From positions 36,356-100,355 of the forward strand of contig PKXQ01000135.1 in the NCBI GenBank assembly GCA_003132405.1: a DNA stretch of 64,000 nucleotides, given 5' to 3'. A model generated the notes under the pieces. It saw nothing but the letters and a program-made list of their open reading frames with translations, made no database searches and was not told the origin of the DNA. Origin of the DNA: Acidobacteriaceae bacterium. Its GTDB lineage: Bacteria; Acidobacteriota; Terriglobia; Terriglobales; Acidobacteriaceae. The position numbers and the translations under genes were made by a program. Positions 1 to 64,000 of the stretch are shown piece after piece; the stretch's first letter is position 1, and each line of letters opens with the position of its first letter.

Positions 1-3000
1 CGCGTGGCTCGCGAAGTCGGCACGGAAGGTAAACTGGGCGGGCAGGCGCAGGTGCCCGGTGTGGCCGGAACGTGGAAGGATCTTACCGACAACGTGAACG
101 TGATGGCGGCCAACCTTACCGAACAGGTGCGCGGCATTGTGAAGGTTGTAACTGCCGTCGCTAATGGTGAACTTACTCAGAAGCTGACGGTGAATGCGAA
201 GGGCGAAGTTGCCGCTCTCGCGGAAACCATTAACAACATGACCGATACGCTGGCTACGTTCGCTGATCAGGTAACGACGGTGGCTCGCGAAGTCGGCGTG
301 GAAGGGCGGCTCGGCGGTCAGGCTAACGTGCCGGGCGCGGCTGGTACGTGGAAGGATCTCACGGGCAACGTCAACCTGTTGGCCGATAACTTGACTAACC
401 AGGTGCGCGCGATCGCTGAGGTCGCGACTGCAGTTACTAAGGGCGATCTAACTCGGTCGATTCAAGTGGAAGCGAGCGGCGAAGTGGCGGAACTGAAAGA
501 CAACATCAATACGATGATCGACAACCTCCGCCTGACGACGGACCGCAACACGGAACAGGATTGGCTGAAGACGAACCTGGCGCGGTTCACAGGCATGTTG
601 CAGGGGCAACGCGATCTGACTACGGTCGGACGAATGCTGCTGTCGGAATTGTCTCCTCTAGTCAACGCGCAACAGGGCGTGATCTACCAGATGGGCTCGG
701 AAGAATCGGCGGAGATGGTGCTGCTCTCGGCGTTTGCGGGAGACGGCGAGGATGGACATCTGCGGCGATTGAAACTTGGCGAAGGGCTGGTGGGACAATG
801 CGCGGCGGAGAAACGGCGAATGCTGATTTCGGAATTGCCGCCGAATACGATTGCAATTCGATCGGGGTTGTTCGAAGCGGTTCCGCAGAATGTTATCGTG
901 CTGCCGGTGCTGTTCGAGGATCGTGTCAAGGCAGTTATCGAGTTAGCCTCACTTAGTAACTTCACAACCTCGCATCTGGCGTTTCTCGAACAGCTGACGG
1001 CCAGCATCGGCATCGTGCTCAACAGTATTGAAGCCACGATGCAAACGGAAGGACTGTTGAAACAGTCGCAACAGCTGGCTACCGAACTTCAAATGCAACA
1101 GAAGGAGTTGCAGCAGACCAACGAGCAGTTGGCGCAAAAGGCGCAGCAGCTCGCCGAACAGAACGTCGAAGTGGAACGCAAGAACCAGGAAATCGAGCAA
1201 GCTCGCCGCGCCTTGGAAGAGAAGGCCAAGGAACTTGCGCTGACTTCGAAGTACAAGTCGGAATTCCTGGCCAACATGTCGCACGAGTTGCGCACACCGC
1301 TGAACAGCATTCTGGTGCTGGGCCAGCAACTCAGCGACAATCCGGACGGCAATCTGACGCCGAAACAGGTTGAGTTCTCGCGCACCATTCACGGCGCGGG
1401 CACGGACTTGCTGAACCTGATCACGGACATTCTCGATCTGTCGAAGATCGAGTCGGGAACGGTTTCGGTGGAAGCGGAAGAAGTCTTCGTTTCCAATCTG
1501 CTTGACATGGTGGAACGCCCGTTCCGTCACGAGGCGGAAAACCGGCGCCTCAATTTCGAGGTGCAGACCGATCCGAACCTTTCTCCGAGTGTGGTCACGG
1601 ACTCGAAGCGCCTGCAGCAGGTGTTGAAAAACCTGCTGTCGAACGCATTCAAGTTCACGGAACAAGGCGGAGTCAAGCTGTCGGTATCGGTGGCCAAGGA
1701 TGGGTGGAGCGAGGATCACCCGATTCTCGGAAATGCCGCAACGGTCGTGGCTTTCGCGGTTGCGGATACGGGCATAGGCATTCCGCTGGAAAAGCAGCGA
1801 ATCATCTTCGAAGCGTTCCAGCAAGCGGATGCCGGCACCAGCCGCAAGTTCGGCGGCACCGGCCTAGGACTGGCTATCAGCCGCGAATTGGCCAGCTTGC
1901 TCGGCGGAGAAATCCAACTGCGGAGCGCGCCGGGCGTAGGTAGCACGTTTACTCTTTACCTGCCGCAAACTTATGTCGGAGCCTCGGCGAGCCGGTCGGG
2001 GACGGAAGGATCGTCCGTTTCTACACTTCCACCCTCAATCGTTCGAGTGCCGGAACGGCCAATCGTCGAGAGCATCGCCGATGATCGAAAGAACCTTCAG
2101 CCGGGCGATGCGGTCCTGCTGATTGTTGAGGACGATGTTCACTATGCTCGCGTGTTGTGCGACCTTTCTCGCGACCGGGGATTTAAGGTGCTGGTGGCAA
2201 CACGCGGCGCGGACGCGCTGGAGTTAGCGCGCGAGTACCAGCCGACGGCCGTGTCGTTGGATGTGTTCCTGCCTGACATGCTGGGGTGGACGGTGCTCAA
2301 CCACTTGAAGCAGGATCCAGCGACGCGGCACATTCCGGTGCAGATGCTGACTCTGGATGAAGACCGGCATCACGGACTAGCGCGAGGCGCCTTTGCCTTT
2401 GTCACCAAACCCACGACACAGGAAGGGATCGAAGCGGCGCTGACGCGGATTAAACAGTATACGACTCCGCGGCGGAAGCGTTTGCTGGTGGTGGAGGACA
2501 ATGCGGCAGAGCAGTTTACGATTCGAGAGCTGCTGGGATATGAAGACATCGATATCACGGTGGTTTCAACGGGAGCGGAGGCGCTCGCCGCCGTTCACGA
2601 GGAGACGTTTGACTGCGTGGTGCTTGATCTGCGGTTGCCGGATATGTCGGGCTTCGACGTGCTGGAGAAGTTCCGCGACACTCCGGCGCTGAGCGACTTG
2701 CCGGTGGTGGTCTTTACCGGGAAGGAACTGTCGCCAGACGAAGATGCGCGGCTGCATAGCCTGGCGCGCAGCGTGGTGGTGAAAGGTGTCGAGTCGCCGG
2801 AAAGGCTGCTCGACGAGACGGCACTGTTCCTGCATCGCGTGGTGGCTGACCTGCCGATCGAAAAGCAGAAGATGCTCGACCGGCTGCATAGCACGGATGA
2901 CGCGCTGGCGGGAAGAAAGGTGCTGGTGGTGGATGATGATGTACGCAACATCTTCGCGCTGAGCAGTGTGCTGGAACGTCGAGGGATGACGGTGCTCACC

Positions 3001-3279
3001 GCGGGCACGGGCCGCGAGGCGATTGCCACACTTGAATCCACGCCGGATGTGGCGATTGTGTTGATGGATATCATGATGCCGGAGATGGACGGTTACGAAA
3101 CGATGCAGGTGATCCGGCGAAAGTCAGCACTGCGACGGTTACCGATCATTGCGTTGACCGCGAAAGCGATGAAGGGCGATCGCGAGAAGTGTTTGGAGGC
3201 GGGGGCGTCGGAATATCTGGCGAAGCCGGTCAATACGGAGCAACTGCTTTCGGCGCTTCGGATGTGGCTGCACCGGTAA
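1..3279 (+). CDS. Hybrid sensor histidine kinase with tandem HAMP repeats, GAF and three receiver domains (5' partial)
   Basis: The open frame runs in from the left edge, so the true start lies upstream; residues here are counted from the GTG at 4. Two HAMP-type units of 92 residues follow each other (residues 1-92 and 93-184, 276-bp DNA period). A GAF-like region (about 200-350), a Gln/Glu-rich coiled coil (355-420) and a HisKA domain come next, with phosphoacceptor His427 in '[12 protein letters not shown]'. The ATPase domain shows the N box (N543, N547), the G1 box 'DTGIGI' (588) and the G2 box 'GTGLGLAIS' (618). Three receivers follow, with acceptor aspartates D753, D875 and D1022. The layout resembles the poly-HAMP kinases related to fungal group III (Nik1-like) proteins. 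No transmembrane segment is visible in this part, so a soluble kinase is possible. The role in phosphorelay is family knowledge; the signal is unknown. Confidence 0.95.
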
Positions 3280-3358
3280 CTCTTTCGTGGTAGAGTGCCG
3301 CGGTATGCGGCGAGGGCGGTACGTTATGTCGAAGTTAGAATAGTTGCCGGGAGAACAG

Positions 3359-4972
3359 ATGACCACGAAGGAAAAGATCAATATCCTCATGGTGGACGAT
3401 CAGCCCGCCAAGCTATTGAGCTATGAGGTCATGCTGGGGGAGCTCAACGAGAATCTGATTCAAGCGACATCCGGCAAGGTGGCTCTCGAACTTCTTCTGA
3501 AGAACGATGTCGCCGTCGTGCTGATGGATGTGAGTATGCCGGAGTTGGACGGCTTCGAATTAGCAACGATGATTCGCCAGCATCCGCGCTTCCAGAAAAC
3601 CGCGATCATTTTTATCTCCGCGGTCCATCTTACTGACATCGACCGACTCAAAGGATACAAACATGGAGCGGTAGATTATATTTCCGTTCCGGTGATTCCG
3701 GAGCTGCTGCGGGCGAAAGTCAGTATCTTCGCCGAATTGCATCGCAAGACTCGCCAACTGGAAACACTGAACCAAGAGCTGGAACGGCGAGTTACTGAGC
3801 GGACGGAAGAGCTAGAGAGCAAAGCCCTGGCCTTGCTGGTGCTCAATCGTGAGCTGGCAAACAAACACCAGGAACTGAATGCGATTGTGCGCACTGCGCC
3901 CGACATTATTTTCAGTAAACAACAGGACGGCGCCAGGGATTACATCAGCGATCGATTCTATGAGTTTACCGGGGCCGACCCGGAAAAGGCGATGGGGCTT
4001 GGTTGGTGGGATTACGTGCACCCCGACGATCGCGAACGGAGCCTGCAAGGATGGATGGATTCCAATCACTCCAAGACCAACTACGAAGCGGAATATCGCA
4101 TGCGCGGGAAGGATGGAGAATATCGCTGGTTCCGTTCGAGGGCTGTACCGATCCGCGATGACGAAGGAAACGTTATCAAGTGGTATGGAACTTGTTCCGA
4201 CATACACGACAGCAAGCTGTTGGAGCAGTCGATTCGCGACAATGCGGCTGAACTGGAAAAGATGGTGGATGATCGAACGGCCGCTCTGCGCCGTCTTTCC
4301 GTGCGATTGATGACCATGCAGGACGAAGAGCGACGGCGCATCGCACGCGATCTGCACGACGGATTGGGACAGGAACTGGCTGTAGCCAAGATGGTGCTGG
4401 ACAAGACGGCTCAGCGGAAGACGGCAGGGGCGGACAAGCAAGCATCCCTCGAAGCCAGCGACATTATCGATCGCGCGATTCAGCAGGTGCGCAGCCTGTC
4501 TCACCTTCTGCATCCACCGTTGCTCGACGAAGTGGGTTTGATCTCGGCGCTGCATTGGTACCTAGAGGGTCTGACAGAACGCAGCGGGATCGAAACTTAT
4601 TTCGATGTTCAGCCAAGCGATTTTCCACGACTGGCATCCGATGTCGAAACTGCGATCTTCCGTATTGTTCAAGAGGCGCTCACCAACGTCTTCCGCCATG
4701 CCGAGGCGCACAATGTGTGGATTGGGCTGACGCAAAGAGAGGATGCAACCGTTATTTCGGTGCGTGATGACGGCAAGGGAATCGAGGAGAGAGTTGCGCA
4801 ATTGCAGCCCGACAGCGTTGGTATTGGAATCGGCGGGATGAAACAGCGAGCCAAAGAATTCGGCGGCGAACTGCGGCTGATCAATTCGAATCCCGGCACA
4901 TTGGTTGAACTCGTGGTTCCGTTTAGCAAGTCGGCGGGGCGCGAAGTGGCAGTCCTCAACGCCCAAGGCTGA
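3359..4972 (+). CDS. Receiver-PAS histidine kinase of the NarX/DegS (HisKA_3) type
   Basis: This is a 537-residue protein. The ATG at 3359 is chosen over an in-frame TTG at 3344 because GGGAG (3349-3353) sits five bases upstream. An N-terminal receiver (1-120, acceptor D57 in 'VVLMDVSMPELDG') is followed by a coiled coil, a PAS/PAC pair (about 172-290, 'WWDYVHPDDRE'), a second short helix and a HisKA_3 dimerisation domain with His333 in 'RRIARDLHDGLGQEL'. A HATPase domain follows ('NVFRHAEAHNV', 'DDGKGIEE'). Kinases of this class normally phosphorylate NarL/FixJ regulators, and several orphan NarL-type regulators lie 26-33 kb downstream. The gene starts 79 bp after the hybrid kinase and may be co-transcribed with it. 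No membrane segment is seen, so it is probably cytoplasmic. Confidence 0.94.
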   Translation: MTTKEKINILMVDDQPAKLLSYEVMLGELNENLIQATSGKVALELLLKNDVAVVLMDVSMPELDGFELATMIRQHPRFQKTAIIFISAVHLTDIDRLKGYKHGAVDYISVPVIPELLRAKVSIFAELHRKTRQLETLNQELERRVTERTEELESKALALLVLNRELANKHQELNAIVRTAPDIIFSKQQDGARDYISDRFYEFTGADPEKAMGLGWWDYVHPDDRERSLQGWMDSNHSKTNYEAEYRMRGKDGEYRWFRSRAVPIRDDEGNVIKWYGTCSDIHDSKLLEQSIRDNAAELEKMVDDRTAALRRLSVRLMTMQDEERRRIARDLHDGLGQELAVAKMVLDKTAQRKTAGADKQASLEASDIIDRAIQQVRSLSHLLHPPLLDEVGLISALHWYLEGLTERSGIETYFDVQPSDFPRLASDVETAIFRIVQEALTNVFRHAEAHNVWIGLTQREDATVISVRDDGKGIEERVAQLQPDSVGIGIGGMKQRAKEFGGELRLINSNPGTLVELVVPFSKSAGREVAVLNAQG

Positions 4973-5415
4973 TCCGCAACGGGCTTCGGGAGAGTCTCTT
5001 CTAAGCAAAATTCCTTAAATGATTCGCCGCAAATTCCAGCTAGTGGAAAAGTGTCAGAGGTTTTTCCCGGTTTTTCCAGAGGCAGGTACTTCGCAAATAC
5101 AGTGCGGACGGTATTGAGGCAATAGCGGTACGCCGCTATTCTGAGTTCCTCGAAACGACGCCCTCCATAAGCAGGTGCCGGGTCCGCGGGAGGATTCGGC
5201 ACCTGCCCCTTCCTCAAGAGCAGGTGCAGGTCTTAGGTGACAGGTGTCAGGAAGAACATACCTTCCATCGAAGAGATTAGCGCTGCGTAAACCGCTCAAC
5301 CATATGGCGCATCTTAAGCGTGTCCTCAAGAGTTGAACTGAAGCAGGCGGCAAGAACGAAGTGCGGGAAATTACGCAAAAGTTTCGCAGATAGCTGGGAC
5401 CTAGAAGGAGCGCCA
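4973..5415. other. Intergenic region without a convincing gene
   Basis: No open frame here has a plausible product or ribosome site. The segment holds one strong dyad (listed separately at 5171-5206) and further CAGGTG words at about 5221-5250. The promoter of the TonB-family gene must lie here, but no clear -35/-10 pair was found. Confidence 0.6.
5171..5206. repeat. Inverted repeat, 10-bp arms
   Basis: GCAGGTGCCG (5171-5180) and CGGCACCTGC (5197-5206) are perfect complements separated by 16 bases. No T-run follows on either strand, so it is not a standard terminator. It could be a REP-like element or an operator; the sequence alone does not decide. Confidence 0.6.
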
Positions 5416-6384
5416 ATGTCGAATCAGGAAAGTGTTAGTTATGCCGATGGAGCGGCGTTCGCGCCGCCAGCAGCCAAACTCGGCGGTCCCCGCGTTGCAG
5501 GTGGACGGAGAGATCGCGCTCCGTTAGCTATAGCTATAGAGTCTAATTCCGGGCCGGATGCTATCTGGGGCCACTACAACAATTATCGGTCGAATGGCCT
5601 TGCGGTTTCGGCCGTGGTGCACGCAGCGCTGATTGGCTTAATTTTGCTGGGCGCCACGTTCCATTCACAAATTGCGGAGAAGATTCAGCCGCACGAAACG
5701 GTAACACTGATTGCGCCCTCGCCGGACACGTATACCTTGGCGCCCGCGAAGAAAGAGGTTGGCGGAGGCGGCGGAGGCGGCGAGCATGCGCGGCTAGAGG
5801 CACCCAAAGGAAAATTGCCGAAGATGGCAATGACGCAGATTACGCCACCGTCGATCGTCGTGCACAATGAAAAACCGAAACTGGCGGTCGAGCCAACGGT
5901 GGTCGCGCCTCCACAAATACAGGTCGCGGAAAATCACATGCCGACTCTGGGTGATCCTAAGAGTGTGCTTCCGTCCGCCCCACCATCGAATGGAATCGGC
6001 TCGGGTGGCGGCATTGGATCGGGCAGCGGCAGCGGAGTGGGAGTGGGTCACGGGCCAGGCGTTGGCCAGGGCACCGGCGGCGGCATTGGCGGAGGAGTGT
6101 ATAAGGTCGGCGGCGGTATCTCAGCGCCTAAGCCGGTTTCTACGCCGGAGGCGGAGTATACAGAAGAAGCGCGCGATGCTAAGACACAAGGCACGTGCAT
6201 TCTTTGGCTGATCGTCGATACTGAGGGGCATCCGCGGGATATTCGCGTGATTCACGGACTAGGGCATGGACTGGAAGCCAAGGCGGTTGAAGCCGTCAAG
6301 CAATGGCGCTTCGCTCCGGCGATGAAGGATGGCAAACCGGTGAATGTGCAGATCAGTATAGAGGTGGGATTCAAGCTGTATTGA
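5416..6384 (+). CDS. TonB-family energy-transducer-like protein with Gly-rich linker
   Basis: This is a 322-residue protein. The ATG at 5416 has GAAGGAG at 5404-5410; the open frame extends upstream to a GTG at 5320 without a ribosome site. A single membrane helix lies near residues 62-82. It is followed by a long Pro/Gly-rich periplasmic linker with runs of glycine, and a TonB C-terminal domain at about 240-322 ('ILWLIVDTEGHPRDIRV', 'AVEAVKQWRFAPAMKDGKPV'). Family proteins couple inner-membrane energy to outer-membrane receptors, but many acidobacterial TonB-C proteins have other, unknown partners. No ExbB/ExbD or receptor gene is adjacent. The N-terminal 60 residues are unusually long for TonB. 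Confidence 0.88.
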   Translation: MSNQESVSYADGAAFAPPAAKLGGPRVAGGRRDRAPLAIAIESNSGPDAIWGHYNNYRSNGLAVSAVVHAALIGLILLGATFHSQIAEKIQPHETVTLIAPSPDTYTLAPAKKEVGGGGGGGEHARLEAPKGKLPKMAMTQITPPSIVVHNEKPKLAVEPTVVAPPQIQVAENHMPTLGDPKSVLPSAPPSNGIGSGGGIGSGSGSGVGVGHGPGVGQGTGGGIGGGVYKVGGGISAPKPVSTPEAEYTEEARDAKTQGTCILWLIVDTEGHPRDIRVIHGLGHGLEAKAVEAVKQWRFAPAMKDGKPVNVQISIEVGFKLY

Positions 6385-6719
6385 TCGTAAGCATTCCGGA
6401 CTCGGCTCCTACAGCCAGTTCTGGGATGACCTGCACGATTTACTGTACTCCGCAGGCCACTTCGGAGTTTTAATTTCTCCCTGCATCCGCGTCGCAGGAA
6501 AAAGTTGCACGGTTTTCGTCACGATCTGGAAAAAGTTGCGCGGTTCTCCTCCTGAAAATAGTTCGTTCTCATCCGAAAAAGTGATAGCCGTACAGCGCGG
6601 CTTGCATTCAATTACAGAGCCAACCCGATACGACGAACGCGCTGCTTTCTCTAAGCTCTTTTTGAAAGCTGAATGCTCCCGAAATCTACAGAGCAAAAAG
6701 CGGCGAAGGAGAGACTACC
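6385..6719. other. Intergenic region upstream of the ECF sigma gene
   Basis: No gene is supported in this 335-bp segment. It contains a pair of near-identical 18-bp direct repeats (6497-6514 and 6528-6545, listed separately) and a shorter related word GAAAAAGT at 6575-6582. It probably carries the promoter and control sites for the sigma factor gene. Confidence 0.6.
6497..6545 (+). promoter_or_regulatory. Tandem 18-bp direct repeats, probable regulator or sigma sites
   Basis: GGAAAAAGTTGCACGGTT at 6497-6514 and GGAAAAAGTTGCGCGGTT at 6528-6545 differ at one base. They start 31 bp apart, close to three helical turns, so both would face the same side of the DNA. They lie 175-223 bp before the sigma-factor start. 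The GGAA-like opening recalls ECF -35 elements, which would fit autoregulation. That reading is inference. Confidence 0.5.
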
Positions 6720-7475
6720 GTGGCAACTTGCGTAATTTCCGCGACAGCAACGAACGTGGTTCCTAACGTGGTTCCCGATGTTCCTGCCAAGAAACAGGCT
6801 ACCTGGGACGATTCCCAGCGCACCCTTGTTCAACGCGCGCAAGCCGGCGACGAGCAAGCCTTTGCGACACTATTCCAGATGCATCAGAAGCGCGTCTATT
6901 CGGTATGCCTGCTGATGACCAAAGATGTGGCCGAGGCGGAGGACCTGACGCAGGAAGCATTCCTGCAGGTTTTTCGCGCCATCGGCAGTTTCCGAGGCGA
7001 CTCGGCGTTCTCGACCTGGCTGTATCGGGTTGCGGTGAATACCGTGCTGATGAAGCTTCGCCGCCGGAAATCGCCGCCGGCGGTTTCTCTCGACCAGCCA
7101 GTGTCACCGGAATCGAACGTGCGGCGCGATTACGGAAAGAATGACCCGGCACTGTCGGGCGCGATTGATCGCATCGCTCTGCGTCGCGCGATCCAGGAGC
7201 TTCCGGAAGGCTGCCGGACGGTCTTCGCGCTGCACGAGGTCGAAGGCTATCAACATCACGAGATCGCGCAACTGCTGGACTGCTCCATCGGGAACTCAAA
7301 ATCGCAGCTTCACAAGGCGAAGCTGAAAATGCGCGACCTGTTGTTCCCGAAGAAAAAAGCTATTCGGCGCCGTCAAGCCGTGCAGACCTCGGAGGAGGCA
7401 TTTATTTCGCAGACCGACAGCCTAAGCCATCTATCTGGCTTGTGTGGCACGTCGTATAGCGCAGCCAGCGAATAG
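6720..7475 (+). CDS. ECF-family (RpoE-like) RNA polymerase sigma factor
   Basis: This is a 251-residue protein starting at GTG 6720 with AAGGAGAG at 6706-6713. Region 2 is clear ('AEDLTQEAFLQVFRAIGSF', 'STWLYRVAVNT'), and region 4 carries the helix-turn-helix 'YQHHEIAQLLDCSIGNSKS'. About 30 extra residues precede region 2 and about 45 follow region 4, the latter Ser/Thr-rich. Sigma factors of this class redirect RNA polymerase to a small regulon. No anti-sigma gene follows; the next genes are polysaccharide-type genes starting 39 bp downstream. It may therefore control the surface-glycan locus, which is an inference from position only. Confidence 0.93.
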   Translation: MATCVISATATNVVPNVVPDVPAKKQATWDDSQRTLVQRAQAGDEQAFATLFQMHQKRVYSVCLLMTKDVAEAEDLTQEAFLQVFRAIGSFRGDSAFSTWLYRVAVNTVLMKLRRRKSPPAVSLDQPVSPESNVRRDYGKNDPALSGAIDRIALRRAIQELPEGCRTVFALHEVEGYQHHEIAQLLDCSIGNSKSQLHKAKLKMRDLLFPKKKAIRRRQAVQTSEEAFISQTDSLSHLSGLCGTSYSAASE

Positions 7476-7514
7476 CGCACGGAGTTGGGACGAAGACCCG
7501 CTTTGAGAGGACCA

Positions 7515-8540
7515 ATGTCTGTAGCGTTAGGGGCCATTCTAGTAGTCGAGCCAGAAAGCGGGAAGGCCTTTGAGAACGTGGGCAGCCCCGAGGCCTCGCC
7601 TGTCGAGCGAGCAGACTTTCTTGCCAGCGGCCCTTTAACTTGTGTGGAAATTCTCGGACGATCGGTGGTGGAACGCACTATTGAGCGTTTCGTGAAAGCG
7701 GATGTGCAAGCGATTTCCATACAGGTGCAGACGGGCGCGCTCGATCTGTTGCCGACATTTCGGACTGCATTCAGCAATGTCGAGATTCGAGTGGCGGACG
7801 AGGTTTGGTCCGGAGTGGGTCGAACTTTGCGGGAATTTTCGGAGAGCGGCATCGATTATGCCTTCGTCTGCAAGGCGAATGCGTATCTAGAAGCTGATCT
7901 CGTCGATCTTTTTCAGTTTCATCGGCAGACGCGGCAAACGGTAACACGCGCCTCCGATAACGAAGGATTCCTCGATTTGTGGATCTCCGGATGCGGTGAA
8001 GCGGCACAAGCAATGTTTACGGATCCTGAAACTACGCCACGGACGGGCAAAGATGGCGGTTGGCCGGTGACTTATTTTGTGAAGGAATATGTCAACCGTC
8101 TAGCACATCCTCGAGATCTGCGGCGCCTGGTTGCGGATGCGTTTCGCAGACGCTGCGAAGTGATTCCAGTGGGACAGGAGATCAGGCCAGGAGTTTGGGT
8201 CGATGAGGGAGCGCAGATCGACCGGCGCGCTCGCATCGTAGCTCCGGCGTATCTAGGGTGCGGATCGGTCATCAGAGAAGATACTTTAATAACACGTTTC
8301 AGCAATATTGAGAGTTTTTCATTCGTCGATTACGGAACTGTGATCGAGGACAGTTCGATTCTTACGAATACCTATGTCGGGATTTGGCTCGATATGTGTC
8401 ATGCCGTGGTACAAGGCAACCAGCTTTTGAATCTGGCGCACAACGTCTCGCTGGAGATCGCCGACCCGAGCTTGATTCGGGCGAACATGGCGGTCAAGAA
8501 AGAGGCGAAGGGAAATCTTGCCATGATGGGTTGCGCCTGA
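7515..8540 (+). CDS. Nucleotidyltransferase-like protein with left-handed beta-helix C-terminus
   Basis: This is a 341-residue protein. The ATG at 7515 is supported by GAGAGGA (7505-7511); the frame opens earlier at TTG 7485. The N-terminal half has the outline of a sugar-phosphate nucleotidyltransferase fold ('VERTIERFVKADVQAISIQV'), but I do not see the canonical GxGTRLxPxT nucleotide motif, so activity is doubtful. The C-terminal part (about 215-320) has hexapeptide-type turns ('GVWVDEGAQIDRRARIVAP') as in GlmU or mannose-1-phosphate guanylyltransferase relatives. In this context it may act in sugar-nucleotide metabolism or as a regulator of the polysaccharide locus. It lies 39 bp after the sigma gene and is likely in its operon. 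Confidence 0.7.
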   Translation: MSVALGAILVVEPESGKAFENVGSPEASPVERADFLASGPLTCVEILGRSVVERTIERFVKADVQAISIQVQTGALDLLPTFRTAFSNVEIRVADEVWSGVGRTLREFSESGIDYAFVCKANAYLEADLVDLFQFHRQTRQTVTRASDNEGFLDLWISGCGEAAQAMFTDPETTPRTGKDGGWPVTYFVKEYVNRLAHPRDLRRLVADAFRRRCEVIPVGQEIRPGVWVDEGAQIDRRARIVAPAYLGCGSVIREDTLITRFSNIESFSFVDYGTVIEDSSILTNTYVGIWLDMCHAVVQGNQLLNLAHNVSLEIADPSLIRANMAVKKEAKGNLAMMGCA

Positions 8541-8651
8541 AACGGCCGGTTGAAGCCGTAACAGGGGAGTAGAAAAGTTGATGATGTCACAAAAGCACAC
8601 AGCTCAAGCGACGCGATGCTGGGTGCCAATTTTATATAAGGAGTAACGAAA

Positions 8652-9056
8652 ATGCATAAGAGTGGGCCCGTGATCATAATGCAGCTACCGGAAAGATTGA
8701 ACCACCGGGACGTGCAAACCTGTTCCAGCGAACTGGATCCAATCCTCGAATCCGACCGTCCCCGCGTGGTTCTCGATTGCTCCCTGGTCCAATACATGGA
8801 CAGCGCCGGAGTGGAGATGCTGTTGCGCTGTGTGCAAGAAGCGATGAAGCGCGATGGAGATCTGAAGCTGGCTGCGATTTCGCCCGCCGCGGCAACGATT
8901 CTGGAACTGATGCGAGTCGACCGCTTGTTCGAAACCTTTGAGACGACTGACGAAGCGGTGCAAAGTTTCCACGCTTTCACTATGCCCGCAATTCCGCAAA
9001 CCGAGCCACTACCTGGCGTATACGGAGCTCTGGCGGATCTCAAGGCCGCTAGCTAA
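8652..9056 (+). CDS. STAS-domain protein (anti-sigma factor antagonist type)
   Basis: This is a 134-residue protein starting at ATG 8652 with AAGGAG at 8638-8643. The STAS fold is seen from residue 5 to about 110, with the phospho-acceptor motif 'YMDSAGVEMLL' placing the target serine at S51, as in SpoIIAA. Such proteins bind anti-sigma kinases of the SpoIIAB/RsbW kind or act as partner-switch modules. No RsbW-like kinase lies nearby, so its partner is elsewhere. Its place between the beta-helix protein and the glycan genes suggests post-translational control of polysaccharide production, as partner-switching modules do in some biofilm systems. That link is inference. Confidence 0.85.
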   Translation: MHKSGPVIIMQLPERLNHRDVQTCSSELDPILESDRPRVVLDCSLVQYMDSAGVEMLLRCVQEAMKRDGDLKLAAISPAAATILELMRVDRLFETFETTDEAVQSFHAFTMPAIPQTEPLPGVYGALADLKAAS

Positions 9057-9117
9057 TCGCGATCTGTCGAATCGATGAATCGATGGGGCGCAAGAGACGC
9101 GAACGCGGGAGATAAAA

Positions 9118-9609
9118 ATGACGCTGCGGCACAAGATACTGGCACATGTCGTTTGGAGCGGATTACTGCTTTGGTCGTCATTCAGTGATGTATTACCCGC
9201 TCTGGGACAGCAAACGGCGGAGAGTAATCAAGAACAATCCAGCGCGCGGTCCGATTCCACCCAGCAACCGGTATCTGGAGCGAGTGGGCTGCCCGATAGC
9301 CCGAGCACGACGGTCGGGCAATCCTCTACGATCAAACAATCGTCGGGAACGCAAATCTTAGCCCAATCTCAGACGCCCGATTCTCCGGCTACTCCACAAA
9401 GGCCAGTGGGTACGGCCGCGGCCGAGGCTCCGTATGTGAGTGGAGTCGCTGCATCGCAACCGGCGGGCGTGGCCATTGCGCCAGCCAAACAACGCCGGCT
9501 TCGCACGATTCTGATAAGAACGGGAGCGATTATTGGCGCGGGCGTAGCCATTGGAACCGTGGTGGCGTTGAGCGAAGGCACATCGAGCAAGCCGCCAGGA
9601 GCGCACTAA
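9118..9609 (+). CDS. Small secreted or membrane protein of unknown function
   Basis: This is a 163-residue protein starting at ATG 9118 with GGGAGA at 9107-9112. A signal-like hydrophobic stretch (residues 8-30, ending near 'LPALGQ') is followed by a Ser/Gln/Pro-rich low-complexity middle. A C-terminal glycine-zipper-like membrane helix lies at about 134-153 ('AIIGAGVAIGTVVALSE'). I do not recognise a family. It sits in the same direction as the flanking glycan genes, five bases before an alternative start of the next one. It may be a scaffold or outer-membrane-associated component; no function is claimed. Confidence 0.7.
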   Translation: MTLRHKILAHVVWSGLLLWSSFSDVLPALGQQTAESNQEQSSARSDSTQQPVSGASGLPDSPSTTVGQSSTIKQSSGTQILAQSQTPDSPATPQRPVGTAAAEAPYVSGVAASQPAGVAIAPAKQRRLRTILIRTGAIIGAGVAIGTVVALSEGTSSKPPGAH

Positions 9610-9644
9610 TCCCGATGAGTATCTCGTGGGGAATTTTCTCGACC

Positions 9645-10337
9645 ATGTCAGATCAAACTGTAAAGATCATTTCTTTCTCGGGAATCGACGGAGCGGGCAA
9701 GAGCACCCAGATTAACTCCTTAAGAAGCCAGCTCGAACAGGCTGGCCTGCGCGTCAAACTGTTGACTTTCTGGGACGATGTGGTGGTTCTTCCGAAATTC
9801 CGAGAAGCTGTGAGTTACAAAGCTTTCAAAGGCGACAGGGGGATCGGCAGTCCGGCAAAACCTTTGAACCGGCGCGATAAGAATGTATCCTCGTGGCCGG
9901 TGATGGCGGCGAGATTCTTTCTTTACTTGGCTGACGCGGTGAATCTCAACTTCACGGTGCGTCGAATCCAGACAGACGACGTGGATGTGGTAATTTTCGA
10001 TCGCTATATCTATGACGAATTGGCGAACGTTGCGCTGCATCGCTGGCTGCCGCGGGCATTTGCGCGTGTGGTGTTGAAGCTGATTCCGAAGCCAGATGCG
10101 GCCTTCCTGATCGACGCCGATCCGGTTCTGGCGCGCGAACGGAAACCCGAATACCCCCTCGAATTTCTTTTGCGGAACCGTGAGTCTTACCTTGCCTTGA
10201 GCCGATTGAGTGGCCATATGACCCTGATCGATCCGCTCTCAGTGGAGGCGACGAAGGCCAAAGTGGCGGAGGCCCTGGCAAAACAATGGCCGCCGGCGCA
10301 ACCGGGCCTTTCTACGGTGTCAGTGCTTCGATCGTAA
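9645..10337 (+). CDS. Thymidylate-kinase-like P-loop kinase
   Basis: This is a 230-residue protein from ATG 9645 (an ATG at 9615 would add ten residues; neither has a well-spaced ribosome site). The Walker A motif is 'GIDGAGKST' at residues 13-21, and the 'DRYIYDELAN' motif (D119-R120-Y121) is the dTMP-kinase DRY signature. The fold is that of the dTMP kinase family, but the protein lies inside a polysaccharide gene set. Tmk-like kinases of this type recur in exopolysaccharide clusters, where their substrate is unknown. It is therefore probably not the housekeeping Tmk. A 34-residue basic insert near residues 55-90 is unusual. Confidence 0.82.
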   Translation: MSDQTVKIISFSGIDGAGKSTQINSLRSQLEQAGLRVKLLTFWDDVVVLPKFREAVSYKAFKGDRGIGSPAKPLNRRDKNVSSWPVMAARFFLYLADAVNLNFTVRRIQTDDVDVVIFDRYIYDELANVALHRWLPRAFARVVLKLIPKPDAAFLIDADPVLARERKPEYPLEFLLRNRESYLALSRLSGHMTLIDPLSVEATKAKVAEALAKQWPPAQPGLSTVSVLRS

Positions 10338-10497
10338 TGTTTTTCAGTTTGATGTTCGATCTTCGCTCGTTCCTTCCCTGCATCTAATTAATAAATTTCG
10401 AGTTGTCGAATTTCGAATTAAAGTTGCGAGCGCATAACAGCAACATCTTTAGGCGCTACCTCATCGAAGTTAGACCGATGGTGAGGGGGGGAGAAGA

Positions 10498-12174
10498 ATG
10501 AAGATTTGTCTGGTGACCAGTTTTCCGCCGAGCCACGGAGGACTCAGTGAATATGGACTTCATATTGCGCAGGAGTTGCAGCGCAATCCGTTTTTAAGCC
10601 TTACCATCCTCGCCGATAAAATTGACAGCGGGCAACCGGAACTGCCGGAGTTCTCCGTGCAACGCTGCTGGTCGTTTAATGATCCCGGGAGCGTGGGCAG
10701 CATCATCAAGGCCATCCGCGAACTGAAACCCGACGTCGTGTGGTTCAATCTGCTGTTCAGCACGTTCGGCCACAACCCAGTAGTTGCTTTCTCTGGCCTG
10801 ATGACACCGCTGCTGGCGCGGCTGAATGGCTGCTACACGCACGTCACGCTGCATCACCTCATGGATACTGTCGATTTGCAAGATGCTGGCGTGCGCTTTC
10901 CGCGAACCTACCGTTGGGCGGGTGCTTTGGCCACGAGAATTCTGCTGCTGTCGAATTCCGTATCGGTGCTTATGCCGGGATATCGCAAGATCCTGGCGGA
11001 AAAATATGGCAGCGACAATGTGCATGTGCGATCCCATGGCATTCTGGCGCGGCGGCCGGAGTCACCTGACTTTTCGCGGCGCGGAAATCCCGAACATCAA
11101 ATTCTTGCTTTCGGCAAGTGGGGGACTTACAAACGACTGGAACTGATGATCGACGCCTTCGAGATCATTGCCAAGAAGGTTCCGAATGCGAAGCTGGTGA
11201 TCGCCGGCGGGAATCATCCACATGCTCGTGGTTATGTCGAATCTCTCAAAGAACAGTGGAAGTGGAATACCAGAATTGAATTTACCGGCTATGTTCACGA
11301 GGACGATCTGCCCAATCTTTTCCAGAGTTCATCGGTGGCCGCGATGCCCTATTCTTCTTCGGCTGGGTGCAGCGGAGTCGCGCATCTGGCCTGCGCTTAC
11401 GGTGTGCCTATAGTGTGCGCCGACCTGGCAGACTTTCGGCAGATGGCGGAGGGAGAAGAGCTGGCGATGGGATTTTACAAGCCGGGAAATGCAGCAGATC
11501 TTGCAGAGTGTCTGATCCACTTTCTCGAAGATCCGGCGCAGCAGCAGGCTATGGCGAATCAGAATTTTTCGGCTGCGTTGCGCATGACCATGCCAAACAT
11601 TGTGCAGAAATATCTTCGCCACTTCGAGCTGCAACAACGCACCCAGGCACTGAAATATGCGGCGAGGTTGCGCAGGTTACCCAACTGGATGCCTTCGAAA
11701 TCGTTGCTGTTACGCGCAATCACGCGCGACTCGCTGAGCTGGTTTTATCGTTCGGCGATGCCGCGCACTCCGGTGAATGGCCGCGAGGGAAAGCCTTTAT
11801 TGGATGGTAACGGTAACGGTCGTGGAGAGTTGTACGGGAGTAGAACTTCCGGCAACGGTAATGGAGTAGGTGCTCGGAGCGGGGGCGGTGTGAGTCGCGG
11901 AACCTACTCCGCCGCAGGAAACGGCGGCCATACTGATTCCGATGGCGCACAGCAGGGCCAGGCGACCCAGCAAGCGTCGGCGGCGCAAGCCGCGGTTGAA
12001 ACTGGCGATGGACACAAAACCGGCTATTCCGAAGGGGAGCAGAAGGGTCGCGAAGAGGGGATTTTGGCTGCGCGGGAACTGCATCCCCACAACGGGGGCG
12101 GCAGTGATGATAAGAGTGGAGGTCGCGCTGCTCGCTCCGGGAGTAATGGTGACGGGCGAGAAGGAGCAGCTTAA
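10498..12174 (+). CDS. GT4-family glycosyltransferase with an overprinted C-terminal tail
   Basis: This is a 558-residue protein starting at ATG 10498 with a G-rich ribosome site (GGGGGGGAGAAG). The GT-B fold is recognised from 'SFPPSHGGLSEYGLHIAQEL' at the N-terminus and from the acceptor/donor linker 'ILAFGKWGTYKRLELMIDAF' (about 202-221). The donor half has 'GYVHEDDLPNLFQSSSVAAMPY'. The usual EX7E motif is degenerate ('SSAGCSGVAHLACAYGVP'). Family members end near 420-440 residues. Here residues 434-558 are Gly/Asn/Ser/Ala-rich low complexity and are encoded entirely on the antisense of the neighbouring GH71/99 gene (11797-12174). The catalytic part probably transfers a sugar to a lipid-linked glycan. 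The tail looks like read-through after loss of the ancestral stop. Confidence 0.88.
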   Translation: MKICLVTSFPPSHGGLSEYGLHIAQELQRNPFLSLTILADKIDSGQPELPEFSVQRCWSFNDPGSVGSIIKAIRELKPDVVWFNLLFSTFGHNPVVAFSGLMTPLLARLNGCYTHVTLHHLMDTVDLQDAGVRFPRTYRWAGALATRILLLSNSVSVLMPGYRKILAEKYGSDNVHVRSHGILARRPESPDFSRRGNPEHQILAFGKWGTYKRLELMIDAFEIIAKKVPNAKLVIAGGNHPHARGYVESLKEQWKWNTRIEFTGYVHEDDLPNLFQSSSVAAMPYSSSAGCSGVAHLACAYGVPIVCADLADFRQMAEGEELAMGFYKPGNAADLAECLIHFLEDPAQQQAMANQNFSAALRMTMPNIVQKYLRHFELQQRTQALKYAARLRRLPNWMPSKSLLLRAITRDSLSWFYRSAMPRTPVNGREGKPLLDGNGNGRGELYGSRTSGNGNGVGARSGGGVSRGTYSAAGNGGHTDSDGAQQGQATQQASAAQAAVETGDGHKTGYSEGEQKGREEGILAARELHPHNGGGSDDKSGGRAARSGSNGDGREGAA

Positions 12175-13614
12175 CGAACTAGGAAGGCCGGCGCAGGAGA
12201 GCGTTATGGCATTGTTGAACGCTCCCGATTGCGGCGTCGCGGTTACGATGAGCGTGGCCGATTGGCCGGAGGCAAGCGTCAGCGCAGCGGGGGACGCATT
12301 GAAGGTTACGGGATTGGTGCCGCCTCCATTACATGCCGGGGAGTAACTGATCGGCCCGGTCATGTAGTTAGCCATAGTTGGTTTGCCTATCGACTGTACG
12401 AATAACTGGTAGGTTCCGGCGGGGATTGGATAACTGCACAAGTTAAGCGAATGAAGGCCGGGGGCGAGCTCTGCCAGCTGCATGAGATCCTGGCCGTCGG
12501 TACTGATATAGACACGGTAAGAATCGATGGTGCTCTCGCTTCCAGTAATCGTCCATTGCAGAGTGCCAGAGGAAGCCGACGCGGCGACGGTAAAGCAATT
12601 ACTGATGCCTGACTCGATCTCGGTACCTTCTTCATAGTCGTTCCAGGTGACAAGTTGGACGTCGTGCAATGGCTTCGCGGCATTGTAGAGGCCGTTGATT
12701 TCAGAAAATGTCTGCAGCCAGGTCTGGCCGCATTGCTGTGACATGATCCGGTCCGAGCCCCAGGACGCCAGCGTATCGTTGAATCCTTTGTAAGTGGCAC
12801 CAACAGTTTGCTCGCTCGGGAATGTCATCCCAGTGTCGTAGAAGCTGGTGAGATAACTCATGCCGTAGTCGGTAGTGGTGGGCATTACCCACGAGTAACT
12901 GCCATCGCTTAGTGTGTGGGTAAATCCGTTGTTATTCTGGAATAGAAATGCTGGCTGCGTGCTCAGTGCAGCGGCGGCGGCATTCCAATCGATCGAGTAA
13001 GAAAAATCGATATTAAAGTTAGTGACCATAGGCTTTCCTTCGATCATCATATAAGCGGGCGAAGGAAAATAAGTTTGTTCGACGTATTGCAATTGCGCGA
13101 TCAGGGCCTGTTGCGGAGTGCATCCCTGGCAGGAGTCCCATTCGATGGCGCCTTGGTCGACCATAATCGCAAACGTAAACCCGGGATGATTTTCGGCTTC
13201 GGCCATGACGAGTTGCGCGGCCTGGTCGATGGAGTTACCGGGGCCGTACCAATCGATGATCACGCCAGTGATGCCTCGACTGATCATGTCCGTAACCTGG
13301 CGCTTGACTTGCGCGGGATCGGTTGAGCTATAGCCGACGTTCATGTGGTTGTTCTGGCCAAACCAGAGCATCAGGTGGGCGTAAATCTTGGTTGTTGCTT
13401 CGGGATAGAGCAGAGTATGAATATCGTCTTTACTGATATTTCCCGCCCCTAAATTGCCATTCGATTGGCTAACAAAGGTATTCGCGGCGCTCGTGTTATT
13501 GGAAGTTTGCGCCGCGAGCGTCGTGGTCGGCACGACGTAGGTCCCTGCCGAACACACCGCTGGCAAAGCCGTGAGTATGGCCGCAATAGCAAATTGTTTA
13601 CACATCTTTTTCAC
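11797..13614 (-). CDS. Glycoside hydrolase family 71/99-like secreted protein with membrane-anchored Ig-like tail
   Basis: This is a 605-residue protein from GTG 13614, which has GAGGG at 13623-13627; TTG 13629 and ATG 13605 are alternatives. It has a signal peptide ending 'PAVCSAG'. The hydrolase domain runs from about residue 50 to 340, with 'HMNVGYSSTDP', 'GVIIDWYGPGNS' and 'VTWNDYEEGTEIE'. The DWYG and WNDYEEGT motifs match the GH71/GH99-like superfamily (endo-alpha-mannan/alpha-1,3-glucan type). An Ig-like domain ('SLSCSFSPVTITPG'), one helix and a basic segment 'RRRRLLGRLALLCAIG' follow, ending in a short beta tail as in many acidobacterial surface proteins. It shares motifs with the lipoprotein at 27848-28810. 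It is convergent with the GT4 gene and overlaps it by 378 bp. A glycan-trimming role is inferred from context. Confidence 0.85.
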   Translation of the reverse strand: MKKMCKQFAIAAILTALPAVCSAGTYVVPTTTLAAQTSNNTSAANTFVSQSNGNLGAGNISKDDIHTLLYPEATTKIYAHLMLWFGQNNHMNVGYSSTDPAQVKRQVTDMISRGITGVIIDWYGPGNSIDQAAQLVMAEAENHPGFTFAIMVDQGAIEWDSCQGCTPQQALIAQLQYVEQTYFPSPAYMMIEGKPMVTNFNIDFSYSIDWNAAAAALSTQPAFLFQNNNGFTHTLSDGSYSWVMPTTTDYGMSYLTSFYDTGMTFPSEQTVGATYKGFNDTLASWGSDRIMSQQCGQTWLQTFSEINGLYNAAKPLHDVQLVTWNDYEEGTEIESGISNCFTVAASASSGTLQWTITGSESTIDSYRVYISTDGQDLMQLAELAPGLHSLNLCSYPIPAGTYQLFVQSIGKPTMANYMTGPISYSPACNGGGTNPVTFNASPAALTLASGQSATLIVTATPQSGAFNNAITLSCAGLPSSLSCSFSPVTITPGASSATSTLIITAAPVVGMQFPRSQNPLFATLLLPFGIAGFVSIASFNRGLRRRRLLGRLALLCAIGISMAAVSCGGVGSATHTAPAPSTYSITVAGSSTPVQLSTTVTVTIQ

Positions 13615-13961
13615 ACGTCGGGCCCTCAAAAGCGGGAGCGAGCCGAGGTTCGATTTGCTAACTCAAATCACACTTTGGCCAAGGCAGTAGGGAGGCGACG
13701 CCCGCCTGTAGATTTCCTATGAATTGGCCGGAAGGTTTGAAAAACGAGGCCAGCTTAGCAGAGGATTAGTGGTGGAGAAAGGTTACTTCGGTACGGGGAA
13801 CTAAGGTATAACTCGTGACTCACAAGATTCGAGGTCGTTGATCAGCAGTTGACATGCAATAACGACGGGCAATCGTTAGTGCATTAGCGGGTTGGGTCAG
13901 CGGCTAAGACCCTTCCTAGCTCTTGTAACCTCACCGCTCACTCAAATTTACTTTGAAGCTC
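13615..13961. other. Intergenic region, no gene seen
   Basis: No supported open frame occurs here. This stretch should hold the promoter of the GH71/99-like gene, which reads leftward. A weak dyad GGGTC...GACCC (13894-13912) lies near the end of the DUF5666 gene and lacks a T-run. Confidence 0.5.
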
Positions 13962-14987
13962 CTACGGTTTCGATGGCGAAATGATAGTTACGTTTTGAGC
14001 GGTATAGCGAGTGCCATCGAAGCGGGTCTGCACGCTGACGTCTGTTCCCTGCTGCCAGTTGTTGTCGACGGCGAACTTCGACGGATCGAAATTAATTTCG
14101 TAGGTCTTATGATCGGTGACGGAGTTTAGCACCAGGAGGCCGGAACGCAGATTGACGGCCACGAGTTCACCGGCAAAGGTAAAGGTAGCTCCGGGGAGAG
14201 CGAGCACGGAGATTTCGCGGGCCACATCGCGGCCGTTATTCTCAGAATCGAATTTCACCGCGACCAGAGTTCCAGCTTCCAGTTGGCTCGCGGACATTAC
14301 CCGCTCCCCTTGCAAGATGCGAGTGGAGGAATTCAACCGCACGCCCATTGGCTGCGGCGAGAGGGCATCGCGCACCAGCAACTCGCCTCGATCAGCATTG
14401 TAGGAGATGACCGATCCCTGACTCTCGCCTTGTGGCACATTGGTGTTGAAGCGAATGTTGCGGGCGAAGATGTTGGTGCCATTCAAAATGGTGTCGACAT
14501 AAACGCGATCGCCTTTTTTCAAGTCAGTCGGCGAAGTCACCTGGCCATCGCGGTAAACGCGCGTACGCGCATCGAAAAGGATCTTCATGCGACCTCCGCC
14601 ACCAAAGGGCCGCACGGTGAGTTGATCTCGCACGCGATCAAGCTTTTCGATGGTGCCGCCGACCAGAGTCACTTTTGATTTCGATAGCGGAGGCAGATCG
14701 GGCAGAAGGCTGGCGGGGTCGATCGCGTTGTCCGCGGCCGCGTTGTCCGAAGCAGCGTCGGAGGCAGTGTCCGAGGGTGATGCTTCTTCTCTCTTATCGT
14801 CCTTGGCGGGCGCAGGCGCGGAGGAGGTCGAAGTGGAGGGCGACAGTGCTGCCAAGGGCGGAACTGTTGCCGGCGGAGCTTGGGCCGATGATGGCGGCTG
14901 ACCGGGCTGCATCGGAGCAGCTTGTCCATTGGCGATGCCGGTTAGCGTCAGGCCACTCAGAATACACAGCAGCAAAATGTTGCGCAC
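13962..14987 (-). CDS. DUF5666-type secreted protein
   Basis: This is a 341-residue protein from GTG 14987, with GGGGAG six to seven bases upstream on the minus strand. A signal peptide (residues 1-21, 'GIANGQA') is followed by a Pro/Ser/Ala/Asp-rich spacer to about residue 100. Three or so OB-like units follow, of the type 'GGTIEKLDRVRDQLTVRPF', 'GSVISYNADRGELLVRDA' and 'GELVAVNLRSGLLVLNS'. These match DUF5666, a family of unknown function common in acidobacterial exported proteins. It reads leftward toward the GH71/99-like gene, and a 347-bp gap separates them. Exported, perhaps envelope-associated; no activity is claimed. Confidence 0.82.
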   Translation of the reverse strand: MRNILLLCILSGLTLTGIANGQAAPMQPGQPPSSAQAPPATVPPLAALSPSTSTSSAPAPAKDDKREEASPSDTASDAASDNAAADNAIDPASLLPDLPPLSKSKVTLVGGTIEKLDRVRDQLTVRPFGGGGRMKILFDARTRVYRDGQVTSPTDLKKGDRVYVDTILNGTNIFARNIRFNTNVPQGESQGSVISYNADRGELLVRDALSPQPMGVRLNSSTRILQGERVMSASQLEAGTLVAVKFDSENNGRDVAREISVLALPGATFTFAGELVAVNLRSGLLVLNSVTDHKTYEINFDPSKFAVDNNWQQGTDVSVQTRFDGTRYTAQNVTIISPSKP

Positions 14988-15166
14988 AGTTGCTCCCCAT
15001 TAATCGCAATCTGAAGTTTGAGACTGCTGTTGGATGCCAATTGTCGACGACAGGGTAGCCAGAATTCCAGCGAAAAAGAGCGAATGGATGACAAACAAAT
15101 TCCCTGCCCCGGCATCGAATATGGGCCGAAAATATCGTGAAAATCTAAGTGCTGGGGAATGGCTTC

Positions 15167-16357
15167 ATGTCTTGGACTCGATGGCGAAAGATGCGCTTGC
15201 AATGGATGACGATCGCTTTGATGACGGCTGTGACTACGGGCGTCGCTCCGAGCGCGCATGCGGGAGATTTCAAACTCAATCTGCCCAAGCGCAGCCACCT
15301 TACGCCGGTGCAACGTTTGAATCGCGAGGGAGTTGAGGCGATCAAGAAACACAATTACAAGAAGGCCGAATCACTTTTCTATAAGGCTTATCTGCTCGAT
15401 CCGAACGATCCGTTCACACTCAACAATCTCGGCTACACCTCGGAGCTGCAGGGACAGGTAGAACGGGCTCAGAATTTTTATGTTCTGGCGGCGAAGCAAG
15501 CTACCGACGCGATTATCGATCAGTCTACGGCGAAAGAAGTGAAAGGGCGGCCGATCAACGAAGCGCTCGCGGTTCCGGAGCTGCCGCTGCAAATTAATCA
15601 CGACAATGTTGAAGCGGTGCGATTGCTTTCGCAGGGGCGTGCTCCCGAAGCGGACATGTTGTTGCAGCAGACGCTGAAGAAAGATCCGAATAACGTATTC
15701 ACGCTGAATAATCTGGGAGTCGCCAAGGAGATGGAGGGCGAATCGATGGAAGCGATGCAATATTATGGCGCCGCTGCCGATCGTCATTCGCATGATGCGG
15801 CGGTGGTTACCATGGCGCGCTCGTGGCGGGGAAAAGCGGCCAGCGACATGGCGGCGCAGAATGCCCAGGCGCTGAACCGCCATATGGAAACGCATAATAC
15901 TCCGGAGGCGCGGGTGGCGGAATTGAATCTGCGCGGCGTGTCGGCGGTCAATCGCAACGACCCGGCGACGGCGAATGAAGATTTCCGGAAAGCGTATGCG
16001 ATCGACCCGAGCAACGCATTCGCGCTGAACAACATTGGTTATGTTTCCGAGTTGGAGGGCGACCGGGAGACGGCGGAGTTTTTCTACAACAGCGCACAAA
16101 AGGCCGCTGGAGCGAATGAGAAGGTTGTCCTGGCGACGCGACGCGCGGCCGAGGGTCGCAAGCTGTTTGAGGTTGCAGAAGACAGCGACGCCAAAGTTGA
16201 GACTAAGGTGGGCGAAGAGCGAGCGGCGCGACGTCGCGAGGGAGAACCGATCTTGCTGCTCCGCCGGGATAATTCGGTAGTGCAGGAGCCGAGTAATCCG
16301 CCGGCTAAGCCGTTGCAGCCGGTTGAAAATCCGCCGGAGCCGCAACAGAATCGCTGA
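15167..16357 (+). CDS. Exported tetratricopeptide-repeat protein
   Basis: This is a 396-residue protein. The ATG at 15167 has GGGG at 15154-15157; an in-frame GTG at 15149 is less likely. A signal peptide ends in 'APSAHA' (residue 32). Three separated TPR blocks share the phrases 'DPNDPFTLNNLGYTSELQG', 'DPNNVFTLNNLGVAKEMEG' and 'DPSNAFALNNIGYVSELEG', so the protein is an internal triplication with spacers of about 100 residues. The C-terminus is charged and then Pro-rich. TPR scaffolds such as PelE, PgaA and AlgK assemble polysaccharide export machinery in the periplasm, and this protein sits convergent to the flippase and TPR-barrel genes. Its role is inferred from that setting. Confidence 0.85.
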   Translation: MSWTRWRKMRLQWMTIALMTAVTTGVAPSAHAGDFKLNLPKRSHLTPVQRLNREGVEAIKKHNYKKAESLFYKAYLLDPNDPFTLNNLGYTSELQGQVERAQNFYVLAAKQATDAIIDQSTAKEVKGRPINEALAVPELPLQINHDNVEAVRLLSQGRAPEADMLLQQTLKKDPNNVFTLNNLGVAKEMEGESMEAMQYYGAAADRHSHDAAVVTMARSWRGKAASDMAAQNAQALNRHMETHNTPEARVAELNLRGVSAVNRNDPATANEDFRKAYAIDPSNAFALNNIGYVSELEGDRETAEFFYNSAQKAAGANEKVVLATRRAAEGRKLFEVAEDSDAKVETKVGEERAARRREGEPILLLRRDNSVVQEPSNPPAKPLQPVENPPEPQQNR

Positions 16358-16438
16358 TCGTCACGTCGCATCGAGATATTTAAGCATTAGCGATTGAACA
16401 CAATCGTTCGAGGGCTTGCAATCGTTATTGCTGATCGC

Positions 16439-18502
16439 TTACGAATCGCTTTCCATCTCGAGAAAGCGCCCGATATCCGACTCCGGATCGTACGAAAAAT
16501 AACGCACGAGATTCTTGAAGTAGCGCAGCAGCGTATTGACGCTGGTGTAATACCAGCAGCAGTTGGTCATGTCGGGCGATAAGCCACACACGAATTGGAA
16601 GCGATGGAGCAACACAGGCGGTTGCGACAACATGGCCGCGGCCACGCGGTGATTGCCGTCGAGAATCGTCAACGGGCCTTTGTCGCCGACGCCAATGAGC
16701 AGAACGGTGGGATTGACACTGCTTTCCTGAACGCCGTTGCTGACGCGACGAAGCTTTTGAAGAAACTCGTCGTCGGCTTCGCCTTCTAATCTCTTTCGTA
16801 TGCGCTCGACCACATCGGTCAGATAAAAGCTGCCTTGAGCAACGCGCCGCCATTGCGCGCGCGGGAAGAAGCGGATGCGCGCAAGGTCCTCGGTGGTGAG
16901 CTCGACCTCGAACCATTTGGTGTCGAGCGGCAACTCTCGCCACATGGCGCCTCGGCGCAGGAAGAGAAGCGCTCGCCGCACGGCATTCTCTTTCGGATCG
17001 GCGATATCGGGGCGGCTAACGACTTCGTCAAACTCGCTGCGATATCCGTCAAATTCGGAATGATGGAACTCGCTCTTGAGAAAATCGGCGATAACTTCCT
17101 CTTCGCTTATGGGGCGAAGTATGCGGAGACTGCCATAGGTGTTTAAAACCACCGCAGTCGCCTGATGCAGCAGGAGCGGGACGAGCAGCGTTAGCAGCAA
17201 TACCACCATGAGCGCCAGTTGTAACAGGATGACTTCGCGCAGGGAGTTATGGAAGGCGTAGACGCCAAGCGTCAGCATGGCGCTGAAGGCTAACTGCAGC
17301 CAACTCGTGTTCGCAATCTTGCGCGACATTTCGTAGGTGATGATCACTGAACTGAGCGAGTACACGCCGGTGGTGATGGCATAGAGAATGAGGAGTGAGG
17401 CGAGGGAGCCGTAGTTGGCCATGGCAAAATGAGCTCCGAAAAGGGTTTTCCAGAGAAAATTTGGCACCATCCACAGGCCGCAGATGAGGACGGTCAGGAT
17501 CACAAAGACCATGCCGAAGGAGAGGAACAATACTGACCTGTCCTCTTGTTCGCCGGGGTCGGCGGCGGCGGAGACAGGGAACATCGTATTGACAACCGAC
17601 CATGCGCACATATTTACGAGGCGGCCCACCAGCGCGACGGCGGCGTATAGGCCGGCTTCATTCGGAGGGAAGAAGTGTTTTACGAGGATGATGTCGAAGT
17701 TATTGATGACGGTCTGGCTGGAAAAGAAAACGATCGCCTGCAGGCCTTCGCGGAAGGAGCCCGGGATGCGGCGGAGATTGAGCCGGGCGACGCTGGGAGT
17801 TGGATATGCGAAGAAATAAGAAACGACAATGGCCAACACACTGGCCAGCACAGCGCCTTTCACGCCCAACCCGAGGCTGGTCAGCAGGACGATCCCGCCC
17901 AGACGAACAAGTCCCTCCAGCATGAAGTTAAATGCCAGAGGTTTGAAGGCGTGGATTCCCTGGATGTATCCGCGGCGCACGCCGAGCGGAATGTAGAAAG
18001 CTGTGCCCAGCGCGAGTAGCCTCACCAGAACGAGATCGGGCAAATTCAGATAGTTGGTAAGGGCTTGGCCGAAGAGGAAAATGATCAGGCCCATACTGAT
18101 GCCCGCAGCCCATGCCCGCTGGTGCAGGCTGACGAAAACGGCGACGCGGTCCTCTGTGGTTGTATAGCGCGCAATATACTTCGCGCACACCGTCTGGAAT
18201 GAGAGCGTGACCGCCGACATCAGCATGAGCATGGTGTAGACGGCGGTGGCGTGTGCGAATCCAGAGGGACCAAGCAGGCGTGCGGTCGCCACGTTGTAGA
18301 TCAGATTGGTTATGCCGACAAAACCGGATCCGGCGAGGAGCGTAAGCGTTCCGCCTAAGAGTTTTGAGCGCAGCTTCCTGGTCGCCACGGCGGCGCTCGC
18401 CGCGGCGGCGCTCGCGACGACCGGGCTCACTGTTCCCGAAGCGACGGCCGCTTCATTCGCGTCTTTCGTGCTATTCGTTTGGAGATTCGTTTCGATCATC
18501 AT
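16439..18502 (-). CDS. Wzx/MATE-type oligosaccharide flippase fused to a ParB-like C-terminal domain
   Basis: This is a 687-residue protein from ATG 18502 (a second ATG follows at once). After a basic, Ala-rich N-terminus, about 12 to 14 membrane helices span residues 45-460, starting 'LLAGSGFVGITNLIYNVATA', as in polysaccharide flippases. The last 220 residues are soluble and contain 'LTILDGNHRVAAAML' (D615-R619). This is the DGxHR motif of ParB/sulfiredoxin-like domains, preceded by a predicted 'IRKRL' helix and followed by a Cys-Trp-Tyr-rich end. Flippases are normally 400-520 residues and lack this domain. It lies 27 bp after the TPR-barrel gene on the same strand, so the two are probably one operon. 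A lipid-linked glycan is the expected substrate; the role of the ParB-like part is unknown. Confidence 0.88.
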   Translation of the reverse strand: MMIETNLQTNSTKDANEAAVASGTVSPVVASAAAASAAVATRKLRSKLLGGTLTLLAGSGFVGITNLIYNVATARLLGPSGFAHATAVYTMLMLMSAVTLSFQTVCAKYIARYTTTEDRVAVFVSLHQRAWAAGISMGLIIFLFGQALTNYLNLPDLVLVRLLALGTAFYIPLGVRRGYIQGIHAFKPLAFNFMLEGLVRLGGIVLLTSLGLGVKGAVLASVLAIVVSYFFAYPTPSVARLNLRRIPGSFREGLQAIVFFSSQTVINNFDIILVKHFFPPNEAGLYAAVALVGRLVNMCAWSVVNTMFPVSAAADPGEQEDRSVLFLSFGMVFVILTVLICGLWMVPNFLWKTLFGAHFAMANYGSLASLLILYAITTGVYSLSSVIITYEMSRKIANTSWLQLAFSAMLTLGVYAFHNSLREVILLQLALMVVLLLTLLVPLLLHQATAVVLNTYGSLRILRPISEEEVIADFLKSEFHHSEFDGYRSEFDEVVSRPDIADPKENAVRRALLFLRRGAMWRELPLDTKWFEVELTTEDLARIRFFPRAQWRRVAQGSFYLTDVVERIRKRLEGEADDEFLQKLRRVSNGVQESSVNPTVLLIGVGDKGPLTILDGNHRVAAAMLSQPPVLLHRFQFVCGLSPDMTNCCWYYTSVNTLLRYFKNLVRYFSYDPESDIGRFLEMESDS

Positions 18503-18529
18503 TACGTCTGGGCGGCCCTGGGTATGCTC

Positions 18530-21500
18530 CTAAAACAAGGTGAAGCGCACAACGGGAAGAAGTGTGGTTCGCGACGATCCCGCGAAATCGTAGAAGGTTT
18601 GTTGTTGGACGCCGAGCGATAGCCGGATCGGATAAGACACTGGGACGTCAGCCGTGCCGTCTTTGAGACTTCCGTGAACGGGGCGCACATAGGAGACTAG
18701 AAACTCGCTTTGTGCGTTGTCATATTCGTGATATCCAAGCCCTCTTGAAAGCACGAAAGAACTCTGCACGGTCCAACGCGGATTCACGCGGAAGTCGAAT
18801 CGGCCGCCAGGCAACAGCGCCTGCGCGATAACGTAGCGCGTGCCGTTCACCTCCCAGGAGCGCAGGTCTTCCGCCAAAATTGCGGCGGTGATCCGGTTGC
18901 CGAATTTATGTTGAAGCCCGGCATAGGTGGAGGTGTTGAAATACTCGGTGACCATCGGCCGGAAAAGCAGATCGCGCGCGGAGTATCCAGCGATGAGAGA
19001 AGTGCTACCCCACGGGCGGCCGACGGTGAATTCGATGTTGGCGGAAGCGTCGCGCGAGTGGAGATCCTGATCGATGAACGGGCCTGCCTCACGAACCGCG
19101 CTGCCCGTGACCGACAACCAATTAAAAAACGAACTGGTGGACATGTAGAGAAATTGTTTAAACAGATTCTGGCTCATGTACACGGGAGAAACCGTGTCGC
19201 GGCGGACGGTGAATTGAATTCCGCCGTTGAAGGTGATGGAGTTCGATCCGAAATGAAGCACAGGGGCGATTCCGCCGTTGAAGAATGTGTCGAAGGTGTG
19301 GCGCGTCTGGATGACGTTCACGCTCGGAAATAGGAGCGTGCCGTCGGTGACGCTCTCGCCGACAAACCCGGAGATTGGCGGCAGGTCTCCGACATGAATG
19401 CGATAGTGAGACTCGGCCATGCTTTGGAACGAATGGCGTGGAGGCGGCAGCGATGACGGATCGGTTACCCTCAATATCCTTGCATCCAGGGTGTAAACGT
19501 TGATGTCCTCAAGAACCGGGGCGAACGATGCGTCGGGCAGGAAACTCACCACGCGGTTAATTTGCCGACCCTCTTCGTCGGCCAATTGATATTGCGCCAG
19601 CTGGGCGGTTTCGTTGTTGTTGTTTTCCTCGCCGGCGACGGTGCTTGCCTCGGCGAACGCGTAGAGGGCATGCACTGTGTCCTGGCGCTGGCGAGCCAGG
19701 TTCGCCGACGCCATCATGTAATCGTAGTCATCGCGGAAATCATCGGCTGGACCGAGGCTCGCTAATTCCTCCTGCGCTTTGCTCGTCTTGCCCTCGGCGA
19801 GATAAGTATTGGTCAAACCGATGGAAATATTTAGCGGATTGGCTCCCACGAGACGAGCTTTGTCAAAGTAGGTTTCGGCTAAATCGAAATCATGCATGGC
19901 CAGAAAAATGTTGGCGGCGGCCAGGATGTCATCGGCGGTAACCGAAGATGAACCAGCGCGCGCCTCGGCGAAACCGAGAGCAATCTGGTGACGTGCCTCA
20001 TCGAAATTACCTTGCCGGAGAAAGACCTGAGCGACTGCGAGGCGCACACCAATGCGGTCTCCGCTCGGATCATCCAAGGCACGCGAGAACCGCTGCATGG
20101 CTGCGTCTTGTTCGCCCAAGCTCAACAATGCATCGCCGGTCGCCATTAGAATCTCAAGTTTGTTGTTGCCATATTGCTCGGCGAGTTGAATGTCTTGATG
20201 CGCGGCCTCGCGATTGCCAAGTTTGGCATGCACCTGCGCCCGCAAAGCGTAAACCGCCGGATCGTTCGGCGAGAGCTTCGCAGCGAGATCAATTTCTGCG
20301 AGAGATTGCGGATAGCGGCGGAGGCGAAAGAGAGTATCCGCATAGGCGAGGCGCGTCGGCAGATCGTTTGGCTCTTCGTCTAGCGCGGCACGGTATTCAG
20401 GTTCGGCGCGCGAAAAATTCTGCTCCTGCCGATAGGCTTCGGCTCGCGCCAGATGATATGCATGCGACTTTCCCAGCAGCTTCTGAGCGGTTTCCAACTG
20501 GATCAGCGCAGGTTGAGGGCGATGCAATTGAAGATCGGCGTAGGCTAAACCAAGATGCGCTTCGCCGTAGTTCGGCTGCAATCGGAGTGCGGTGCGGAAG
20601 TCGGCCGCCGCTTTGGCAGGCTCTCGCAGGTCATTCAGCACGTATCCGCGAGCTTCAAAGCCGGGCGCCATGTTGGGATCGATTTCGAGGGCGCGGGTGA
20701 AATCATCAAGCGCGTCGCGCGACTGGCCGTTGTGCGCGTGCACATAGCCTTTGATCAGAGGCAGATCTTTGTCATTGGCGAGAACCGAATCATATTTGTT
20801 GGCTAATGCGAGCGCTTCTTCATAGTGGCCGAGATAGTAAAGATCGTAGGCGAGATAGGTTGCGCCTTCGCGATCGTTCGGCAGCTTCTCAAGAACCGCA
20901 TAGCCGAGCTTCGCCGATTCCGCATAGTCGCCCTTCAGGGTGAGATAGCGCTCGCGCTCGCGTTCGACTTGCGGTCGCTCATTCATCCTGGCGTCGGCGC
21001 GGTCCAGCCACTGCTTTGCTAAATCGAAATTGTGCGCTTCAAGGGCGGCGTTGGCGCCTCCCGATATGATCAAGGCGTTCGTCTGGGCGCGTTGGTAAGC
21101 GGCTTCATATGCCGTTTCCGCAGCAGGGAGATTCTTTTCGGCGGTATATAAATCGCCGAGGGCGAGATAAGGCGAGAAGTCTTTCGGATGTGCCTTGGCC
21201 GCGCGCGTGAAATAGGATTCGGCGAGTTTCGCGTCTCCCTGATCGCGCGCTAGATAGCCGAGAGCAGAGAGCGCGGTGCGGTTGTTGGGATCGGCTTCGA
21301 GGACTTTCGCGAACGTGTCGCGAGCCGCGTCTTTCTGGCCCAGCTTCCATTGCAGACTGCCGTAGTTGAGAAGCGAATTGAGATTCGATGGCTCGAGTGC
21401 CAGCGCTTCTTTCAGATCTTTATTTGCGGCATCAAGGTTGCCCGAGGCGGCTTCGATGGCGGCTCGCAGGCGCAGCATTTCGGGTCGCGCGGCGTCGGGC

Positions 21501-22765
21501 ACCTGGATTTGGTTGATCTCGGCGGCGGCGGAATCGAGTTGCTGGGTTGCGGCGGCGTCCTCCAGACGAACGTCAGTCTCATATAAGTTGAGACGAAGCT
21601 CGATCGGGTAGAGCGGGCCTTCCGGAACATGCTTGGGCAGATTGCTGAGCGCGAGATTGTATTCCGTGCTGGCGCCGGCGTTGCGATCTTCCGATTCAGC
21701 AATCGCGCCGAGAATTGCATGGAGGCGATAATTATTGGGATCAACTCGGCGGGCATCTTCAAGAAAACCGCGCGCTGCATCCGCTTGGCCGAGATTCACC
21801 AAGGCCTGTGCGGCGCTGAGATCGAGAGCGAGATTTCCTTTGGCAGACTTGGCGAGACGAACATAGAGGTCGGCGGCCTCTTGCGGTTTCCCGGCGAGCT
21901 GATAGGTGTAGGCCAGTTCCGCTTGGACGTCTGAGTTTTTGTTAGGGATTGCCTGCAGACTGGCGATCGCTTGATCATATTGACCCTGGTCGCGATATTG
22001 ACTGGCGACCGCACGCAACACTTCCGGATCTCTCGGAGCGCGATTCCGGGCGCGGGTGAGATAGCGGGACGAGTCGTCGGTTTTTCCCTGTTGCTGATAA
22101 GCATGCGCAATCAAAATTTCGGTGTGCGGAGTGGGCTGAATCGCGTCGGCCCGTAGCAACAGGTCAAGAGCGTGTTGCGCGTCTGAACTGAGTAGAAGCT
22201 CGCCCGCCAGTTGCAGGCTGTTCGCATCTTTCGGATTCGCATCGACTACGCGCCGCAGCAGATTTTCTGCCTCAGCGTCGCGGCCCATCTTGGCATAGGT
22301 CTGAGCCAGGCCGGCCAGGCCTCGGACGGAACCGGGCTGCAGCTGAAGTCCGCGATTGTAGGCGTCGACTGACGGCTGATAGTGCTCGGCGAGGCGGTCG
22401 GCATATCCGAGCAAAAACCAGAGCTCGGCATTTTGCGGCGCTGATTTAGCGGCCTGTTCGGCGAAGGTAACTGCCGCGGCGTAATCGTTTCTCTGTAAAG
22501 CTTCCTGCGCGGCCCGCGCTCGACGAGCGACGTCGATGCTCGATCCCCAGCCCAGGCCCGAGCCGTTTTGTTGCGCGTCATTAGTGGTGGCCGTCGCACC
22601 GTTAGCGGCGTCGTTGGTTGAAGAATTCTGCTGTTGGCCCGAGGGCGCAGCGTTGCCGCTCTGATTGACATCGTAAGTCTGACCCAGAGCGTAGCCCGGG
22701 GAGTAGCTCAAACATGAGCTCACAAGAACAAAGATGATCGAGCGGCTGACGAAGCGGCTTTTCAC
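18530..22765 (-). CDS. Large TPR protein with outer-membrane beta-barrel (BcsC/PgaA/PelB type)
   Basis: This is a 1411-residue protein. GTG 22765 gives a compact signal peptide ('FVSRSIIFVLVSSCLSYSPG'); a TTG at 22780 would add five residues. Around 20 TPR units fill residues 60 to about 1000. The last 330 residues alternate short strands and turns and end in an aromatic residue ('RFTLF'), the mark of outer-membrane barrels recognised by BAM. BcsC, PgaA and PelB share this plan and export cellulose, PNAG and Pel through the barrel while the TPRs bind the glycan or its modifying enzymes. The gene precedes the flippase by 27 bp in the same direction. Which glycan passes is unknown. The barrel itself has no motif that lets me name a subfamily. 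Confidence 0.88.
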   Translation of the reverse strand: MKSRFVSRSIIFVLVSSCLSYSPGYALGQTYDVNQSGNAAPSGQQQNSSTNDAANGATATTNDAQQNGSGLGWGSSIDVARRARAAQEALQRNDYAAAVTFAEQAAKSAPQNAELWFLLGYADRLAEHYQPSVDAYNRGLQLQPGSVRGLAGLAQTYAKMGRDAEAENLLRRVVDANPKDANSLQLAGELLLSSDAQHALDLLLRADAIQPTPHTEILIAHAYQQQGKTDDSSRYLTRARNRAPRDPEVLRAVASQYRDQGQYDQAIASLQAIPNKNSDVQAELAYTYQLAGKPQEAADLYVRLAKSAKGNLALDLSAAQALVNLGQADAARGFLEDARRVDPNNYRLHAILGAIAESEDRNAGASTEYNLALSNLPKHVPEGPLYPIELRLNLYETDVRLEDAAATQQLDSAAAEINQIQVPDAARPEMLRLRAAIEAASGNLDAANKDLKEALALEPSNLNSLLNYGSLQWKLGQKDAARDTFAKVLEADPNNRTALSALGYLARDQGDAKLAESYFTRAAKAHPKDFSPYLALGDLYTAEKNLPAAETAYEAAYQRAQTNALIISGGANAALEAHNFDLAKQWLDRADARMNERPQVERERERYLTLKGDYAESAKLGYAVLEKLPNDREGATYLAYDLYYLGHYEEALALANKYDSVLANDKDLPLIKGYVHAHNGQSRDALDDFTRALEIDPNMAPGFEARGYVLNDLREPAKAAADFRTALRLQPNYGEAHLGLAYADLQLHRPQPALIQLETAQKLLGKSHAYHLARAEAYRQEQNFSRAEPEYRAALDEEPNDLPTRLAYADTLFRLRRYPQSLAEIDLAAKLSPNDPAVYALRAQVHAKLGNREAAHQDIQLAEQYGNNKLEILMATGDALLSLGEQDAAMQRFSRALDDPSGDRIGVRLAVAQVFLRQGNFDEARHQIALGFAEARAGSSSVTADDILAAANIFLAMHDFDLAETYFDKARLVGANPLNISIGLTNTYLAEGKTSKAQEELASLGPADDFRDDYDYMMASANLARQRQDTVHALYAFAEASTVAGEENNNNETAQLAQYQLADEEGRQINRVVSFLPDASFAPVLEDINVYTLDARILRVTDPSSLPPPRHSFQSMAESHYRIHVGDLPPISGFVGESVTDGTLLFPSVNVIQTRHTFDTFFNGGIAPVLHFGSNSITFNGGIQFTVRRDTVSPVYMSQNLFKQFLYMSTSSFFNWLSVTGSAVREAGPFIDQDLHSRDASANIEFTVGRPWGSTSLIAGYSARDLLFRPMVTEYFNTSTYAGLQHKFGNRITAAILAEDLRSWEVNGTRYVIAQALLPGGRFDFRVNPRWTVQSSFVLSRGLGYHEYDNAQSEFLVSYVRPVHGSLKDGTADVPVSYPIRLSLGVQQQTFYDFAGSSRTTLLPVVRFTLF

Positions 22766-23030
22766 GGTTTCACCATGCAATAAAATCTTGGGCTTACCTC
22801 CCGCATCCCATTGTTGATTTTCTGCGGTGCTTTTCAGATGCGACTCTCGGAGCTAGGTTTGCTTTCCAAGAAACTGCCTCATTATTCGCGTTCAGCTTGC
22901 CTTCCGTGCGCAGCCCTCTTCTCGCCCAGGGTTTACTGCTAGTCCGCGGTCGGACTGATCAAATTTGGAAGTAAACCTTGGGCGACCATTGCGAATCCAA
23001 ACCCTGTCTACGAAAAATGGAGCCACTATC

Positions 23031-24821
23031 GTGAGCACTGCCGAAAGTTACTCTCGTCCGATTCCGCTATTCGCCATCGTGTTGGTAGCGCTGGCGGTCC
23101 ACGGGCCTCTTTTGTTCATGCAGCTCCCCGCCGGTTCATTCGACACAAATTTCCATATTTTCTTCGCCTCGCACTACGCGAGTCACTGGTTCGATCCGTG
23201 GAACGTAAAGTGGTTTGCCGGCTTTTCGCAAACGACTTATCCGCCGCTGACGCATCAATGGATTGCTTTGCTTTCGAATGTCGTTGGTTTGAAGATGGGC
23301 TACATGCTGGTGCAGTTGATCGCGGTGATGCTGCTGCCGGTGGGCGTATTCCGTTTTGCCAAAATCTGGGTGAACGAGCGCGCGGCCAGCTATGCGGCGC
23401 TCGCCAGCGTTTTTCTTGGCGCGTTGGCTTTCCTGGTATACCAGGCCGGGCAATTGGCGACCGTTACATCGACGGCTCTCTATTTAAATGCGCTGCCCTA
23501 TCTCTACGAATGGATAACGACGGCGTCGGGACGCTCATTTCTGAAAGGGGTCGCCGTGAGCTGGACGGCTGCGGCTGCCCATCACGTTACCTTGATTTTC
23601 GGTGTGCTATTTTTCGCGCTGCCGGTGCTGTGGGTCGCGATTCTGGATGCGCGCGAGCCTGTCGTCGAGGCTGATGCGCACGATCCGGATGTTCGCGTTA
23701 GAGACGAAGGAGAACGAGTGCCGGGTGCGGTCCGTGGCGTGCTATTACGAACAGGCGCGTTTGCGTTGATCGTGGGATTGGGGATCGGATTAGTCCTCGC
23801 GCCTTATTGGCTCAGCATTCTTCGTCATCCGGTTCGGCAGATGCCGATTCCGCATGACAGCCGGTCGAATTTCCTGCTCAATTCGACTACGGCGATCAAC
23901 TACTTCGTGATTCCTTACGGAGCGTTGCTTCTCGGGATTCCGTTCATTCTGGTGCGGGGCGCGAGGGCGCGGCGTTTGCGGCCGCTGCTGTTTGGCTTCT
24001 GGCTCGCATTTATTTTTGGATTAGGCGGCACCACTCCATTGCCACGATGGTTGCTCGGACGGGCCTTCGAGATTTTGACCTTCGAGCGCTTTACTTTCTG
24101 GGCAACGCTGCTGGCTATGCCGCTTTTAGGCGCTGTGGCGGTGAGTCTGTTGGATCGCTTCGCCAGTAAGGCTGCGGCAGCGATGGCATTGGCCGCGGTT
24201 GCAACCGTAGGCGCCGCACTGTGGTGGTTGAACGCCAACCCCTATCGGCCCACCGCAATCGTCGATGTCAACCCTGTGATCGCATTCTTGAATCGCGACG
24301 GGCACGATTCTTATCGCTACATCACGCTTGGGTTGGGAAGCGAACTGGCGCAGGTTTCGACTTATACGAATGCGACCAGCGTCGACGGCGACTATAACTC
24401 GGCGCGCCTTTTGCCGGAGATGACCAATTATGGCTCGGCTCAGCTCACCAACGCCAAGTTTTATGGCTCGGCCGGAATGGCTTCGCTGCGCGCGATGCTT
24501 GAGCACGCCAGCAGATATGGCCTCAAATTTGTTTTCGTTCACGATTCGTACTATGAACCGCTGCTGACGTTTGCGGGCTGGCGAAAGATTGAGACTTTCG
24601 ACAATGGAGAAATTACTGCCTGGTCGAAAGACGATGTGCCGCCCGCTCATACGATTTCATCGGACGCGATGCCGGCGCCGTGGGAGGGTGTGCTGTGGGG
24701 CACGCTGCCCATGGGCGTCAGCTTTCTGGCAATTTTCCTGGAGTTATGGCTGCCTGAAAGACGCCGCGTCGTCGCGCCCGTCGGAGTACCGGTTCACGTC
24801 CGGCAGCCTTATGTTGCCTGA
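23031..24821 (+). CDS. Multi-spanning membrane protein, PTPS-related (GT-C-like) family
   Basis: This is a 596-residue protein. The GTG at 23031 has GGAG at 23019-23022; an upstream TTG at 22965 is open but lacks a site. About ten to eleven helices are seen. The first periplasmic loop carries 'GSFDTNFHIFFASHYASHW' and 'GFSQTTYPPLTHQ', the acidic/His and YPPL features of the 6-pyruvoyl-tetrahydropterin-synthase-related membrane family. Despite its name, that family looks like GT-C polyprenyl-sugar-dependent glycosyltransferases. A soluble domain near residues 450-540 lies between late helices. It is a good candidate for the missing polymerase or a membrane glycosyltransferase of this locus. 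That assignment is inference. Confidence 0.75.
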   Translation: MSTAESYSRPIPLFAIVLVALAVHGPLLFMQLPAGSFDTNFHIFFASHYASHWFDPWNVKWFAGFSQTTYPPLTHQWIALLSNVVGLKMGYMLVQLIAVMLLPVGVFRFAKIWVNERAASYAALASVFLGALAFLVYQAGQLATVTSTALYLNALPYLYEWITTASGRSFLKGVAVSWTAAAAHHVTLIFGVLFFALPVLWVAILDAREPVVEADAHDPDVRVRDEGERVPGAVRGVLLRTGAFALIVGLGIGLVLAPYWLSILRHPVRQMPIPHDSRSNFLLNSTTAINYFVIPYGALLLGIPFILVRGARARRLRPLLFGFWLAFIFGLGGTTPLPRWLLGRAFEILTFERFTFWATLLAMPLLGAVAVSLLDRFASKAAAAMALAAVATVGAALWWLNANPYRPTAIVDVNPVIAFLNRDGHDSYRYITLGLGSELAQVSTYTNATSVDGDYNSARLLPEMTNYGSAQLTNAKFYGSAGMASLRAMLEHASRYGLKFVFVHDSYYEPLLTFAGWRKIETFDNGEITAWSKDDVPPAHTISSDAMPAPWEGVLWGTLPMGVSFLAIFLELWLPERRRVVAPVGVPVHVRQPYVA

Positions 24822-24862
24822 GATAAGCTGCCTGAGGTAAGAGTGCTCTGCGAGAGAGGGAC

Positions 24863-26002
24863 ATGAAAACGATTTTGACTATCATCGTCGTCGCTACCGT
24901 TGTGCTGGTGGCTGTGGGATTGCTGGGCGCGGGGCAGACCAAGTCGGGGACGATTGGCTTTGCGAATGGGTCTGCGCTACCGGGGCTAACTCCGAAGGCC
25001 GACACGCCGGAGCAGGCGGTCACCAACCTTCTGAACGACGTGCAGAAGCGGCGCTGGGACGCGGCGTATGGGGCGTTGTCAAAGACCAGCGGCGTCGATG
25101 AGGAAACTTTCCGCGAAGAGTGGCAGGGCTCGAATGGCAGCTTGCGGACCTTTTCGAATCTTGAGGGTTCGGAGTTGCGTCCGGTGCATGCGACCAATGA
25201 TGACGCGCAGATTCGCGCCCGGTTGCGCTGGACTACTCCGGTGGGACCGATCGAGGATGTTCGTGACTTTCGTTTGATTCGTGAAGGCGGACTGTGGAAA
25301 GTGGTTTGGCCGAAACAACAAGTTGCGAATGTTCCGGCCCAGGTCGTGCCGGTCACTTACTTGCGGTGGGATCTAGTGAGCGGAGACGGCAAGGACGAAT
25401 GGGGTGCGCGCAACATCGATCCGCCGCACGTGCGTATTGTTTCGATGAATGCGGTCAACTCCGCGGAAGGCTCGGCGGTGATGGGTGAGGTTGTGAATGA
25501 AGACACCGTGCCGGCCTTCGTCAACGTGGGTGCCACACTGGTTGATGGAGGGGGCAATCCCATTGACGATGAGAACAGTTTCGACAAGATTGATCACGTG
25601 CTCTTGCCGAAGCAAATCACACCCTACCGCATAGACTTTCCGGGCATCGACTTGAGCAAGGTTAAGAATGTTCGTATGGACATCAAGGCGTCGCTGGTCC
25701 CGGCGTCGGCCGACCCGGTGATTGGAGTGATGAATCAGAAGATTGACGCGGATGTTCAGGGCAGAAGCGTTCTGCGCGGAGAATTGCTGAATCAGAGCGG
25801 CCAGACGGTCAACATTCCGCATGTGATTGCGAGCTTCTATGACAACAACGGCAAAGTGATCTGGGTCTCGGATGGCTACGTGGATCGGGCTTTACTGCCT
25901 GAAACGTCGGAGCCTTTTTCGGTTGACATTCCGCGCTCGCTGGCAGGAAAGGTGCAGAGCTTTCATGTTGTGGTTAATCAATACAGCCTGGGAAAATCGT
26001 AG
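24863..26002 (+). CDS. Membrane-anchored protein of unknown function with NTF2-like and Ig-like parts
   Basis: This is a 379-residue protein from ATG 24863 with GAGAGAGGG just upstream. One N-terminal helix (residues 3-24) serves as an anchor or uncleaved signal. Residues 45-150 have an NTF2/DUF4878-like outline ('PEQAVTNLLNDVQKRRWDAA', 'DFRLIREGGLWKVVWPK'). Two beta-sandwich repeats follow: 'VRIVSMNAVNSAEGSAVMGE' and 'DVQGRSVLRGELLNQSG' each open an FxLYD-like unit. It lies 41 bp downstream of the PTPS-related gene and ends two bases before the next ATG. A three-gene operon is likely. Periplasmic; function not known. Confidence 0.72.
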   Translation: MKTILTIIVVATVVLVAVGLLGAGQTKSGTIGFANGSALPGLTPKADTPEQAVTNLLNDVQKRRWDAAYGALSKTSGVDEETFREEWQGSNGSLRTFSNLEGSELRPVHATNDDAQIRARLRWTTPVGPIEDVRDFRLIREGGLWKVVWPKQQVANVPAQVVPVTYLRWDLVSGDGKDEWGARNIDPPHVRIVSMNAVNSAEGSAVMGEVVNEDTVPAFVNVGATLVDGGGNPIDDENSFDKIDHVLLPKQITPYRIDFPGIDLSKVKNVRMDIKASLVPASADPVIGVMNQKIDADVQGRSVLRGELLNQSGQTVNIPHVIASFYDNNGKVIWVSDGYVDRALLPETSEPFSVDIPRSLAGKVQSFHVVVNQYSLGKS

Positions 26003-26003
26003 A

Positions 26004-26978
26004 ATGCGGCGCGAAAACCATCCCGGTCGTGGTTTCGCCGCAGCGGCTAAAGCCGCAGTCGGTAGGGAGTCCGGTAGCGCAGCGGTGAACCGCTGCGCCA
26101 CCCAAAACCGAATACGGTTGGCTTTCTATTTTTGCCTGAGTGTTGCTCTAAGCACATTGAGCGCTAGCATCTCGGCCGCGCAGGATCTACGCGCCCCGTC
26201 CGCGGTGACGGCTGGCGAGGCCGTGTCGATCTCGACGACGGGGAGTGGCAAGGCAACGTTCTATCTGGTTGGTCCGGGAGTTTCGAATAAGAGTGATGTT
26301 GCGCTGGGAAACGAGATTTCACTTCGCGGTCAGGATTTGCGCGATGCGGGACAATATTTCGCCATTCTTTGTTCTGACAGTTGCCACAGCGCATCGTTCT
26401 TTGTGGCTCCGGCGAAACCGGCTAGCCTCGCTTTTCTGGTGCACCCTTCGCGCGTGCCGGTGGCGGCGAGTGATGCGGTCAGCGGCGTTGCGCTTGCCTT
26501 TGATCAATTTGGCAATCTGAATCTCGATCCCGGCACGATCAACTTCCAGTTGACCGCGGGCAAGACTTCCCTGCTCTCGCGGGATGTTGCAGCACATGAT
26601 GGCGTCGCGTGGTTTCGGACTACATCCGGCAAGTCTGCCGGACCGCTGCAAGTTGTGGCGAGTATCGGCGAGCTCTCTGCGCGACGCAACGTGCAGGAGG
26701 TTGCATCGGAGCCTTGCAACCTTCGCATCGCTGGCCAGCGCACGAAGGATGGACTAGTGGTGCAGACGGAGCCGGTTCACGACTGCGCGGGGAATCCTGT
26801 GCCTGATGGAACCATTGTTTCGTTTACCGCGACTGATGCCAGCGGAAAAAGCACTGTGGATGCGCCTATTAAGCACGGCATCGCACGCGCCGAGATTGCA
26901 GCTTCGGGCCCCGTGGTGGTTTCGGTTGCGTCGGGAGTGGCCATGGGCAACGAACTGCACATCGGAGGAGGGCAATGA
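26004..26978 (+). CDS. Secreted Ig-like protein of unknown function (start uncertain)
   Basis: The frame from ATG 26004 gives 324 residues, but two REP-like dyads (26043-26098) fall in its first 32 codons. The true start may therefore be GTG 26085 or TTG 26118. The hydrophobic core 'LAFYFCLSVALSTLSASISA' is a signal peptide in any case. The mature part is beta-rich with three sandwich-like units ('PSAVTAGEAVSISTTGSGKA', 'PASLAFLVHPSRVPVAA', 'NPVPDGTIVSFTATDASG'). These resemble bacterial invasin/Big_1-like Ig domains, and four conserved-looking Cys are present. Probably exported to the surface or periplasm as part of the operon starting at 23031. Confidence 0.65.
   Translation: MRRENHPGRGFAAAAKAAVGRESGSAAVNRCATQNRIRLAFYFCLSVALSTLSASISAAQDLRAPSAVTAGEAVSISTTGSGKATFYLVGPGVSNKSDVALGNEISLRGQDLRDAGQYFAILCSDSCHSASFFVAPAKPASLAFLVHPSRVPVAASDAVSGVALAFDQFGNLNLDPGTINFQLTAGKTSLLSRDVAAHDGVAWFRTTSGKSAGPLQVVASIGELSARRNVQEVASEPCNLRIAGQRTKDGLVVQTEPVHDCAGNPVPDGTIVSFTATDASGKSTVDAPIKHGIARAEIAASGPVVVSVASGVAMGNELHIGGGQ
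26043..26098. repeat. REP-like double hairpin
   Basis: Two dyads stand side by side: GCGGCT/AGCCGC around AA (26043-26056) and GCGCAGCGG/CCGCTGCGC around TGAA (26077-26098). The first shares the GGCTAAAGCC core with the element at 32226-32279, so this looks like a dispersed family in this genome. Confidence 0.6.
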
Positions 26979-27091
26979 TTTGCGCTGGCGACATTTCATA
27001 TCACGATGATTCCGACGTCGTTCCTGACCGCGATGAATACGATTGCGATGGCGATGATTGGCCTGACTCTGATTGCGATCACTACGATTAG
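26975..27091 (+). other. Possible Asp-rich mini-ORF with strong ribosome site
   Basis: ATG 26975 overlaps the stop of the preceding gene (ATGA) and is preceded by GGAGGAGGG (26964-26972). It encodes 38 residues rich in Asp ('DRDEYDCDGDDWPDSDCDHY'), then TAG. The same Asp/Cys/Tyr pattern continues after the stop ('CDYGCYDG'), so it may be the broken or decayed start of a larger Ca-loop-like protein. Alternatively, it is chance. Confidence 0.25.
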
Positions 27092-27230
27092 TGTGACTAC
27101 GGTTGCTATGACGGTAAGTTATGCTCGCCGTCGACGAGTGCCTTCGATCAGGTCATCGATTCGTTCGCGCGCGTCTTCGGGCATTACTCCGCAGATCACT
27201 CCGCGCGCCATTTCGCGCATCATTTCGCGG

Positions 27231-27722
27231 ATGACGGCATTGCTGGCCGCATCGGTTTTCCTTTTCTGCGCGCCACGATCCAATGCCGCGGTAAATGTCG
27301 ACATGAGTGTAAGCCACGCCGGTCCACGCGCCGTCGAACCCCTCTTGGAGCGTGGGATTCTACGCGATTACCGCATCGCCTGGATAAGCCTGGCACACGC
27401 TCTGGAATTCAACGCGGCTGATGCTTTGTCCGGCCCATTCGTTTCTACGGCGAGAGATACGTTGATGAATAACGTCTCCAGTCAGCGACGTTCTGGCCTC
27501 AGCACGCGCTATCTGAATCAGAATCACAAAGTCGAGGCTGTTTATTACGCGCCCGAGGGCGACGTCATCGAATTGCACGATGCGGCGGATTATCAACTGC
27601 AAATTTTGGACGGCGGGAAACTGATTCACGATGAGCATGTCGTGATGCACTATGTCGTGTTGATGACCCCGGCTGCCGATCATTGGGTAGTTCGACAATT
27701 GCAAGCGGTCCCTCAGTTTTGA
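27231..27722 (+). CDS. Small secreted protein of unknown function
   Basis: The open frame starts at 27006, but the sequence before residue 76 is low-complexity Ile/Thr/Arg. ATG 27231 begins a clean signal peptide ('MTALLAASVFLFCAPRSNA'), giving 163 residues. No strong ribosome site precedes either start. The mature protein has 'GPRAVEPLLERGILRDYRIA' and 'EAVYYAPEGDVIELHDAADY'. It looks like a small alpha/beta domain of about 140 residues. I do not recognise a family. It follows the Ig-like protein on the same strand and precedes the GH71/99-like lipoprotein. Confidence 0.55.
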   Translation: MTALLAASVFLFCAPRSNAAVNVDMSVSHAGPRAVEPLLERGILRDYRIAWISLAHALEFNAADALSGPFVSTARDTLMNNVSSQRRSGLSTRYLNQNHKVEAVYYAPEGDVIELHDAADYQLQILDGGKLIHDEHVVMHYVVLMTPAADHWVVRQLQAVPQF

Positions 27723-27847
27723 TTCGGTCGCGCGGCTGCCACTCGAGATTGATTTACTAGCTCTGCCTACAGGATCGCCCTACCAACCGCCGCTTTCCTC
27801 GCGGCATCTGACTTACAAAGGACAAGTTGAGAAGAGGGAACCTTCGA

Positions 27848-28810
27848 GTGCCAAAGGTATTGATCGTATTCGCCATAGCGTGGTTTGTGATCGCCAGCGG
27901 ATGTACGGCTCCGAGCGTTCGCTCGTCGCTGCGGCAAAATGCGATGGCCCCTGGGCAGGCTCCGAAGGTGCTCGCCGTCTATATGCCCTGGTTTGGCGAT
28001 CACACACATATAGACGTTGGTTATTCGAGCCAGGATCCCGGGGTTCTTAAAGGACAAATTCAACAGGCGCGTAAACAGGGGATTTCGGCTTTCGTGGTCG
28101 ACTGGTACGGCGAGAGCCGGCCTTACTCCGATCATAATTTTGGCGTGCTGCAAGAGGTGGCTAGCGAAAACCACTTTCAAGTCGCGCTGCTTTACAACGA
28201 ACCTGAAGATGAGGACGCGCAAGCGACCGATGAGGCCATGAACGCTTTCGACGAGGCCTATAAGGCATACATTGGGCCAGAGGCGAGGTTTCGCGACACC
28301 TATCTCACATATAACGGACGACCGATGATCTTCATTTTCCCGAAGCGCGGTCACGTGGACTGGAATCGCGTCCGCGAACATTGCAGTGGGTGGGACGCGG
28401 CGCCTTTGATCTTTTATAAGGATGACCCTCCGCCACAGTACAGCGCCGATTTTGCCGGGTCCTTCGCATGGGTGCAGCCGGGGCGCGCGGGATGGACCGC
28501 CGATGGGAGTAATTGGGGCGAAGAATATCTCGACAATTTCTATAAGGCGATGAGCAAGCGTCCTGACAAGATCACGATCGGAGCGGCATGGCCGGGGTTT
28601 GATGACTCCAAGGCGAAATGGGGGCTCAATCGCCACATGCAGAGCCATTGCGGAAAAACGCTAGATGAAACCATGAGCCTTTATCGCCGCTACTTCGACG
28701 ATTCTAATCCGCTGCCGTTTCTTATGATCGAAACCTGGAACGACTACGAAGAGGGGACGGCGATTGAGCGCCAGACGGCAGGCTGCGGCGCAAACCAGCC
28801 GCAGAACTGA
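27848..28810 (+). CDS. GH71/99-like lipoprotein (glycoside hydrolase-like)
   Basis: This is a 320-residue protein. GTG 27848 is preceded by AGAGGGA at 27832-27838; TTG 27827 is an alternative. The signal has a lipobox ('VIASGC'), so it is probably a lipoprotein. The single domain carries 'HIDVGYSSQDPGVLKGQIQQ', 'FVVDWYGESRPYSDHN' and 'ETWNDYEEGTAIE', the same three motifs as the larger hydrolase at 11797-13614. The Asp of DWYG and the Glu residues of the WNDYEEGT loop are candidate active-site residues. It ends soon after that motif with no Ig tail, unlike its relative. Two such enzymes flanking one glycan locus suggest processing of the product. Confidence 0.83.
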   Translation: MPKVLIVFAIAWFVIASGCTAPSVRSSLRQNAMAPGQAPKVLAVYMPWFGDHTHIDVGYSSQDPGVLKGQIQQARKQGISAFVVDWYGESRPYSDHNFGVLQEVASENHFQVALLYNEPEDEDAQATDEAMNAFDEAYKAYIGPEARFRDTYLTYNGRPMIFIFPKRGHVDWNRVREHCSGWDAAPLIFYKDDPPPQYSADFAGSFAWVQPGRAGWTADGSNWGEEYLDNFYKAMSKRPDKITIGAAWPGFDDSKAKWGLNRHMQSHCGKTLDETMSLYRRYFDDSNPLPFLMIETWNDYEEGTAIERQTAGCGANQPQN

Positions 28811-28920
28811 TGGCCGAAGCTTTTTGCAACAACCCAAAGCGCGCGATGGAACATCGAATACCGTCCGCAGAATAAAGCTAAATAAACTATTAGTGCGATG
28901 TGATCGAGGAGCGACCTGCA

Positions 28921-30006
28921 ATGAACGAGAACGTCAATCCGCCAAAATGTTTTCGCCTTCTATCGGAATTGCTCCTGGGTAGAACTGATAGGACTGCGCG
29001 TGCGGCGGCGGGGTTGGAGAGTCAGGACCTGGCGGAACTCACTGAGCTGGCGAACTCGCACCATGTCACCATGCGGTCGTTCCCAATTCTTCAGCAGTTG
29101 ATGGTCGACAGTGGCAATGCCGAGGGAGCGGAATTCGCGGCGAATGCCATCGACAAAGAGGGTGCACGGATCCGGCACGCGATCTCTTTCCTCGATCCGA
29201 TCATTCGCGCTTTGCAGCAATGCGGAAAAGTTGTTGTCATCAAATCTTTAGATCACTGGCCAGACTTTGGCAGCGACATCGATCTTTACGTTGATTGCAG
29301 CCCGGGCACGCCCACCGCTGAGGTGGCTGTGGTTATGCGCCGCGAGCTCGGAGCCGAAATGGCGGAGCGCAGTTGGGGAGACCGGCTGGCGAACAAATGG
29401 AACTTTATTGTTCCGGGGTTGCCGGAGTTGGTCGAGATCCACGTTGGCCGGCTGGGGCAGACCGGTGAGCAGACGACCATCACCGAATCGCTGGTTTCGC
29501 GCGCACGGACGATCGAACTGGACGGGTATCAAATTCGAACGTCGGCGCCGGAAGACCGCATGATCGTCAGCACGCTGCAGCGCATGTACAGGCATTTCTA
29601 TATACGGCTCTGCGATATCGTGGACAATGCGCAATTGATGGAGAGTGGAACGGTCGACTACATCTATCTGCGTTCGCTGGCACAGTCGGCGGGCCTGTGG
29701 GAAGGGTTGGCGACGTATCTCGTGGTGGTGTCAGACTACGTGAAGCAATATCGTGGCGAGGGAATCGACTTACCGGCGTGGGTCACGTCAGAGGCGCGCT
29801 TCGGCGGCGATCTGGTTTACTATCGGCGAAACTGGCTGCGCATACCTATCATCCCGCACGCGGCACGACTGTATGCGGCGGAGTGGAAGAGTCTTATCCG
29901 CAAGGGCGAGATTCGCAACACGCTGCGCTTGAGCCTTCTGCCTGGTCTCGCCACAGCGGCTGCACTGGAACAAAACCTCACTGGCAGCGACAAGGGAATC
30001 TGGTAG
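28921..30006 (+). CDS. NTP_transf_5-family nucleotidyltransferase-like protein
   Basis: This is a 361-residue protein from ATG 28921 with GAGGAG at 28906-28911; a GTG at 28900 is open but overlaps that site. The catalytic signature of the Pol-beta nucleotidyltransferase fold is 'DFGSDIDLYV' (G117-S118, D119, D121). It is followed by 'KWNFIVPGLPELVEIHVGRL', in which a third acidic residue may complete the metal site. Such proteins are frequent in polysaccharide clusters (PF14907-type). Their substrate is unknown. A hairpin terminator starts at the stop codon, closing this set of genes. Confidence 0.78.
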   Translation: MNENVNPPKCFRLLSELLLGRTDRTARAAAGLESQDLAELTELANSHHVTMRSFPILQQLMVDSGNAEGAEFAANAIDKEGARIRHAISFLDPIIRALQQCGKVVVIKSLDHWPDFGSDIDLYVDCSPGTPTAEVAVVMRRELGAEMAERSWGDRLANKWNFIVPGLPELVEIHVGRLGQTGEQTTITESLVSRARTIELDGYQIRTSAPEDRMIVSTLQRMYRHFYIRLCDIVDNAQLMESGTVDYIYLRSLAQSAGLWEGLATYLVVVSDYVKQYRGEGIDLPAWVTSEARFGGDLVYYRRNWLRIPIIPHAARLYAAEWKSLIRKGEIRNTLRLSLLPGLATAAALEQNLTGSDKGIW

Positions 30007-30024
30007 CGGCGTGGCGCCGCTTTT
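30005..30024 (+). terminator. Rho-independent terminator after the nucleotidyltransferase gene
   Basis: A seven-base stem AGCGGCG/CGCCGCT closes a TGG loop and is followed by TTT (30022-30024). The stem starts inside the stop codon, so this probably ends the polysaccharide-side transcript. Confidence 0.7.
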
Positions 30025-30243
30025 CCGATCGTCGCTAAAATATTGTCAGCTCAACCCTTTAGGACATTACCCTTACATACTTCACAGGATTGTCATTGCT
30101 TGCGGCTCGGCTTACTCTCGCTCGTAGCTGGGGCGATGCAAACATCCGCGAGCTTGTATGCGCGGCCGCCATTGGAGTGCAGGTTAAGGCTTCTTCGGTA
30201 CGATTACGTCTGCCGGCTCATTTGAGATGAGGGAGTTTGTCTC

Positions 30244-30642
30244 GTGGTTAGGATTCTGGTGGCAGACGACAATCCGATGGTGCGGCACTATCTTCGGGAA
30301 GTGCTGGAACAGCACGGTACTTGGCGCGTATGCGATGAGGCCCGGACCGGAGGTGAGGTGCTGCCCAAGGTACAAAGAACGCTGCCAGATGTGATTTTGC
30401 TCGACTTTCAGATGCCGGAGTTAAACGGGCTGGAGGTAGCGAAGCAAATCTGTCAGCTTTTCCCGAAAATCCCGATTTTGATGATCACCTTTCATTTCTC
30501 CAAACAGCTTTCTGAGGCCGCGCGCGATGTGGGCATACGGGGAGCCTGCGCGAAAACGGACGTGAGCTCAATTATGGAAGGTGTAGAAGCCCTGCTCCAC
30601 CGGAAAACCTATTTTCCCGCAATCCAAGCCGGTATCGCCTAA
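30244..30642 (+). CDS. Stand-alone receiver-domain response regulator
   Basis: This is a 132-residue protein starting at GTG 30244 with GAGGGAG about nine bases upstream. The receiver is complete: acidic pair in 'ILVADDNPMVRHYL', acceptor D54 in 'ILLDFQMPELNG', Thr in 'ILMITFHF' and Lys in 'ACAKTDVSS'. The usual 'KP' after the lysine is replaced by 'KTD', as in NarL-like receivers. No output domain follows. It could act as a phosphate sink or a CheY-like switch, or it may have lost its HTH. No kinase gene is adjacent. Confidence 0.88.
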   Translation: MVRILVADDNPMVRHYLREVLEQHGTWRVCDEARTGGEVLPKVQRTLPDVILLDFQMPELNGLEVAKQICQLFPKIPILMITFHFSKQLSEAARDVGIRGACAKTDVSSIMEGVEALLHRKTYFPAIQAGIA

Positions 30643-30643
30643 C

Positions 30644-30688
30644 AATCACGTAGCGTCAAATCAAGTAGCATCAAATCACGTAGCATCT
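30644..30688. repeat. Three tandem copies of a 15-bp word
   Basis: AATCACGTAGCGTCA, AATCAAGTAGCATCA and AATCACGTAGCATCT stand head to tail at 30644, 30659 and 30674. Each copy differs from the next by one or two bases. The array starts two bases after the stop of the receiver-only gene. It may be a regulator-binding array or a slipped repeat. Confidence 0.7.
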
Positions 30689-30706
30689 AGGGTTTACGCC
30701 ATCGAA

Positions 30707-30724
30707 ATACAGGATTCCCTGTAT
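30707..30724. repeat. Inverted repeat ATACAGG-ATTC-CCTGTAT
   Basis: Perfect seven-base arms (30707-30713, 30718-30724) enclose ATTC; flanking bases extend the pairing with one bulge. No T-run follows. It lies midway between two response-regulator genes and could be an operator. Confidence 0.55.
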
Positions 30725-30881
30725 TCGAGTCCCGGTGGACGCATGTTAGTTTTGGGGCAATTCCCTAAGGTACCGGGAAGAATCGACCTCCTGACAATCA
30801 GATGCGGCTAAAGGAAGCGAACGAGAACCGAAGTGCTGGCCTCTGCTCTCAGTTCCCTGAGATGCGAAAGGGAATTGGATC

Positions 30882-31295
30882 ATGACGATTCGGATTCTTG
30901 TAGTCGATGATCATCCGGTGGTGCGGCAAGGGCTAAGAACCTTGCTGGAGGGTCAATCGGGCTGGGAAGTCGTGGGGGAAGCTTCCGATGGATTCGAGGC
31001 TTTGAATAAGGCCGACAGTCTGCAGCCGGACGTGGTGGTGCTTGATGTAACCATGCCCAAGATGCATGGATTGGAAGCTTGCCGCCGGCTGCGGCAGTCG
31101 ACTCCTGCCGTTGAGGTTTTATTTGTCACGCAACATGATTCTCCGCAGATGCTGCGGGAGGCGCTGGATGCAGGCGCCAGAGGTTACGTGGTGAAATCCA
31201 ATGCCGCGCGTGATTTGTTGGAAGCGGTAGAAGCAGTAAGTCAACACAAAGTATTTGTAGCGCTAGCTCGTCGCGACACTCTAACTGCGTCATGA
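30882..31295 (+). CDS. Receiver-only response regulator (NarL-type receiver)
   Basis: This is a 137-residue protein starting at ATG 30882. The receiver is typical: 'ILVVDDHPVVRQGLRTLLEG', D55 in 'VVVLDVTMPKMHG', 'VLFVTQHDS', and 'GARGYVVKSNAARDLLEAV' with the conserved lysine. These features match the NarL/FixJ receiver closely, yet the chain ends where the linker to the LuxR HTH would begin. It lies 42 bp before a full-length NarL-type regulator with a very similar receiver, so it may be a duplicate that lost its output. If so, it could compete for the kinase. Confidence 0.9.
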   Translation: MTIRILVVDDHPVVRQGLRTLLEGQSGWEVVGEASDGFEALNKADSLQPDVVVLDVTMPKMHGLEACRRLRQSTPAVEVLFVTQHDSPQMLREALDAGARGYVVKSNAARDLLEAVEAVSQHKVFVALARRDTLTAS

Positions 31296-31337
31296 GGGTA
31301 AGACAGCAGTCACTGTCTAACCCTAAAAGGGGCTGTC

Positions 31338-32054
31338 ATGAAATTGCGCATTTTGTTGGCCGACGATCATGAGATCGTACGGCGTGGTTTATCTTCGCTA
31401 CTGCAGAAACATGAAGGATGGGAAATCTGCGGAGAAGCGTCCGACGGCCGGGAAGCGCTCGAACTCGCCAAACGATTGAAGCCCGATGTCATCATCCTCG
31501 ACATTGGCATGCCGAACCTGAATGGCCTGTCGACCACGCGGCAGATGCTGCAACATGACCCTAACTTTAAAATCATTGTGCTCACGATCACGGATTCCGA
31601 TCAGGTCATCCGCGAAGCTCTCGATGCGGGCGCGCGGGGATTCGTGTTGAAGTCGGACGCGGCGCGCGATCTGGTTTCTGCGGTCGAGGCGCTTCAAAGC
31701 AAGCGCATGTTCTTCACGCCGCGCGTGAACGATCTAGTGCTCGCCGGTTTTCTCGAGAAAGGGCATCCAATTTCGAGAACTGAACCGCCTAACCTGCCCG
31801 TTTTGACGGCTCGCGAGCGCGAGATCACTCAGTTGCTGGCGGAGGGAAAGAGTTCGAAGGAAGTCGCGTCGTTGCTGAACCTGAGCACGAAGACTGTGGA
31901 GACGCATCGCAGCAACATCATGCGCAAGCTGAGTTTGCACTCCATACGCGACCTGGTGGTCTACGCCATCAAGAACAACATCATTCAGATCGAGATGCCG
32001 ATGGGGATGAAGAATGAAATCCCTAACGGCGGTCCGCAGACTACAGTAGCTTAA
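31338..32054 (+). CDS. NarL/FixJ-family response regulator with LuxR HTH
   Basis: This is a 238-residue protein from ATG 31338 with AAAGGGG upstream. The receiver covers 1-120 (acceptor D55 in 'IILDIGMPNLNG', Lys in 'FVLKSDAAR'). The LuxR-type HTH covers about 155-215 ('LTAREREITQLLAEGKSSKE', 'STKTVETHRSNIMRKL'). It would bind promoter DNA when phosphorylated. The nearest kinases of the matching HisKA_3 type lie at 3359-4972. Close relatives at 30882 and 35535 suggest local duplication. The gene ends just before a strong double hairpin. Confidence 0.94.
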   Translation: MKLRILLADDHEIVRRGLSSLLQKHEGWEICGEASDGREALELAKRLKPDVIILDIGMPNLNGLSTTRQMLQHDPNFKIIVLTITDSDQVIREALDAGARGFVLKSDAARDLVSAVEALQSKRMFFTPRVNDLVLAGFLEKGHPISRTEPPNLPVLTAREREITQLLAEGKSSKEVASLLNLSTKTVETHRSNIMRKLSLHSIRDLVVYAIKNNIIQIEMPMGMKNEIPNGGPQTTVA

Positions 32055-32061
32055 GTGTGAG

Positions 32062-32173
32062 GTCCCGCAAGTCGGGACGGTAGCGCGCTGTCGCCCTGAG
32101 CGCAGCGAAGATCTTATGCATAGCTAGTTGCCATGCTTAGGATTGTTCGCTTCGCTCAAGGCGACATTTTTTT
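32062..32173 (+). terminator. Tandem hairpins with T7 tail, repetitive-element-like
   Basis: A small hairpin GTCCCG/CGGGAC (32062-32078) is followed by a long one whose arms are 32089-32109 and 32146-32166. The long arms pair over 21 bases with two mismatches around a 36-base loop and are followed by seven T (32167-32173). The arm word TGAGCGnAGCGAA is a sequence widely repeated in bacterial genomes, so this is probably both a repeat and a working terminator for the regulator genes. Confidence 0.7.
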
Positions 32174-32225
32174 GCGGAAGCTAGAAGCTGTCTCATAAAT
32201 GGACCGCAGGAGTAAGCCGCGCCTC

Positions 32226-32279
32226 AGGGGCTAAAGCCCTCGTCTTGATGACTCTGGGCGGCACGGCTGAAGCCGTGCC
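32226..32279. repeat. REP-like double hairpin
   Basis: GGGCT-AA-AGCCC (in 32226-32240) is followed by GGCACGGCT-GA-AGCCGTGCC (32260-32279, nine-base arms). The same 'GGCTNAAGCC' core occurs at 26043-26056. The element lies between convergent genes. Confidence 0.65.
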
Positions 32280-32307
32280 CTTTCAAAGCCGATTCATGAG
32301 ATGGCTT

Positions 32308-33411
32308 CTAATTCGCGGTTTGAGTCGGGGATGGTTCCCCGTAGGTACCGGTTCTGGTGCGAACCGTCAGCCGGCCGTATCCCGGAGAGCGCGCCTCGAC
32401 GCGAACGGACTGGTAGGAATTTTTCGCATCGGGATTGCGCGGCTTGTAGGCAATCGCGTATTGATTGCGAATATCGTGCGCTATATCGCGTGAGATTGTG
32501 TCGACTTGGTCGAGCGTATCGGGGAAGAATGCAGCGCCTCCTGTAGCATCGGCTAGGCTCTGCAGGGCTTGCCGGCCGGGAGCTTGGGGTCCGCCTCCCA
32601 TCAGGCCAATCGCGTAAACGGTGGGACCATTATTCTGCTGTAAACGGCGCGTAGCTTCCTGCAGCGTCTCCTGGCTCATGTTGTCCTGGCCATCGGTGAC
32701 GACGAGGAGAACTTTTTTGTCGAATTTTGTATTGTTGTTGAGATGGGTCGCAGACGCAACGATCGCATCGTAGAGAGCGGTGCTGCCCTGCGTGGATACT
32801 TGCTTCAGGGCGCGGTCGAGTAAGTTGATGTCAGAAGTGAAGTCCTGATCGAGATAGGGATTGCGGCTGAAGTTCACCACAAAGATCTGATCTTTGGGGT
32901 TGATATTGCGAATCAGATTTAAGACCGCTTGATTTACCTTTTCACGTTTATCGCGCATGGAGCCCGAATTATCAATAACAATCCCCACGGCTACGGGAAC
33001 GTCTTCTCTGTGAAATGAGGTGATGGGTTGCTGCGATCCGCCTTCATAGACGGCGAAATCGTTCTTGCCTAGATTCGAGACCAGCCGCCGGCTGTCATCT
33101 ACGACAGTGGCCTGAAGCACAACCTCATTCACCTGCTGCTTAAAAACGAACATACCGCCTTCATCATTAGCGGGCGGGCCTACCGTATTCGGGTCTTCGG
33201 CTGTTGGCTCCTCAGTCGCGGTTGACTGGGTCGATTGGCCGGCAGCAGATGGCTGGGATGGAGGCGACTGAGATGGCTGCGCAGTACTGTTAGTCGCTGG
33301 CGATGCCGGTTGTGACGGACTCGCCTGCGCGATCGCCAACGTCGCTGTCAAAGCCATCACGAAGAGAATCGACACCGCCGACTTCAGGCGCGCAAGACCA
33401 ACTGCATGCAT
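32308..33411 (-). CDS. Secreted VWFA-domain protein (acidobacterial VWFA-related family)
   Basis: This is a 367-residue protein. ATG 33411 has GGAGGA seven bases upstream, so the longer frame to 33483 is rejected. The signal peptide ends near 'LAIAQA', and a Ser/Gln/Pro-rich linker runs to about residue 75. The conserved opening 'NEVVLQATVVDDSRRLVSNL' of the VWFA-related family precedes the domain. The MIDAS motif is 'DNSGSM' starting at D147, with further ligands in 'GSTALYDAI' and 'VVTDGQDNMS'. Such proteins are abundant in acidobacteria; they are exported and of unknown role, probably binding proteins in a metal-dependent way. Confidence 0.9.
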   Translation of the reverse strand: MHAVGLARLKSAVSILFVMALTATLAIAQASPSQPASPATNSTAQPSQSPPSQPSAAGQSTQSTATEEPTAEDPNTVGPPANDEGGMFVFKQQVNEVVLQATVVDDSRRLVSNLGKNDFAVYEGGSQQPITSFHREDVPVAVGIVIDNSGSMRDKREKVNQAVLNLIRNINPKDQIFVVNFSRNPYLDQDFTSDINLLDRALKQVSTQGSTALYDAIVASATHLNNNTKFDKKVLLVVTDGQDNMSQETLQEATRRLQQNNGPTVYAIGLMGGGPQAPGRQALQSLADATGGAAFFPDTLDQVDTISRDIAHDIRNQYAIAYKPRNPDAKNSYQSVRVEARSPGYGRLTVRTRTGTYGEPSPTQTAN

Positions 33412-33543
33412 GGAAAATCCTCCGACGAACCTTGGATGCAGTTTTCGACGCGAAGGAAGGCACCTGAAGCAGCGCCAGAGCAATACGGTGAAAAGTTGCG
33501 GCCTACTGGAAACACCTGATGACAGACAATCGGGAAAGAAAAT

Positions 33544-33576
33544 AAGGGGCGCATCCTATCCAGCGACGCGCCCCTT
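33544..33576 (-). terminator. Rho-independent terminator for the triple-repeat protein gene
   Basis: AAGGGGCGC (33544-33552) pairs perfectly with GCGCCCCTT (33568-33576). Read on the minus strand, the stem is followed by a T-rich tail (ATTTTCTTT), 40 bp beyond the stop of the gene at 33617. Confidence 0.75.
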
Positions 33577-33616
33577 GTCTTTAATTTATGGAACTGCGAT
33601 TTACGGAACTGCGATC

Positions 33617-35176
33617 TCACCAGTAGGTGAAGTTGAGGTTGTCCAGATATACGGCGTAGTTCTGTTGCTCGTAATTTCCGTCCATCTGGTAATTGATCGT
33701 GACCCCGTACCATGACGATGATGTCGGAGCGTAGGTCGCGTTCAAGTTGTATTGCTGTCCGTTGAAAGTAATTGTCTGGTAGAGCAATTGATTGTCAGAG
33801 GTGCGCTGCACCTGAAGCGTCAGGTGATTCCAGGCATTATTGTTCGGGTAGCAGGAAATACCCGTCGACACCCACGCATTGGCCTGATTATTCCAGATCT
33901 CCCAATCGTGTCCGCCCAGCACGGTGCATTGATGGCCCCATATGAAAGACAGGCCATCGACGAACTGGTTAACGTCGAACTCCAGCGCCTCCGATTCGTT
34001 CAGGCTGGTGCCATAAAACCAGACGTCATAGATGAAGTTGTGGGTGTTGGCCACGATCTGATGGCTCTGGTCGAGGATGGGCGAGCCATCACCCAGCAAG
34101 TGAACGTTCCACAGGACATCCGAATAATCCGTGGAACCGCCGATGTCGAACTCCATGGCGTCGCCGCTCATCGAGGGCGAACTCACGCCTTGCTTGGTCC
34201 ACCAGGTGGTTTGCGGACCGCTTGGACTGCAGGTTGAGCAAATGCCATAGTCCGGCAGAAGTTCGATGTAGCCCGTCCACCCGGCGCCGCCTTGGATGTT
34301 CGAGATGACATTACCGCCGGAACTCACCGTGAAGGTGACGGGAGTGGTTGCGGCGCCTCCGCAGTAGTCCCACTCCTCGACCGTCGCATGATAGGTCCCG
34401 GGGCTGAGGGACAAAGTGGTATTCAACTTCGACCCGTTGACCTGGTAGGCGAGTTGGTTGGGGCCGCTATAGATACCCATGGCCGCGACGCCTTTCGGGC
34501 ACGATGAGGTCGAGGTTGCGGTGAATGGGACGGGCGAGTTGACCGTGCTGTTATTTGCCGGCGAGGTTACCTGCACCTGGGATGAATTGCTGACCGTGAC
34601 GGTAATCGGCGTGGTTGCCGCACCGTCGCAGTAGTCCCACTCTTCGACGACGGTATTGTAAGTTCCGGCGGTGAGGCTGAGGTTGGTGTTGAGCCTGGCG
34701 CCGTTGACTTTGTAGGCGAGCTGGTTAGGGGCGGTGTAAATTCCCATGGCAGCAACGCCCTGTGGGCAAGATGATGACGACGTAGCCACGAAGTTCACGG
34801 GAGATCCGACCTGGCTGTTATTGGCCGGCGCGGAAACCTGCACCTGCGACTGATTGGAGACCGTCATCGTGACTGGAACGGTAGCCGCTCCGCCGCAATA
34901 GTCCCACTCTTCGACAACCGTGTTGTAGGTGCCGGGACTGAGGTTGACACTGGTATTGAGGCTGGCGCCGTTCGATGTATAGGCCAAGACGTTGGGGGCG
35001 GTGTAGATGCCCATGGATGCTACGCCATCCGCGCAGCTGGAGGTGGCCGATGCTACGTAATGCACGGGCGATTGCACCGTGGCGCCGCCGGTGGGGGAGT
35101 TAACAGCCACACCTGCGAATGCGGCGGAGGTTAGGGCTACGAGGAAGGATAGGGTCGATAGGACGCACTTCTGCAT
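33617..35176 (-). CDS. Secreted protein with three 88-residue Ig-like repeats and a C-terminal jelly-roll-like domain
   Basis: This is a 519-residue protein from ATG 35176 with GGAG nine bases upstream. The signal peptide ends 'TSAAFAG'. Three tandem repeats begin near residues 25, 113 and 201. Each has the same landmarks: 'SPxxGxxVxSPVxxxA', 'SSCxxGVAxMGIYxxPN', 'GTYxxxVEEWDYCxGAAT'. One Cys pair recurs per repeat. Residues 290-519 form a second domain with 'DYGICSTCSPSGPQTTWWTK' and a lectin/jelly-roll look ('WNHLTLQVQRTSDNQLLYQT'). It is probably a surface or extracellular carbohydrate-binding protein. I do not recognise the family, so function is inference. Confidence 0.82.
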   Translation of the reverse strand: MQKCVLSTLSFLVALTSAAFAGVAVNSPTGGATVQSPVHYVASATSSCADGVASMGIYTAPNVLAYTSNGASLNTSVNLSPGTYNTVVEEWDYCGGAATVPVTMTVSNQSQVQVSAPANNSQVGSPVNFVATSSSSCPQGVAAMGIYTAPNQLAYKVNGARLNTNLSLTAGTYNTVVEEWDYCDGAATTPITVTVSNSSQVQVTSPANNSTVNSPVPFTATSTSSCPKGVAAMGIYSGPNQLAYQVNGSKLNTTLSLSPGTYHATVEEWDYCGGAATTPVTFTVSSGGNVISNIQGGAGWTGYIELLPDYGICSTCSPSGPQTTWWTKQGVSSPSMSGDAMEFDIGGSTDYSDVLWNVHLLGDGSPILDQSHQIVANTHNFIYDVWFYGTSLNESEALEFDVNQFVDGLSFIWGHQCTVLGGHDWEIWNNQANAWVSTGISCYPNNNAWNHLTLQVQRTSDNQLLYQTITFNGQQYNLNATYAPTSSSWYGVTINYQMDGNYEQQNYAVYLDNLNFTYW

Positions 35177-35534
35177 ACAGCTTTATCTCCATTGGGTGAA
35201 TTGCCCCGCGGTTCCAAGAACTGCGCTATGCGTGCGCGCGCATAGCGGGAACACCTGGGCCTTGCTCAGAAGTGGCGGACTGGGTGCGGTTTCAACCAGA
35301 CATCGAATGCGCGCACCGTTCAGGCCAGGGAACGGAGCCGAAACGCATCCAGAAAAGTTTGGTTGGAAAGTGGCTTCAGCATACCAAAAACCCTGTAGTT
35401 TTGCCAAATAAAAGCTGTATTCGGGAGGATCAGAAGTTTTAATCCTCTTCAGAGTGTCGTCTAAAGAACAGCACAAGGCCAACACCCGGAATATGGGCGC
35501 AGTACCGGACGGGTGTTTCTTGCGGGAGGGTTTA
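35177..35534. other. Divergent intergenic region
   Basis: The gap separates the leftward triple-repeat gene from the rightward regulator gene and must hold both promoters. It contains a perfect nine-base dyad (35224-35247, listed separately) and a weaker dyad GAGGAT/ATCCTC (35425-35447). No gene is supported. Confidence 0.55.
35224..35247. promoter_or_regulatory. Nine-base inverted repeat near the leftward gene start
   Basis: CGCTATGCG (35224-35232) and CGCATAGCG (35239-35247) are perfect complements around TGCGCG. The dyad is about 50 bp upstream of the triple-repeat gene start, a position suited to an operator or 5'-leader hairpin. Confidence 0.5.
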
Positions 35535-36188
35535 GTGAGCGCGCTCCGAATTCTGATCGCCGACGATCACGACGTGGCGCGCAAGGGCATCCGTTGCTTG
35601 CTCGAAGATCATCCGGGGTGGGAGATTTGTGGCGAAGCGAAAGATGGACGGGAGGCCGTTGACTTCTCCGGCCAGTTAAAGCCGGATGTGGTGCTGCTGG
35701 ATATTGGTATGCCCGGTCTGAACGGTCTTGACGCGGCGCGGCAGATTCTCGCCGCCAATCCTCAGATCAACATTCTGATTCTGACCATGCACGATTCCGA
35801 GCAGGTCGTTCGCGAGGTACTGGCGGTTGGGGCGCGCGGATTTCTGCTAAAATCTGACTCAGGGCGAGAACTGGTCTCTGCTGTCGAAGCTCTGCAAAAC
35901 CATCGGACATTTTTCACCACTCGGGTGACGCAGATGGTGCTGGAAGGCTACCTTCATCCGAACCAGCGCAGCGAACCACAGGGCCGGCACATCCTGACGC
36001 CGAGAGAGCGCGAGGTGATTCAGCTTTTGGCGGAAGGAAAGACCACGAAGGAAGTTGCGGCGACCCTTCACCTCAGTGTCAAAACGGCGGAGACTCATCG
36101 CACCAACCTCATGCGAAAACTCAACCTGCATTCGGTCGCCGACTTGACCCTGTATGCCGTGCGCAACAGCATCGTTCAGGTTTACTGA
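35535..36188 (+). CDS. NarL/FixJ-family response regulator with LuxR HTH
   Basis: This is a 217-residue protein. GTG 35535 is preceded by GGGAGGG (35524-35530), so the longer frame from 35454 is not used. The receiver has 'ILIADDHDVARKGIRCLLED', acceptor D56 in 'VLLDIGMPGLNG' and Lys in 'FLLKSDSGRELV'. The HTH is 'LTPREREVIQLLAEGKTTKE' and 'SVKTAETHRTNLMRKL'. It is close in sequence to the regulator at 31338-32054, pointing to a duplication. It could regulate the divergent triple-repeat protein gene; that is inference from position. Confidence 0.94.
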   Translation: MSALRILIADDHDVARKGIRCLLEDHPGWEICGEAKDGREAVDFSGQLKPDVVLLDIGMPGLNGLDAARQILAANPQINILILTMHDSEQVVREVLAVGARGFLLKSDSGRELVSAVEALQNHRTFFTTRVTQMVLEGYLHPNQRSEPQGRHILTPREREVIQLLAEGKTTKEVAATLHLSVKTAETHRTNLMRKLNLHSVADLTLYAVRNSIVQVY

Positions 36189-36287
36189 CTGCCTTACTGG
36201 TAAGGTAAGACCGGCGCAGGTCTGGGGATTTCACTGGATTACCGCTGCCATGCGATCTGTCTAGAGTCGAAGATATAAGAGGGACTC

Positions 36288-36440
36288 ATGCTCTGGGCTC
36301 TTGCCGTCTTATTTTTGATTTGCTGGATACTGGGAATCGTGGGCACGATTTCGTTCGGCGGATCGGTCCACATTGTGCTCTTGTTGGCGGCCCTCGCGCT
36401 CCTCATCGGCCTGGTTCGCGATCGCGACTCTGTAGCCTGA
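36288..36440 (+). CDS. lmo0937-type small membrane protein (DUF5670)
   Basis: This is a 50-residue protein from ATG 36288 with AGAGGG five to ten bases upstream. Two hydrophobic helices ('ALAVLFLICWILGIVG' and 'HIVLLLAALALLIGLV') are separated by 'TISFGGSVH'. The chain starts MLW and has the GG-x-x-H turn, the hallmarks of the lmo0937/DUF5670 family of tiny stress-linked membrane proteins. It lies between a response regulator and a zinc-finger mini-protein. Confidence 0.85.
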   Translation: MLWALAVLFLICWILGIVGTISFGGSVHIVLLLAALALLIGLVRDRDSVA

Positions 36441-36502
36441 GAGGTAACCGACTTTGCAACAAAGCAACTTAAACAAAAGCAATTTGAACAAAGGAGACAA
36501 AG

Positions 36503-36700
36503 ATGAACCCGAACTCCGACTCCACAGGCAGTAAGAAATGCCAGATCTGCACCCAATCATTTAGTTCTGATCGCGAACTGCAAGAACATCAAAATAACCA
36601 GCACTCTGGGAATGAACAGGGCGGCGAACGCCCGCAGAACGAGCAAGTTCATGGGGATCCGCCAGTGCAGGACGAGCAGAAGCGAAAGAAGATCGCATAA
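36503..36700 (+). CDS. C2H2-type zinc-finger mini-protein
   Basis: This is a 65-residue protein from ATG 36503 with AAAGGAG upstream. One classical finger is present: C13-x2-C16-x12-H29-x4-H34 in 'KCQICTQSFSSDRELQEHQ', with the hydrophobic F20 and L26 in place. The C-terminal half is Gln/Glu/Pro-rich and ends basic ('DEQKRKKIA'). C2H2 fingers are uncommon in bacteria; single-finger mini-proteins may bind nucleic acid or protein. The gene ends at a strong terminator and follows the lmo0937-type gene by 62 bp. Confidence 0.82.
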   Translation: MNPNSDSTGSKKCQICTQSFSSDRELQEHQNNQHSGNEQGGERPQNEQVHGDPPVQDEQKRKKIA

Positions 36701-36743
36701 ATCCAAGGCTGGGCAAACCAGAGTTTGCCGCCGCCGAATCCAC

Positions 36744-36788
36744 CGCGCCGGACAGATCCACTCGAATGCAAGTCCGGCGCGGTTTCTA
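36744..36788 (+). terminator. Rho-independent terminator
   Basis: CCGCGCCGGAC (36744-36754) and GTCCGGCGCGG (36773-36783) form a perfect 11-base stem around 18 bases, followed by TTTCT. It ends the lmo0937/zinc-finger transcript. Confidence 0.8.
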
Positions 36789-36867
36789 AGCCCCCTCAAG
36801 GAGCGTGGCTCGCGGGCTTGGGGTGCCCCGCCACGGTTATGCTAGAGACCCACGACTCCAGCAAAAG

Positions 36868-37122
36868 TCACGCAGCCCGTTTGTCTAGCGCCAATGAGTT
36901 CTGTAGCGCCTGCAGGCCGTATAAGGCGTCTTCTAAAGCCTCGTCTTCCTCGATACTGTCGGCGGTCGAATCGAAAAGCTCCTTGGTCCGCTGAACGATT
37001 GCTTGCTCGGCCTCGGCAATTCGCACGGGCATTTTGCGTTCATCAGTTTCGAACAGGGCGGCCTGATAGAGCTTATGCCAAGCGGCGACACGAGTGGGGG
37101 AGGGATACACGGTTGTCGACAT
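36868..37122 (-). CDS. Small soluble protein of unknown function
   Basis: This is an 84-residue protein from ATG 37122 with only a weak GAGAA upstream. It is predicted fully helical and acidic: 'WHKLYQAALFETDERKMPVR', 'AEQAIVQRTKELFDS', 'EEDEALEDALYGLQAL'. There is no signal or membrane helix. Comparable small helical proteins are seen in acidobacteria, but I know no function. Confidence 0.6.
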   Translation of the reverse strand: MSTTVYPSPTRVAAWHKLYQAALFETDERKMPVRIAEAEQAIVQRTKELFDSTADSIEEDEALEDALYGLQALQNSLALDKRAA

Positions 37123-37259
37123 AAGATTCTCGGGTAACCAAATTAAGGCTATTGCGGTGAGTCGGAAGTTCCAATCGGGTAAATACTGTAGGTGAACGCG
37201 CCTCTGACAAACGTTACATTATCGTCGACGGAAAATGAGGAGGCTCGCTTCAGCGACGC

Positions 37260-37691
37260 TTAGGAAATCAGCTGAATGCCAAGAATGTGAATGCTGTTAC
37301 GGTTCGCATCCACGCTACCTAAAAGTTGAATCTGCTTTCCTTCGTATCGCCTCGCATTGTTTTGATCGTCATTTTGATCTTCATTTTGATAGTCGAGACG
37401 GTAAGTTAGGCCGCTCGCCAATTTCAAAACATAACTCGCGTCGACCTTCATAATCGTTCCGGCAAGGGTCTCGGTTGTCGGCTGTTGTGGCGCTGGCGGA
37501 TTCTGGTCGGGAGGTAGCGGCTGCGGCACGGGGCGCGGCGTTTGCATTTGAGACCACGCGATCAAGTCCGGTCCAAGCACGCTGGATGGTAGAGCCGGGG
37601 CGGGCTCGGACTGAACGCCCTGAGCAAACATACAGCCAGCCAAAATCAGCAGGAGACCTGTCGTCGCCAGTATGGTCGTCTTTTGCTTCAC
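37260..37691 (-). CDS. DUF5818-type small lipoprotein
   Basis: This is a 143-residue protein. GTG 37691 is preceded by GGAGG; the longer frame to 37814 has no ribosome site. A lipobox-like 'LLILAGC' places the lipidated Cys near residue 20. A Pro-rich linker leads to a DUF5818-like domain ('AGTIMKVDASYVLKLASGLT', 'YEGKQIQLLGSVDANRNSIH'). These small exported proteins are typical of acidobacteria. The domain is an OB-like barrel of unknown role. A similar domain occurs in the protein at 53382-53753. Confidence 0.78.
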   Translation of the reverse strand: MKQKTTILATTGLLLILAGCMFAQGVQSEPAPALPSSVLGPDLIAWSQMQTPRPVPQPLPPDQNPPAPQQPTTETLAGTIMKVDASYVLKLASGLTYRLDYQNEDQNDDQNNARRYEGKQIQLLGSVDANRNSIHILGIQLIS

Positions 37692-37960
37692 ATCACACCT
37701 CCGGCGGACGAAGCGGGCAGGTGGAAAGCGGTTGACGTTCGATTCTCCGTGGACCGTGATTGGCCGACCACGGCTTGGGGCGCGGTCTGCGTCGAATAGC
37801 TCTCCCCCCATCACTTGTAGCTTGGCGGCAGAGGTGCGTCCATACAGCGTTGTAGGTAGCGTCGACTAAGGAAGAGGATTAAGAAGAGCGCAGCACTGGA
37901 TCGTGCTGCGCGGATACGGCTTACTGAGGACGTGGGAATTTGTAAACTCCGCATCACCGC

Positions 37961-38575
37961 TCAAAGCACGCGGCAGGCCTCCTCAAAGGAGAGGCGCGGA
38001 CTGCGCGGGAAGAGCTTGCTCTTCTCTCCATAGCCCAGATTGCAGAGAAAATTCGCCTTCCATTTGCCGTCGGGAAAAAATTCCGCGTTTACCTTGGCTG
38101 CGTCGAAACCCGACATCGGACCACAATCCAGACCGACGGCGCGAGCGGCGAGGATGAAGTAGCCACCCTGGAGCGAACCGTTGCGGAAGGCCGACTCGTC
38201 GGCAAATTGTTTGTTGCCCACGAAATAGGAGCGCATGTCGGCGTGCGGAAACAACTGTGGAAGTTTCTCGTAGAATTCAACGTCCCAGGCGACAATCGCC
38301 GTGACTGGCGCTGCTTTTGTTTTTTCCACGTTGAGCGGAGCTAGCGCGGGCAGGAGCCGCGCCTTGGCCGCTTCGGTTTCGAGAAAGACGAAACGAGCGG
38401 GACTGGAATTGGCGCTGGTGGGGCCGAAGCGCGCGAGGTCATATGCTTCACGCAGGGCTTCGATGGGAACGCGCTTGGGCAGCCATGCATTATGGGTACG
38501 GGCCTGGCGGAATATCTGATCAAGGGCGTGCTCGTTAATTTTAGTAGAGTGCGCGACATCCAGTGTTTCGGTCAT
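37961..38575 (-). CDS. Nitroreductase-family protein (malonic semialdehyde reductase, RutE-like)
   Basis: This is a 204-residue protein from ATG 38575 with GGAGG about 10-14 bases upstream. It has '[13 protein letters not shown]', '[18 protein letters not shown]' and '[18 protein letters not shown]', the signature phrases of the RutE/HadB branch of FMN-dependent nitroreductases. RutE reduces malonic semialdehyde to 3-hydroxypropionate in pyrimidine breakdown, but no other rut gene is nearby, so the substrate here is open. Length is normal for the family. It is divergent from the M13 peptidase gene. Confidence 0.85.
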
Positions 38576-38838
38576 TAGCTTGTCGCCTCCATGGTCATCT
38601 TTAATTAGTTCTGGAAATTGGGGGTATAGATCCTGTTTATTCCCTTAAGATTCGATGCGACTGCCCCATTTTTGACTCTTCGCGAGCGTAGCATCGCGAG
38701 TTTCCCCTATCTGCGCCGTTTGTAGTAGTGTGTCTGTTTGCAGGCTAGCCGTCTCGCATCCTTGGCGTTCTGTTTTTTCTGGCCGCGATGCGCGCTAGCT
38801 GCAATTGGTAAATCCACAATCACAGCCTTGAGGAACGC

Positions 38839-40914
38839 ATGAGAACTCGCCTTCTCCTTCTCTTTTCATCCTTGTCGATCGCCGTGCTTTTGTCGGGCCT
38901 GGCGTCCGCCCAAAGTTCAACTCCCACAGGCGCGGGCTCTTCCAATGCGCTGCGCGAAATCCCTGTATTTGACCTGAATGCTATTGATAAAACCATCGAC
39001 CCTTGTGTGGACTTCTATCAGTACGCTTGCGGCGCGTGGATGAAGAACAATCCGATCCCTGCCGACAAATCGCGATGGGGGCGTTTCGACGAACTGGCCG
39101 ATCATAATCTTTATATTTTGCGAGACATCTTGACCGAGGCGCAGCTTCCGGGAAAGCACTCGGCGACCGAGAGTATGGTTGGCGCATACTACGGCTCGTG
39201 CATGGATGAGAGCACGATCGAGAAAAAGAGAACGGAACCGCTCTTGCCGGAACTAGATCGGCTTAACCGCATCAAGACGAAGGAGGATTTGATTCGCGCA
39301 GTGGCGGCCATGCACCGCGACTCGATACCTGCGCTGTTTGCGTTCTATCCGCAGCCCGACATGCACGATTCGATGGCAACCGTCGCAACCCTTGATCAGG
39401 GCGGAATCACGCTGCCCGATCGCGACTACTACATAAAGGATGACGCGAAGTCGGTGGAGACGCGGCAGAAGTATGTGGAGCACGTGCAGAAGATGTTTGT
39501 ACTGGCCGGAGACAAGCCAGAAGTGGCGGCGGCCGAAGCCAAGACGGTATTGACCGTCGAGACGGGACTGGCGCAGGCGTCGATGGATCGCACAGCTCGG
39601 CGCGATCCAAAAACTCGCGATCATAAAATGACGGTCGCGGAAATCGTGGCTTCGGCGCCGAACCTCGATCTTACGGTTTACTTTGCCGATAATAGCTCGC
39701 CGAAATTCATTTCGCTTAATGTCGGCAATCCCGATTTCTTCAAGCAGGTCGATGAGCAGATCAGCACTGTGCCGCTCGACGACTGGAAGGTATATCTGCG
39801 CTGGAAAACTATCAATGATTACGCTCCGCTGCTGACCAAGGCGTTTGTCGAAGAAGATTTTCTGTTCAACGGAAAATACATGTCGGGGCAGAAGGAGATG
39901 GAGCCGCGCTGGAAGCGCTGCGTGAAGTCTGCTGACACGCACCTGGGCATGGCGCTGGGCAAGCTCTATGTCGACCGCACGTTTGGCGCCGAGGGCAAAG
40001 AACGAACGCTGAAGATGGTGCAGGCCATCGAGAGCGCGATGCGTCAGGATATCGGCCAGCTGACTTGGATGTCAGATACAACCAAGCAGAAGGCTTATGA
40101 GAAACTCAACGCCATCGTCAACAATATTGGTTATCCCGATACGTGGCGCGATTACAGCAGCGTGGTGATCAAGCCCGGCGATTATGCCGGCAACGCAGTG
40201 CGGGCCGAAGCGTTCGAGGTGCATCGGCAATACAACAAGATCGGGCAGCCGACCGACCGCAAGGATTGGGGGATGACTCCGCCGACGGTCAATGCTTACT
40301 ATCGGCCTCCGATGAACGATATCAACTTCCCTGCTGGGATTTTGCAACCTCCGTTTTACGGCAAGCTGATGGACGATGCGGTGAACTTTGGTGGCGTCGG
40401 CGTGGTGATCGGGCACGAACTGACACATGGATTCGACGACCAGGGACGCAAGTACGATGCCGAGGGCAACTTCCGCGATTGGTGGACGGCCGAAGACGGC
40501 AAGGAATTCGAGCAGCGCGTCGACTGCACCGCCAAAGAATATTCCAGCTTTATCACGGTGAAGGATGACAAGGGCGAGGTCAAGCTCAATGGCAGATTGA
40601 CTCTCGGCGAGAATACCGCCGACAACGGCGGACTGAAGCTCGCCTACATGGCGCTGATGAATATTATCGGCAACACGCCAGTGAAGCCGATTGACGGCTA
40701 CACCCCGCAGCAGCGGTTCTTTCTGGCGTATGGGCAGATCTGGTGCCAGAACGTGACCGATCAGGAGGCGCGTAAGCGAGCGCTGACCGATCCGCATTCT
40801 CCGGGACAGTGGCGTGTGAATGGCGCGGTGCAGAATTCAGCCGCTTTCGAGCAGGCGTTCGGCTGCAAAGCTGGACAGCCGATGGTCTCCGAGAACGCCT
40901 GCCGCGTGTGGTGA
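38839..40914 (+). CDS. M13-family (neprilysin/PepO-like) zinc metallopeptidase
   Basis: This is a 691-residue protein from ATG 38839 with TTGAGGAA nearby. The signal peptide ends about residue 24 ('GLASAQ'). The zinc site is 'VVIGHELTHGFDDQG', with H526, E527 and H530, and E591 in 'GENTADNGG' as third ligand. The substrate-binding 'NAYYRPPMNDINFPAGILQP' and the C-terminal 'CRVW' are typical of M13. Length matches the family. It would cleave peptides in the periplasm or outside the cell. The next gene, a sigma factor, starts 37 bp downstream. Confidence 0.95.
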   Translation: MRTRLLLLFSSLSIAVLLSGLASAQSSTPTGAGSSNALREIPVFDLNAIDKTIDPCVDFYQYACGAWMKNNPIPADKSRWGRFDELADHNLYILRDILTEAQLPGKHSATESMVGAYYGSCMDESTIEKKRTEPLLPELDRLNRIKTKEDLIRAVAAMHRDSIPALFAFYPQPDMHDSMATVATLDQGGITLPDRDYYIKDDAKSVETRQKYVEHVQKMFVLAGDKPEVAAAEAKTVLTVETGLAQASMDRTARRDPKTRDHKMTVAEIVASAPNLDLTVYFADNSSPKFISLNVGNPDFFKQVDEQISTVPLDDWKVYLRWKTINDYAPLLTKAFVEEDFLFNGKYMSGQKEMEPRWKRCVKSADTHLGMALGKLYVDRTFGAEGKERTLKMVQAIESAMRQDIGQLTWMSDTTKQKAYEKLNAIVNNIGYPDTWRDYSSVVIKPGDYAGNAVRAEAFEVHRQYNKIGQPTDRKDWGMTPPTVNAYYRPPMNDINFPAGILQPPFYGKLMDDAVNFGGVGVVIGHELTHGFDDQGRKYDAEGNFRDWWTAEDGKEFEQRVDCTAKEYSSFITVKDDKGEVKLNGRLTLGENTADNGGLKLAYMALMNIIGNTPVKPIDGYTPQQRFFLAYGQIWCQNVTDQEARKRALTDPHSPGQWRVNGAVQNSAAFEQAFGCKAGQPMVSENACRVW

Positions 40915-40951
40915 GGTCGCTCCCTGTTGAGAGCGACTGTCGATCACGACT

Positions 40952-41710
40952 ATGGATCACGATGAATTTAAGAGCGGCGATGGGCGCTTCCCTGCCACGC
41001 GCTGGTCGGTGATCGCAGCGGTTCGTAGCGAGGATGATGCGGATCGCAAGCGATCTCTGGATACACTTTGCGAGACGTACTGGAAGCCGGTTTATAAGTA
41101 TGTTCGTCTGCGCTGGAATCGCTCCGCTCCCGACGCGCAAGATCTCACGCAGGGATTTTTCATCGAGATGTTGGAGCGGGAATTGCTGAATCGCTTCGAT
41201 GGCAGCAAGAGCCGCCTGCGGACTTATCTTCGGTTATGCGTGGATAGCTTCGTGATGAATGAGGACAAGGCTGCTCGCCGCCAGAAGCGTGGAGGCGAGG
41301 TGCAGCATCTGGCGCTCGATTTTGCGGGGGCCGAAGAAGAAATTTCCGGCGGGACGATTGACGCGGCGGCAATCGCCTCCCCGGAATCGCTCGAAGAATT
41401 CTTTGAGACGGAATGGTTACGCAGTCTCTTCGCGCTGGCAATCGAAGATTTGCGAACGCTTTGCAGCGAGCGAGCGCGAGATCGAGACTTTCAGCTCTTC
41501 GAGAGATACAATCTCGATGGCGACAACGAGATCTCTTACGCACAGCTCGCGCAGCAATACGGAATTGCAGTGAGCGAGGTAACCAATGGACTAGCCTGGA
41601 CGCGGCGCGAATTTCGTAGGCTTGCGCTCGAGCGCTTGCGGGAAATCTGCGGCGACGATGACGAATTCCAACGTGAAGCCAGGACGGCTTTCGGCCGGAA
41701 CGCAGGGTAA
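40952..41710 (+). CDS. ECF-type RNA polymerase sigma factor associated with a Ser/Thr kinase
   Basis: This is a 252-residue protein from ATG 40952; the ribosome site is weak. Region 2 is seen in 'CETYWKPVYKYVRLRWNRSA' and 'DAQDLTQGFFIEMLER', and region 4 in 'ISYAQLAQQYGIAVSEVTN'. The opening 'FPATRWSVIAAV' is typical of the ECF group that is genetically tied to protein kinases in planctomycetes and acidobacteria. A Ser/Thr kinase gene follows 86 bp downstream. Kinase-dependent activation, rather than an anti-sigma factor, is therefore likely (inference from the group). Confidence 0.9.
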   Translation: MDHDEFKSGDGRFPATRWSVIAAVRSEDDADRKRSLDTLCETYWKPVYKYVRLRWNRSAPDAQDLTQGFFIEMLERELLNRFDGSKSRLRTYLRLCVDSFVMNEDKAARRQKRGGEVQHLALDFAGAEEEISGGTIDAAAIASPESLEEFFETEWLRSLFALAIEDLRTLCSERARDRDFQLFERYNLDGDNEISYAQLAQQYGIAVSEVTNGLAWTRREFRRLALERLREICGDDDEFQREARTAFGRNAG

Positions 41711-41796
41711 GGATCGGTCTAGATCTATATCTGTAGCTATTGTGAGAAATCGGAAAATTTGAAAATTGTCAGGGGAGAGCATCCCCAAAGCATCGG

Positions 41797-42804
41797 ATGA
41801 GGCACCTTTCTGACAAGGCGCTTACGCGCCTGCGCAGTGGCGCGGATCTTCCGGACGTTGGCGGCACGCGTTATCGCCTTATCGGTCAGGTGGCGCGTGG
41901 CGGGATGGGCGTGGTTTACGCGGCGGAAGACGAACTCTTGCAGCGCCGCGTGGCGCTCAAAGTGCTTGAAATGCCCGGGTCCGAAGGCGAGCTGGCAAAT
42001 CGCCTGACGCGCGAGGCGCGGGTGTTGGCCCGACTGGAACATCCGGGAATAGTTCCCGTGCACGATGTGGGCACGCTGCCCGATGGTCGCGTTTTTTACA
42101 CCATGAAATTTGTCGAAGGCCAGCGGCTCGATCACTACATCGAGTCTCTGGCTTCCGCTCCGGATCGCCTGCGTATCTTTCTGCGCATCTGTGATGCGGT
42201 TGCTTTTGCGCATGCGCGCGGAGTGCTGCACCGCGATCTCAAACCGGCAAACGTGATGGTTGGCTCGTTCGGCGAGGTCCTGGTTATGGACTGGGGGCTT
42301 GCGAAGATTCTGGCGGATGTCACTCACGCTGAGCCCAACGATCCCTGTGGCAACATCCCGCGGCTACCTGCCAATGGTGGAATTGGAAATACATCTGGAA
42401 CCGGGGATGGAAGGGTGATGGGCACGCCGGGATACATGTCTCCGGAACAGGCTCGCGGGGAAACCGAGTTATTGGATGCGCGCAGCGATATCTTCTCTCT
42501 CGGAGCACTTCTGCGGTATTTACTGACTAACCAACTACCCGCACATCCGCTCCCTAAGCTCGACCGCTCGCTCGAAGCAATTTGTGCGAAGGCCTGTGCA
42601 CCGGAACGCGAGCGTCGATACGCTGCGGTGCCAGATCTGGCGGAGGACGTTTCGCGATATCTCGACGGCTTGGCGGTTTCCGCACATCGCGAAAGCATTT
42701 TCGACAAGTTGGCGCGTTTCTATCGACGGTACAGGTTCTTTATCTGGTTGATAGCGACGTACTTGCTCATGCGAGTGCTGTTGATCCTCTTGATTAAGCA
42801 TTGA
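41797..42804 (+). CDS. Membrane-anchored Ser/Thr protein kinase
   Basis: This is a 335-residue protein from ATG 41797. The kinase domain shows 'GQVARGGMGVVYAAED', K55 in 'VALKVLE', 'HRDLKPAN' with catalytic D147, and a magnesium loop reading DWG (D165) rather than DFG. 'GTPGYMSPEQARGE' marks the activation segment. The domain is slightly short. One membrane helix near residues 311-332 ends the chain with almost no extracellular part, so no sensor domain is present. Its partner is likely the preceding sigma factor. Confidence 0.92.
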   Translation: MRHLSDKALTRLRSGADLPDVGGTRYRLIGQVARGGMGVVYAAEDELLQRRVALKVLEMPGSEGELANRLTREARVLARLEHPGIVPVHDVGTLPDGRVFYTMKFVEGQRLDHYIESLASAPDRLRIFLRICDAVAFAHARGVLHRDLKPANVMVGSFGEVLVMDWGLAKILADVTHAEPNDPCGNIPRLPANGGIGNTSGTGDGRVMGTPGYMSPEQARGETELLDARSDIFSLGALLRYLLTNQLPAHPLPKLDRSLEAICAKACAPERERRYAAVPDLAEDVSRYLDGLAVSAHRESIFDKLARFYRRYRFFIWLIATYLLMRVLLILLIKH

Positions 42805-42864
42805 GGCTTAAAGGAATTGCAGATTCCGTTGTAAAGAACTCCAGTACAGAGAACGGAGGACGTG

Positions 42865-43212
42865 ATGAACAAGATTTTGCTCGGTTTGCTGATTGGGGCA
42901 TTGCTCGGTGCGTTTGATGGTTCCACGGCATGGTTCTACCCGGAAGCGCGCGCACAACTGGCGGGAATCATCGTGGGCTCGACCGTCAAAGGTCTGATTG
43001 CGGGAGTCGCAGCCGGTATCTTTGCGCGCAAGGTAAATTCGGTGCCCCTGGGAATCATGTTTGGGCTGGCCGTGGGCTTCGTTCTGGCATTCCTGGTCGC
43101 GTATATGCAGCACGACCACTACATCGCGATCATCCTTCCTGGAAGCATCGTGGGACTGATCGTTGGGTACGCGACGCAGAAATATGGTGCGACTCCGGCG
43201 GCGGCGCGCTAG
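42865..43212 (+). CDS. Small glycine-rich membrane protein of unknown function
   Basis: This is a 115-residue protein from ATG 42865, with CGGAGGAC at 42854-42860 (GTG 42862 is one codon earlier). Four helices are predicted with glycine-zipper spacing ('LLGLLIGALLGAFDGSTAWF', 'GLIAGVAAGIFA', 'GIMFGLAVGFVLAFLVAY', 'GSIVGLIVGYATQ'). No family is recognised. It lies 60 bp after the kinase gene and may belong to its operon. Confidence 0.7.
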   Translation: MNKILLGLLIGALLGAFDGSTAWFYPEARAQLAGIIVGSTVKGLIAGVAAGIFARKVNSVPLGIMFGLAVGFVLAFLVAYMQHDHYIAIILPGSIVGLIVGYATQKYGATPAAAR

Positions 43213-43303
43213 CGGCTTGCTATCATAAGAGATAAATATCTCGGGGTCCGAGTGGATCCGCCGAATCCTGGGTTAACTGAGGAAGGCGAGCGGAGGGACA
43301 CCA

Positions 43304-44503
43304 ATGATGAGACAAATATTTCTTGTTCTGTTTGGTGTTGCACTGGCAACAATGTCCTCCGGACAAAGTCGCCCGAACCTGTCGCAGATACCCACGGTCA
43401 AAGGCGTACTCGATCATTCGCGCACCGCAGTCTTCGAATCGCCGCAGCAATCCTGCAACTCGAATGACATTCCCGACGCAATGGCCCGCGCGTTCCGCGA
43501 TTCGACGGGGACGGTACACCTGGTGGCGGCGAGTTCCGAGCTCTTCCAGAATCTCGGCCCGACTCTGGAAAGCGTGCAGCACAGTTGCGAGGTCGGTCAC
43601 TATTCGGCGGGCGATCCTAATCCAGCGGACTTTAACGACCAAAGCTGGATCGACGACTTCTACACCTTTGACGGCAAGAAGATCGCGGGCCTAACGCACA
43701 TGGAATATCACGGCTGGGCGCATCAGGGCGATTGCACATTCAAGAACGGATATAACGGGTGCGAGTATGACTCCGATACCTATCACGAATCCGAGGATGG
43801 CGGCTACCACTTCAAATCGTTCAACGCGCCCAACAACTTCCTCGCCGGAGTTCCCTACAAATATGTGAAGGATAAAGGCCCGTCAGGCTATAGCGTCGAC
43901 AGCAACATTGTTGAGCTGGGCGGATGGTATTACGCGATGGTGACATCGTGGCAGTGGCCTGCGGGCTGCTCGGGACAGACCGGAACGCATCGTTGCATCA
44001 CGCCGAGCGGCGGTGGGCCGATGCGAACGCAAAACGTTTTCGATCCATCTTCATGGCGCGGATGGAGCGGCACGGATTTTTCGGTTTCCTTTGTCGATCC
44101 TTACCCGGGGCCGGTTGAGCGTCCGCTCGAGCATGTTTATACACCGGTTCCGTACATGGACGTTGTGACCGGAATTAATCTTTTTGAGTCGTCGGGTGTT
44201 GTGATCGCGGTTCTATGGAATCCCTGGACAAATGAATATGGAGCGAAGGGCTTCTATCTCTCTACTTCGACCGATCTGGTTAACTGGACCAAGCCGAGGC
44301 TGGTAGCCACGCTTGATCAGTTCCTCGCTCAGGAGCCGCCGGGGAGTTGGTCGTACGCTTACTTTTCTTTGATCGATCCGGCAGCGCCGGATTTGAATTT
44401 TTCTATTGTCGGCGATCACTCTTATCTGTACTACGTGCGGTTTAATAGCGACGGTTCCAGTCGCGTGCTGTTCCGGCAGGGGATCACATTGACGATGAAG
44501 TAA
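43304..44503 (+). CDS. Secreted protein of unknown function, beta-propeller-like
   Basis: This is a 399-residue protein from ATG 43304 with GGAGGGA about eight bases upstream. The signal peptide ends 'ATMSSGQS'. The mature chain is Trp/Tyr/Gly-rich with repeated blade-like phrases ('DGKKIAGLTHMEYHGWAH', 'NIVELGGWYYAMVTSWQW', 'GFYLSTSTDLVNWTKPRL'). The last of these resembles GH43/GH32-type five-bladed propellers, but I cannot identify the catalytic acids, so hydrolase activity is not claimed. Eight or so Cys suggest disulfides in the exported protein. Confidence 0.7.
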   Translation: MMRQIFLVLFGVALATMSSGQSRPNLSQIPTVKGVLDHSRTAVFESPQQSCNSNDIPDAMARAFRDSTGTVHLVAASSELFQNLGPTLESVQHSCEVGHYSAGDPNPADFNDQSWIDDFYTFDGKKIAGLTHMEYHGWAHQGDCTFKNGYNGCEYDSDTYHESEDGGYHFKSFNAPNNFLAGVPYKYVKDKGPSGYSVDSNIVELGGWYYAMVTSWQWPAGCSGQTGTHRCITPSGGGPMRTQNVFDPSSWRGWSGTDFSVSFVDPYPGPVERPLEHVYTPVPYMDVVTGINLFESSGVVIAVLWNPWTNEYGAKGFYLSTSTDLVNWTKPRLVATLDQFLAQEPPGSWSYAYFSLIDPAAPDLNFSIVGDHSYLYYVRFNSDGSSRVLFRQGITLTMK

Positions 44504-44561
44504 TCACGGCGACGCAGCGAGCACTCGTCATCAGCGGGTTGCGCATGTTGCGCAACGGCGC

Positions 44562-46586
44562 TTAGTGCGCCGACGCTTTTGCGAACCACTCCTCGAACCA
44601 CTCCAAGGTTCGCAAAGTGTAGTCGCGGGCGTCGGCGGGCTTCACGAACGCGTGACCCTCATTGGGATAGACCACGAGCCTGGTCGGCACGTTGAGTGTC
44701 CGGAGCGCGTGCCACCATTCGACGGATTGTTCCATCGGCACTTCGCCGTCGCGATCGCCGACCAGAATCAGCGTTGGCGTTTTCACAGCGGTGACAAAGT
44801 GCATGGGATCGCTCTTGGCGTACACCGCTGGATCGTCGTACACCGATGCGCCGAAGAATGGAATCATCCATTCGTCGATATCGTTGAGTCCGTAGTAGCT
44901 CAGCCAATCGGAGAGACCGGCGCCCGCAACCGCCGCGGCGAAGCGCTGCGTCTGAGTCTCGGCCCACATGGTCATGTAGCCGCCGTAGCTGTGTCCGAAA
45001 ATGCCGATGCGTTTGCTGTCGATCGGATACCACTTCGAAACCGCATCGACTCCCGCCATGATGTCGCGAAAATCGCCGGCGCCGAAATCTCTTACGTTGC
45101 CTTGCGTGAACGCCTCTCCTTGCCCGTAGCTACCGCGTGGATTAGGACAAAGAACGAAATATCCCATGGCGGAGGCAGGTCCCATGCTGCGCTCATCCCA
45201 GTGCGAGGTGCATGCCGCCGATGGCCCGCCGTGGACACTGACTACCAGCGGATAGGTTTTGTTGGATGAAAAATCTTTCGGCATCAGCAACCAGCCTTGA
45301 ACCTGGGCGGTGCCGTTTGTCCAGTGGATATTTCGCATTTTTCCCCAGGTCGGTTTCGCGGAGGCATTTATGTCCGTGAGTTGCTTCCAATCGCCGATCG
45401 GGCCCGCCCAGACCTCCGGAGGAGCGCTCGGCGATTGCCGCACGATGGCGGTAATTAATTGATTGCCGTTAGAGGTTCGCGAAACCCAATCACGACTTTC
45501 CGGCGAAGACGACTCCTCACCCGACCAGATCTGCTGAATAGCGCCGCTCTGTACGGTGACGCTGCCGAAGCCAGAATTGCCATCGATGTTCTCGGAGAAA
45601 GTGATGCGATCGGATGCCGCCCAGGTGAGCGAATTGGGAGAAGCTTTGATGTTGGGGGTGAGATTTCGCGCCGCGCCGCCCGCGATGGGAACTATGTAAA
45701 TGTCGCCGCCCGTCGAACCCTCATCGCTCATTATGCCTTCGATAAACGCAATGTTTTTCCCCTCGGGAGAGACCTCCGGATCGGCAATTTGCAGCTTCGG
45801 TTTATAAATCTCACGCATCGCGCCGCTCTGCGCATTCACCGTATAGAGGTGAGCGAGCCACCAGTTCGCGTCGCCAACCCCGTGCGCTGCGGTTGCTGCC
45901 CAGCCCTGTCCGTCGGGAGTCCAGTCGTATTCGTAGACATACACGTCGGCGGGTGTGACTTGAGTCAGATGATCATTGACGAGATCGAGAAGAGCAATGC
46001 GCTGTTCGTAAATCTTCTCGTCGACGACTCCCGCTAGAGGCGTCATCGGCTGCAGCGGACCAGCGACCCGTGGCATATCGGCAATATAGAGGAATGCGAG
46101 TTTCGATCCATCGGGAGAGAAGCGCGGGCTCTGAACGTATCCCTTCAGTTCCGCATGTTTTACCGGAGAACTGCCATCCGTCGGTGCCGTCCAAATTTGA
46201 ACCGCCGGAGCGTCGCCGGGCAGGTCGGCGAGGAAGGCGATCTGCTTGCTGTCGGCGGACCATGTGACTTGTCGCAACGGAAGATTACCATCCACCGCAA
46301 TTTCGCGAACGGAGCCGCCGGTCGCGGAGATTACGGTGAGCTCTTTATCGACGATGTAGGCAACCTGAGTGCCGTCGCGAGAGATGGCAACCCGGTCGAT
46401 TCGTTTCGCGTGCGGCAAGGAGGCGAGCACGGCGGCGGCGCGAGATGCCGAAGTCTCTTGGGCTGCATTCTCGCCCCAGATTGGCACAACGCAGAGGAGT
46501 AGAACTGCCAGCGCGCTTGGCTGCGCCGCATAATGTTTAAGAGATTTGGTCATTATTTTCTTGGCTGATTTCGTGTCCGAGTGCAT
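44562..46586 (-). CDS. S9-family (prolyl oligopeptidase) serine peptidase
   Basis: The frame from ATG 46586 gives 674 residues; ATG 46553 would place the signal peptide ('SALAVLLLCVVPIWGENA') closer to the start and is also possible. Residues 50-400 form a WD/TolB-type propeller ('RQVTWSADSKQIAFLADLPG', 'SPRFSPDGSKLAFLYIAD'). The alpha/beta-hydrolase domain holds the triad S533 ('GHSYGGYM'), D613 ('GDRDGEVP') and H645 ('NEGHAF'). It resembles the acylaminoacyl-peptidase/DPP branch. Exported; probably degrades peptides in the periplasm. Confidence 0.93.
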   Translation of the reverse strand: MHSDTKSAKKIMTKSLKHYAAQPSALAVLLLCVVPIWGENAAQETSASRAAAVLASLPHAKRIDRVAISRDGTQVAYIVDKELTVISATGGSVREIAVDGNLPLRQVTWSADSKQIAFLADLPGDAPAVQIWTAPTDGSSPVKHAELKGYVQSPRFSPDGSKLAFLYIADMPRVAGPLQPMTPLAGVVDEKIYEQRIALLDLVNDHLTQVTPADVYVYEYDWTPDGQGWAATAAHGVGDANWWLAHLYTVNAQSGAMREIYKPKLQIADPEVSPEGKNIAFIEGIMSDEGSTGGDIYIVPIAGGAARNLTPNIKASPNSLTWAASDRITFSENIDGNSGFGSVTVQSGAIQQIWSGEESSSPESRDWVSRTSNGNQLITAIVRQSPSAPPEVWAGPIGDWKQLTDINASAKPTWGKMRNIHWTNGTAQVQGWLLMPKDFSSNKTYPLVVSVHGGPSAACTSHWDERSMGPASAMGYFVLCPNPRGSYGQGEAFTQGNVRDFGAGDFRDIMAGVDAVSKWYPIDSKRIGIFGHSYGGYMTMWAETQTQRFAAAVAGAGLSDWLSYYGLNDIDEWMIPFFGASVYDDPAVYAKSDPMHFVTAVKTPTLILVGDRDGEVPMEQSVEWWHALRTLNVPTRLVVYPNEGHAFVKPADARDYTLRTLEWFEEWFAKASAH

Positions 46587-46635
46587 GGCCGATGAGTATA
46601 AATGATATACGCAGAACGCAGCCCTGTGCCGTCAC

Positions 46636-47016
46636 TTAGACTCTCCCACGAAACTGAATAATTCTTCGGCGATCGCGTTTGGAAGGTCTGCCCGCGGGCA
46701 ATTCTTCGAATTGCTTCATCGCCTTGCGCTCGGCCGCCGCTTTCATTCGCAATTCGCGACTCTCTTCGGTCTCGCGGTACATTGTTTGCGCGACCGACGC
46801 CGGGCCCCGCACCTCGCTGAGCAGGATAACTTCAATTTGAAATTCGCCGCCATCGTTGGTGACGCGAAGCATGTCGCCAATCCGCACGTCGCGCGCGGCT
46901 TTGGCGGGTTGACCGTTGGATTGGATCCTGCCGAGTTCGCAGGCTCGTGCCGCCAAGGAGCGCGTCTTGAAAAACCTGGCCGCCCACAACCACTTATCGA
47001 TGCGCACGGAGTTCAT
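46636..47016 (-). CDS. hslR: S4-domain RNA-binding heat-shock protein Hsp15
   Basis: This is a 126-residue protein from ATG 47016. The S4 fold begins at once ('VRIDKWLWAARFFKTRSLAA', 'GRIQSNGQPAKAARDVRIGD'), and the basic C-terminus ('GRPSKRDRRRII') fits Hsp15. HslR binds free 50S subunits carrying nascent chains after heat stress. Length and layout match the family. It lies 50 bp upstream of the S9 peptidase gene in the same direction. Confidence 0.9.
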   Translation of the reverse strand: MNSVRIDKWLWAARFFKTRSLAARACELGRIQSNGQPAKAARDVRIGDMLRVTNDGGEFQIEVILLSEVRGPASVAQTMYRETEESRELRMKAAAERKAMKQFEELPAGRPSKRDRRRIIQFRGRV

Positions 47017-47134
47017 GATTTATTTTCCTATAAGAATTGGTTTTGAGTCGCGTAACCACGAACATGCGGTAGATTGCGCAAGCAAAAAGAGTATTATGCG
47101 GATGACCAAGAAAGTATAAAAATGGAGCAGAGAA

Positions 47135-49969
47135 ATGCCACCCGAGTCGATTGACTGGCCAATGCCGCCACCGCCGCGGCGCCGCCGTCGTTTCATTATT
47201 ATTCTTGTTCTCCTTGCCGTCATTCTCTTCAGCGGTCGCACCGCGCTGTCGTATTACATCGATGTGCTCTGGTTCGGGTCGCTCGGCTACGGGGAAGTCT
47301 TTTGGAAAACGCTGAGCCTGCAGTGGGGAATCTTCGCGGCTTTTACGGTGGCCACTTTCGTCATTTTGTATGGGACGTTTCTCGCGCTGAAGAGGGCGCA
47401 TCTTCCCGACTTGCCGAGCGGTCACACGATTTTCATCGGTGGCCAGCCATTGAAGCTGCCGGTTGAGCCCGTTCTGCGCATCATCGCCCTTGGCATTTCG
47501 CTCGTCATTGCCGCGGCAACCGGCGCCAGTATTATGTCGGACTGGGCGACGCTTGCACTCTACTGGAACGCATCTCCGATTGCTGGCGGGGTCGTCGATC
47601 CGATTTTTGGCCGACCGCTAAACTTTTTTCTTTTTACACTGCCTGCGTGGCAGCTCATCTCGGGTTGGCTGCTTACCTTAGCTGTCATCGCTTGCGCGCT
47701 TGCTGCTTTTTTCATACTTATTACAGGCGGAAGCCGCGCGCTTTCCGGCCGTCTCAGCCGTTCCGTTATCCTGCCTTGGCGCGGACTTTCTATTACCTTT
47801 GCGTTCCTGCTGCTGATCATCGCATTGCGCGTTTATATCAGCCGATTCGAGCTATTGCTTGAGGATCATACGGTCTTTGGCGGGGTGACTTATACGGACG
47901 CGCATGTCACCCTCACCGGACTGCTCGTTGTCTGCATCGCGTTAGTTGTGGGCGCGGTGATTGCGATCATCAACGCGGTGCGAACTCCACGGGGGCGCGG
48001 GCTGATTGCGGCTGTTCTTCCGGCGGCGATTTGTTACGTCGCTCTGCAAGGAATTACGTGGTACGTCAGCAGTTTTATCGTCAAGCCTAACGAGCTGGTG
48101 CGGGAGCAGCCCTACATTGCACATAACATCGAATTGACGCGCCAGGCCTACGGTTTCAACCGAATTTCGCAGCGCGAGTTTCCCGCGGAGACGACGGTCG
48201 AAGCGGCTGAGCCGCAAAACAATCAGGCGACACTGCAAAATATACGACTGTGGGACTGGCATGCATTGCAAGACACATTGCGTCAGATTCAGGAAATCCG
48301 CACCTATTACGACTTTCCCGACATTGATATCGATCGATACAACATCGACGGCACAACACGCGAGGTCATGCTGGCGGCACGCGAATTGAATGTCGAAAAA
48401 CTCCCCGAGAGCAGCCGCAACTGGATCAACGAAAAGCTGATTTACACGCATGGATACGGCATCACCATGAATCCGGTTAATGGATTTACTTCCGAGGGGT
48501 TGCCTACGCTGATGCTCAGTAACATGCCGGTGCAGAGCACAGTGCGGGGCCTCAACGTAACCCGTCCGGAAATTTATTTTGGAGAACTGACTGATACTGA
48601 CGTGTATGTGAAGACTCGGCAGCAGGAGTTCAACTATCCGCAAGGCCAGAGCAACAATCTCACGTCGTATGAAGGCAACGGTGGCATCGTCCTCGGCGGT
48701 TTCCTGCGCCGCATTGTGATTGCGCTTGACCGCGACGATCTCGCGAAGTTGCCCTTTAGCGACGACGTTAACAAAGACAGCCGGTTGCTGATGCGGCGCA
48801 ACATCCGCGATCGCGTCGCCACGCTGGCGCCATTTCTCACTTACGATCCGGATCCTTATATAGTGCTTGACGACGATGGACGGCTTTCGTGGATCATGGA
48901 TGCGTACACGGTGTCGGATAGCTATCCTTACTCGAGCCACTATCGCCTGGGCAACGATCTTATTAACTACATGCGGAACAGCGTCAAGGTAGTGATCGAC
49001 GCCTACGATGGGACCACAACTTTTTACGTGTTCGATACCGACGATCCCATCATTGCTGCCTATCGCCGCATATTTCCGAGTTTGTTCAAAGACGCTTCCA
49101 CGATGCCGGCCGGGTTGCGCAAACATGTGCGGTATCCGGAGTTAATGCTCAAGTTGCAGGCGGAAGTTTATGGCCTCTATCACATGACGGATACCGAGGC
49201 GTTTTATAACCGCGAAGATCTTTGGACGGTGGCGACCGAAGTCGGCATGGGCGAAGGCGGAGCGCAGACTACACAAGCAATGCAGCCGAATTTTGTGCTG
49301 ATGAAACTGCCCGACGAAACGGGCGTGGAGTTCGTGGAGATTCTGCCGTTTACGCCGGCGAACCGGAACAATCTGATCGGTTGGATTGCGGGACGCAGTG
49401 ATGGCGCGGAATATGGCAAATCGGTCGTTTATAACTTTCCGAAGACGAAACTCGTCGACGGGCCGTTGCAGATTGAGGCGCGCATCGATCAGAACGCGCA
49501 GCTTTCGGGACAATTGACGTTGTGGAATCAGCAAGGGTCGCATGTGCGGCGCGGGGCGCTGCTGGTGATTCCTACGGGGCGCGCGCTGTTGTATGCGGAG
49601 CCGATTTATTTGCAGGCGGAGCGGAGTCCGATGCCAGAATTGCGTCTCGTCGTGTTGGCGCTGCAGGATCGGCTGGCTTACGGGCCCACGTTCGAGTCCG
49701 CGATGGCGGCGCTGTTTGGTGGCGCTGCGTCGTCGATGAGCGCACCGGCGACCAGCGTTGCGGCGGCCTCGTCGGAGCCGCCGCGAGGTGGTGCGTCAGC
49801 TGCGCAGTCATCGGCTCAACCGGCGTTTGATCTCAATTCTCTGATCTCGGAAGCTGCGAGGGATCTTGCTGACTATCAGCGCTTGACAGCCGAGGGCAAG
49901 TTGGGCGAAGCGGGCCAGAAGCTTGAGGAGTTGAAGCGCGCGCTCGACAAACTGAATGCGCGCCGCTGA
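47135..49969 (+). CDS. UPF0182-family large membrane protein
   Basis: This is a 944-residue protein from ATG 47135 with GGAG upstream. A Pro/Arg-rich cytoplasmic start is followed by seven membrane helices up to about residue 320 ('FIIILVLLAVILFSGRTALS' first). A long soluble domain follows ('NIRLWDWHALQDTLRQIQEI', 'YTHGYGITMNPVNGFTSEGL', 'YGKSVVYNFPKTKLVDGPLQ'). These are the conserved blocks of UPF0182, a family whose function is not known. The C-terminus carries an Ala/Ser linker and a coiled coil ('LTAEGKLGEAGQKLEELKRA'), as usual in the family. Confidence 0.94.
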   Translation: MPPESIDWPMPPPPRRRRRFIIILVLLAVILFSGRTALSYYIDVLWFGSLGYGEVFWKTLSLQWGIFAAFTVATFVILYGTFLALKRAHLPDLPSGHTIFIGGQPLKLPVEPVLRIIALGISLVIAAATGASIMSDWATLALYWNASPIAGGVVDPIFGRPLNFFLFTLPAWQLISGWLLTLAVIACALAAFFILITGGSRALSGRLSRSVILPWRGLSITFAFLLLIIALRVYISRFELLLEDHTVFGGVTYTDAHVTLTGLLVVCIALVVGAVIAIINAVRTPRGRGLIAAVLPAAICYVALQGITWYVSSFIVKPNELVREQPYIAHNIELTRQAYGFNRISQREFPAETTVEAAEPQNNQATLQNIRLWDWHALQDTLRQIQEIRTYYDFPDIDIDRYNIDGTTREVMLAARELNVEKLPESSRNWINEKLIYTHGYGITMNPVNGFTSEGLPTLMLSNMPVQSTVRGLNVTRPEIYFGELTDTDVYVKTRQQEFNYPQGQSNNLTSYEGNGGIVLGGFLRRIVIALDRDDLAKLPFSDDVNKDSRLLMRRNIRDRVATLAPFLTYDPDPYIVLDDDGRLSWIMDAYTVSDSYPYSSHYRLGNDLINYMRNSVKVVIDAYDGTTTFYVFDTDDPIIAAYRRIFPSLFKDASTMPAGLRKHVRYPELMLKLQAEVYGLYHMTDTEAFYNREDLWTVATEVGMGEGGAQTTQAMQPNFVLMKLPDETGVEFVEILPFTPANRNNLIGWIAGRSDGAEYGKSVVYNFPKTKLVDGPLQIEARIDQNAQLSGQLTLWNQQGSHVRRGALLVIPTGRALLYAEPIYLQAERSPMPELRLVVLALQDRLAYGPTFESAMAALFGGAASSMSAPATSVAAASSEPPRGGASAAQSSAQPAFDLNSLISEAARDLADYQRLTAEGKLGEAGQKLEELKRALDKLNARR

Positions 49970-50023
49970 TTAAACCAATCAGGGACGGATCTGGAAGGAG
50001 GCACGGCAACCCGCACGCATGTT

Positions 50024-50039
50024 GGTGACAATTGTCACC
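50024..50039. promoter_or_regulatory. Perfect 16-bp palindrome, probable operator
   Basis: GGTGACAATTGTCACC is self-complementary over all 16 bases. It lies 48 bp before the start of the 107-residue protein gene, where a promoter would be. No T-run follows, so it is not a terminator; a dimeric repressor site is the simplest reading. Confidence 0.6.
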
Positions 50040-50086
50040 GCGACACTCTGGACTGCGAAGCTACAATCGCATTATGGAGGGAGCAT

Positions 50087-50410
50087 ATGGCTACTGAATC
50101 CGCGGTTCGCGAGCAAGTCACGAAGGCAGCCTCCGAGCAACACGCGCATGATGAAGATCATGCATATTTCTTCACCGCAATTTTAAATGCAGCGTTCCGA
50201 GCAGAAGAACTTGGGATAACGCCTGACCAATTCTTGGAAATATGCAAGGCGGCAGTCGCGCCGCATCATAAGCTGGTCGGTTTCGAAGAGGTGACGATGG
50301 AGCCGTCGCAGCGCATAAGAGAGATGGGCCTAACGCCGGAAGAATTCCTGCATATGTGCGAGGCGATTGTCAGCGTAATGCAGCAATTGCTGGCGGGGAA
50401 TCTGGGCTAA
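50087..50410 (+). CDS. Small soluble helical protein of unknown function
   Basis: This is a 107-residue protein from ATG 50087 with GGAGGGAG just upstream. It contains an internal duplication: 'ELGITPDQFLEICKAAV' and 'EMGLTPEEFLHMCEAIV'. Each copy has one Cys in the same place, with a His-rich start ('EQHAHDEDHAYF'). The His/Cys pattern could bind metal, but this is speculation. No signal or membrane helix is present. A perfect palindrome lies in its promoter region. Confidence 0.7.
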   Translation: MATESAVREQVTKAASEQHAHDEDHAYFFTAILNAAFRAEELGITPDQFLEICKAAVAPHHKLVGFEEVTMEPSQRIREMGLTPEEFLHMCEAIVSVMQQLLAGNLG

Positions 50411-50468
50411 ATCTTTGTTCTGGGCCGGGTTCGGAGCCCGATGTTGCTCCTGACCATCTCGTTCCAGA

Positions 50469-51296
50469 TCAGGTGAGCTGCAAAGTCAGCGGCGGCAACG
50501 ACAACGAAAGGCCGTCGACCTCTACTGTCCAGCGATCGCCTCTGCCGGCGGCGTGTCCGGCGGTAAGCGTACCGCTGCTGATGATTTCTCCGGCGCGCAG
50601 AGGCTCATCCGGAAATCGACGTACGATGGCTGTGCTGAGCTCCGCCAAGCACAGGGCTGGGCTACGCAAACAATTTTTGCCTGACCCTTCTTCGACAAAC
50701 TCTCCATTCTTGGCTACGCGCACTTTGAACCGGGGCAACTCATCGACCAGAGCGGCGATGGCGTTGGGCTGCACCGGCACACGTTCGCCGACAACGAGAG
50801 CGGCATGCAGTCCGAAGGACGCGACAAAATCGCTGGGCTGAAATTTCCATTCGGGAAAAGGACAATCGATGATCTCGAATCCGATGGCCAGCCAATCGGT
50901 GGAGGCGAGCGCGGCGGCGGCATCCGCAGTCTCGGCGACAATCGGCTGTTTCAAACCGAAGACAATCTCGGGCTCAACTTTCAACGAACGGGGATGTGCG
51001 AGAGACAGCGTGGTGGAGTTGCCATCGCTGTAACGCACCGTGTCATCGTACATGTGCGCCCAAACCAGAGTTTCAAGTTTGAGCGCGCGCCACATGGCCT
51101 TATTGGCATAACCGACCTTGCGGCCCACGGCTTTCGCGCCAATGGCTTCGCGCCACTGCTTGAGTGTTGCTTCCACGGCATAAGCTGCATTCAGATCGAA
51201 CCCGGCACGCTGGGATGGTGGAACCGCGACCATCTCGCCGGTCTCATATGCCGACAGCAATTCGCGCGCTAGAGTTTCGATTTCATTCTGCAACAT
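50469..51296 (-). CDS. FAH-superfamily 2-keto-4-pentenoate hydratase/decarboxylase-like enzyme
   Basis: This is a 275-residue protein from ATG 51296; the frame opens earlier, at 51371, but the extra sequence looks non-coding. No Shine-Dalgarno site precedes this ATG. The fold is recognised by 'LKVEPEIVFGLKQPI' (metal-binding Glu), 'FEIIDCPFPEWKFQPSDFVA', 'GLHAALVVGERVPV' and 'GEIISSGTLT'. This is as in MhpD-type hydratases and 4-oxalocrotonate decarboxylases of aromatic meta-cleavage. No other catabolic gene is adjacent, so the substrate is open. Confidence 0.85.
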   Translation of the reverse strand: MLQNEIETLARELLSAYETGEMVAVPPSQRAGFDLNAAYAVEATLKQWREAIGAKAVGRKVGYANKAMWRALKLETLVWAHMYDDTVRYSDGNSTTLSLAHPRSLKVEPEIVFGLKQPIVAETADAAAALASTDWLAIGFEIIDCPFPEWKFQPSDFVASFGLHAALVVGERVPVQPNAIAALVDELPRFKVRVAKNGEFVEEGSGKNCLRSPALCLAELSTAIVRRFPDEPLRAGEIISSGTLTAGHAAGRGDRWTVEVDGLSLSLPPLTLQLT

Positions 51297-51623
51297 AAAG
51301 TAGTGCGACACGATCTGGATTGGCCATCGCGATATCTGTGCGCGTACCGCGGAGCGCGCGCCTGAGGCCATCTGCCGCGACGGGTGGTTCCGTCACAGCA
51401 GAATCTTAACATCGGTGGCTTAACGTCGGACTTTGATCGGGCATCGACGTAGAGAACTGGGTTCCTGCGCGGAATAAATGGCTGTTCCTGATATGACAAC
51501 AGAAGGGGTCAGGCTAGCGTTTTATTTGACTGGGAGCGGTGATAACGTATCGTCATTGCTCAATTGCAGCGTTTGCAAGGATGCGGAAAATCGCCTCTTG
51601 TCGCAATTAGAGGAGCCCCGGTC
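51297..51623. other. Divergent intergenic region
   Basis: No gene is supported. A possible promoter for the PstS gene is TTGACT (51526-51531) with TATCGT (51548-51553), 16 bases apart. No Pho-box-like repeat was recognised. Confidence 0.45.
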
Positions 51624-52697
51624 ATGCTGACGGCACTGTTCTCGGCGTCGAGCATTGTGCAGCGACATCGTAGTCGCGGCGTGCTTTCGAATATCTGGCT
51701 GTTATTTCTTGTTACTCTCGCGCTTACCGAACCTCCCGCGCATGCCCAAAATGTAACGGTGCTGGTCGGGGCGGGTTCGAGTGTGCCGACGCCCCTTTAC
51801 AACCGATGGGCCCAGGAATACAACAAGCGCAATTCCAGTATTCAGATGCGGTACCTCACCATGGGCACCAGTGAAGGGATTAAGCAGATTGCACATGGTG
51901 CCAGCGATTTTGCGGCAGGCGAAGCTCAACTTACGAATGCAGAGCGAAAAGAGGGCAGTTTGATTGAACTGCCGGTCGTGATCATCGCGATCGTTCCTAT
52001 TTATTGTCTTCCCGAAGTCCATCAGGAACTACGGCTTTCGGGGGAAGTTCTGGCCGAGATCTTCCTCGGCGATGTGAAGACGTGGAATGCTCCGCAAATC
52101 GCGAAGCTTAATCCAGAAATTACTTTGCCCAATGTTGCGATCCAAGTGGTCAACCGCCCGGCAGGCAAGGGTTCGAACTATGTCTTCACTGACTTTCTTT
52201 CGAAATCGAGCTCCAGGTTCCGGGCGCAGATTGGAGTCTCACCTTCACCCAAGTGGCCGGTGGGCACGTCGGCGGAACGCAGTTCCGATATGGTCGACAA
52301 GGTGAAAAGCAACCCCGGCTCCATCGGCTATGTGGAATATCAGTACGCGGTGAAGAATAATATTGCCCAAGCCGCGGTGCTCAATCGCGCCGGCAACTAC
52401 GTTAAAGCTTCCGCCGAAAGCGTCACCTCGGCCTGTCGTGCCGCTGAAACGCCAGGCTGGAAGGACTTCGCCGCTTCATTGATAAACACCAGCGGAGCTG
52501 ATTCCTATCCCATTACAAGTTTCTCCTGGATCTATCTGCGAACCACGTCGAACGATTCTTCCCATGCGGCCGCGGTTCGCGATCTTCTGGGTTGGATCTA
52601 TACCGATGGTGAGCCGTTTGCAGTCCAGGAGGGCTATGCCTCCCTGCCGCCGCAATTGCTAGGCGCTCTGAGAGAGAAAATACGGAGTTTTCACTAG
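51624..52697 (+). CDS. Phosphate-binding (PstS-like) periplasmic protein
   Basis: This is a 357-residue protein. ATG 51624 has GAGGAG at 51610-51615, so the earlier frame from 51564 is not used. The signal peptide ends 'EPPAHAQ'. The binding-protein fold shows 'LVGAGSSVPTPLYNRWAQEY', 'GTSEGIKQIAHGASDFAAGE' and 'VNRPAGKGSNYVFTDFLSK', typical of PstS/PBP-like-2. It would bind phosphate or a related anion for ABC import, but no pstC, pstA or pstB is adjacent. A phosphate-type porin gene lies about 4 kb away. Confidence 0.87.
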   Translation: MLTALFSASSIVQRHRSRGVLSNIWLLFLVTLALTEPPAHAQNVTVLVGAGSSVPTPLYNRWAQEYNKRNSSIQMRYLTMGTSEGIKQIAHGASDFAAGEAQLTNAERKEGSLIELPVVIIAIVPIYCLPEVHQELRLSGEVLAEIFLGDVKTWNAPQIAKLNPEITLPNVAIQVVNRPAGKGSNYVFTDFLSKSSSRFRAQIGVSPSPKWPVGTSAERSSDMVDKVKSNPGSIGYVEYQYAVKNNIAQAAVLNRAGNYVKASAESVTSACRAAETPGWKDFAASLINTSGADSYPITSFSWIYLRTTSNDSSHAAAVRDLLGWIYTDGEPFAVQEGYASLPPQLLGALREKIRSFH

Positions 52698-52773
52698 CTG
52701 CAGCAGCGCCGCTCAGAACGTGAACCGGGCGCTCGCCTGATAAAATCTCGCTTCACTTTGCCTGGGAGGAATT

Positions 52774-53289
52774 ATGCGAGGTTGTTTCATCTTCGCTTGG
52801 ATTGTGGGGCTGACTTGTCTTTTGCTGGTTCTGCCGCTCCTGGCTCAACCGCCTGCACCGCCGTCTGCGGCTCCATCTAAGATTGCCAGCAGTCCCCTGT
52901 CGAGCGGCGCCTCCGTTGACCCGAAGCTGAAGGATATGTTCGACGCGAAGATAAGAGCGGAGTGGGAGGCGCTTAAGAATAAAGACAAGAAAACTTATGC
53001 CGAATTGCTGGATGACGACTATCAAGGGGTGGAAGTCGATGGCCGGGGCGAGCGGAATAAGATTCAATCGGTCAATGATCTGGCAGAGCAAAATACCTTC
53101 AACTACACGCTGTGGGGATACAAACTCATTCCTCTGGGGCCGGATGCCGTTCTCGCCATCTATGAGAGCACTTTGCAGTTTCCGCCAACGGCGCAAGTGC
53201 GTTATTCGCGCGTATTGATCAGCGAAGTCTGGGTGCAGCGGGCTGGCCAATGGAAGGAGTTGCATTATCAGGAGACGCACGTCAAATAG
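52774..53289 (+). CDS. Secreted NTF2-like (SnoaL/DUF4440) protein
   Basis: This is a 171-residue protein from ATG 52774 with CTGGGAGGAA upstream. A hydrophobic signal (to about residue 27, 'LLAQPPAP') precedes a Pro/Ala/Ser linker. The domain from residue 50 has 'EWEALKNKDKKTYAELLDDD', 'GRGERNKIQSVNDLAEQNTF' and 'QRAGQWKELHYQETHV', the outline of DUF4440/SnoaL-like folds. These bind or convert small molecules; many exported members have no known activity. It stands 76 bp after pstS. Confidence 0.8.
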   Translation: MRGCFIFAWIVGLTCLLLVLPLLAQPPAPPSAAPSKIASSPLSSGASVDPKLKDMFDAKIRAEWEALKNKDKKTYAELLDDDYQGVEVDGRGERNKIQSVNDLAEQNTFNYTLWGYKLIPLGPDAVLAIYESTLQFPPTAQVRYSRVLISEVWVQRAGQWKELHYQETHVK

Positions 53290-53381
53290 AATCGAGAGTC
53301 GCGGAATTCATTGCAACCGTTGTCATTATGTCGCATCTCAATGCTGTGAGCATTAGACTTAGACGAAGAGGAGGCACACTT

Positions 53382-53753
53382 ATGTCGAAATTGATTTTCG
53401 CTTTGTTGCTTTCCAGCAGCTTTCTTCTGGCGCAAGATAGCAGCCCGGTGAACCAGGACAGCCCGAGAGATTCGAAAGGCCAGGTAACGGTACGGGGGTG
53501 CGTCAGCCGATCGAGCGGCGACTATGTATTGATGAAGCAGAAACCGGCGGAAACGTATGAACTGCAGGCCACCAACAAAATAAAACTTCGCCACTATCTA
53601 GGGAAGCGAGTCGAGGTGACTGGGACAAAGTCGCCGTCGATGAGCACCAGCTCCGACTCCATGGCGCGAATGGGTTCGCCCTCTGCGGTGACGCTAACCA
53701 TCACCTCGATCAAGACGCTTGATAAGGATTGCACAGAGGGGCCCTCCCAATAG
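53382..53753 (+). CDS. Small secreted protein, DUF5818-like
   Basis: This is a 123-residue protein. ATG 53382 follows GAGGAGG (53368-53374); the longer frame from 53250 overlaps the previous gene. The signal peptide ends 'SSFLLAQ'. The domain has 'VTVRGCVSRSSGDYVLMKQK', 'YELQATNKIKLRHYLGKRVE' and 'GTKSPSMSTSSDSMARMG', an OB-like pattern shared with the lipoprotein at 37260-37691. Two Cys may pair. Unknown role in the envelope. Confidence 0.7.
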   Translation: MSKLIFALLLSSSFLLAQDSSPVNQDSPRDSKGQVTVRGCVSRSSGDYVLMKQKPAETYELQATNKIKLRHYLGKRVEVTGTKSPSMSTSSDSMARMGSPSAVTLTITSIKTLDKDCTEGPSQ

Positions 53754-53788
53754 GCGACGGGGAGGATCTTAGAGCCTTAGATCCAGGC

Positions 53789-54406
53789 TTATTCGCAGTC
53801 CGGCGGCATTGCCATGATTTCAGATTCGGAATCGCACGGCTGCTTTTTCTTGGCTGGCTCCAGCGCCGAGACACGGTTGTAGCGGAGAACCCAAAGGCCT
53901 TCGTTGTTGGTTAAGTAGATCAAGCCGTGTGCGCCGTCGGGGAGGAGGCTGGTGACTTTGTTGAACGTCTCCAGCGTCCTCGGATTGCGAGGATCGCTCA
54001 GGTCGAGAACGCGCACAATCTCTGTGGAGTGGCTGCTACTGGTTAGGGTGGATGACGTCTTTTCCGGAGCCTCGGCGATGGCTATATCTGGGCTGACCAT
54101 CTCGAGGTTGCCCGCCGTCGATTGATTCGATTCCGCCGTCCGCTTTAAGAGGCTTGGTCTTTCTGGGCTGGTGACGTCGACAACCATGAATCCTTGCTTC
54201 CCCGCCTGCTGCACGTACAAGTAATGTTTGCCGCCTTCCTTCTGCAGCAGCATCTGACTTCCGGTTGCCTGCGGTAAAGCCAGGTGGCCGATCACAGTGG
54301 CAGGCAGGTCGGTGGGTTTGGGCGTGGGTTGCTCGCCAGCGCTGGCCAACAAAGGGATCAACAGCACGAGCGCATACGTAGACAGATGACGCGTAGAGCT
54401 ATTCAT
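53789..54406 (-). CDS. Small secreted LVIVD-repeat-like protein
   Basis: This is a 205-residue protein from ATG 54406 with GGGGAAG upstream. The signal peptide ends 'LLASAGEQ'. Blade-like units such as 'GKHYLYVQQAGKQGFMVVDV' and 'VRVLDLSDPRNPRTLETF' resemble LVIVD propeller repeats, with only about two or three blades, so the protein is short for a propeller. The C-terminus is charged with Cys. No catalytic residues are seen. Confidence 0.65.
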   Translation of the reverse strand: MNSSTRHLSTYALVLLIPLLASAGEQPTPKPTDLPATVIGHLALPQATGSQMLLQKEGGKHYLYVQQAGKQGFMVVDVTSPERPSLLKRTAESNQSTAGNLEMVSPDIAIAEAPEKTSSTLTSSSHSTEIVRVLDLSDPRNPRTLETFNKVTSLLPDGAHGLIYLTNNEGLWVLRYNRVSALEPAKKKQPCDSESEIMAMPPDCE

Positions 54407-54481
54407 AAGTCACTTCCCCATGCACCATGTGAAGGCCTTTGGTTTCGCATCTTTAATCAATATATTACCGCATTAACGTGC

Positions 54482-56491
54482 TCATTGTTCTGTGGCGACG
54501 CCAACGCAACCGTTGGCACTCTGGGTGGTGCAGATCGTGCCAGCCTGCAAGGGCACAAAGACATGGTTTGTGTTCGGATCGACTGCGATGCTGTGTGCAT
54601 TGGAACCGGTCGTCATGTTCACCAGCCACTGGTTGCTTCCGGCATCAATGACGCCCATGACCGCGCCGGTGGGCATGTCGCGCGCCGCGAGATAATACTT
54701 GTTGTCGGTCGGGTTATACCAGGTTTCGTCCACTCCGCCCACGTTGTAGATGGGTATGCAGTTCGTGCTGGTCTCCGCGGTTGTGTTGCAGACGATGGTG
54801 TTACCCGGCGCGTCATTGATTATGTATTCGTTGGGCGGGAACGCCTCGCCGTCATGGTCCGCACAACCGACGAGAAAGTAATTTCCCGGACCCTGGGTGA
54901 CTCCGGTGGGCATGCAGTTGGGCATGATAAAACTGTTGACGACCACTGGCCCACAGGGCCCTCCGCAGGTGTTGTTCGCAACCTGTGGATCGATTTCGTC
55001 GACCGTTCCGATATTCGTGATGGCGATGGCATTTTCATTCGCCAACAGCAGATGGCCAGTGGCAGGATTCCACGCCATTCCTCCCAATCCGGCTGGCGCT
55101 ATAGCGCCGGCGCAGGTGCCGCAGGGGGTGGTTTGGTTCGCGGTTGTAAATTCGCCGTTCGCATAGTTGAGAATGGGGCCGTGATGACAGGGGATTGTGT
55201 ACAACGTGCCCGAAAAGGGAGTTATACCAATTCCGGGGACGAGCGAAGCGGCCGCCGATCCTGAGACGCCGCCGAAGGTCTGCGGATTGGACGGATCCGG
55301 ACAGGGAAATGTATTGTTAACGTTATCTACCGGAACAGGTTTGGGAGCATTAAGTCCAAATCCGCCAGAGGCCGTACCTCCCGCGCCGTCGTAATAGATC
55401 TGTCCAATGACGCAGCTAGGCGGATTGAAAGAAGCTCCCGGCGCTGGCGCCACTACCGTCTGCGACGTCCCCTGGAAAGGATAGTCACCGGCGTTGTAGC
55501 CAGCGAGGGTGAATCCTGCCGGATAAGGACCATAAGGATACGCCGAGTCAATGGGCAAGCAATGCTGTAACTGGAGGCTGTCCGCTGGGTTCTTCGCGAT
55601 AACGTGCGTCAAATCGAAAAACGTGACGAAGGGAAGTCCGGGGTCGCCGTCGATGATCGCCAGAACCTGATGGGTTGCCCCGTCGGCGCCCATGACGGAG
55701 CCTTCTGCCATTTCGTCGCCGCGATCATCTCCGCAATCGGCGCTAGAACCAGCTTCACCATTCCACGAAGCAACGCAGGGAGCGATGCCCAGCGGACCGT
55801 CGTAGTCAGCCGAAACTCCAGTGGGTACGTCGGCGATGACAACGGGTTGGGTGGGGGGATTCGTGGTTAAGTCCATCGTGGTCAGGTCAAAAGCCACGAA
55901 ACTGGAGCTGCCATTTCCGACAAAGAGAAATTTGCCGTCCGCCGTGGTGGCATTGCCGTCAGGTCCGGACATCGGATTGACGCCGTTGGCGCGCGAAGCG
56001 CAGCACTGCGCGCCGGGAAATCCGCCAAAATTACCGTTGGCACCGAAGCCGGAATCGAGGTGAAAGGGGGGATTCCTGCAGCCGAATCTGGTGAAATTCC
56101 CGAACACGGTGGCAATGGGCGGAATGCTGGAGTTGCAGGGACTCGCGCCATTTCCAGCATCCGTCACAGCATTGGATCCTTGTAGGGCATTTACAGCAAT
56201 GTCCTGGCCGGTGTCAATCACCACCACGGCCAAGCCAATCCGATCGGAAATATAGTCCAGATAGTGGCCGGTGGCAGCAGGGTTCGGGGCAATCGTGCTA
56301 ATGTCGAACGAGTTGAATGGACCGCCTGGCTCGCCGGTAGGGTTGTGTTCCGGCACCGTCACGATGTCGATGACGGCATAGGCGCCATTCTTGGTGGTGC
56401 CGCACGTGGGACAGTTCGGAGTAGTTCCGCAGCCGCTCAGAATCACAAACAGTGCGATCACAGCAATAGTAAGCAGAATCCTCGGTCTCAT
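54482..56491 (-). CDS. Large exported lipoprotein, propeller-like, function unknown
   Basis: This is a 669-residue protein from ATG 56491 with GGGAGGGG upstream. The lipobox is 'VILSGC'. The chain is rich in Gly, Pro, Asn and Cys, with repeating units such as 'GKFLFVGNGSSSFVAFDLTT', 'HQVLAIIDGDPGLPFVTFFD', 'GLGGMAWNPATGHLLLANEN' and 'NAHSIAVDPNTNHVFVPLQA', suggestive of NHL/YncE-type blades. More than twenty Cys imply disulfides. It follows the porin gene on the same strand by about 100 bp. No enzyme motif is seen. Confidence 0.72.
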   Translation of the reverse strand: MRPRILLTIAVIALFVILSGCGTTPNCPTCGTTKNGAYAVIDIVTVPEHNPTGEPGGPFNSFDISTIAPNPAATGHYLDYISDRIGLAVVVIDTGQDIAVNALQGSNAVTDAGNGASPCNSSIPPIATVFGNFTRFGCRNPPFHLDSGFGANGNFGGFPGAQCCASRANGVNPMSGPDGNATTADGKFLFVGNGSSSFVAFDLTTMDLTTNPPTQPVVIADVPTGVSADYDGPLGIAPCVASWNGEAGSSADCGDDRGDEMAEGSVMGADGATHQVLAIIDGDPGLPFVTFFDLTHVIAKNPADSLQLQHCLPIDSAYPYGPYPAGFTLAGYNAGDYPFQGTSQTVVAPAPGASFNPPSCVIGQIYYDGAGGTASGGFGLNAPKPVPVDNVNNTFPCPDPSNPQTFGGVSGSAAASLVPGIGITPFSGTLYTIPCHHGPILNYANGEFTTANQTTPCGTCAGAIAPAGLGGMAWNPATGHLLLANENAIAITNIGTVDEIDPQVANNTCGGPCGPVVVNSFIMPNCMPTGVTQGPGNYFLVGCADHDGEAFPPNEYIINDAPGNTIVCNTTAETSTNCIPIYNVGGVDETWYNPTDNKYYLAARDMPTGAVMGVIDAGSNQWLVNMTTGSNAHSIAVDPNTNHVFVPLQAGTICTTQSANGCVGVATEQ

Positions 56492-56566
56492 CGAATCCCC
56501 TCCCGCAATTTCTCTTCAGGACCGGTTTGCCGCCGACCCTGCCGATGCCAAACTTGTTTCACCATT

Positions 56567-56588
56567 GGCCCGCAACGAACTGCGGGCC
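56567..56588 (-). terminator. Possible terminator after the porin gene
   Basis: GGCCCGCA (56567-56574) and TGCGGGCC (56581-56588) make a perfect eight-base stem with a six-base loop, five bases past the porin stop. There is no T-run on either strand, so it may only attenuate transcription or protect mRNA. Confidence 0.4.
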
Positions 56589-56592
56589 ACTA

Positions 56593-58233
56593 CTAGAACC
56601 TGAACTGAAGGCGCTGCAGGACCACATAGTAGTTCTGCGGCACCGCGCCAATCGTGCTCGGCTCCTTCAACTGATCGACGGCGACGTTCACCATGTACTT
56701 CACCCAATAGTTCGGATACCAGTTGAGTCCCATGGTGTATTCGAAGGTGTGGTAATCAAACGTGGGAACATAACCCGGCGTGTAATAGTTCAGCAGACTT
56801 GTACCCGGTTCGTTCGCCTGGATACCGGTGAATCGGAAAGCAACTTCCCAGGCTCCCAATCCACGCCCTGCGCCACCCGGGGTTTCGGGGCCGAAGGTTG
56901 GACGCTTGACGCGAGGCGTGCCATTTTCCGGCCGCTTTTCGCCGGTCAGCAAGTAAGTTGTGCTGAGGTCCCACGCCTTGGCTCGGATGGTGGGCAGACT
57001 CAGGAAGCCAAGATTTCCTACCTGCTCGGAGCCGACGTTCGTACGATCCATATCGAGCTGATCGTATTCGCCGCGCAGAGCGAAGCGGTCTTTGATGTAA
57101 GTGAACTCGCCGTTGTAGCGCTGAATGTCTCCGTTGATGGCGAATTGCGGGAAGAACGTGTAAGCGCCGTCAGCCAGTGTGCCCGCGAAGCTTAGATCTC
57201 CAGACAGGCCGCGCGATCGCGCAAAGTCCACCGATCCGCCGATCGCGAACTGTTTGAACCAAGCGCTCTGAGACTTGCGGAACGGATAAAAGCGCAGTCG
57301 CCCGATGAATTCCGGTTGGTTGGTGGTATTGGCGATCGCATACCCCTTGCCGTTGAATGCCCCTGCCCAGTACTGCACCACGCCGCCATCAATATCGCCG
57401 TGTATGGCGACACCTGGGCTGCGATAGGCGGAAGCGGCGGACGGGTACAACATCGATTGAAAGCCACGTTCTACAAAGTCCAGGTTGGTGGCGCCGAGAC
57501 CGGTTTCTTGTGCGAAGGGAACTTTAAATTGGCCTGCCTGAAACTGGAACTCCGGCCGTATTCTTACGTTGAGGTAGACATCGCGCACGACCGAACCTGA
57601 GGTCGCAGCCGCGTCGGTCAGCAACGCGAAATCAAAGTGCGATCCGTAGTTGCCCTGAAAACCGAAGCGGGCGCGCCGCAACAGGAACGTGTCGGCGGGC
57701 GCGCCATCGCCTTTGTAAGCGCGATAGTCGGCGTCCACGTAGCCATAGGGACTGATACTGAATTGGCCGTCGGGACTGCGAATGAAAAAGTGTTCGCCGT
57801 TCCATCCAGCAGTCAGCGGAGGCTCTTTTTTCTGCGCGGAGGCAGCTTGATCTATCATCGCCTCGGGCATCGGCGTGGGCTGGATAAGAACTGCGGGCAA
57901 CAGCCGAGCACCGAAGTCGCTTGAGGCGTCCATAGGGCGCGTCGCAACGGGGAGGGCTACAGGCTCGATATCGGCTGAGCGGCTATCGCTTGTCCGAGAC
58001 GCAGCCGCTTGCATCTTTCCTTCGGCCAGCTTCTCAACCAGCGCTTTCAACTCCTCGATGGTTTTGCGCTGCGCGGCGACCTCACTGCGCAACTGATTGA
58101 CTTCTTCCTTCGTGGCGGCCACGGGAGCGGCGCCGTCAGTTTTGCTCGCGGGATCCGCGCCTTGAGCTTGGGCAAACGAACCGGGCGCCATGGATACTAC
58201 CAGAAGCACGAAAAATGTTGTTAGCGAGCGCAT
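56593..58233 (-). CDS. Phosphate-selective porin O/P family outer-membrane protein
   Basis: This is a 546-residue protein. ATG 58233 has GAGAGG upstream; the frame to 58263 is longer but lacks a site. The signal peptide ends 'GSFAQAQ'. A coiled coil (about residues 38-70, 'KEEVNQLRSEVAAQRKTIEE') precedes the barrel, as in trimeric OprO/P-type porins. The barrel has 'FSISPYGYVDADYRAYKGDG', 'FQAGQFKVPFAQETGLGAT' and 'GLNWYPNYWVKYMVNVAVDQ', and it ends in an aromatic residue ('LQFRF'). The family passes phosphate or other anions; specificity here is not shown. A lone pstS lies about 4 kb away. Confidence 0.9.
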   Translation of the reverse strand: MRSLTTFFVLLVVSMAPGSFAQAQGADPASKTDGAAPVAATKEEVNQLRSEVAAQRKTIEELKALVEKLAEGKMQAAASRTSDSRSADIEPVALPVATRPMDASSDFGARLLPAVLIQPTPMPEAMIDQAASAQKKEPPLTAGWNGEHFFIRSPDGQFSISPYGYVDADYRAYKGDGAPADTFLLRRARFGFQGNYGSHFDFALLTDAAATSGSVVRDVYLNVRIRPEFQFQAGQFKVPFAQETGLGATNLDFVERGFQSMLYPSAASAYRSPGVAIHGDIDGGVVQYWAGAFNGKGYAIANTTNQPEFIGRLRFYPFRKSQSAWFKQFAIGGSVDFARSRGLSGDLSFAGTLADGAYTFFPQFAINGDIQRYNGEFTYIKDRFALRGEYDQLDMDRTNVGSEQVGNLGFLSLPTIRAKAWDLSTTYLLTGEKRPENGTPRVKRPTFGPETPGGAGRGLGAWEVAFRFTGIQANEPGTSLLNYYTPGYVPTFDYHTFEYTMGLNWYPNYWVKYMVNVAVDQLKEPSTIGAVPQNYYVVLQRLQFRF

Positions 58234-58719
58234 GTGTTTCCTCTCCCGGAATAAAGTGCACAACGGCCTGTGCTCAAGGCAGACACACGAATCCTGTCGA
58301 CGCCGCCTTGTTCGTTCGGGCCACGAACCGAAAGACTTCTAAATAGAGTTGCGTATGAGAGCAATCCGGTCTGAAGAGCGGACCAGTTACGAGAAGGCGG
58401 TTTATCATATCGAAAGAATGAATGTCAAGGAAAAGTTTTTCAGATCGTCCGCCAATCGAGCGCGGACAGTCGTCACTGCGAGCAAAGCCGGGTCGGGAAA
58501 AACGCTAGCAGAATTAGCGGCTTCAAGGGAGTGCATAAAGAGATGCATCCAAGAAAAAAGTTGACGAAAATCAGGCAATGAAAAATTTTCGTGCACTGCC
58601 TGAAGTTGCAAGCAAAACCGGGCGCGGGTTTCGCTAGCTGATCCTGCTAAAATCGGCGACGCACTGTGCGACGCTATGTTCAGCGAGTCGTCTCGGTGGA
58701 CGTAGTTTTCCAGGCACCT
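58234..58719. other. Divergent intergenic region
   Basis: The segment separates the leftward porin from the rightward permease. A 71-residue open frame at 58349-58564 has no ribosome site and no family features, so it is left out. TTGACG at about 58561 may begin a promoter, but no matching -10 was found. Confidence 0.5.
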
Positions 58720-59502
58720 ATGGGATTACACTTCGCTCAGGCCATCGGTTTGCTCGCAGCGGCAGGGATCGCCGGCGCACTGAACGCGCTGGCGGGCGGC
58801 GGCAGTTTCATCTCCTTCCCCGCATTGTTGTTCACGGGCATCCCGCCGGTGGAAGCGAATGCCACCAATACGGTCGCGCTCTGGCCAGGGTTGGTCGCCA
58901 GCGCCATGGCTTACCTGAAGCGGCTGAACGCTCCGCTGCGAGTTTTGGCGCCGTTGATGGTGACCAGCGTTCTCGGCGGATGGGCCGGAGCGCTGCTCCT
59001 GCTGAAGACTCCGCAGCATACTTTTATGCGCCTGGTTCCGTGGCTGCTGCTGGCAGGAACTCTGCTCTTTGCTTTTGGCAATTCACTTCGCGGCCTCGTC
59101 GGGAAAACTGCGGTCGTCGATGATCTCCGAGATATTTCGGTGAAGGCAATCGTCCTTGGTTCGATCACCGAGTTACTGGTTGCGATTTACGGCGGATACT
59201 TCGGCGCCGGCATCGGATTCATGGCTCTGGCGATGTTGGCGCTGATGGGAATGCGGGACATTCACGCCATGGGCGCGATCCGGACGCTGCTCGCCGTCGC
59301 CATCAACGCCGCCGCGGTGATTACATTTATCGTGGCGCGCGCGGTGTTGTGGCCGCAGTGTCTGGTGATGGTCGCCGGTTCGCTCGCCGGGGGCTGGTTT
59401 GGCGCACATTACGCGCAGCGGGCTGACCCGAAGCGGGTGCGGAGCATGGTGATCGGCGTGGGCATCGCCATGACAGCGTATTTCTTCTTCAAGGTCTACT
59501 AG
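58720..59502 (+). CDS. TauE/SafE-family (DUF81) anion permease
   Basis: This is a 260-residue protein. The start is uncertain: ATG 58720 opens directly into helix 1 ('AIGLLAAAGIAGALNALAGG'), while a GTG at 58666 would add 18 residues. About eight helices are seen. The two family motifs are present as 'GGGSFISFPALLFTGIPPVE' and 'GGYFGAGIGFMALAMLALMG'. Members export sulfite, sulfoacetate or other organic anions. With a glyoxylate-type aminotransferase and an oxalyl-CoA-synthetase-like gene downstream, a small organic acid is a possible substrate (inference). Confidence 0.87.
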   Translation: MGLHFAQAIGLLAAAGIAGALNALAGGGSFISFPALLFTGIPPVEANATNTVALWPGLVASAMAYLKRLNAPLRVLAPLMVTSVLGGWAGALLLLKTPQHTFMRLVPWLLLAGTLLFAFGNSLRGLVGKTAVVDDLRDISVKAIVLGSITELLVAIYGGYFGAGIGFMALAMLALMGMRDIHAMGAIRTLLAVAINAAAVITFIVARAVLWPQCLVMVAGSLAGGWFGAHYAQRADPKRVRSMVIGVGIAMTAYFFFKVY

Positions 59503-59704
59503 CTCAATAATGTCCACCAGCTCAACCCACCGTGGCAAAGTCAACCATAAGAGGAACTGATAGAAGTCAGCAATAGAATTAAGTTGACTATCGCCGCACG
59601 GCGGGTGACAACTATCAAACTGCTCGCCGCTAACGGCTGGCCAGCGCTGGAGATTGTCTTCTCCATACCGTAATATCAAGTGTTTAGTTTGAGTTTGAGA
59701 TGAA

Positions 59705-60880
59705 ATGAGGTCCACCGGTCATATGAGTGCATTAGAACAGGTCGATTCCGCCATAAATTTTCCAGCCCTGCAACCGCCTCACCGCTATCTTTTCGGCCCG
59801 GGACCGACCATGGTTCATCCGCGGGTCTATGAAGCGCTGTCGAAACCAATTGTCGGCCATCTCGATCCCTACTTCATACAGGTGATGATGGACTGCCAGC
59901 AGTTGCTCAAGACTGCCTACGGAACCGAGGCCGGCGCGACGCTGGTGATTTCCGGGACGGGCAGCGCAGGCATGGAAGCCGCCGTGGTCAATTTCGTCGA
60001 GCCGGGAACGAAGATCGCGATATTTGCCAACGGATATTTTTCGGACCGGCTCACCGAAATGGCGAAGCGGAACGGCGCCGAGGTCGTGCGCTTTGAAAAG
60101 GCCTGGGGTGAAACTTATACCGATGATGAAGCGCGCGAGTTTATCCGGCGCGAGAAGCCCAAGGTCGTAGGTTATGTGCACGCTGAGACCTCGACCGGAG
60201 CGTTGCAACCAGGCAACGCTATTTGCGCCGCGGCTCACGAAGCGGGCGCGCTCGTGATCGCCGATTGCGTTACTTCGCTGGGCGGCGTGCCGGTAGAGTT
60301 CGACCGAACAGGCATGGACATTGCTTACAGTTGCACGCAAAAAGGGCTGAGTTGTCCGCCGGGATTGTCGCCCATGGCCATGTCGCCGCGGGCGATGGAG
60401 TGGCTGCGCGGCCGAACCACTCCGTCACGCAGCTGGTATCTCGACCTCAAACTGATTCACGATTACGCGACCGTATCGCACCGCTATCATCACACCGCGC
60501 CGATCTCGATGTTTTATGCGCTACGCGAGGCGCTTCTGGTGGTTGCCGATGAAGGCATTGAGAAGCGATGGGAGCGGCATCGCCGTTGCCACCAGCTTTT
60601 TGTGAAAGGCATCGAAGCGATGGGCTTGAGTATGCATGTGCCGGAAGAGCATCGCATCACTACGCTGAATACTGTCTGCGTTCCCAAGGGCATCGACGAG
60701 GCGAAAGTTAGGAAGCGCCTGTTGGACGGGCCCGGCATCGAAATCGCCGGCGGATTCGGCCCTCTCGCGGGCAAAGTCTTTCGCATTGGCGTCATGGGAC
60801 CGCTGGCCACAGAAGATAACGTGCGATTTTTCCTGAGTGAGTTTGGGAAGGCGCTGAAGGCCGAAGGCTACGGGCAGTAG
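59705..60880 (+). CDS. Class V aminotransferase (alanine/serine-glyoxylate type)
   Basis: This is a 391-residue protein from ATG 59705; ATG 59723 would remove six residues. The fold is shown by 'FGPGPTMVHPRVYEAL', 'GTGSAGMEAAVVNFVEPGTK' and 'VHAETSTGALQP', and by the PLP-lysine region 'SCTQKGLSCPPGLSP' with K213. These features are those of alanine-glyoxylate/serine-glyoxylate aminotransferases (AGXT, SGAT). The reaction is PLP-dependent amino transfer between glyoxylate and an amino acid such as alanine or serine. The next gene is a putative oxalate-CoA ligase 36 bp downstream, in a likely operon. Confidence 0.93.
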   Translation: MRSTGHMSALEQVDSAINFPALQPPHRYLFGPGPTMVHPRVYEALSKPIVGHLDPYFIQVMMDCQQLLKTAYGTEAGATLVISGTGSAGMEAAVVNFVEPGTKIAIFANGYFSDRLTEMAKRNGAEVVRFEKAWGETYTDDEAREFIRREKPKVVGYVHAETSTGALQPGNAICAAAHEAGALVIADCVTSLGGVPVEFDRTGMDIAYSCTQKGLSCPPGLSPMAMSPRAMEWLRGRTTPSRSWYLDLKLIHDYATVSHRYHHTAPISMFYALREALLVVADEGIEKRWERHRRCHQLFVKGIEAMGLSMHVPEEHRITTLNTVCVPKGIDEAKVRKRLLDGPGIEIAGGFGPLAGKVFRIGVMGPLATEDNVRFFLSEFGKALKAEGYGQ

Positions 60881-60916
60881 GTTGGCGAAGACCTCGATTG
60901 TTGAAGGCGACAAGCA

Positions 60917-62431
60917 ATGACTTTGAAGTCGGTGGTCACGCTACTTGACGTTTTGCAGTTCGCGAACAGCCATACGGCGATTGTCGTGCCCGAGCTGGGC
61001 ATCAGCGTCACCTATGATTCTCTGCGCCGACAAGTCTTGACCATGGCTGACGCGCTGGCCTCTGCCGGCGTTCGGCGCGGCGATGCCGTTGCGATCGCGT
61101 TGCCCAACGGCTTGCCGGCCATTGTTAGTTTTCTCGCTGCCTCGATCGCGGGAACTGCCGCGCCTTTGAACCCCGCTTATCCCTACGAGGAGTTTCTTTT
61201 CTTTCTTGGAGACACGAACGCTCGCATCATGCTTTGTCCGCCCGTGGGCGCGGAGTTCGCACGCAGCGCCGCCGCCGATCGCAAGATCCCGGTGATGTCG
61301 GTTGGGATGACCGATCAGGGCGATGTTCATCTCGTCGATGCGCCGACCGGAGCTACCGCCCCCGTGCCAGCCGCGGACGATATTGCTCTTGTCCTCCACA
61401 CTAGCGGGAGCACAGGACGGCCGAAGCGGGTTCCGCTGCGGCATTTCAATCTCGCGGTATCGTCGGCGAATATCGCCAATACTTACGCGCTCTCGGAAGA
61501 AGATGTTTCGCTGTGCATCATGCCGCTCTTTCACATCCATGGTTTGATCGGGTCGACCATGGCAACTTTGCTTTCCGGCGGAACCGTCGTTGTTCCTACC
61601 AAGTTCAACGCTCTCTCTTTTTGGCGGACGGTGCGAGAACATCGCGTGACGTGGTATTCCGGCGTGCCCACCATGCATCAGCTTCTGCTGGCGCGGGCTC
61701 ATCACAAACCTGCGGAGGCGGCCACATTGCGCTTCATCCGCTCTTGCAGCGCGCCGCTTTCGTCTGAGCTCATTCAAAAAATTGAGGATCTTTTTGGCGT
61801 GCCTTTTGTCGAGGCCTACGGCATGACCGAGGCTGCCCACCAGATGACTTCGAATCCTCTTCCGCCGCGGCATCGCAAAGCGGGTTCTGTGGGCGTCGGT
61901 ACCGGGCTCCGCATCAGCATCATGGACAAGGACGGGAATCACCTCGGCACCAATCAACGCGGCGAAGTCGCCATTCAGGGCGCCAATGTGTTTCGCGGAT
62001 ATGAAAATAATCCTGAGGCCAACGCGCGAGCTTTTGCGAATGGGTGGTTCCGCACTGGTGACGAGGGCTTTCTCGACGAAGACTGCTATCTGCATCTGAC
62101 TGGGCGCATCAAAGACATCATCATCCGCGGAGGCGAGAACATTGCGCCGCATGAGGTTGATGAAGTCCTGTTGAAACATCCCGCCGTAGCCGCGGTGGTT
62201 ACATTCGGCTGCCTGCATCCCGTGCTCGGGGAAGAAGTAGCTGCCGCCGTGGTGTTGCACGAACCGGGGAGTATCACCGAAGCGCAACTCATCAAGCACT
62301 CGCGCGAGTATCTGGCGGATTACAAATGCCCTACCAAGATTTATTTTGTGAATAGCATTCCGACCACCGCAACGGGAAAGATTCGGCGCCGCGTCGTGGC
62401 CTCTGCGCTCACCGATGACCAGCGCGCATAA
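60917..62431 (+). CDS. AMP-forming acyl-CoA synthetase, oxalate-CoA ligase (Pcs60/AAE3)-like
   Basis: This is a 504-residue protein from ATG 60917. The A3 motif is 'TSGSTGRPK' (residues 162-170). 'EAYGMTEAAHQMTSNPLPPR' (from E299) closely follows the yeast Pcs60 and plant AAE3 sequence, and the C-terminal lysine of 'TATGKIRRR' is K488. Those enzymes make oxalyl-CoA from oxalate, ATP and CoA. The hallmark 'HQMTSNPLPP' stretch makes this assignment better than generic. No formyl-CoA transferase or oxalyl-CoA decarboxylase is seen in the window, so the downstream fate of oxalyl-CoA is unknown. Confidence 0.88.
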   Translation: MTLKSVVTLLDVLQFANSHTAIVVPELGISVTYDSLRRQVLTMADALASAGVRRGDAVAIALPNGLPAIVSFLAASIAGTAAPLNPAYPYEEFLFFLGDTNARIMLCPPVGAEFARSAAADRKIPVMSVGMTDQGDVHLVDAPTGATAPVPAADDIALVLHTSGSTGRPKRVPLRHFNLAVSSANIANTYALSEEDVSLCIMPLFHIHGLIGSTMATLLSGGTVVVPTKFNALSFWRTVREHRVTWYSGVPTMHQLLLARAHHKPAEAATLRFIRSCSAPLSSELIQKIEDLFGVPFVEAYGMTEAAHQMTSNPLPPRHRKAGSVGVGTGLRISIMDKDGNHLGTNQRGEVAIQGANVFRGYENNPEANARAFANGWFRTGDEGFLDEDCYLHLTGRIKDIIIRGGENIAPHEVDEVLLKHPAVAAVVTFGCLHPVLGEEVAAAVVLHEPGSITEAQLIKHSREYLADYKCPTKIYFVNSIPTTATGKIRRRVVASALTDDQRA

Positions 62432-62465
62432 GCATCGTGCATAATGTGATCGTGGAAAACGGACG

Positions 62466-63449
62466 ATGAAATTCCTGATCGCGGGCGCTGGGGCGATTGG
62501 AGCCTACATCGGCGCGCGCATGGCGAATGCCGGATTCGATGTCACACTCTTCGCGCGGGGTCCGCATCTTCGCGCCATGCAAGGGCATGGCGTGCAGGTG
62601 AAGAGTCCGGAGGGTGATTTCGTAGCCCATCCCGCTATTGCCGGTTCTCTCGAAGAAATCGGACCAATGGACGTCGTGTTCCTTGGTGTGAAGGCGCACG
62701 GCCTGCCGCAACTGACGCCACAATTGAAGCCGGTGATCGGCCCCGATACCACTGTCGTCAGCACGCAGAATGGGATTCCGTGGTGGTATTTCCAGGGATT
62801 CGGCGGGGAATGGGAGGGGTTGCGCCTGGAGCGCGTCGATCCTGGCGGCGTCATCTCGGCGGCGATTCCAGCCAAGCAGGTGATCGGATCGATCGTTTAC
62901 TTTTCGACTGAGATTCCGTCACCCGGCGTGATTCAGCACATCGAGGGCAATCGCATTTCTCTTGGCGAACCCGATGGCTCACGCTCCGATCGCTGCCGGC
63001 GGATTGCGGAAGCGCTCATCGCTTCGGGATTGCGCTGTCCTGTGACTACGCGCTTACGCCACGAGATTTGGGTCAAGGTGCTGGGCAACGCGTCTTTGAA
63101 TCCGGTCAGCGCGCTGACTCGCGCAACGCTGGTGCAGATGGTGCGCGACCCCGGCGTGGCTTCGGTGATCCGCAGCATTATGGAGGAGGTCGAGGCGGTC
63201 TCTCACAAGCTCGGCATGGAATTGCCCGTTTCCATCGACCAGCGCATGGCGGGCGCGGAAAAAGTGGGCGAGCATAAGACTTCCATGTTGCAGGATCTCG
63301 AAGCAGGCCGACCGATGGAACTCGAAGCGCTGGTGGGCGCGGTCGTCGAACTCGGCGAACGGGTGGGACTTCCGATGACCTGTACACGGACCGTCTACAA
63401 CTGCACGAAACTGCTATCCCAATGCGCAGCATCGCGCCAACCAATGTGA
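62466..63449 (+). CDS. 2-dehydropantoate 2-reductase family (ApbA/PanE) protein
   Basis: This is a 327-residue protein from ATG 62466. The dinucleotide site is 'IAGAGAIGAYIGARM' (G7-x-G9-x-x-G12), and 'VFLGVKAHGLPQ' and 'EIWVKVLGNASLNPVSALT' hold the catalytic-type Lys and Asn of the ketopantoate reductase fold. PanE converts 2-dehydropantoate to pantoate with NADPH, but family members outside pan operons reduce other 2-oxo acids. Its place 34 bp after the oxalyl-CoA-synthetase-like gene makes a C2/C3 oxo acid such as glyoxylate or tartronate semialdehyde an attractive but unproven substrate. Confidence 0.88.
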   Translation: MKFLIAGAGAIGAYIGARMANAGFDVTLFARGPHLRAMQGHGVQVKSPEGDFVAHPAIAGSLEEIGPMDVVFLGVKAHGLPQLTPQLKPVIGPDTTVVSTQNGIPWWYFQGFGGEWEGLRLERVDPGGVISAAIPAKQVIGSIVYFSTEIPSPGVIQHIEGNRISLGEPDGSRSDRCRRIAEALIASGLRCPVTTRLRHEIWVKVLGNASLNPVSALTRATLVQMVRDPGVASVIRSIMEEVEAVSHKLGMELPVSIDQRMAGAEKVGEHKTSMLQDLEAGRPMELEALVGAVVELGERVGLPMTCTRTVYNCTKLLSQCAASRQPM

Positions 63450-63517
63450 GCAAGGTTCCACACTTGGGGCCTTCCCTTCGTCTTGCATTTCGCCACTAAA
63501 ATATATCGATCGGGGGC

Positions 63518-63548
63518 TTGACAGGGCAACCGAGAACGGGAGTATACT
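63518..63548 (+). promoter_or_regulatory. Probable sigma-70 promoter of the FadR-type gene
   Basis: TTGACA (63518-63523) and TATACT (63543-63548) are both near-consensus. The spacing is 19 bases, or 17 if the -10 is read as AGTATA (63541-63546). The start codon lies 38 bp beyond. Confidence 0.6.
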
Positions 63549-63559
63549 CCGTTGGTCGC

Positions 63560-63578
63560 TGGTCCACTTATCAGACCA
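63560..63578 (+). promoter_or_regulatory. Candidate operator of the GntR/FadR regulator
   Basis: TGGTC (63560-63564) and GACCA (63574-63578) form a dyad around nine bases, just after the -10 and eight bases before the start. FadR-type sites are TGGT...ACCA dyads; the nine-base gap is longer than usual. Placement fits autoregulation. Confidence 0.5.
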
Positions 63579-63585
63579 CTTGCCT

Positions 63586-64000
63586 ATGGCGTCTCCGATC
63601 AAATCCGACTTCGAGGCGATCCGAAGAAATAAAGTCTACGAAGAAGTTGCCAAGCAGATCGAGCGACTGATCCTAAAGAAACTGAAGCCTGGTGACAAGC
63701 TGCCTTCCGAGCGCGAGCTGGCGGAGATGCTCCAAGTAAGCCGCAGTTCGATACGCGACGCGATTCGCGGACTAGAGCTAATTGGCTTGGTGGAACCGCG
63801 GCAGGGCGCGGGGACGATTGTTCGGGAACTGTCGGCCGAGACCCTGGTCAATCCTTTTGCGAGCGCGCTGAAGCAGCGTAAAGAGATGGTCAGCGAGCTG
63901 CTGGATTTTCGGAAGATGCTTGAGCCGCCTTTAGCTGCGCGCGCCGCGACACACGCCGGCGCCGACGAGATTGCGGAGATGGAAGAGATCCTGCACCGGC
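63586..64000 (+). CDS. FadR/GntR-family transcriptional regulator (3' partial)
   Basis: The gene starts at ATG 63586 and runs off the window; 138 codons are present. The winged helix-turn-helix occupies about residues 16-85 ('KLPSERELAEMLQVSRSSIR', 'GLELIGLVEPRQGAGTIV'). The first helix of the FCD ligand-binding domain starts about residue 100 ('SELLDFRKMLEPPLAARAAT'). FadR/FCD regulators respond to small organic acids. The cluster just upstream handles oxalate- or glyoxylate-type compounds, so it may control those genes or the ones beyond the window. A promoter and a dyad lie in its leader. Confidence 0.9.
   Translation, partial: MASPIKSDFEAIRRNKVYEEVAKQIERLILKKLKPGDKLPSERELAEMLQVSRSSIRDAIRGLELIGLVEPRQGAGTIVRELSAETLVNPFASALKQRKEMVSELLDFRKMLEPPLAARAATHAGADEIAEMEEILHR

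Follow-up and report, generated by a model that had tools for sequence, protein, structure and literature searches.

A gene module of one Acidobacteriota family that looks like an undescribed glycan assembly and export machine with a TPR-barrel

In many members of one family of soil Acidobacteriota, a set of about twelve adjacent genes has stayed together. It looks like an undescribed machine that makes a sugar polymer or a decorated glycan and releases it through an outer-membrane channel resembling in shape the known exporters of biofilm sugars. The window analysed is a stretch of 64,000 nucleotides from an Acidobacteriaceae genome, in which ORFs for all genes named in the first-pass annotation are present between positions 6720 and 30006. 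With a probability of roughly 0.6, this genome carries an envelope-spanning module for glycan assembly and export twice, the present locus being one of the copies. The idea of a conserved module with a TPR-barrel was borne out across genomes: gene order and co-occurrence were above chance, and the trees of the module genes were congruent. The second copy, the extra domain of the flippase and the GT2 genes of sister copies had been missed in that annotation. The presumed product is a surface polysaccharide. No earlier published description of the locus was found in a literature search that reached few subscription papers.

Within the family, the whole flippase protein was matched in 60 of 120 genomes and the barrel and the GT-C enzyme in 59 each, with the cultured strains Terriglobus albidus DSM 26559, Acidipila rosea DSM 103428 and Acidobacteriaceae KBS 83 among the carriers. 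In the phylum, 8 of 396 were matched with the GT-C enzyme, two of them weakly and outside the family, and 8 of 396 with the flippase tail domain, one outside the family; the class search with the barrel gave 14 of 299, all inside the family. When the window proteins were searched against the flanks of the three outside-family matches (12, 12 and 7.3 kb), one gave the GT-C match itself and the other two no match, in a search that could miss distant relatives.

Synteny was counted at a query cover of at least 30% and E ≤ 1e-6, in 29 regions picked by the flippase and in 80 loci picked by the GT-C enzyme, kept out of 151 GT-C relatives found. Among these 80, the STAS, Tmk-like kinase and hyp163 genes were counted in 14, 9 and 12, numbers that are low at least partly because the flanks end at 10 kb. 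Alignment A1 comprised 26 of the 29 regions, without G033 (ORF uncalled), G041 (stretch without GT-C) and G106 (cut by the stretch end), and A2 26 of 27 barrel ORFs, without G033, which spans two stretches. L015 was omitted from A3 for an internal stop, and L065 from A6, for unknown residues, and from A10. The p379 and p368 alignments held 21 of 26 and 21 of 22 ORFs.

The largest protein (18530..22780, minus strand) combines a TPR scaffold of about 1000 residues with a C-terminal barrel and ends in Phe. Counted from the earliest start that it allows, its ORF is 1416 aa long, against 1411 given earlier, and it matched TPR families over the Pfam cut-off. In the AF2 model of the barrel domain (18533-19690) 16 strands were predicted with a pLDDT of 85.6, so that in the predicted structure a 16-stranded outer-membrane barrel follows the TPRs, as expected of a TPR-barrel exporter. 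The proposed comparison with BcsC, PgaA and PelB placed PelB (best) and PgaA in the lead among the VIA rows, with BcsC level with porins; this lead stems from a second look, AlgE and chitoporin being on top of the first Foldseek ranking. Identity in the barrel was 7–9%, and the sole match of the barrel profile among PDB sequences was a TPR protein made by design (E 0.009). By analogy, the barrel is proposed to export polysaccharide as PelB and PgaA do.

Two hydrolase-like proteins accompany the barrel. The first (11797..13629, minus strand), with a 'lipo-invert' C-terminal anchoring region and the motif TWNDYEE, matched GH71 below the cut-off (E 6e-6, 25.8 against 34 bits) and NF058595 over it (E 1.6e-13). 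The second (27827..28810, plus strand), with a lipobox VIASGC by pattern match, fell just below the GH99 cut-off (E 7.5e-8, 32.3 against 33 bits); the hydrolase name gains support from a profile of 24 relatives, which matched the GH99 endo-alpha-mannosidase structure 4acy (E 6e-9). TWNDYEE is invariant in 24 of 24 sequences and aligned with SFNEWHE of 4acy. The sequence thus carries the WN(D/E)xxE carboxylate pair, which we take to be the catalytic residues of GH99 and GH71. Each hydrolase was counted in 20 of the 29 regions, and the two counts are not independent because both proteins cross-match.

Between barrel and second hydrolase lies a GT-C-like membrane glycosyltransferase (22965..24821, plus strand) with about ten transmembrane segments by hydropathy. 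D60-x-N62-x-H64 is invariant in the alignment; PTPS_related scored 13.7 bits against a cut-off of 26.4, and the best match of the profile among PDB sequences had E 0.28. Polyprenyl-phosphate-sugar-type GT2 genes occur in 12 of the 29 regions, the window copy being without one, and GT2 genes of the PgfS/ArnC kind in seven; these genes of sister copies point to polyprenyl-phosphate-sugar chemistry. The GT-C gene is followed on the same strand by three genes present in 28 of 29 regions each. They encode a protein with an N-terminal transmembrane segment, weakly MecA_N/NTF2-like (24863..26002; best E 0.03), and two predicted secreted proteins with no family, at 25872..26978 (true start probably near 26004) and 27006..27722 (true start probably near 27231). 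The p368 profile reached at best E 0.24 among PDB sequences.

A GT-C-like enzyme, a Wzx-type flippase and, in 12 regions, a GT2 recall the multi-component transmembrane glycosylation systems (GT-A, flippase, GT-C) of PMC8035078; that review deals with Gram-positive cell-wall polymers, and the available excerpt mentions no outer-membrane exporter. The GT2, flippase and GT-C could then decorate secreted or outer-membrane proteins or lipids, with no polymer made and the TPR-barrel exporting or assembling the glycoconjugate. The few glycosyltransferases in the locus, the PgfS/ArnC-kind GT2 genes and the trio of conserved proteins predicted to be secreted would agree with this, a pgf operon modifying surface proteins in a Streptococcus according to an excerpt of PMC5856776. 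We consider it unlikely: polysaccharide secretins occupy the two top structural rows of the barrel, the locus has hydrolases of an endo-acting family type, and no candidate acceptor protein was recognised, in an unsystematic look.

The flippase domain (17168..18502, minus strand) forms the N-terminal 445 residues of the ORF 16439-18502 and counts as Wzx-type by Polysacc_synt PF01943 (E 3.8e-12, 46.7 bits against a cut-off of 28.2), the sole family matched; its profile gave no match among PDB sequences at E ≤ 0.01. The remaining tail domain (16439..17167, minus strand) is weakly ParB/sulfiredoxin-like, with a D/E-GNHR motif that is a candidate for the G-x-H-R type nucleotide motif of this fold; in 7 of the 29 regions it is encoded by an adjacent ORF of its own. 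No credible family was found in a Pfam scan of 23 tail domains (best E 0.057), and their profile gave at best ribosomal protein S21 (E 0.49) among PDB sequences; of the tail domains in alignment A5, 16 were fused and 7 separate. A flippase with a ParB-like domain would carry the nucleotide-switch fold into glycan transport; the words 'flippase' and 'polysaccharide' are absent from the text of a survey of the ParB-type fold (PMC12704722).

A Wzx-type flippase would also fit a Wzx/Wzy pathway with polymerase and initiating transferase encoded elsewhere in the genome and the TPR-barrel replacing the OPX protein. Wzy_C (PF04932), Bac_transf (PF02397) and Poly_export (PF02563) are indeed grouped on contigs C151, C152 and C153; these contigs already have OPX-family genes, however, and the three families were matched on other contigs only, with none on the locus contig C98. 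The locus itself therefore lacks a recognisable set of Wzy polymerase, initiating transferase and OPX protein, and no Wzz- or OPX-family match was obtained among 20 scanned proteins, which makes this pathway improbable. The composite OPX/beta-barrel translocons EpsX/EpsY likewise place an outer-membrane barrel in a Wzx-type flippase pathway, but according to an excerpt of PMC9601211 the barrel is 18-stranded and paired with a short OPX protein, a family without match among the scanned proteins of the locus.

The Pel system of Pseudomonas aeruginosa (pelABCDEFG) is alike in its TPR scaffold and 16-stranded barrel (PelB), in a hydrolase in the locus and in a glycosyltransferase with separate membrane proteins, PelF working with PelD, PelE and PelG (excerpt of PMC12141448). 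The first-pass annotation had presented a flippase in place of a synthase as a novelty; because of this precedent, a GT4 with separate multi-spanning membrane proteins is not unprecedented. The window locus differs from Pel in adding GT-C, STAS, Tmk-like kinase and flippase tail domain. That it is orthologous to a pel, pga or bcs locus and has diverged strongly is very improbable, even with PelB as best structural row and a Pel-like outline of GT4, multi-spanning protein, TPR-barrel and hydrolase. Besides the low barrel identity, PelG (PF16933) was matched neither in the flippase nor in the genome (88.84% complete; control matched in 1 of 14 genomes), nor was BCSC_C, the BcsC C-terminal domain (PF05420), found in the genome (E. 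coli control matched), and the best CelA match, on contig C18, scored 130.8 bits where the cut-off is 699.1. Matches of the GT4 at E ≤ 0.1 in Pfam and NCBIfam were to general GT4 families, with no model named PelF among them. No c-di-GMP receptor in the role of PelD was recognised: GGDEF, GAF and PilZ were unmatched in 20 scanned proteins at E ≤ 0.1, a level at which a diverged receptor could escape. Unlike the PNAG (PgaA) and cellulose (BcsC) systems, the window locus showed no GT2 synthase, and neither PgaC synthase nor PgaB deacetylase was named among its Pfam and NCBIfam matches. The earlier view of an unassigned module is supported as far as BCSC_C and PelG had no match in the genome, and Wzy_C, Bac_transf and Poly_export none on the locus contig. 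Uptake and degradation of foreign polysaccharide, with the barrel as porin, would suit two hydrolases and a nearby TonB_C protein, but is hardly credible given the biosynthetic families (GT4, flippase, GT-C), a TonB-like gene in only 3 of 29 regions and a TPR-barrel best matched by PelB and PgaA.

For the preferred reading, an assembly and export module, we infer the product, the order of steps, the role of each enzyme and that of the extra flippase domain as follows. The cytoplasmic GT4, which the Tmk-like kinase and the nucleotidyltransferase-like proteins would prime or assist, would build the glycan. The MOP flippase would carry lipid-linked material over the inner membrane, and its ParB/sulfiredoxin-like domain would exert control as a switch or kinase that depends on a nucleotide. 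In the periplasm, the GT-C enzyme may add sugars from polyprenyl-phosphate donors, made by the GT2 enzymes where these are encoded. Binding and trimming of the chain would fall to the GH71/99-type proteins together with the three proteins predicted to be secreted, and the TPR scaffold would guide the chain to the barrel for export in the manner of PelB and PgaA.

More tentatively, and at distinctly less than even odds, the module may represent a further TPR-barrel secretion class beside cellulose, PNAG, alginate and Pel, dependent on a flippase instead of a synthase, gated by the fused ParB-type nucleotide switch, using a periplasmic GT-C, and making a matrix glycan specific to this lineage of abundant soil Acidobacteriota. 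Synthase-dependent polymers numbered five in an excerpt of a 2020 survey (PMC7112194). Whether a TPR-barrel can be fed by a flippase pathway could be tested with this module.

Acidobacteriota, which are common soil bacteria, produce exopolysaccharide. About half of the genomes sampled from one family carry the module, as do cultured strains, and it offers a direct gene target for the soil-bacterial matrix. The locus assigned to acidobacterial exopolysaccharide in an excerpt of PMC9693552 is bcs, described for Acidobacteriales with bcsAB, bcsQ, bcsC and bcsZ; the present genome differs in having neither BCSC_C nor a CelA match over the cut-off. The same excerpt names a single study in which exopolysaccharides of Acidobacteriota were characterised; it dealt with two strains of Granulicella (PMC5259719, also as excerpt). 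Unassigned 'saccharide' clusters are also listed for Granulicella WH15 in an excerpt of PMC7074687.

Of the remaining genes, those for a single-domain STAS protein (8652..9056; STAS E 8e-17) and a Tmk-like P-loop kinase (9615..10337; Thymidylate_kin E 3e-11) are each present in 24 of 29 regions and exceeded the Pfam cut-off; the kinase remained below the NCBIfam dTMP kinase cut-off (43.5 against 83.25 bits). Between them lies hyp163 (9118..9609; 23 regions), a small protein with a C-terminal transmembrane segment (131-149 by hydropathy) and no family in the Pfam scan. The GT4 (10498..12174; 22 regions; Glyco_trans_1_4 E 3e-20, over the cut-off) has no transmembrane segment by hydropathy, and the 3' end of its gene overlaps the gene of the first hydrolase in antiparallel. 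An NTase-like protein (7485..8540; 17 regions) has a putative left-handed beta-helix C-terminus (16.7 against 54 bits), its sugar-NTase matches also being weak and below cut-off. All these genes lie on the plus strand. A promoter scan gave 7 sites, compared with 9.3 (sd 3.6) in shuffles, and a terminator scan 25, compared with 21.7 (sd 5.2). A defence reading was dropped, as a Padloc scan of five proteins gave no match.

Of the family names, ECF, STAS, thymidylate kinase, GT group 1, DUF5666, TPR and Polysacc_synt scored over the Pfam cut-off, and GH71, GH99, PTPS_related and beta-helix are weaker because they fell below it. The gene list had been taken as one set; four genes of the locus are not core because of their counts in the 29 regions. 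These are the optional ECF sigma factor (6720..7475, plus strand; 11 regions; Sigma70_r2 E 6e-20), a DUF5666 protein with an N-terminal hydrophobic segment (13962..14987, minus strand; 15 regions; E 2e-10), the 402-residue TPR protein TPR402 (15149..16357, plus strand; 15 regions; TPR_17 E 4.5e-18) and the NTP_transf_5 protein (28900..30006, plus strand; 15 regions), which matched PF14907 exactly at the cut-off of 31.2 bits.

All genes named in the first-pass annotation were found, within the region 6720–30006. Matches over the Pfam cut-off were obtained for an ECF sigma factor, a STAS protein, a thymidylate-kinase-like protein, a GT4, DUF5666, TPRs and a flippase; those to GH71, GH99 and PTPS_related stayed under it and NTP_transf_5 scored exactly at its cut-off. 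In ORF 16439–18502 the flippase (PF01943) is extended by a tail domain of about 240 residues, in which the Pfam scan found no credible family; in ORF 18530–22780 a TPR stretch of about 1000 residues precedes a barrel region. At its 3′ end, a Gly-rich tail, the GT4 ORF lies antiparallel to the GH71-like gene (11797–13629) with an overlap of 378 bases (11797–12174), and the tblastn matches of both genes also overlap in G006, G048 and G056. The module is flanked by histidine kinase, TonB-like and VWA genes (1–6384 and 30882–33483).

The anatomy is consistent with an export system operating in a Pel-like manner (GT4, membrane partner, hydrolase and TPR-barrel) but built from other families, together with a transmembrane glycosylation branch; what it makes, in which direction it works and how its steps are ordered are inferred. 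The locus was classed as a variant of TPR-barrel export and not as a member of Pel. No description of it was found in literature searches. In the available parts of the sources, a bcs locus is described for the order to which the source bacterium belongs (PMC9693552) and unassigned saccharide clusters are listed in one strain (PMC7074687).

The proposed absence of a complete bcs or pel set is supported by the families searched in the source genome, where BCSC_C and PelG had no match and CelA scored at best 130.8 bits (on C18), its cut-off being 699.1; as this genome is 88.84% complete, absences from it are not final. A complete Wzy-dependent set near the window had been named as evidence against a new class. 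Wzy_C exceeded the cut-off on contigs C87, C151, C152 and C153, with Bac_transf and Poly_export also on C151–C153 and one further Poly_export on C73, and none of the three families matched on C98, the contig on which the window occupies positions 36356–100355. Judged by these profiles, Wzy/OPX-type loci are present elsewhere in the genome, C151, C152 and C153 carrying three separate groups, and their parts are lacking here.

Conservation as a unit was assessed in 120 genomes of the family. The flippase was found in 60, the GT-C protein (22965–24821) in 59 and the barrel domain in 59, with a few partial or weak matches included: two for the flippase (G042, G090), two for GT-C (G037, G058) and one for the barrel (G057). 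All three were present in 57 genomes and none in 58, leaving five discordant (G003, G012, G037, G042 and G057); Fisher P values for this co-occurrence ignore kinship and were not used as probabilities. Comparison of gene order across genomes had been suggested earlier. Measured between midpoints and including the second copy of the source genome, pairs on a shared contig are no more than 5.05 kb apart for barrel and GT-C (48/48), and no more than 20 kb apart for flippase and GT-C (47/48) and for flippase and barrel (48/49); 11, 11 and 9 further pairs, respectively, are split over different contigs. Among 80 loci from named genomes selected by GT-C, barrel and GT-C are divergent and less than 7 kb apart in all 59 holding both. 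Distances were correlated among six gene trees (r 0.57 to 0.95), and none of 2000 permutations was as high for any of the 15 pairs.

In 29 regions chosen by the flippase, the window included, p379 (24863–26002), p368 (25872–26978) and p238 (27006–27722) each occur in 28, barrel and GT-C in 27, STAS and the Tmk-like kinase in 24, a small protein (9118–9609) in 23, GT4 in 22, the GH99-like gene (27827–28810) in 20 and the NTase-like gene (7485–8540) in 17. NTP_transf_5, DUF5666 and TPR402 (15149–16357) are found in 15 each, ECF in 11, VWA in six, and TonB-like and the upstream histidine kinase in three each; response regulators score in 14, a count that may reflect only the size of this family. 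G103 has a compact form, with Tmk, small protein, tail domain, flippase, STAS, NTase-like, GT4 and barrel sharing one strand and GT-C, p379, p368 and p238 divergent from them, adjoined by purine genes. A phosphoesterase (phospholipase C/acid phosphatase family) with InlB-type repeats (L033:11806–14229) is encoded within the module or close to it in 11/29 regions, the window copy being without it.

GT-C was detected in 8/396 genomes of the phylum, six in the family (E <1e-200) and two elsewhere (E 3e-10 and 2e-4), the tail domain in 8/396, seven in the family and one elsewhere (E 2e-14), and the barrel in 14/299 genomes of the class, all within the family. No module was seen in the surroundings of the three out-of-family matches (12, 12 and 7.3 kb). 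All 80 named loci carry Acidobacteriota names but L161, labelled Rhodanobacteraceae; its gene order is the usual acidobacterial one and its contig is likely mis-binned. Extra GT-C paralogues at L195 (G384:C28) and L197 (G040:C2) have a GT4 and a distant GT2 match nearby, without the rest of the module.

Searches of the whole source genome with flippase, GT-C and barrel gave two places each, the window locus and contig C93, and tblastn of the remainder of C98 with 23 window genes (the 36–64 kb part of the window lying outside this search) returned only a histidine-kinase fragment. The C93 copy (L031 and L032, positions 23000–56426) comprises most of the module at 38–65% identity gene by gene; in the 33 kb examined it has neither an NTase-like nor a separate GH71-like gene, and it carries a PgfS/ArnC-like GT2 gene. 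The nearest tree neighbour of the window copy is G006 for all seven genes, that of the C93 copy G082 for six and G119 for p238, whose tree is without the G082 ORF. These differing neighbours indicate that two subtypes coexist in one genome.

The GT-C protein has about 10 TM segments and an invariant D-x-N-x-H. A GT2 is present in 12/29 regions, seven PgfS/ArnC-like, scoring under the cut-offs of those models, and five Dpm-like, a label given in this analysis; in the window copy no GT2 is matched locally. Polyprenyl-phosphate sugars are products of such GT2 enzymes and serve GT-C enzymes as donors, and Wzx-type flippases have been proposed for systems of this kind, according to the available part of PMC8035078.

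The hydrolase profile matched a GH99 endo-alpha-mannosidase at E 6e-9. Its motif TWNDYEE, invariant in 24/24, aligned to SFNEWHE of that enzyme, residues which we take to be the catalytic ones. One of the two hydrolases has a lipobox pattern. Residues 504–610 of the GH71-like protein, at its end, correspond to 'lipo-invert' (NF058595), a putative C-terminal anchoring domain.
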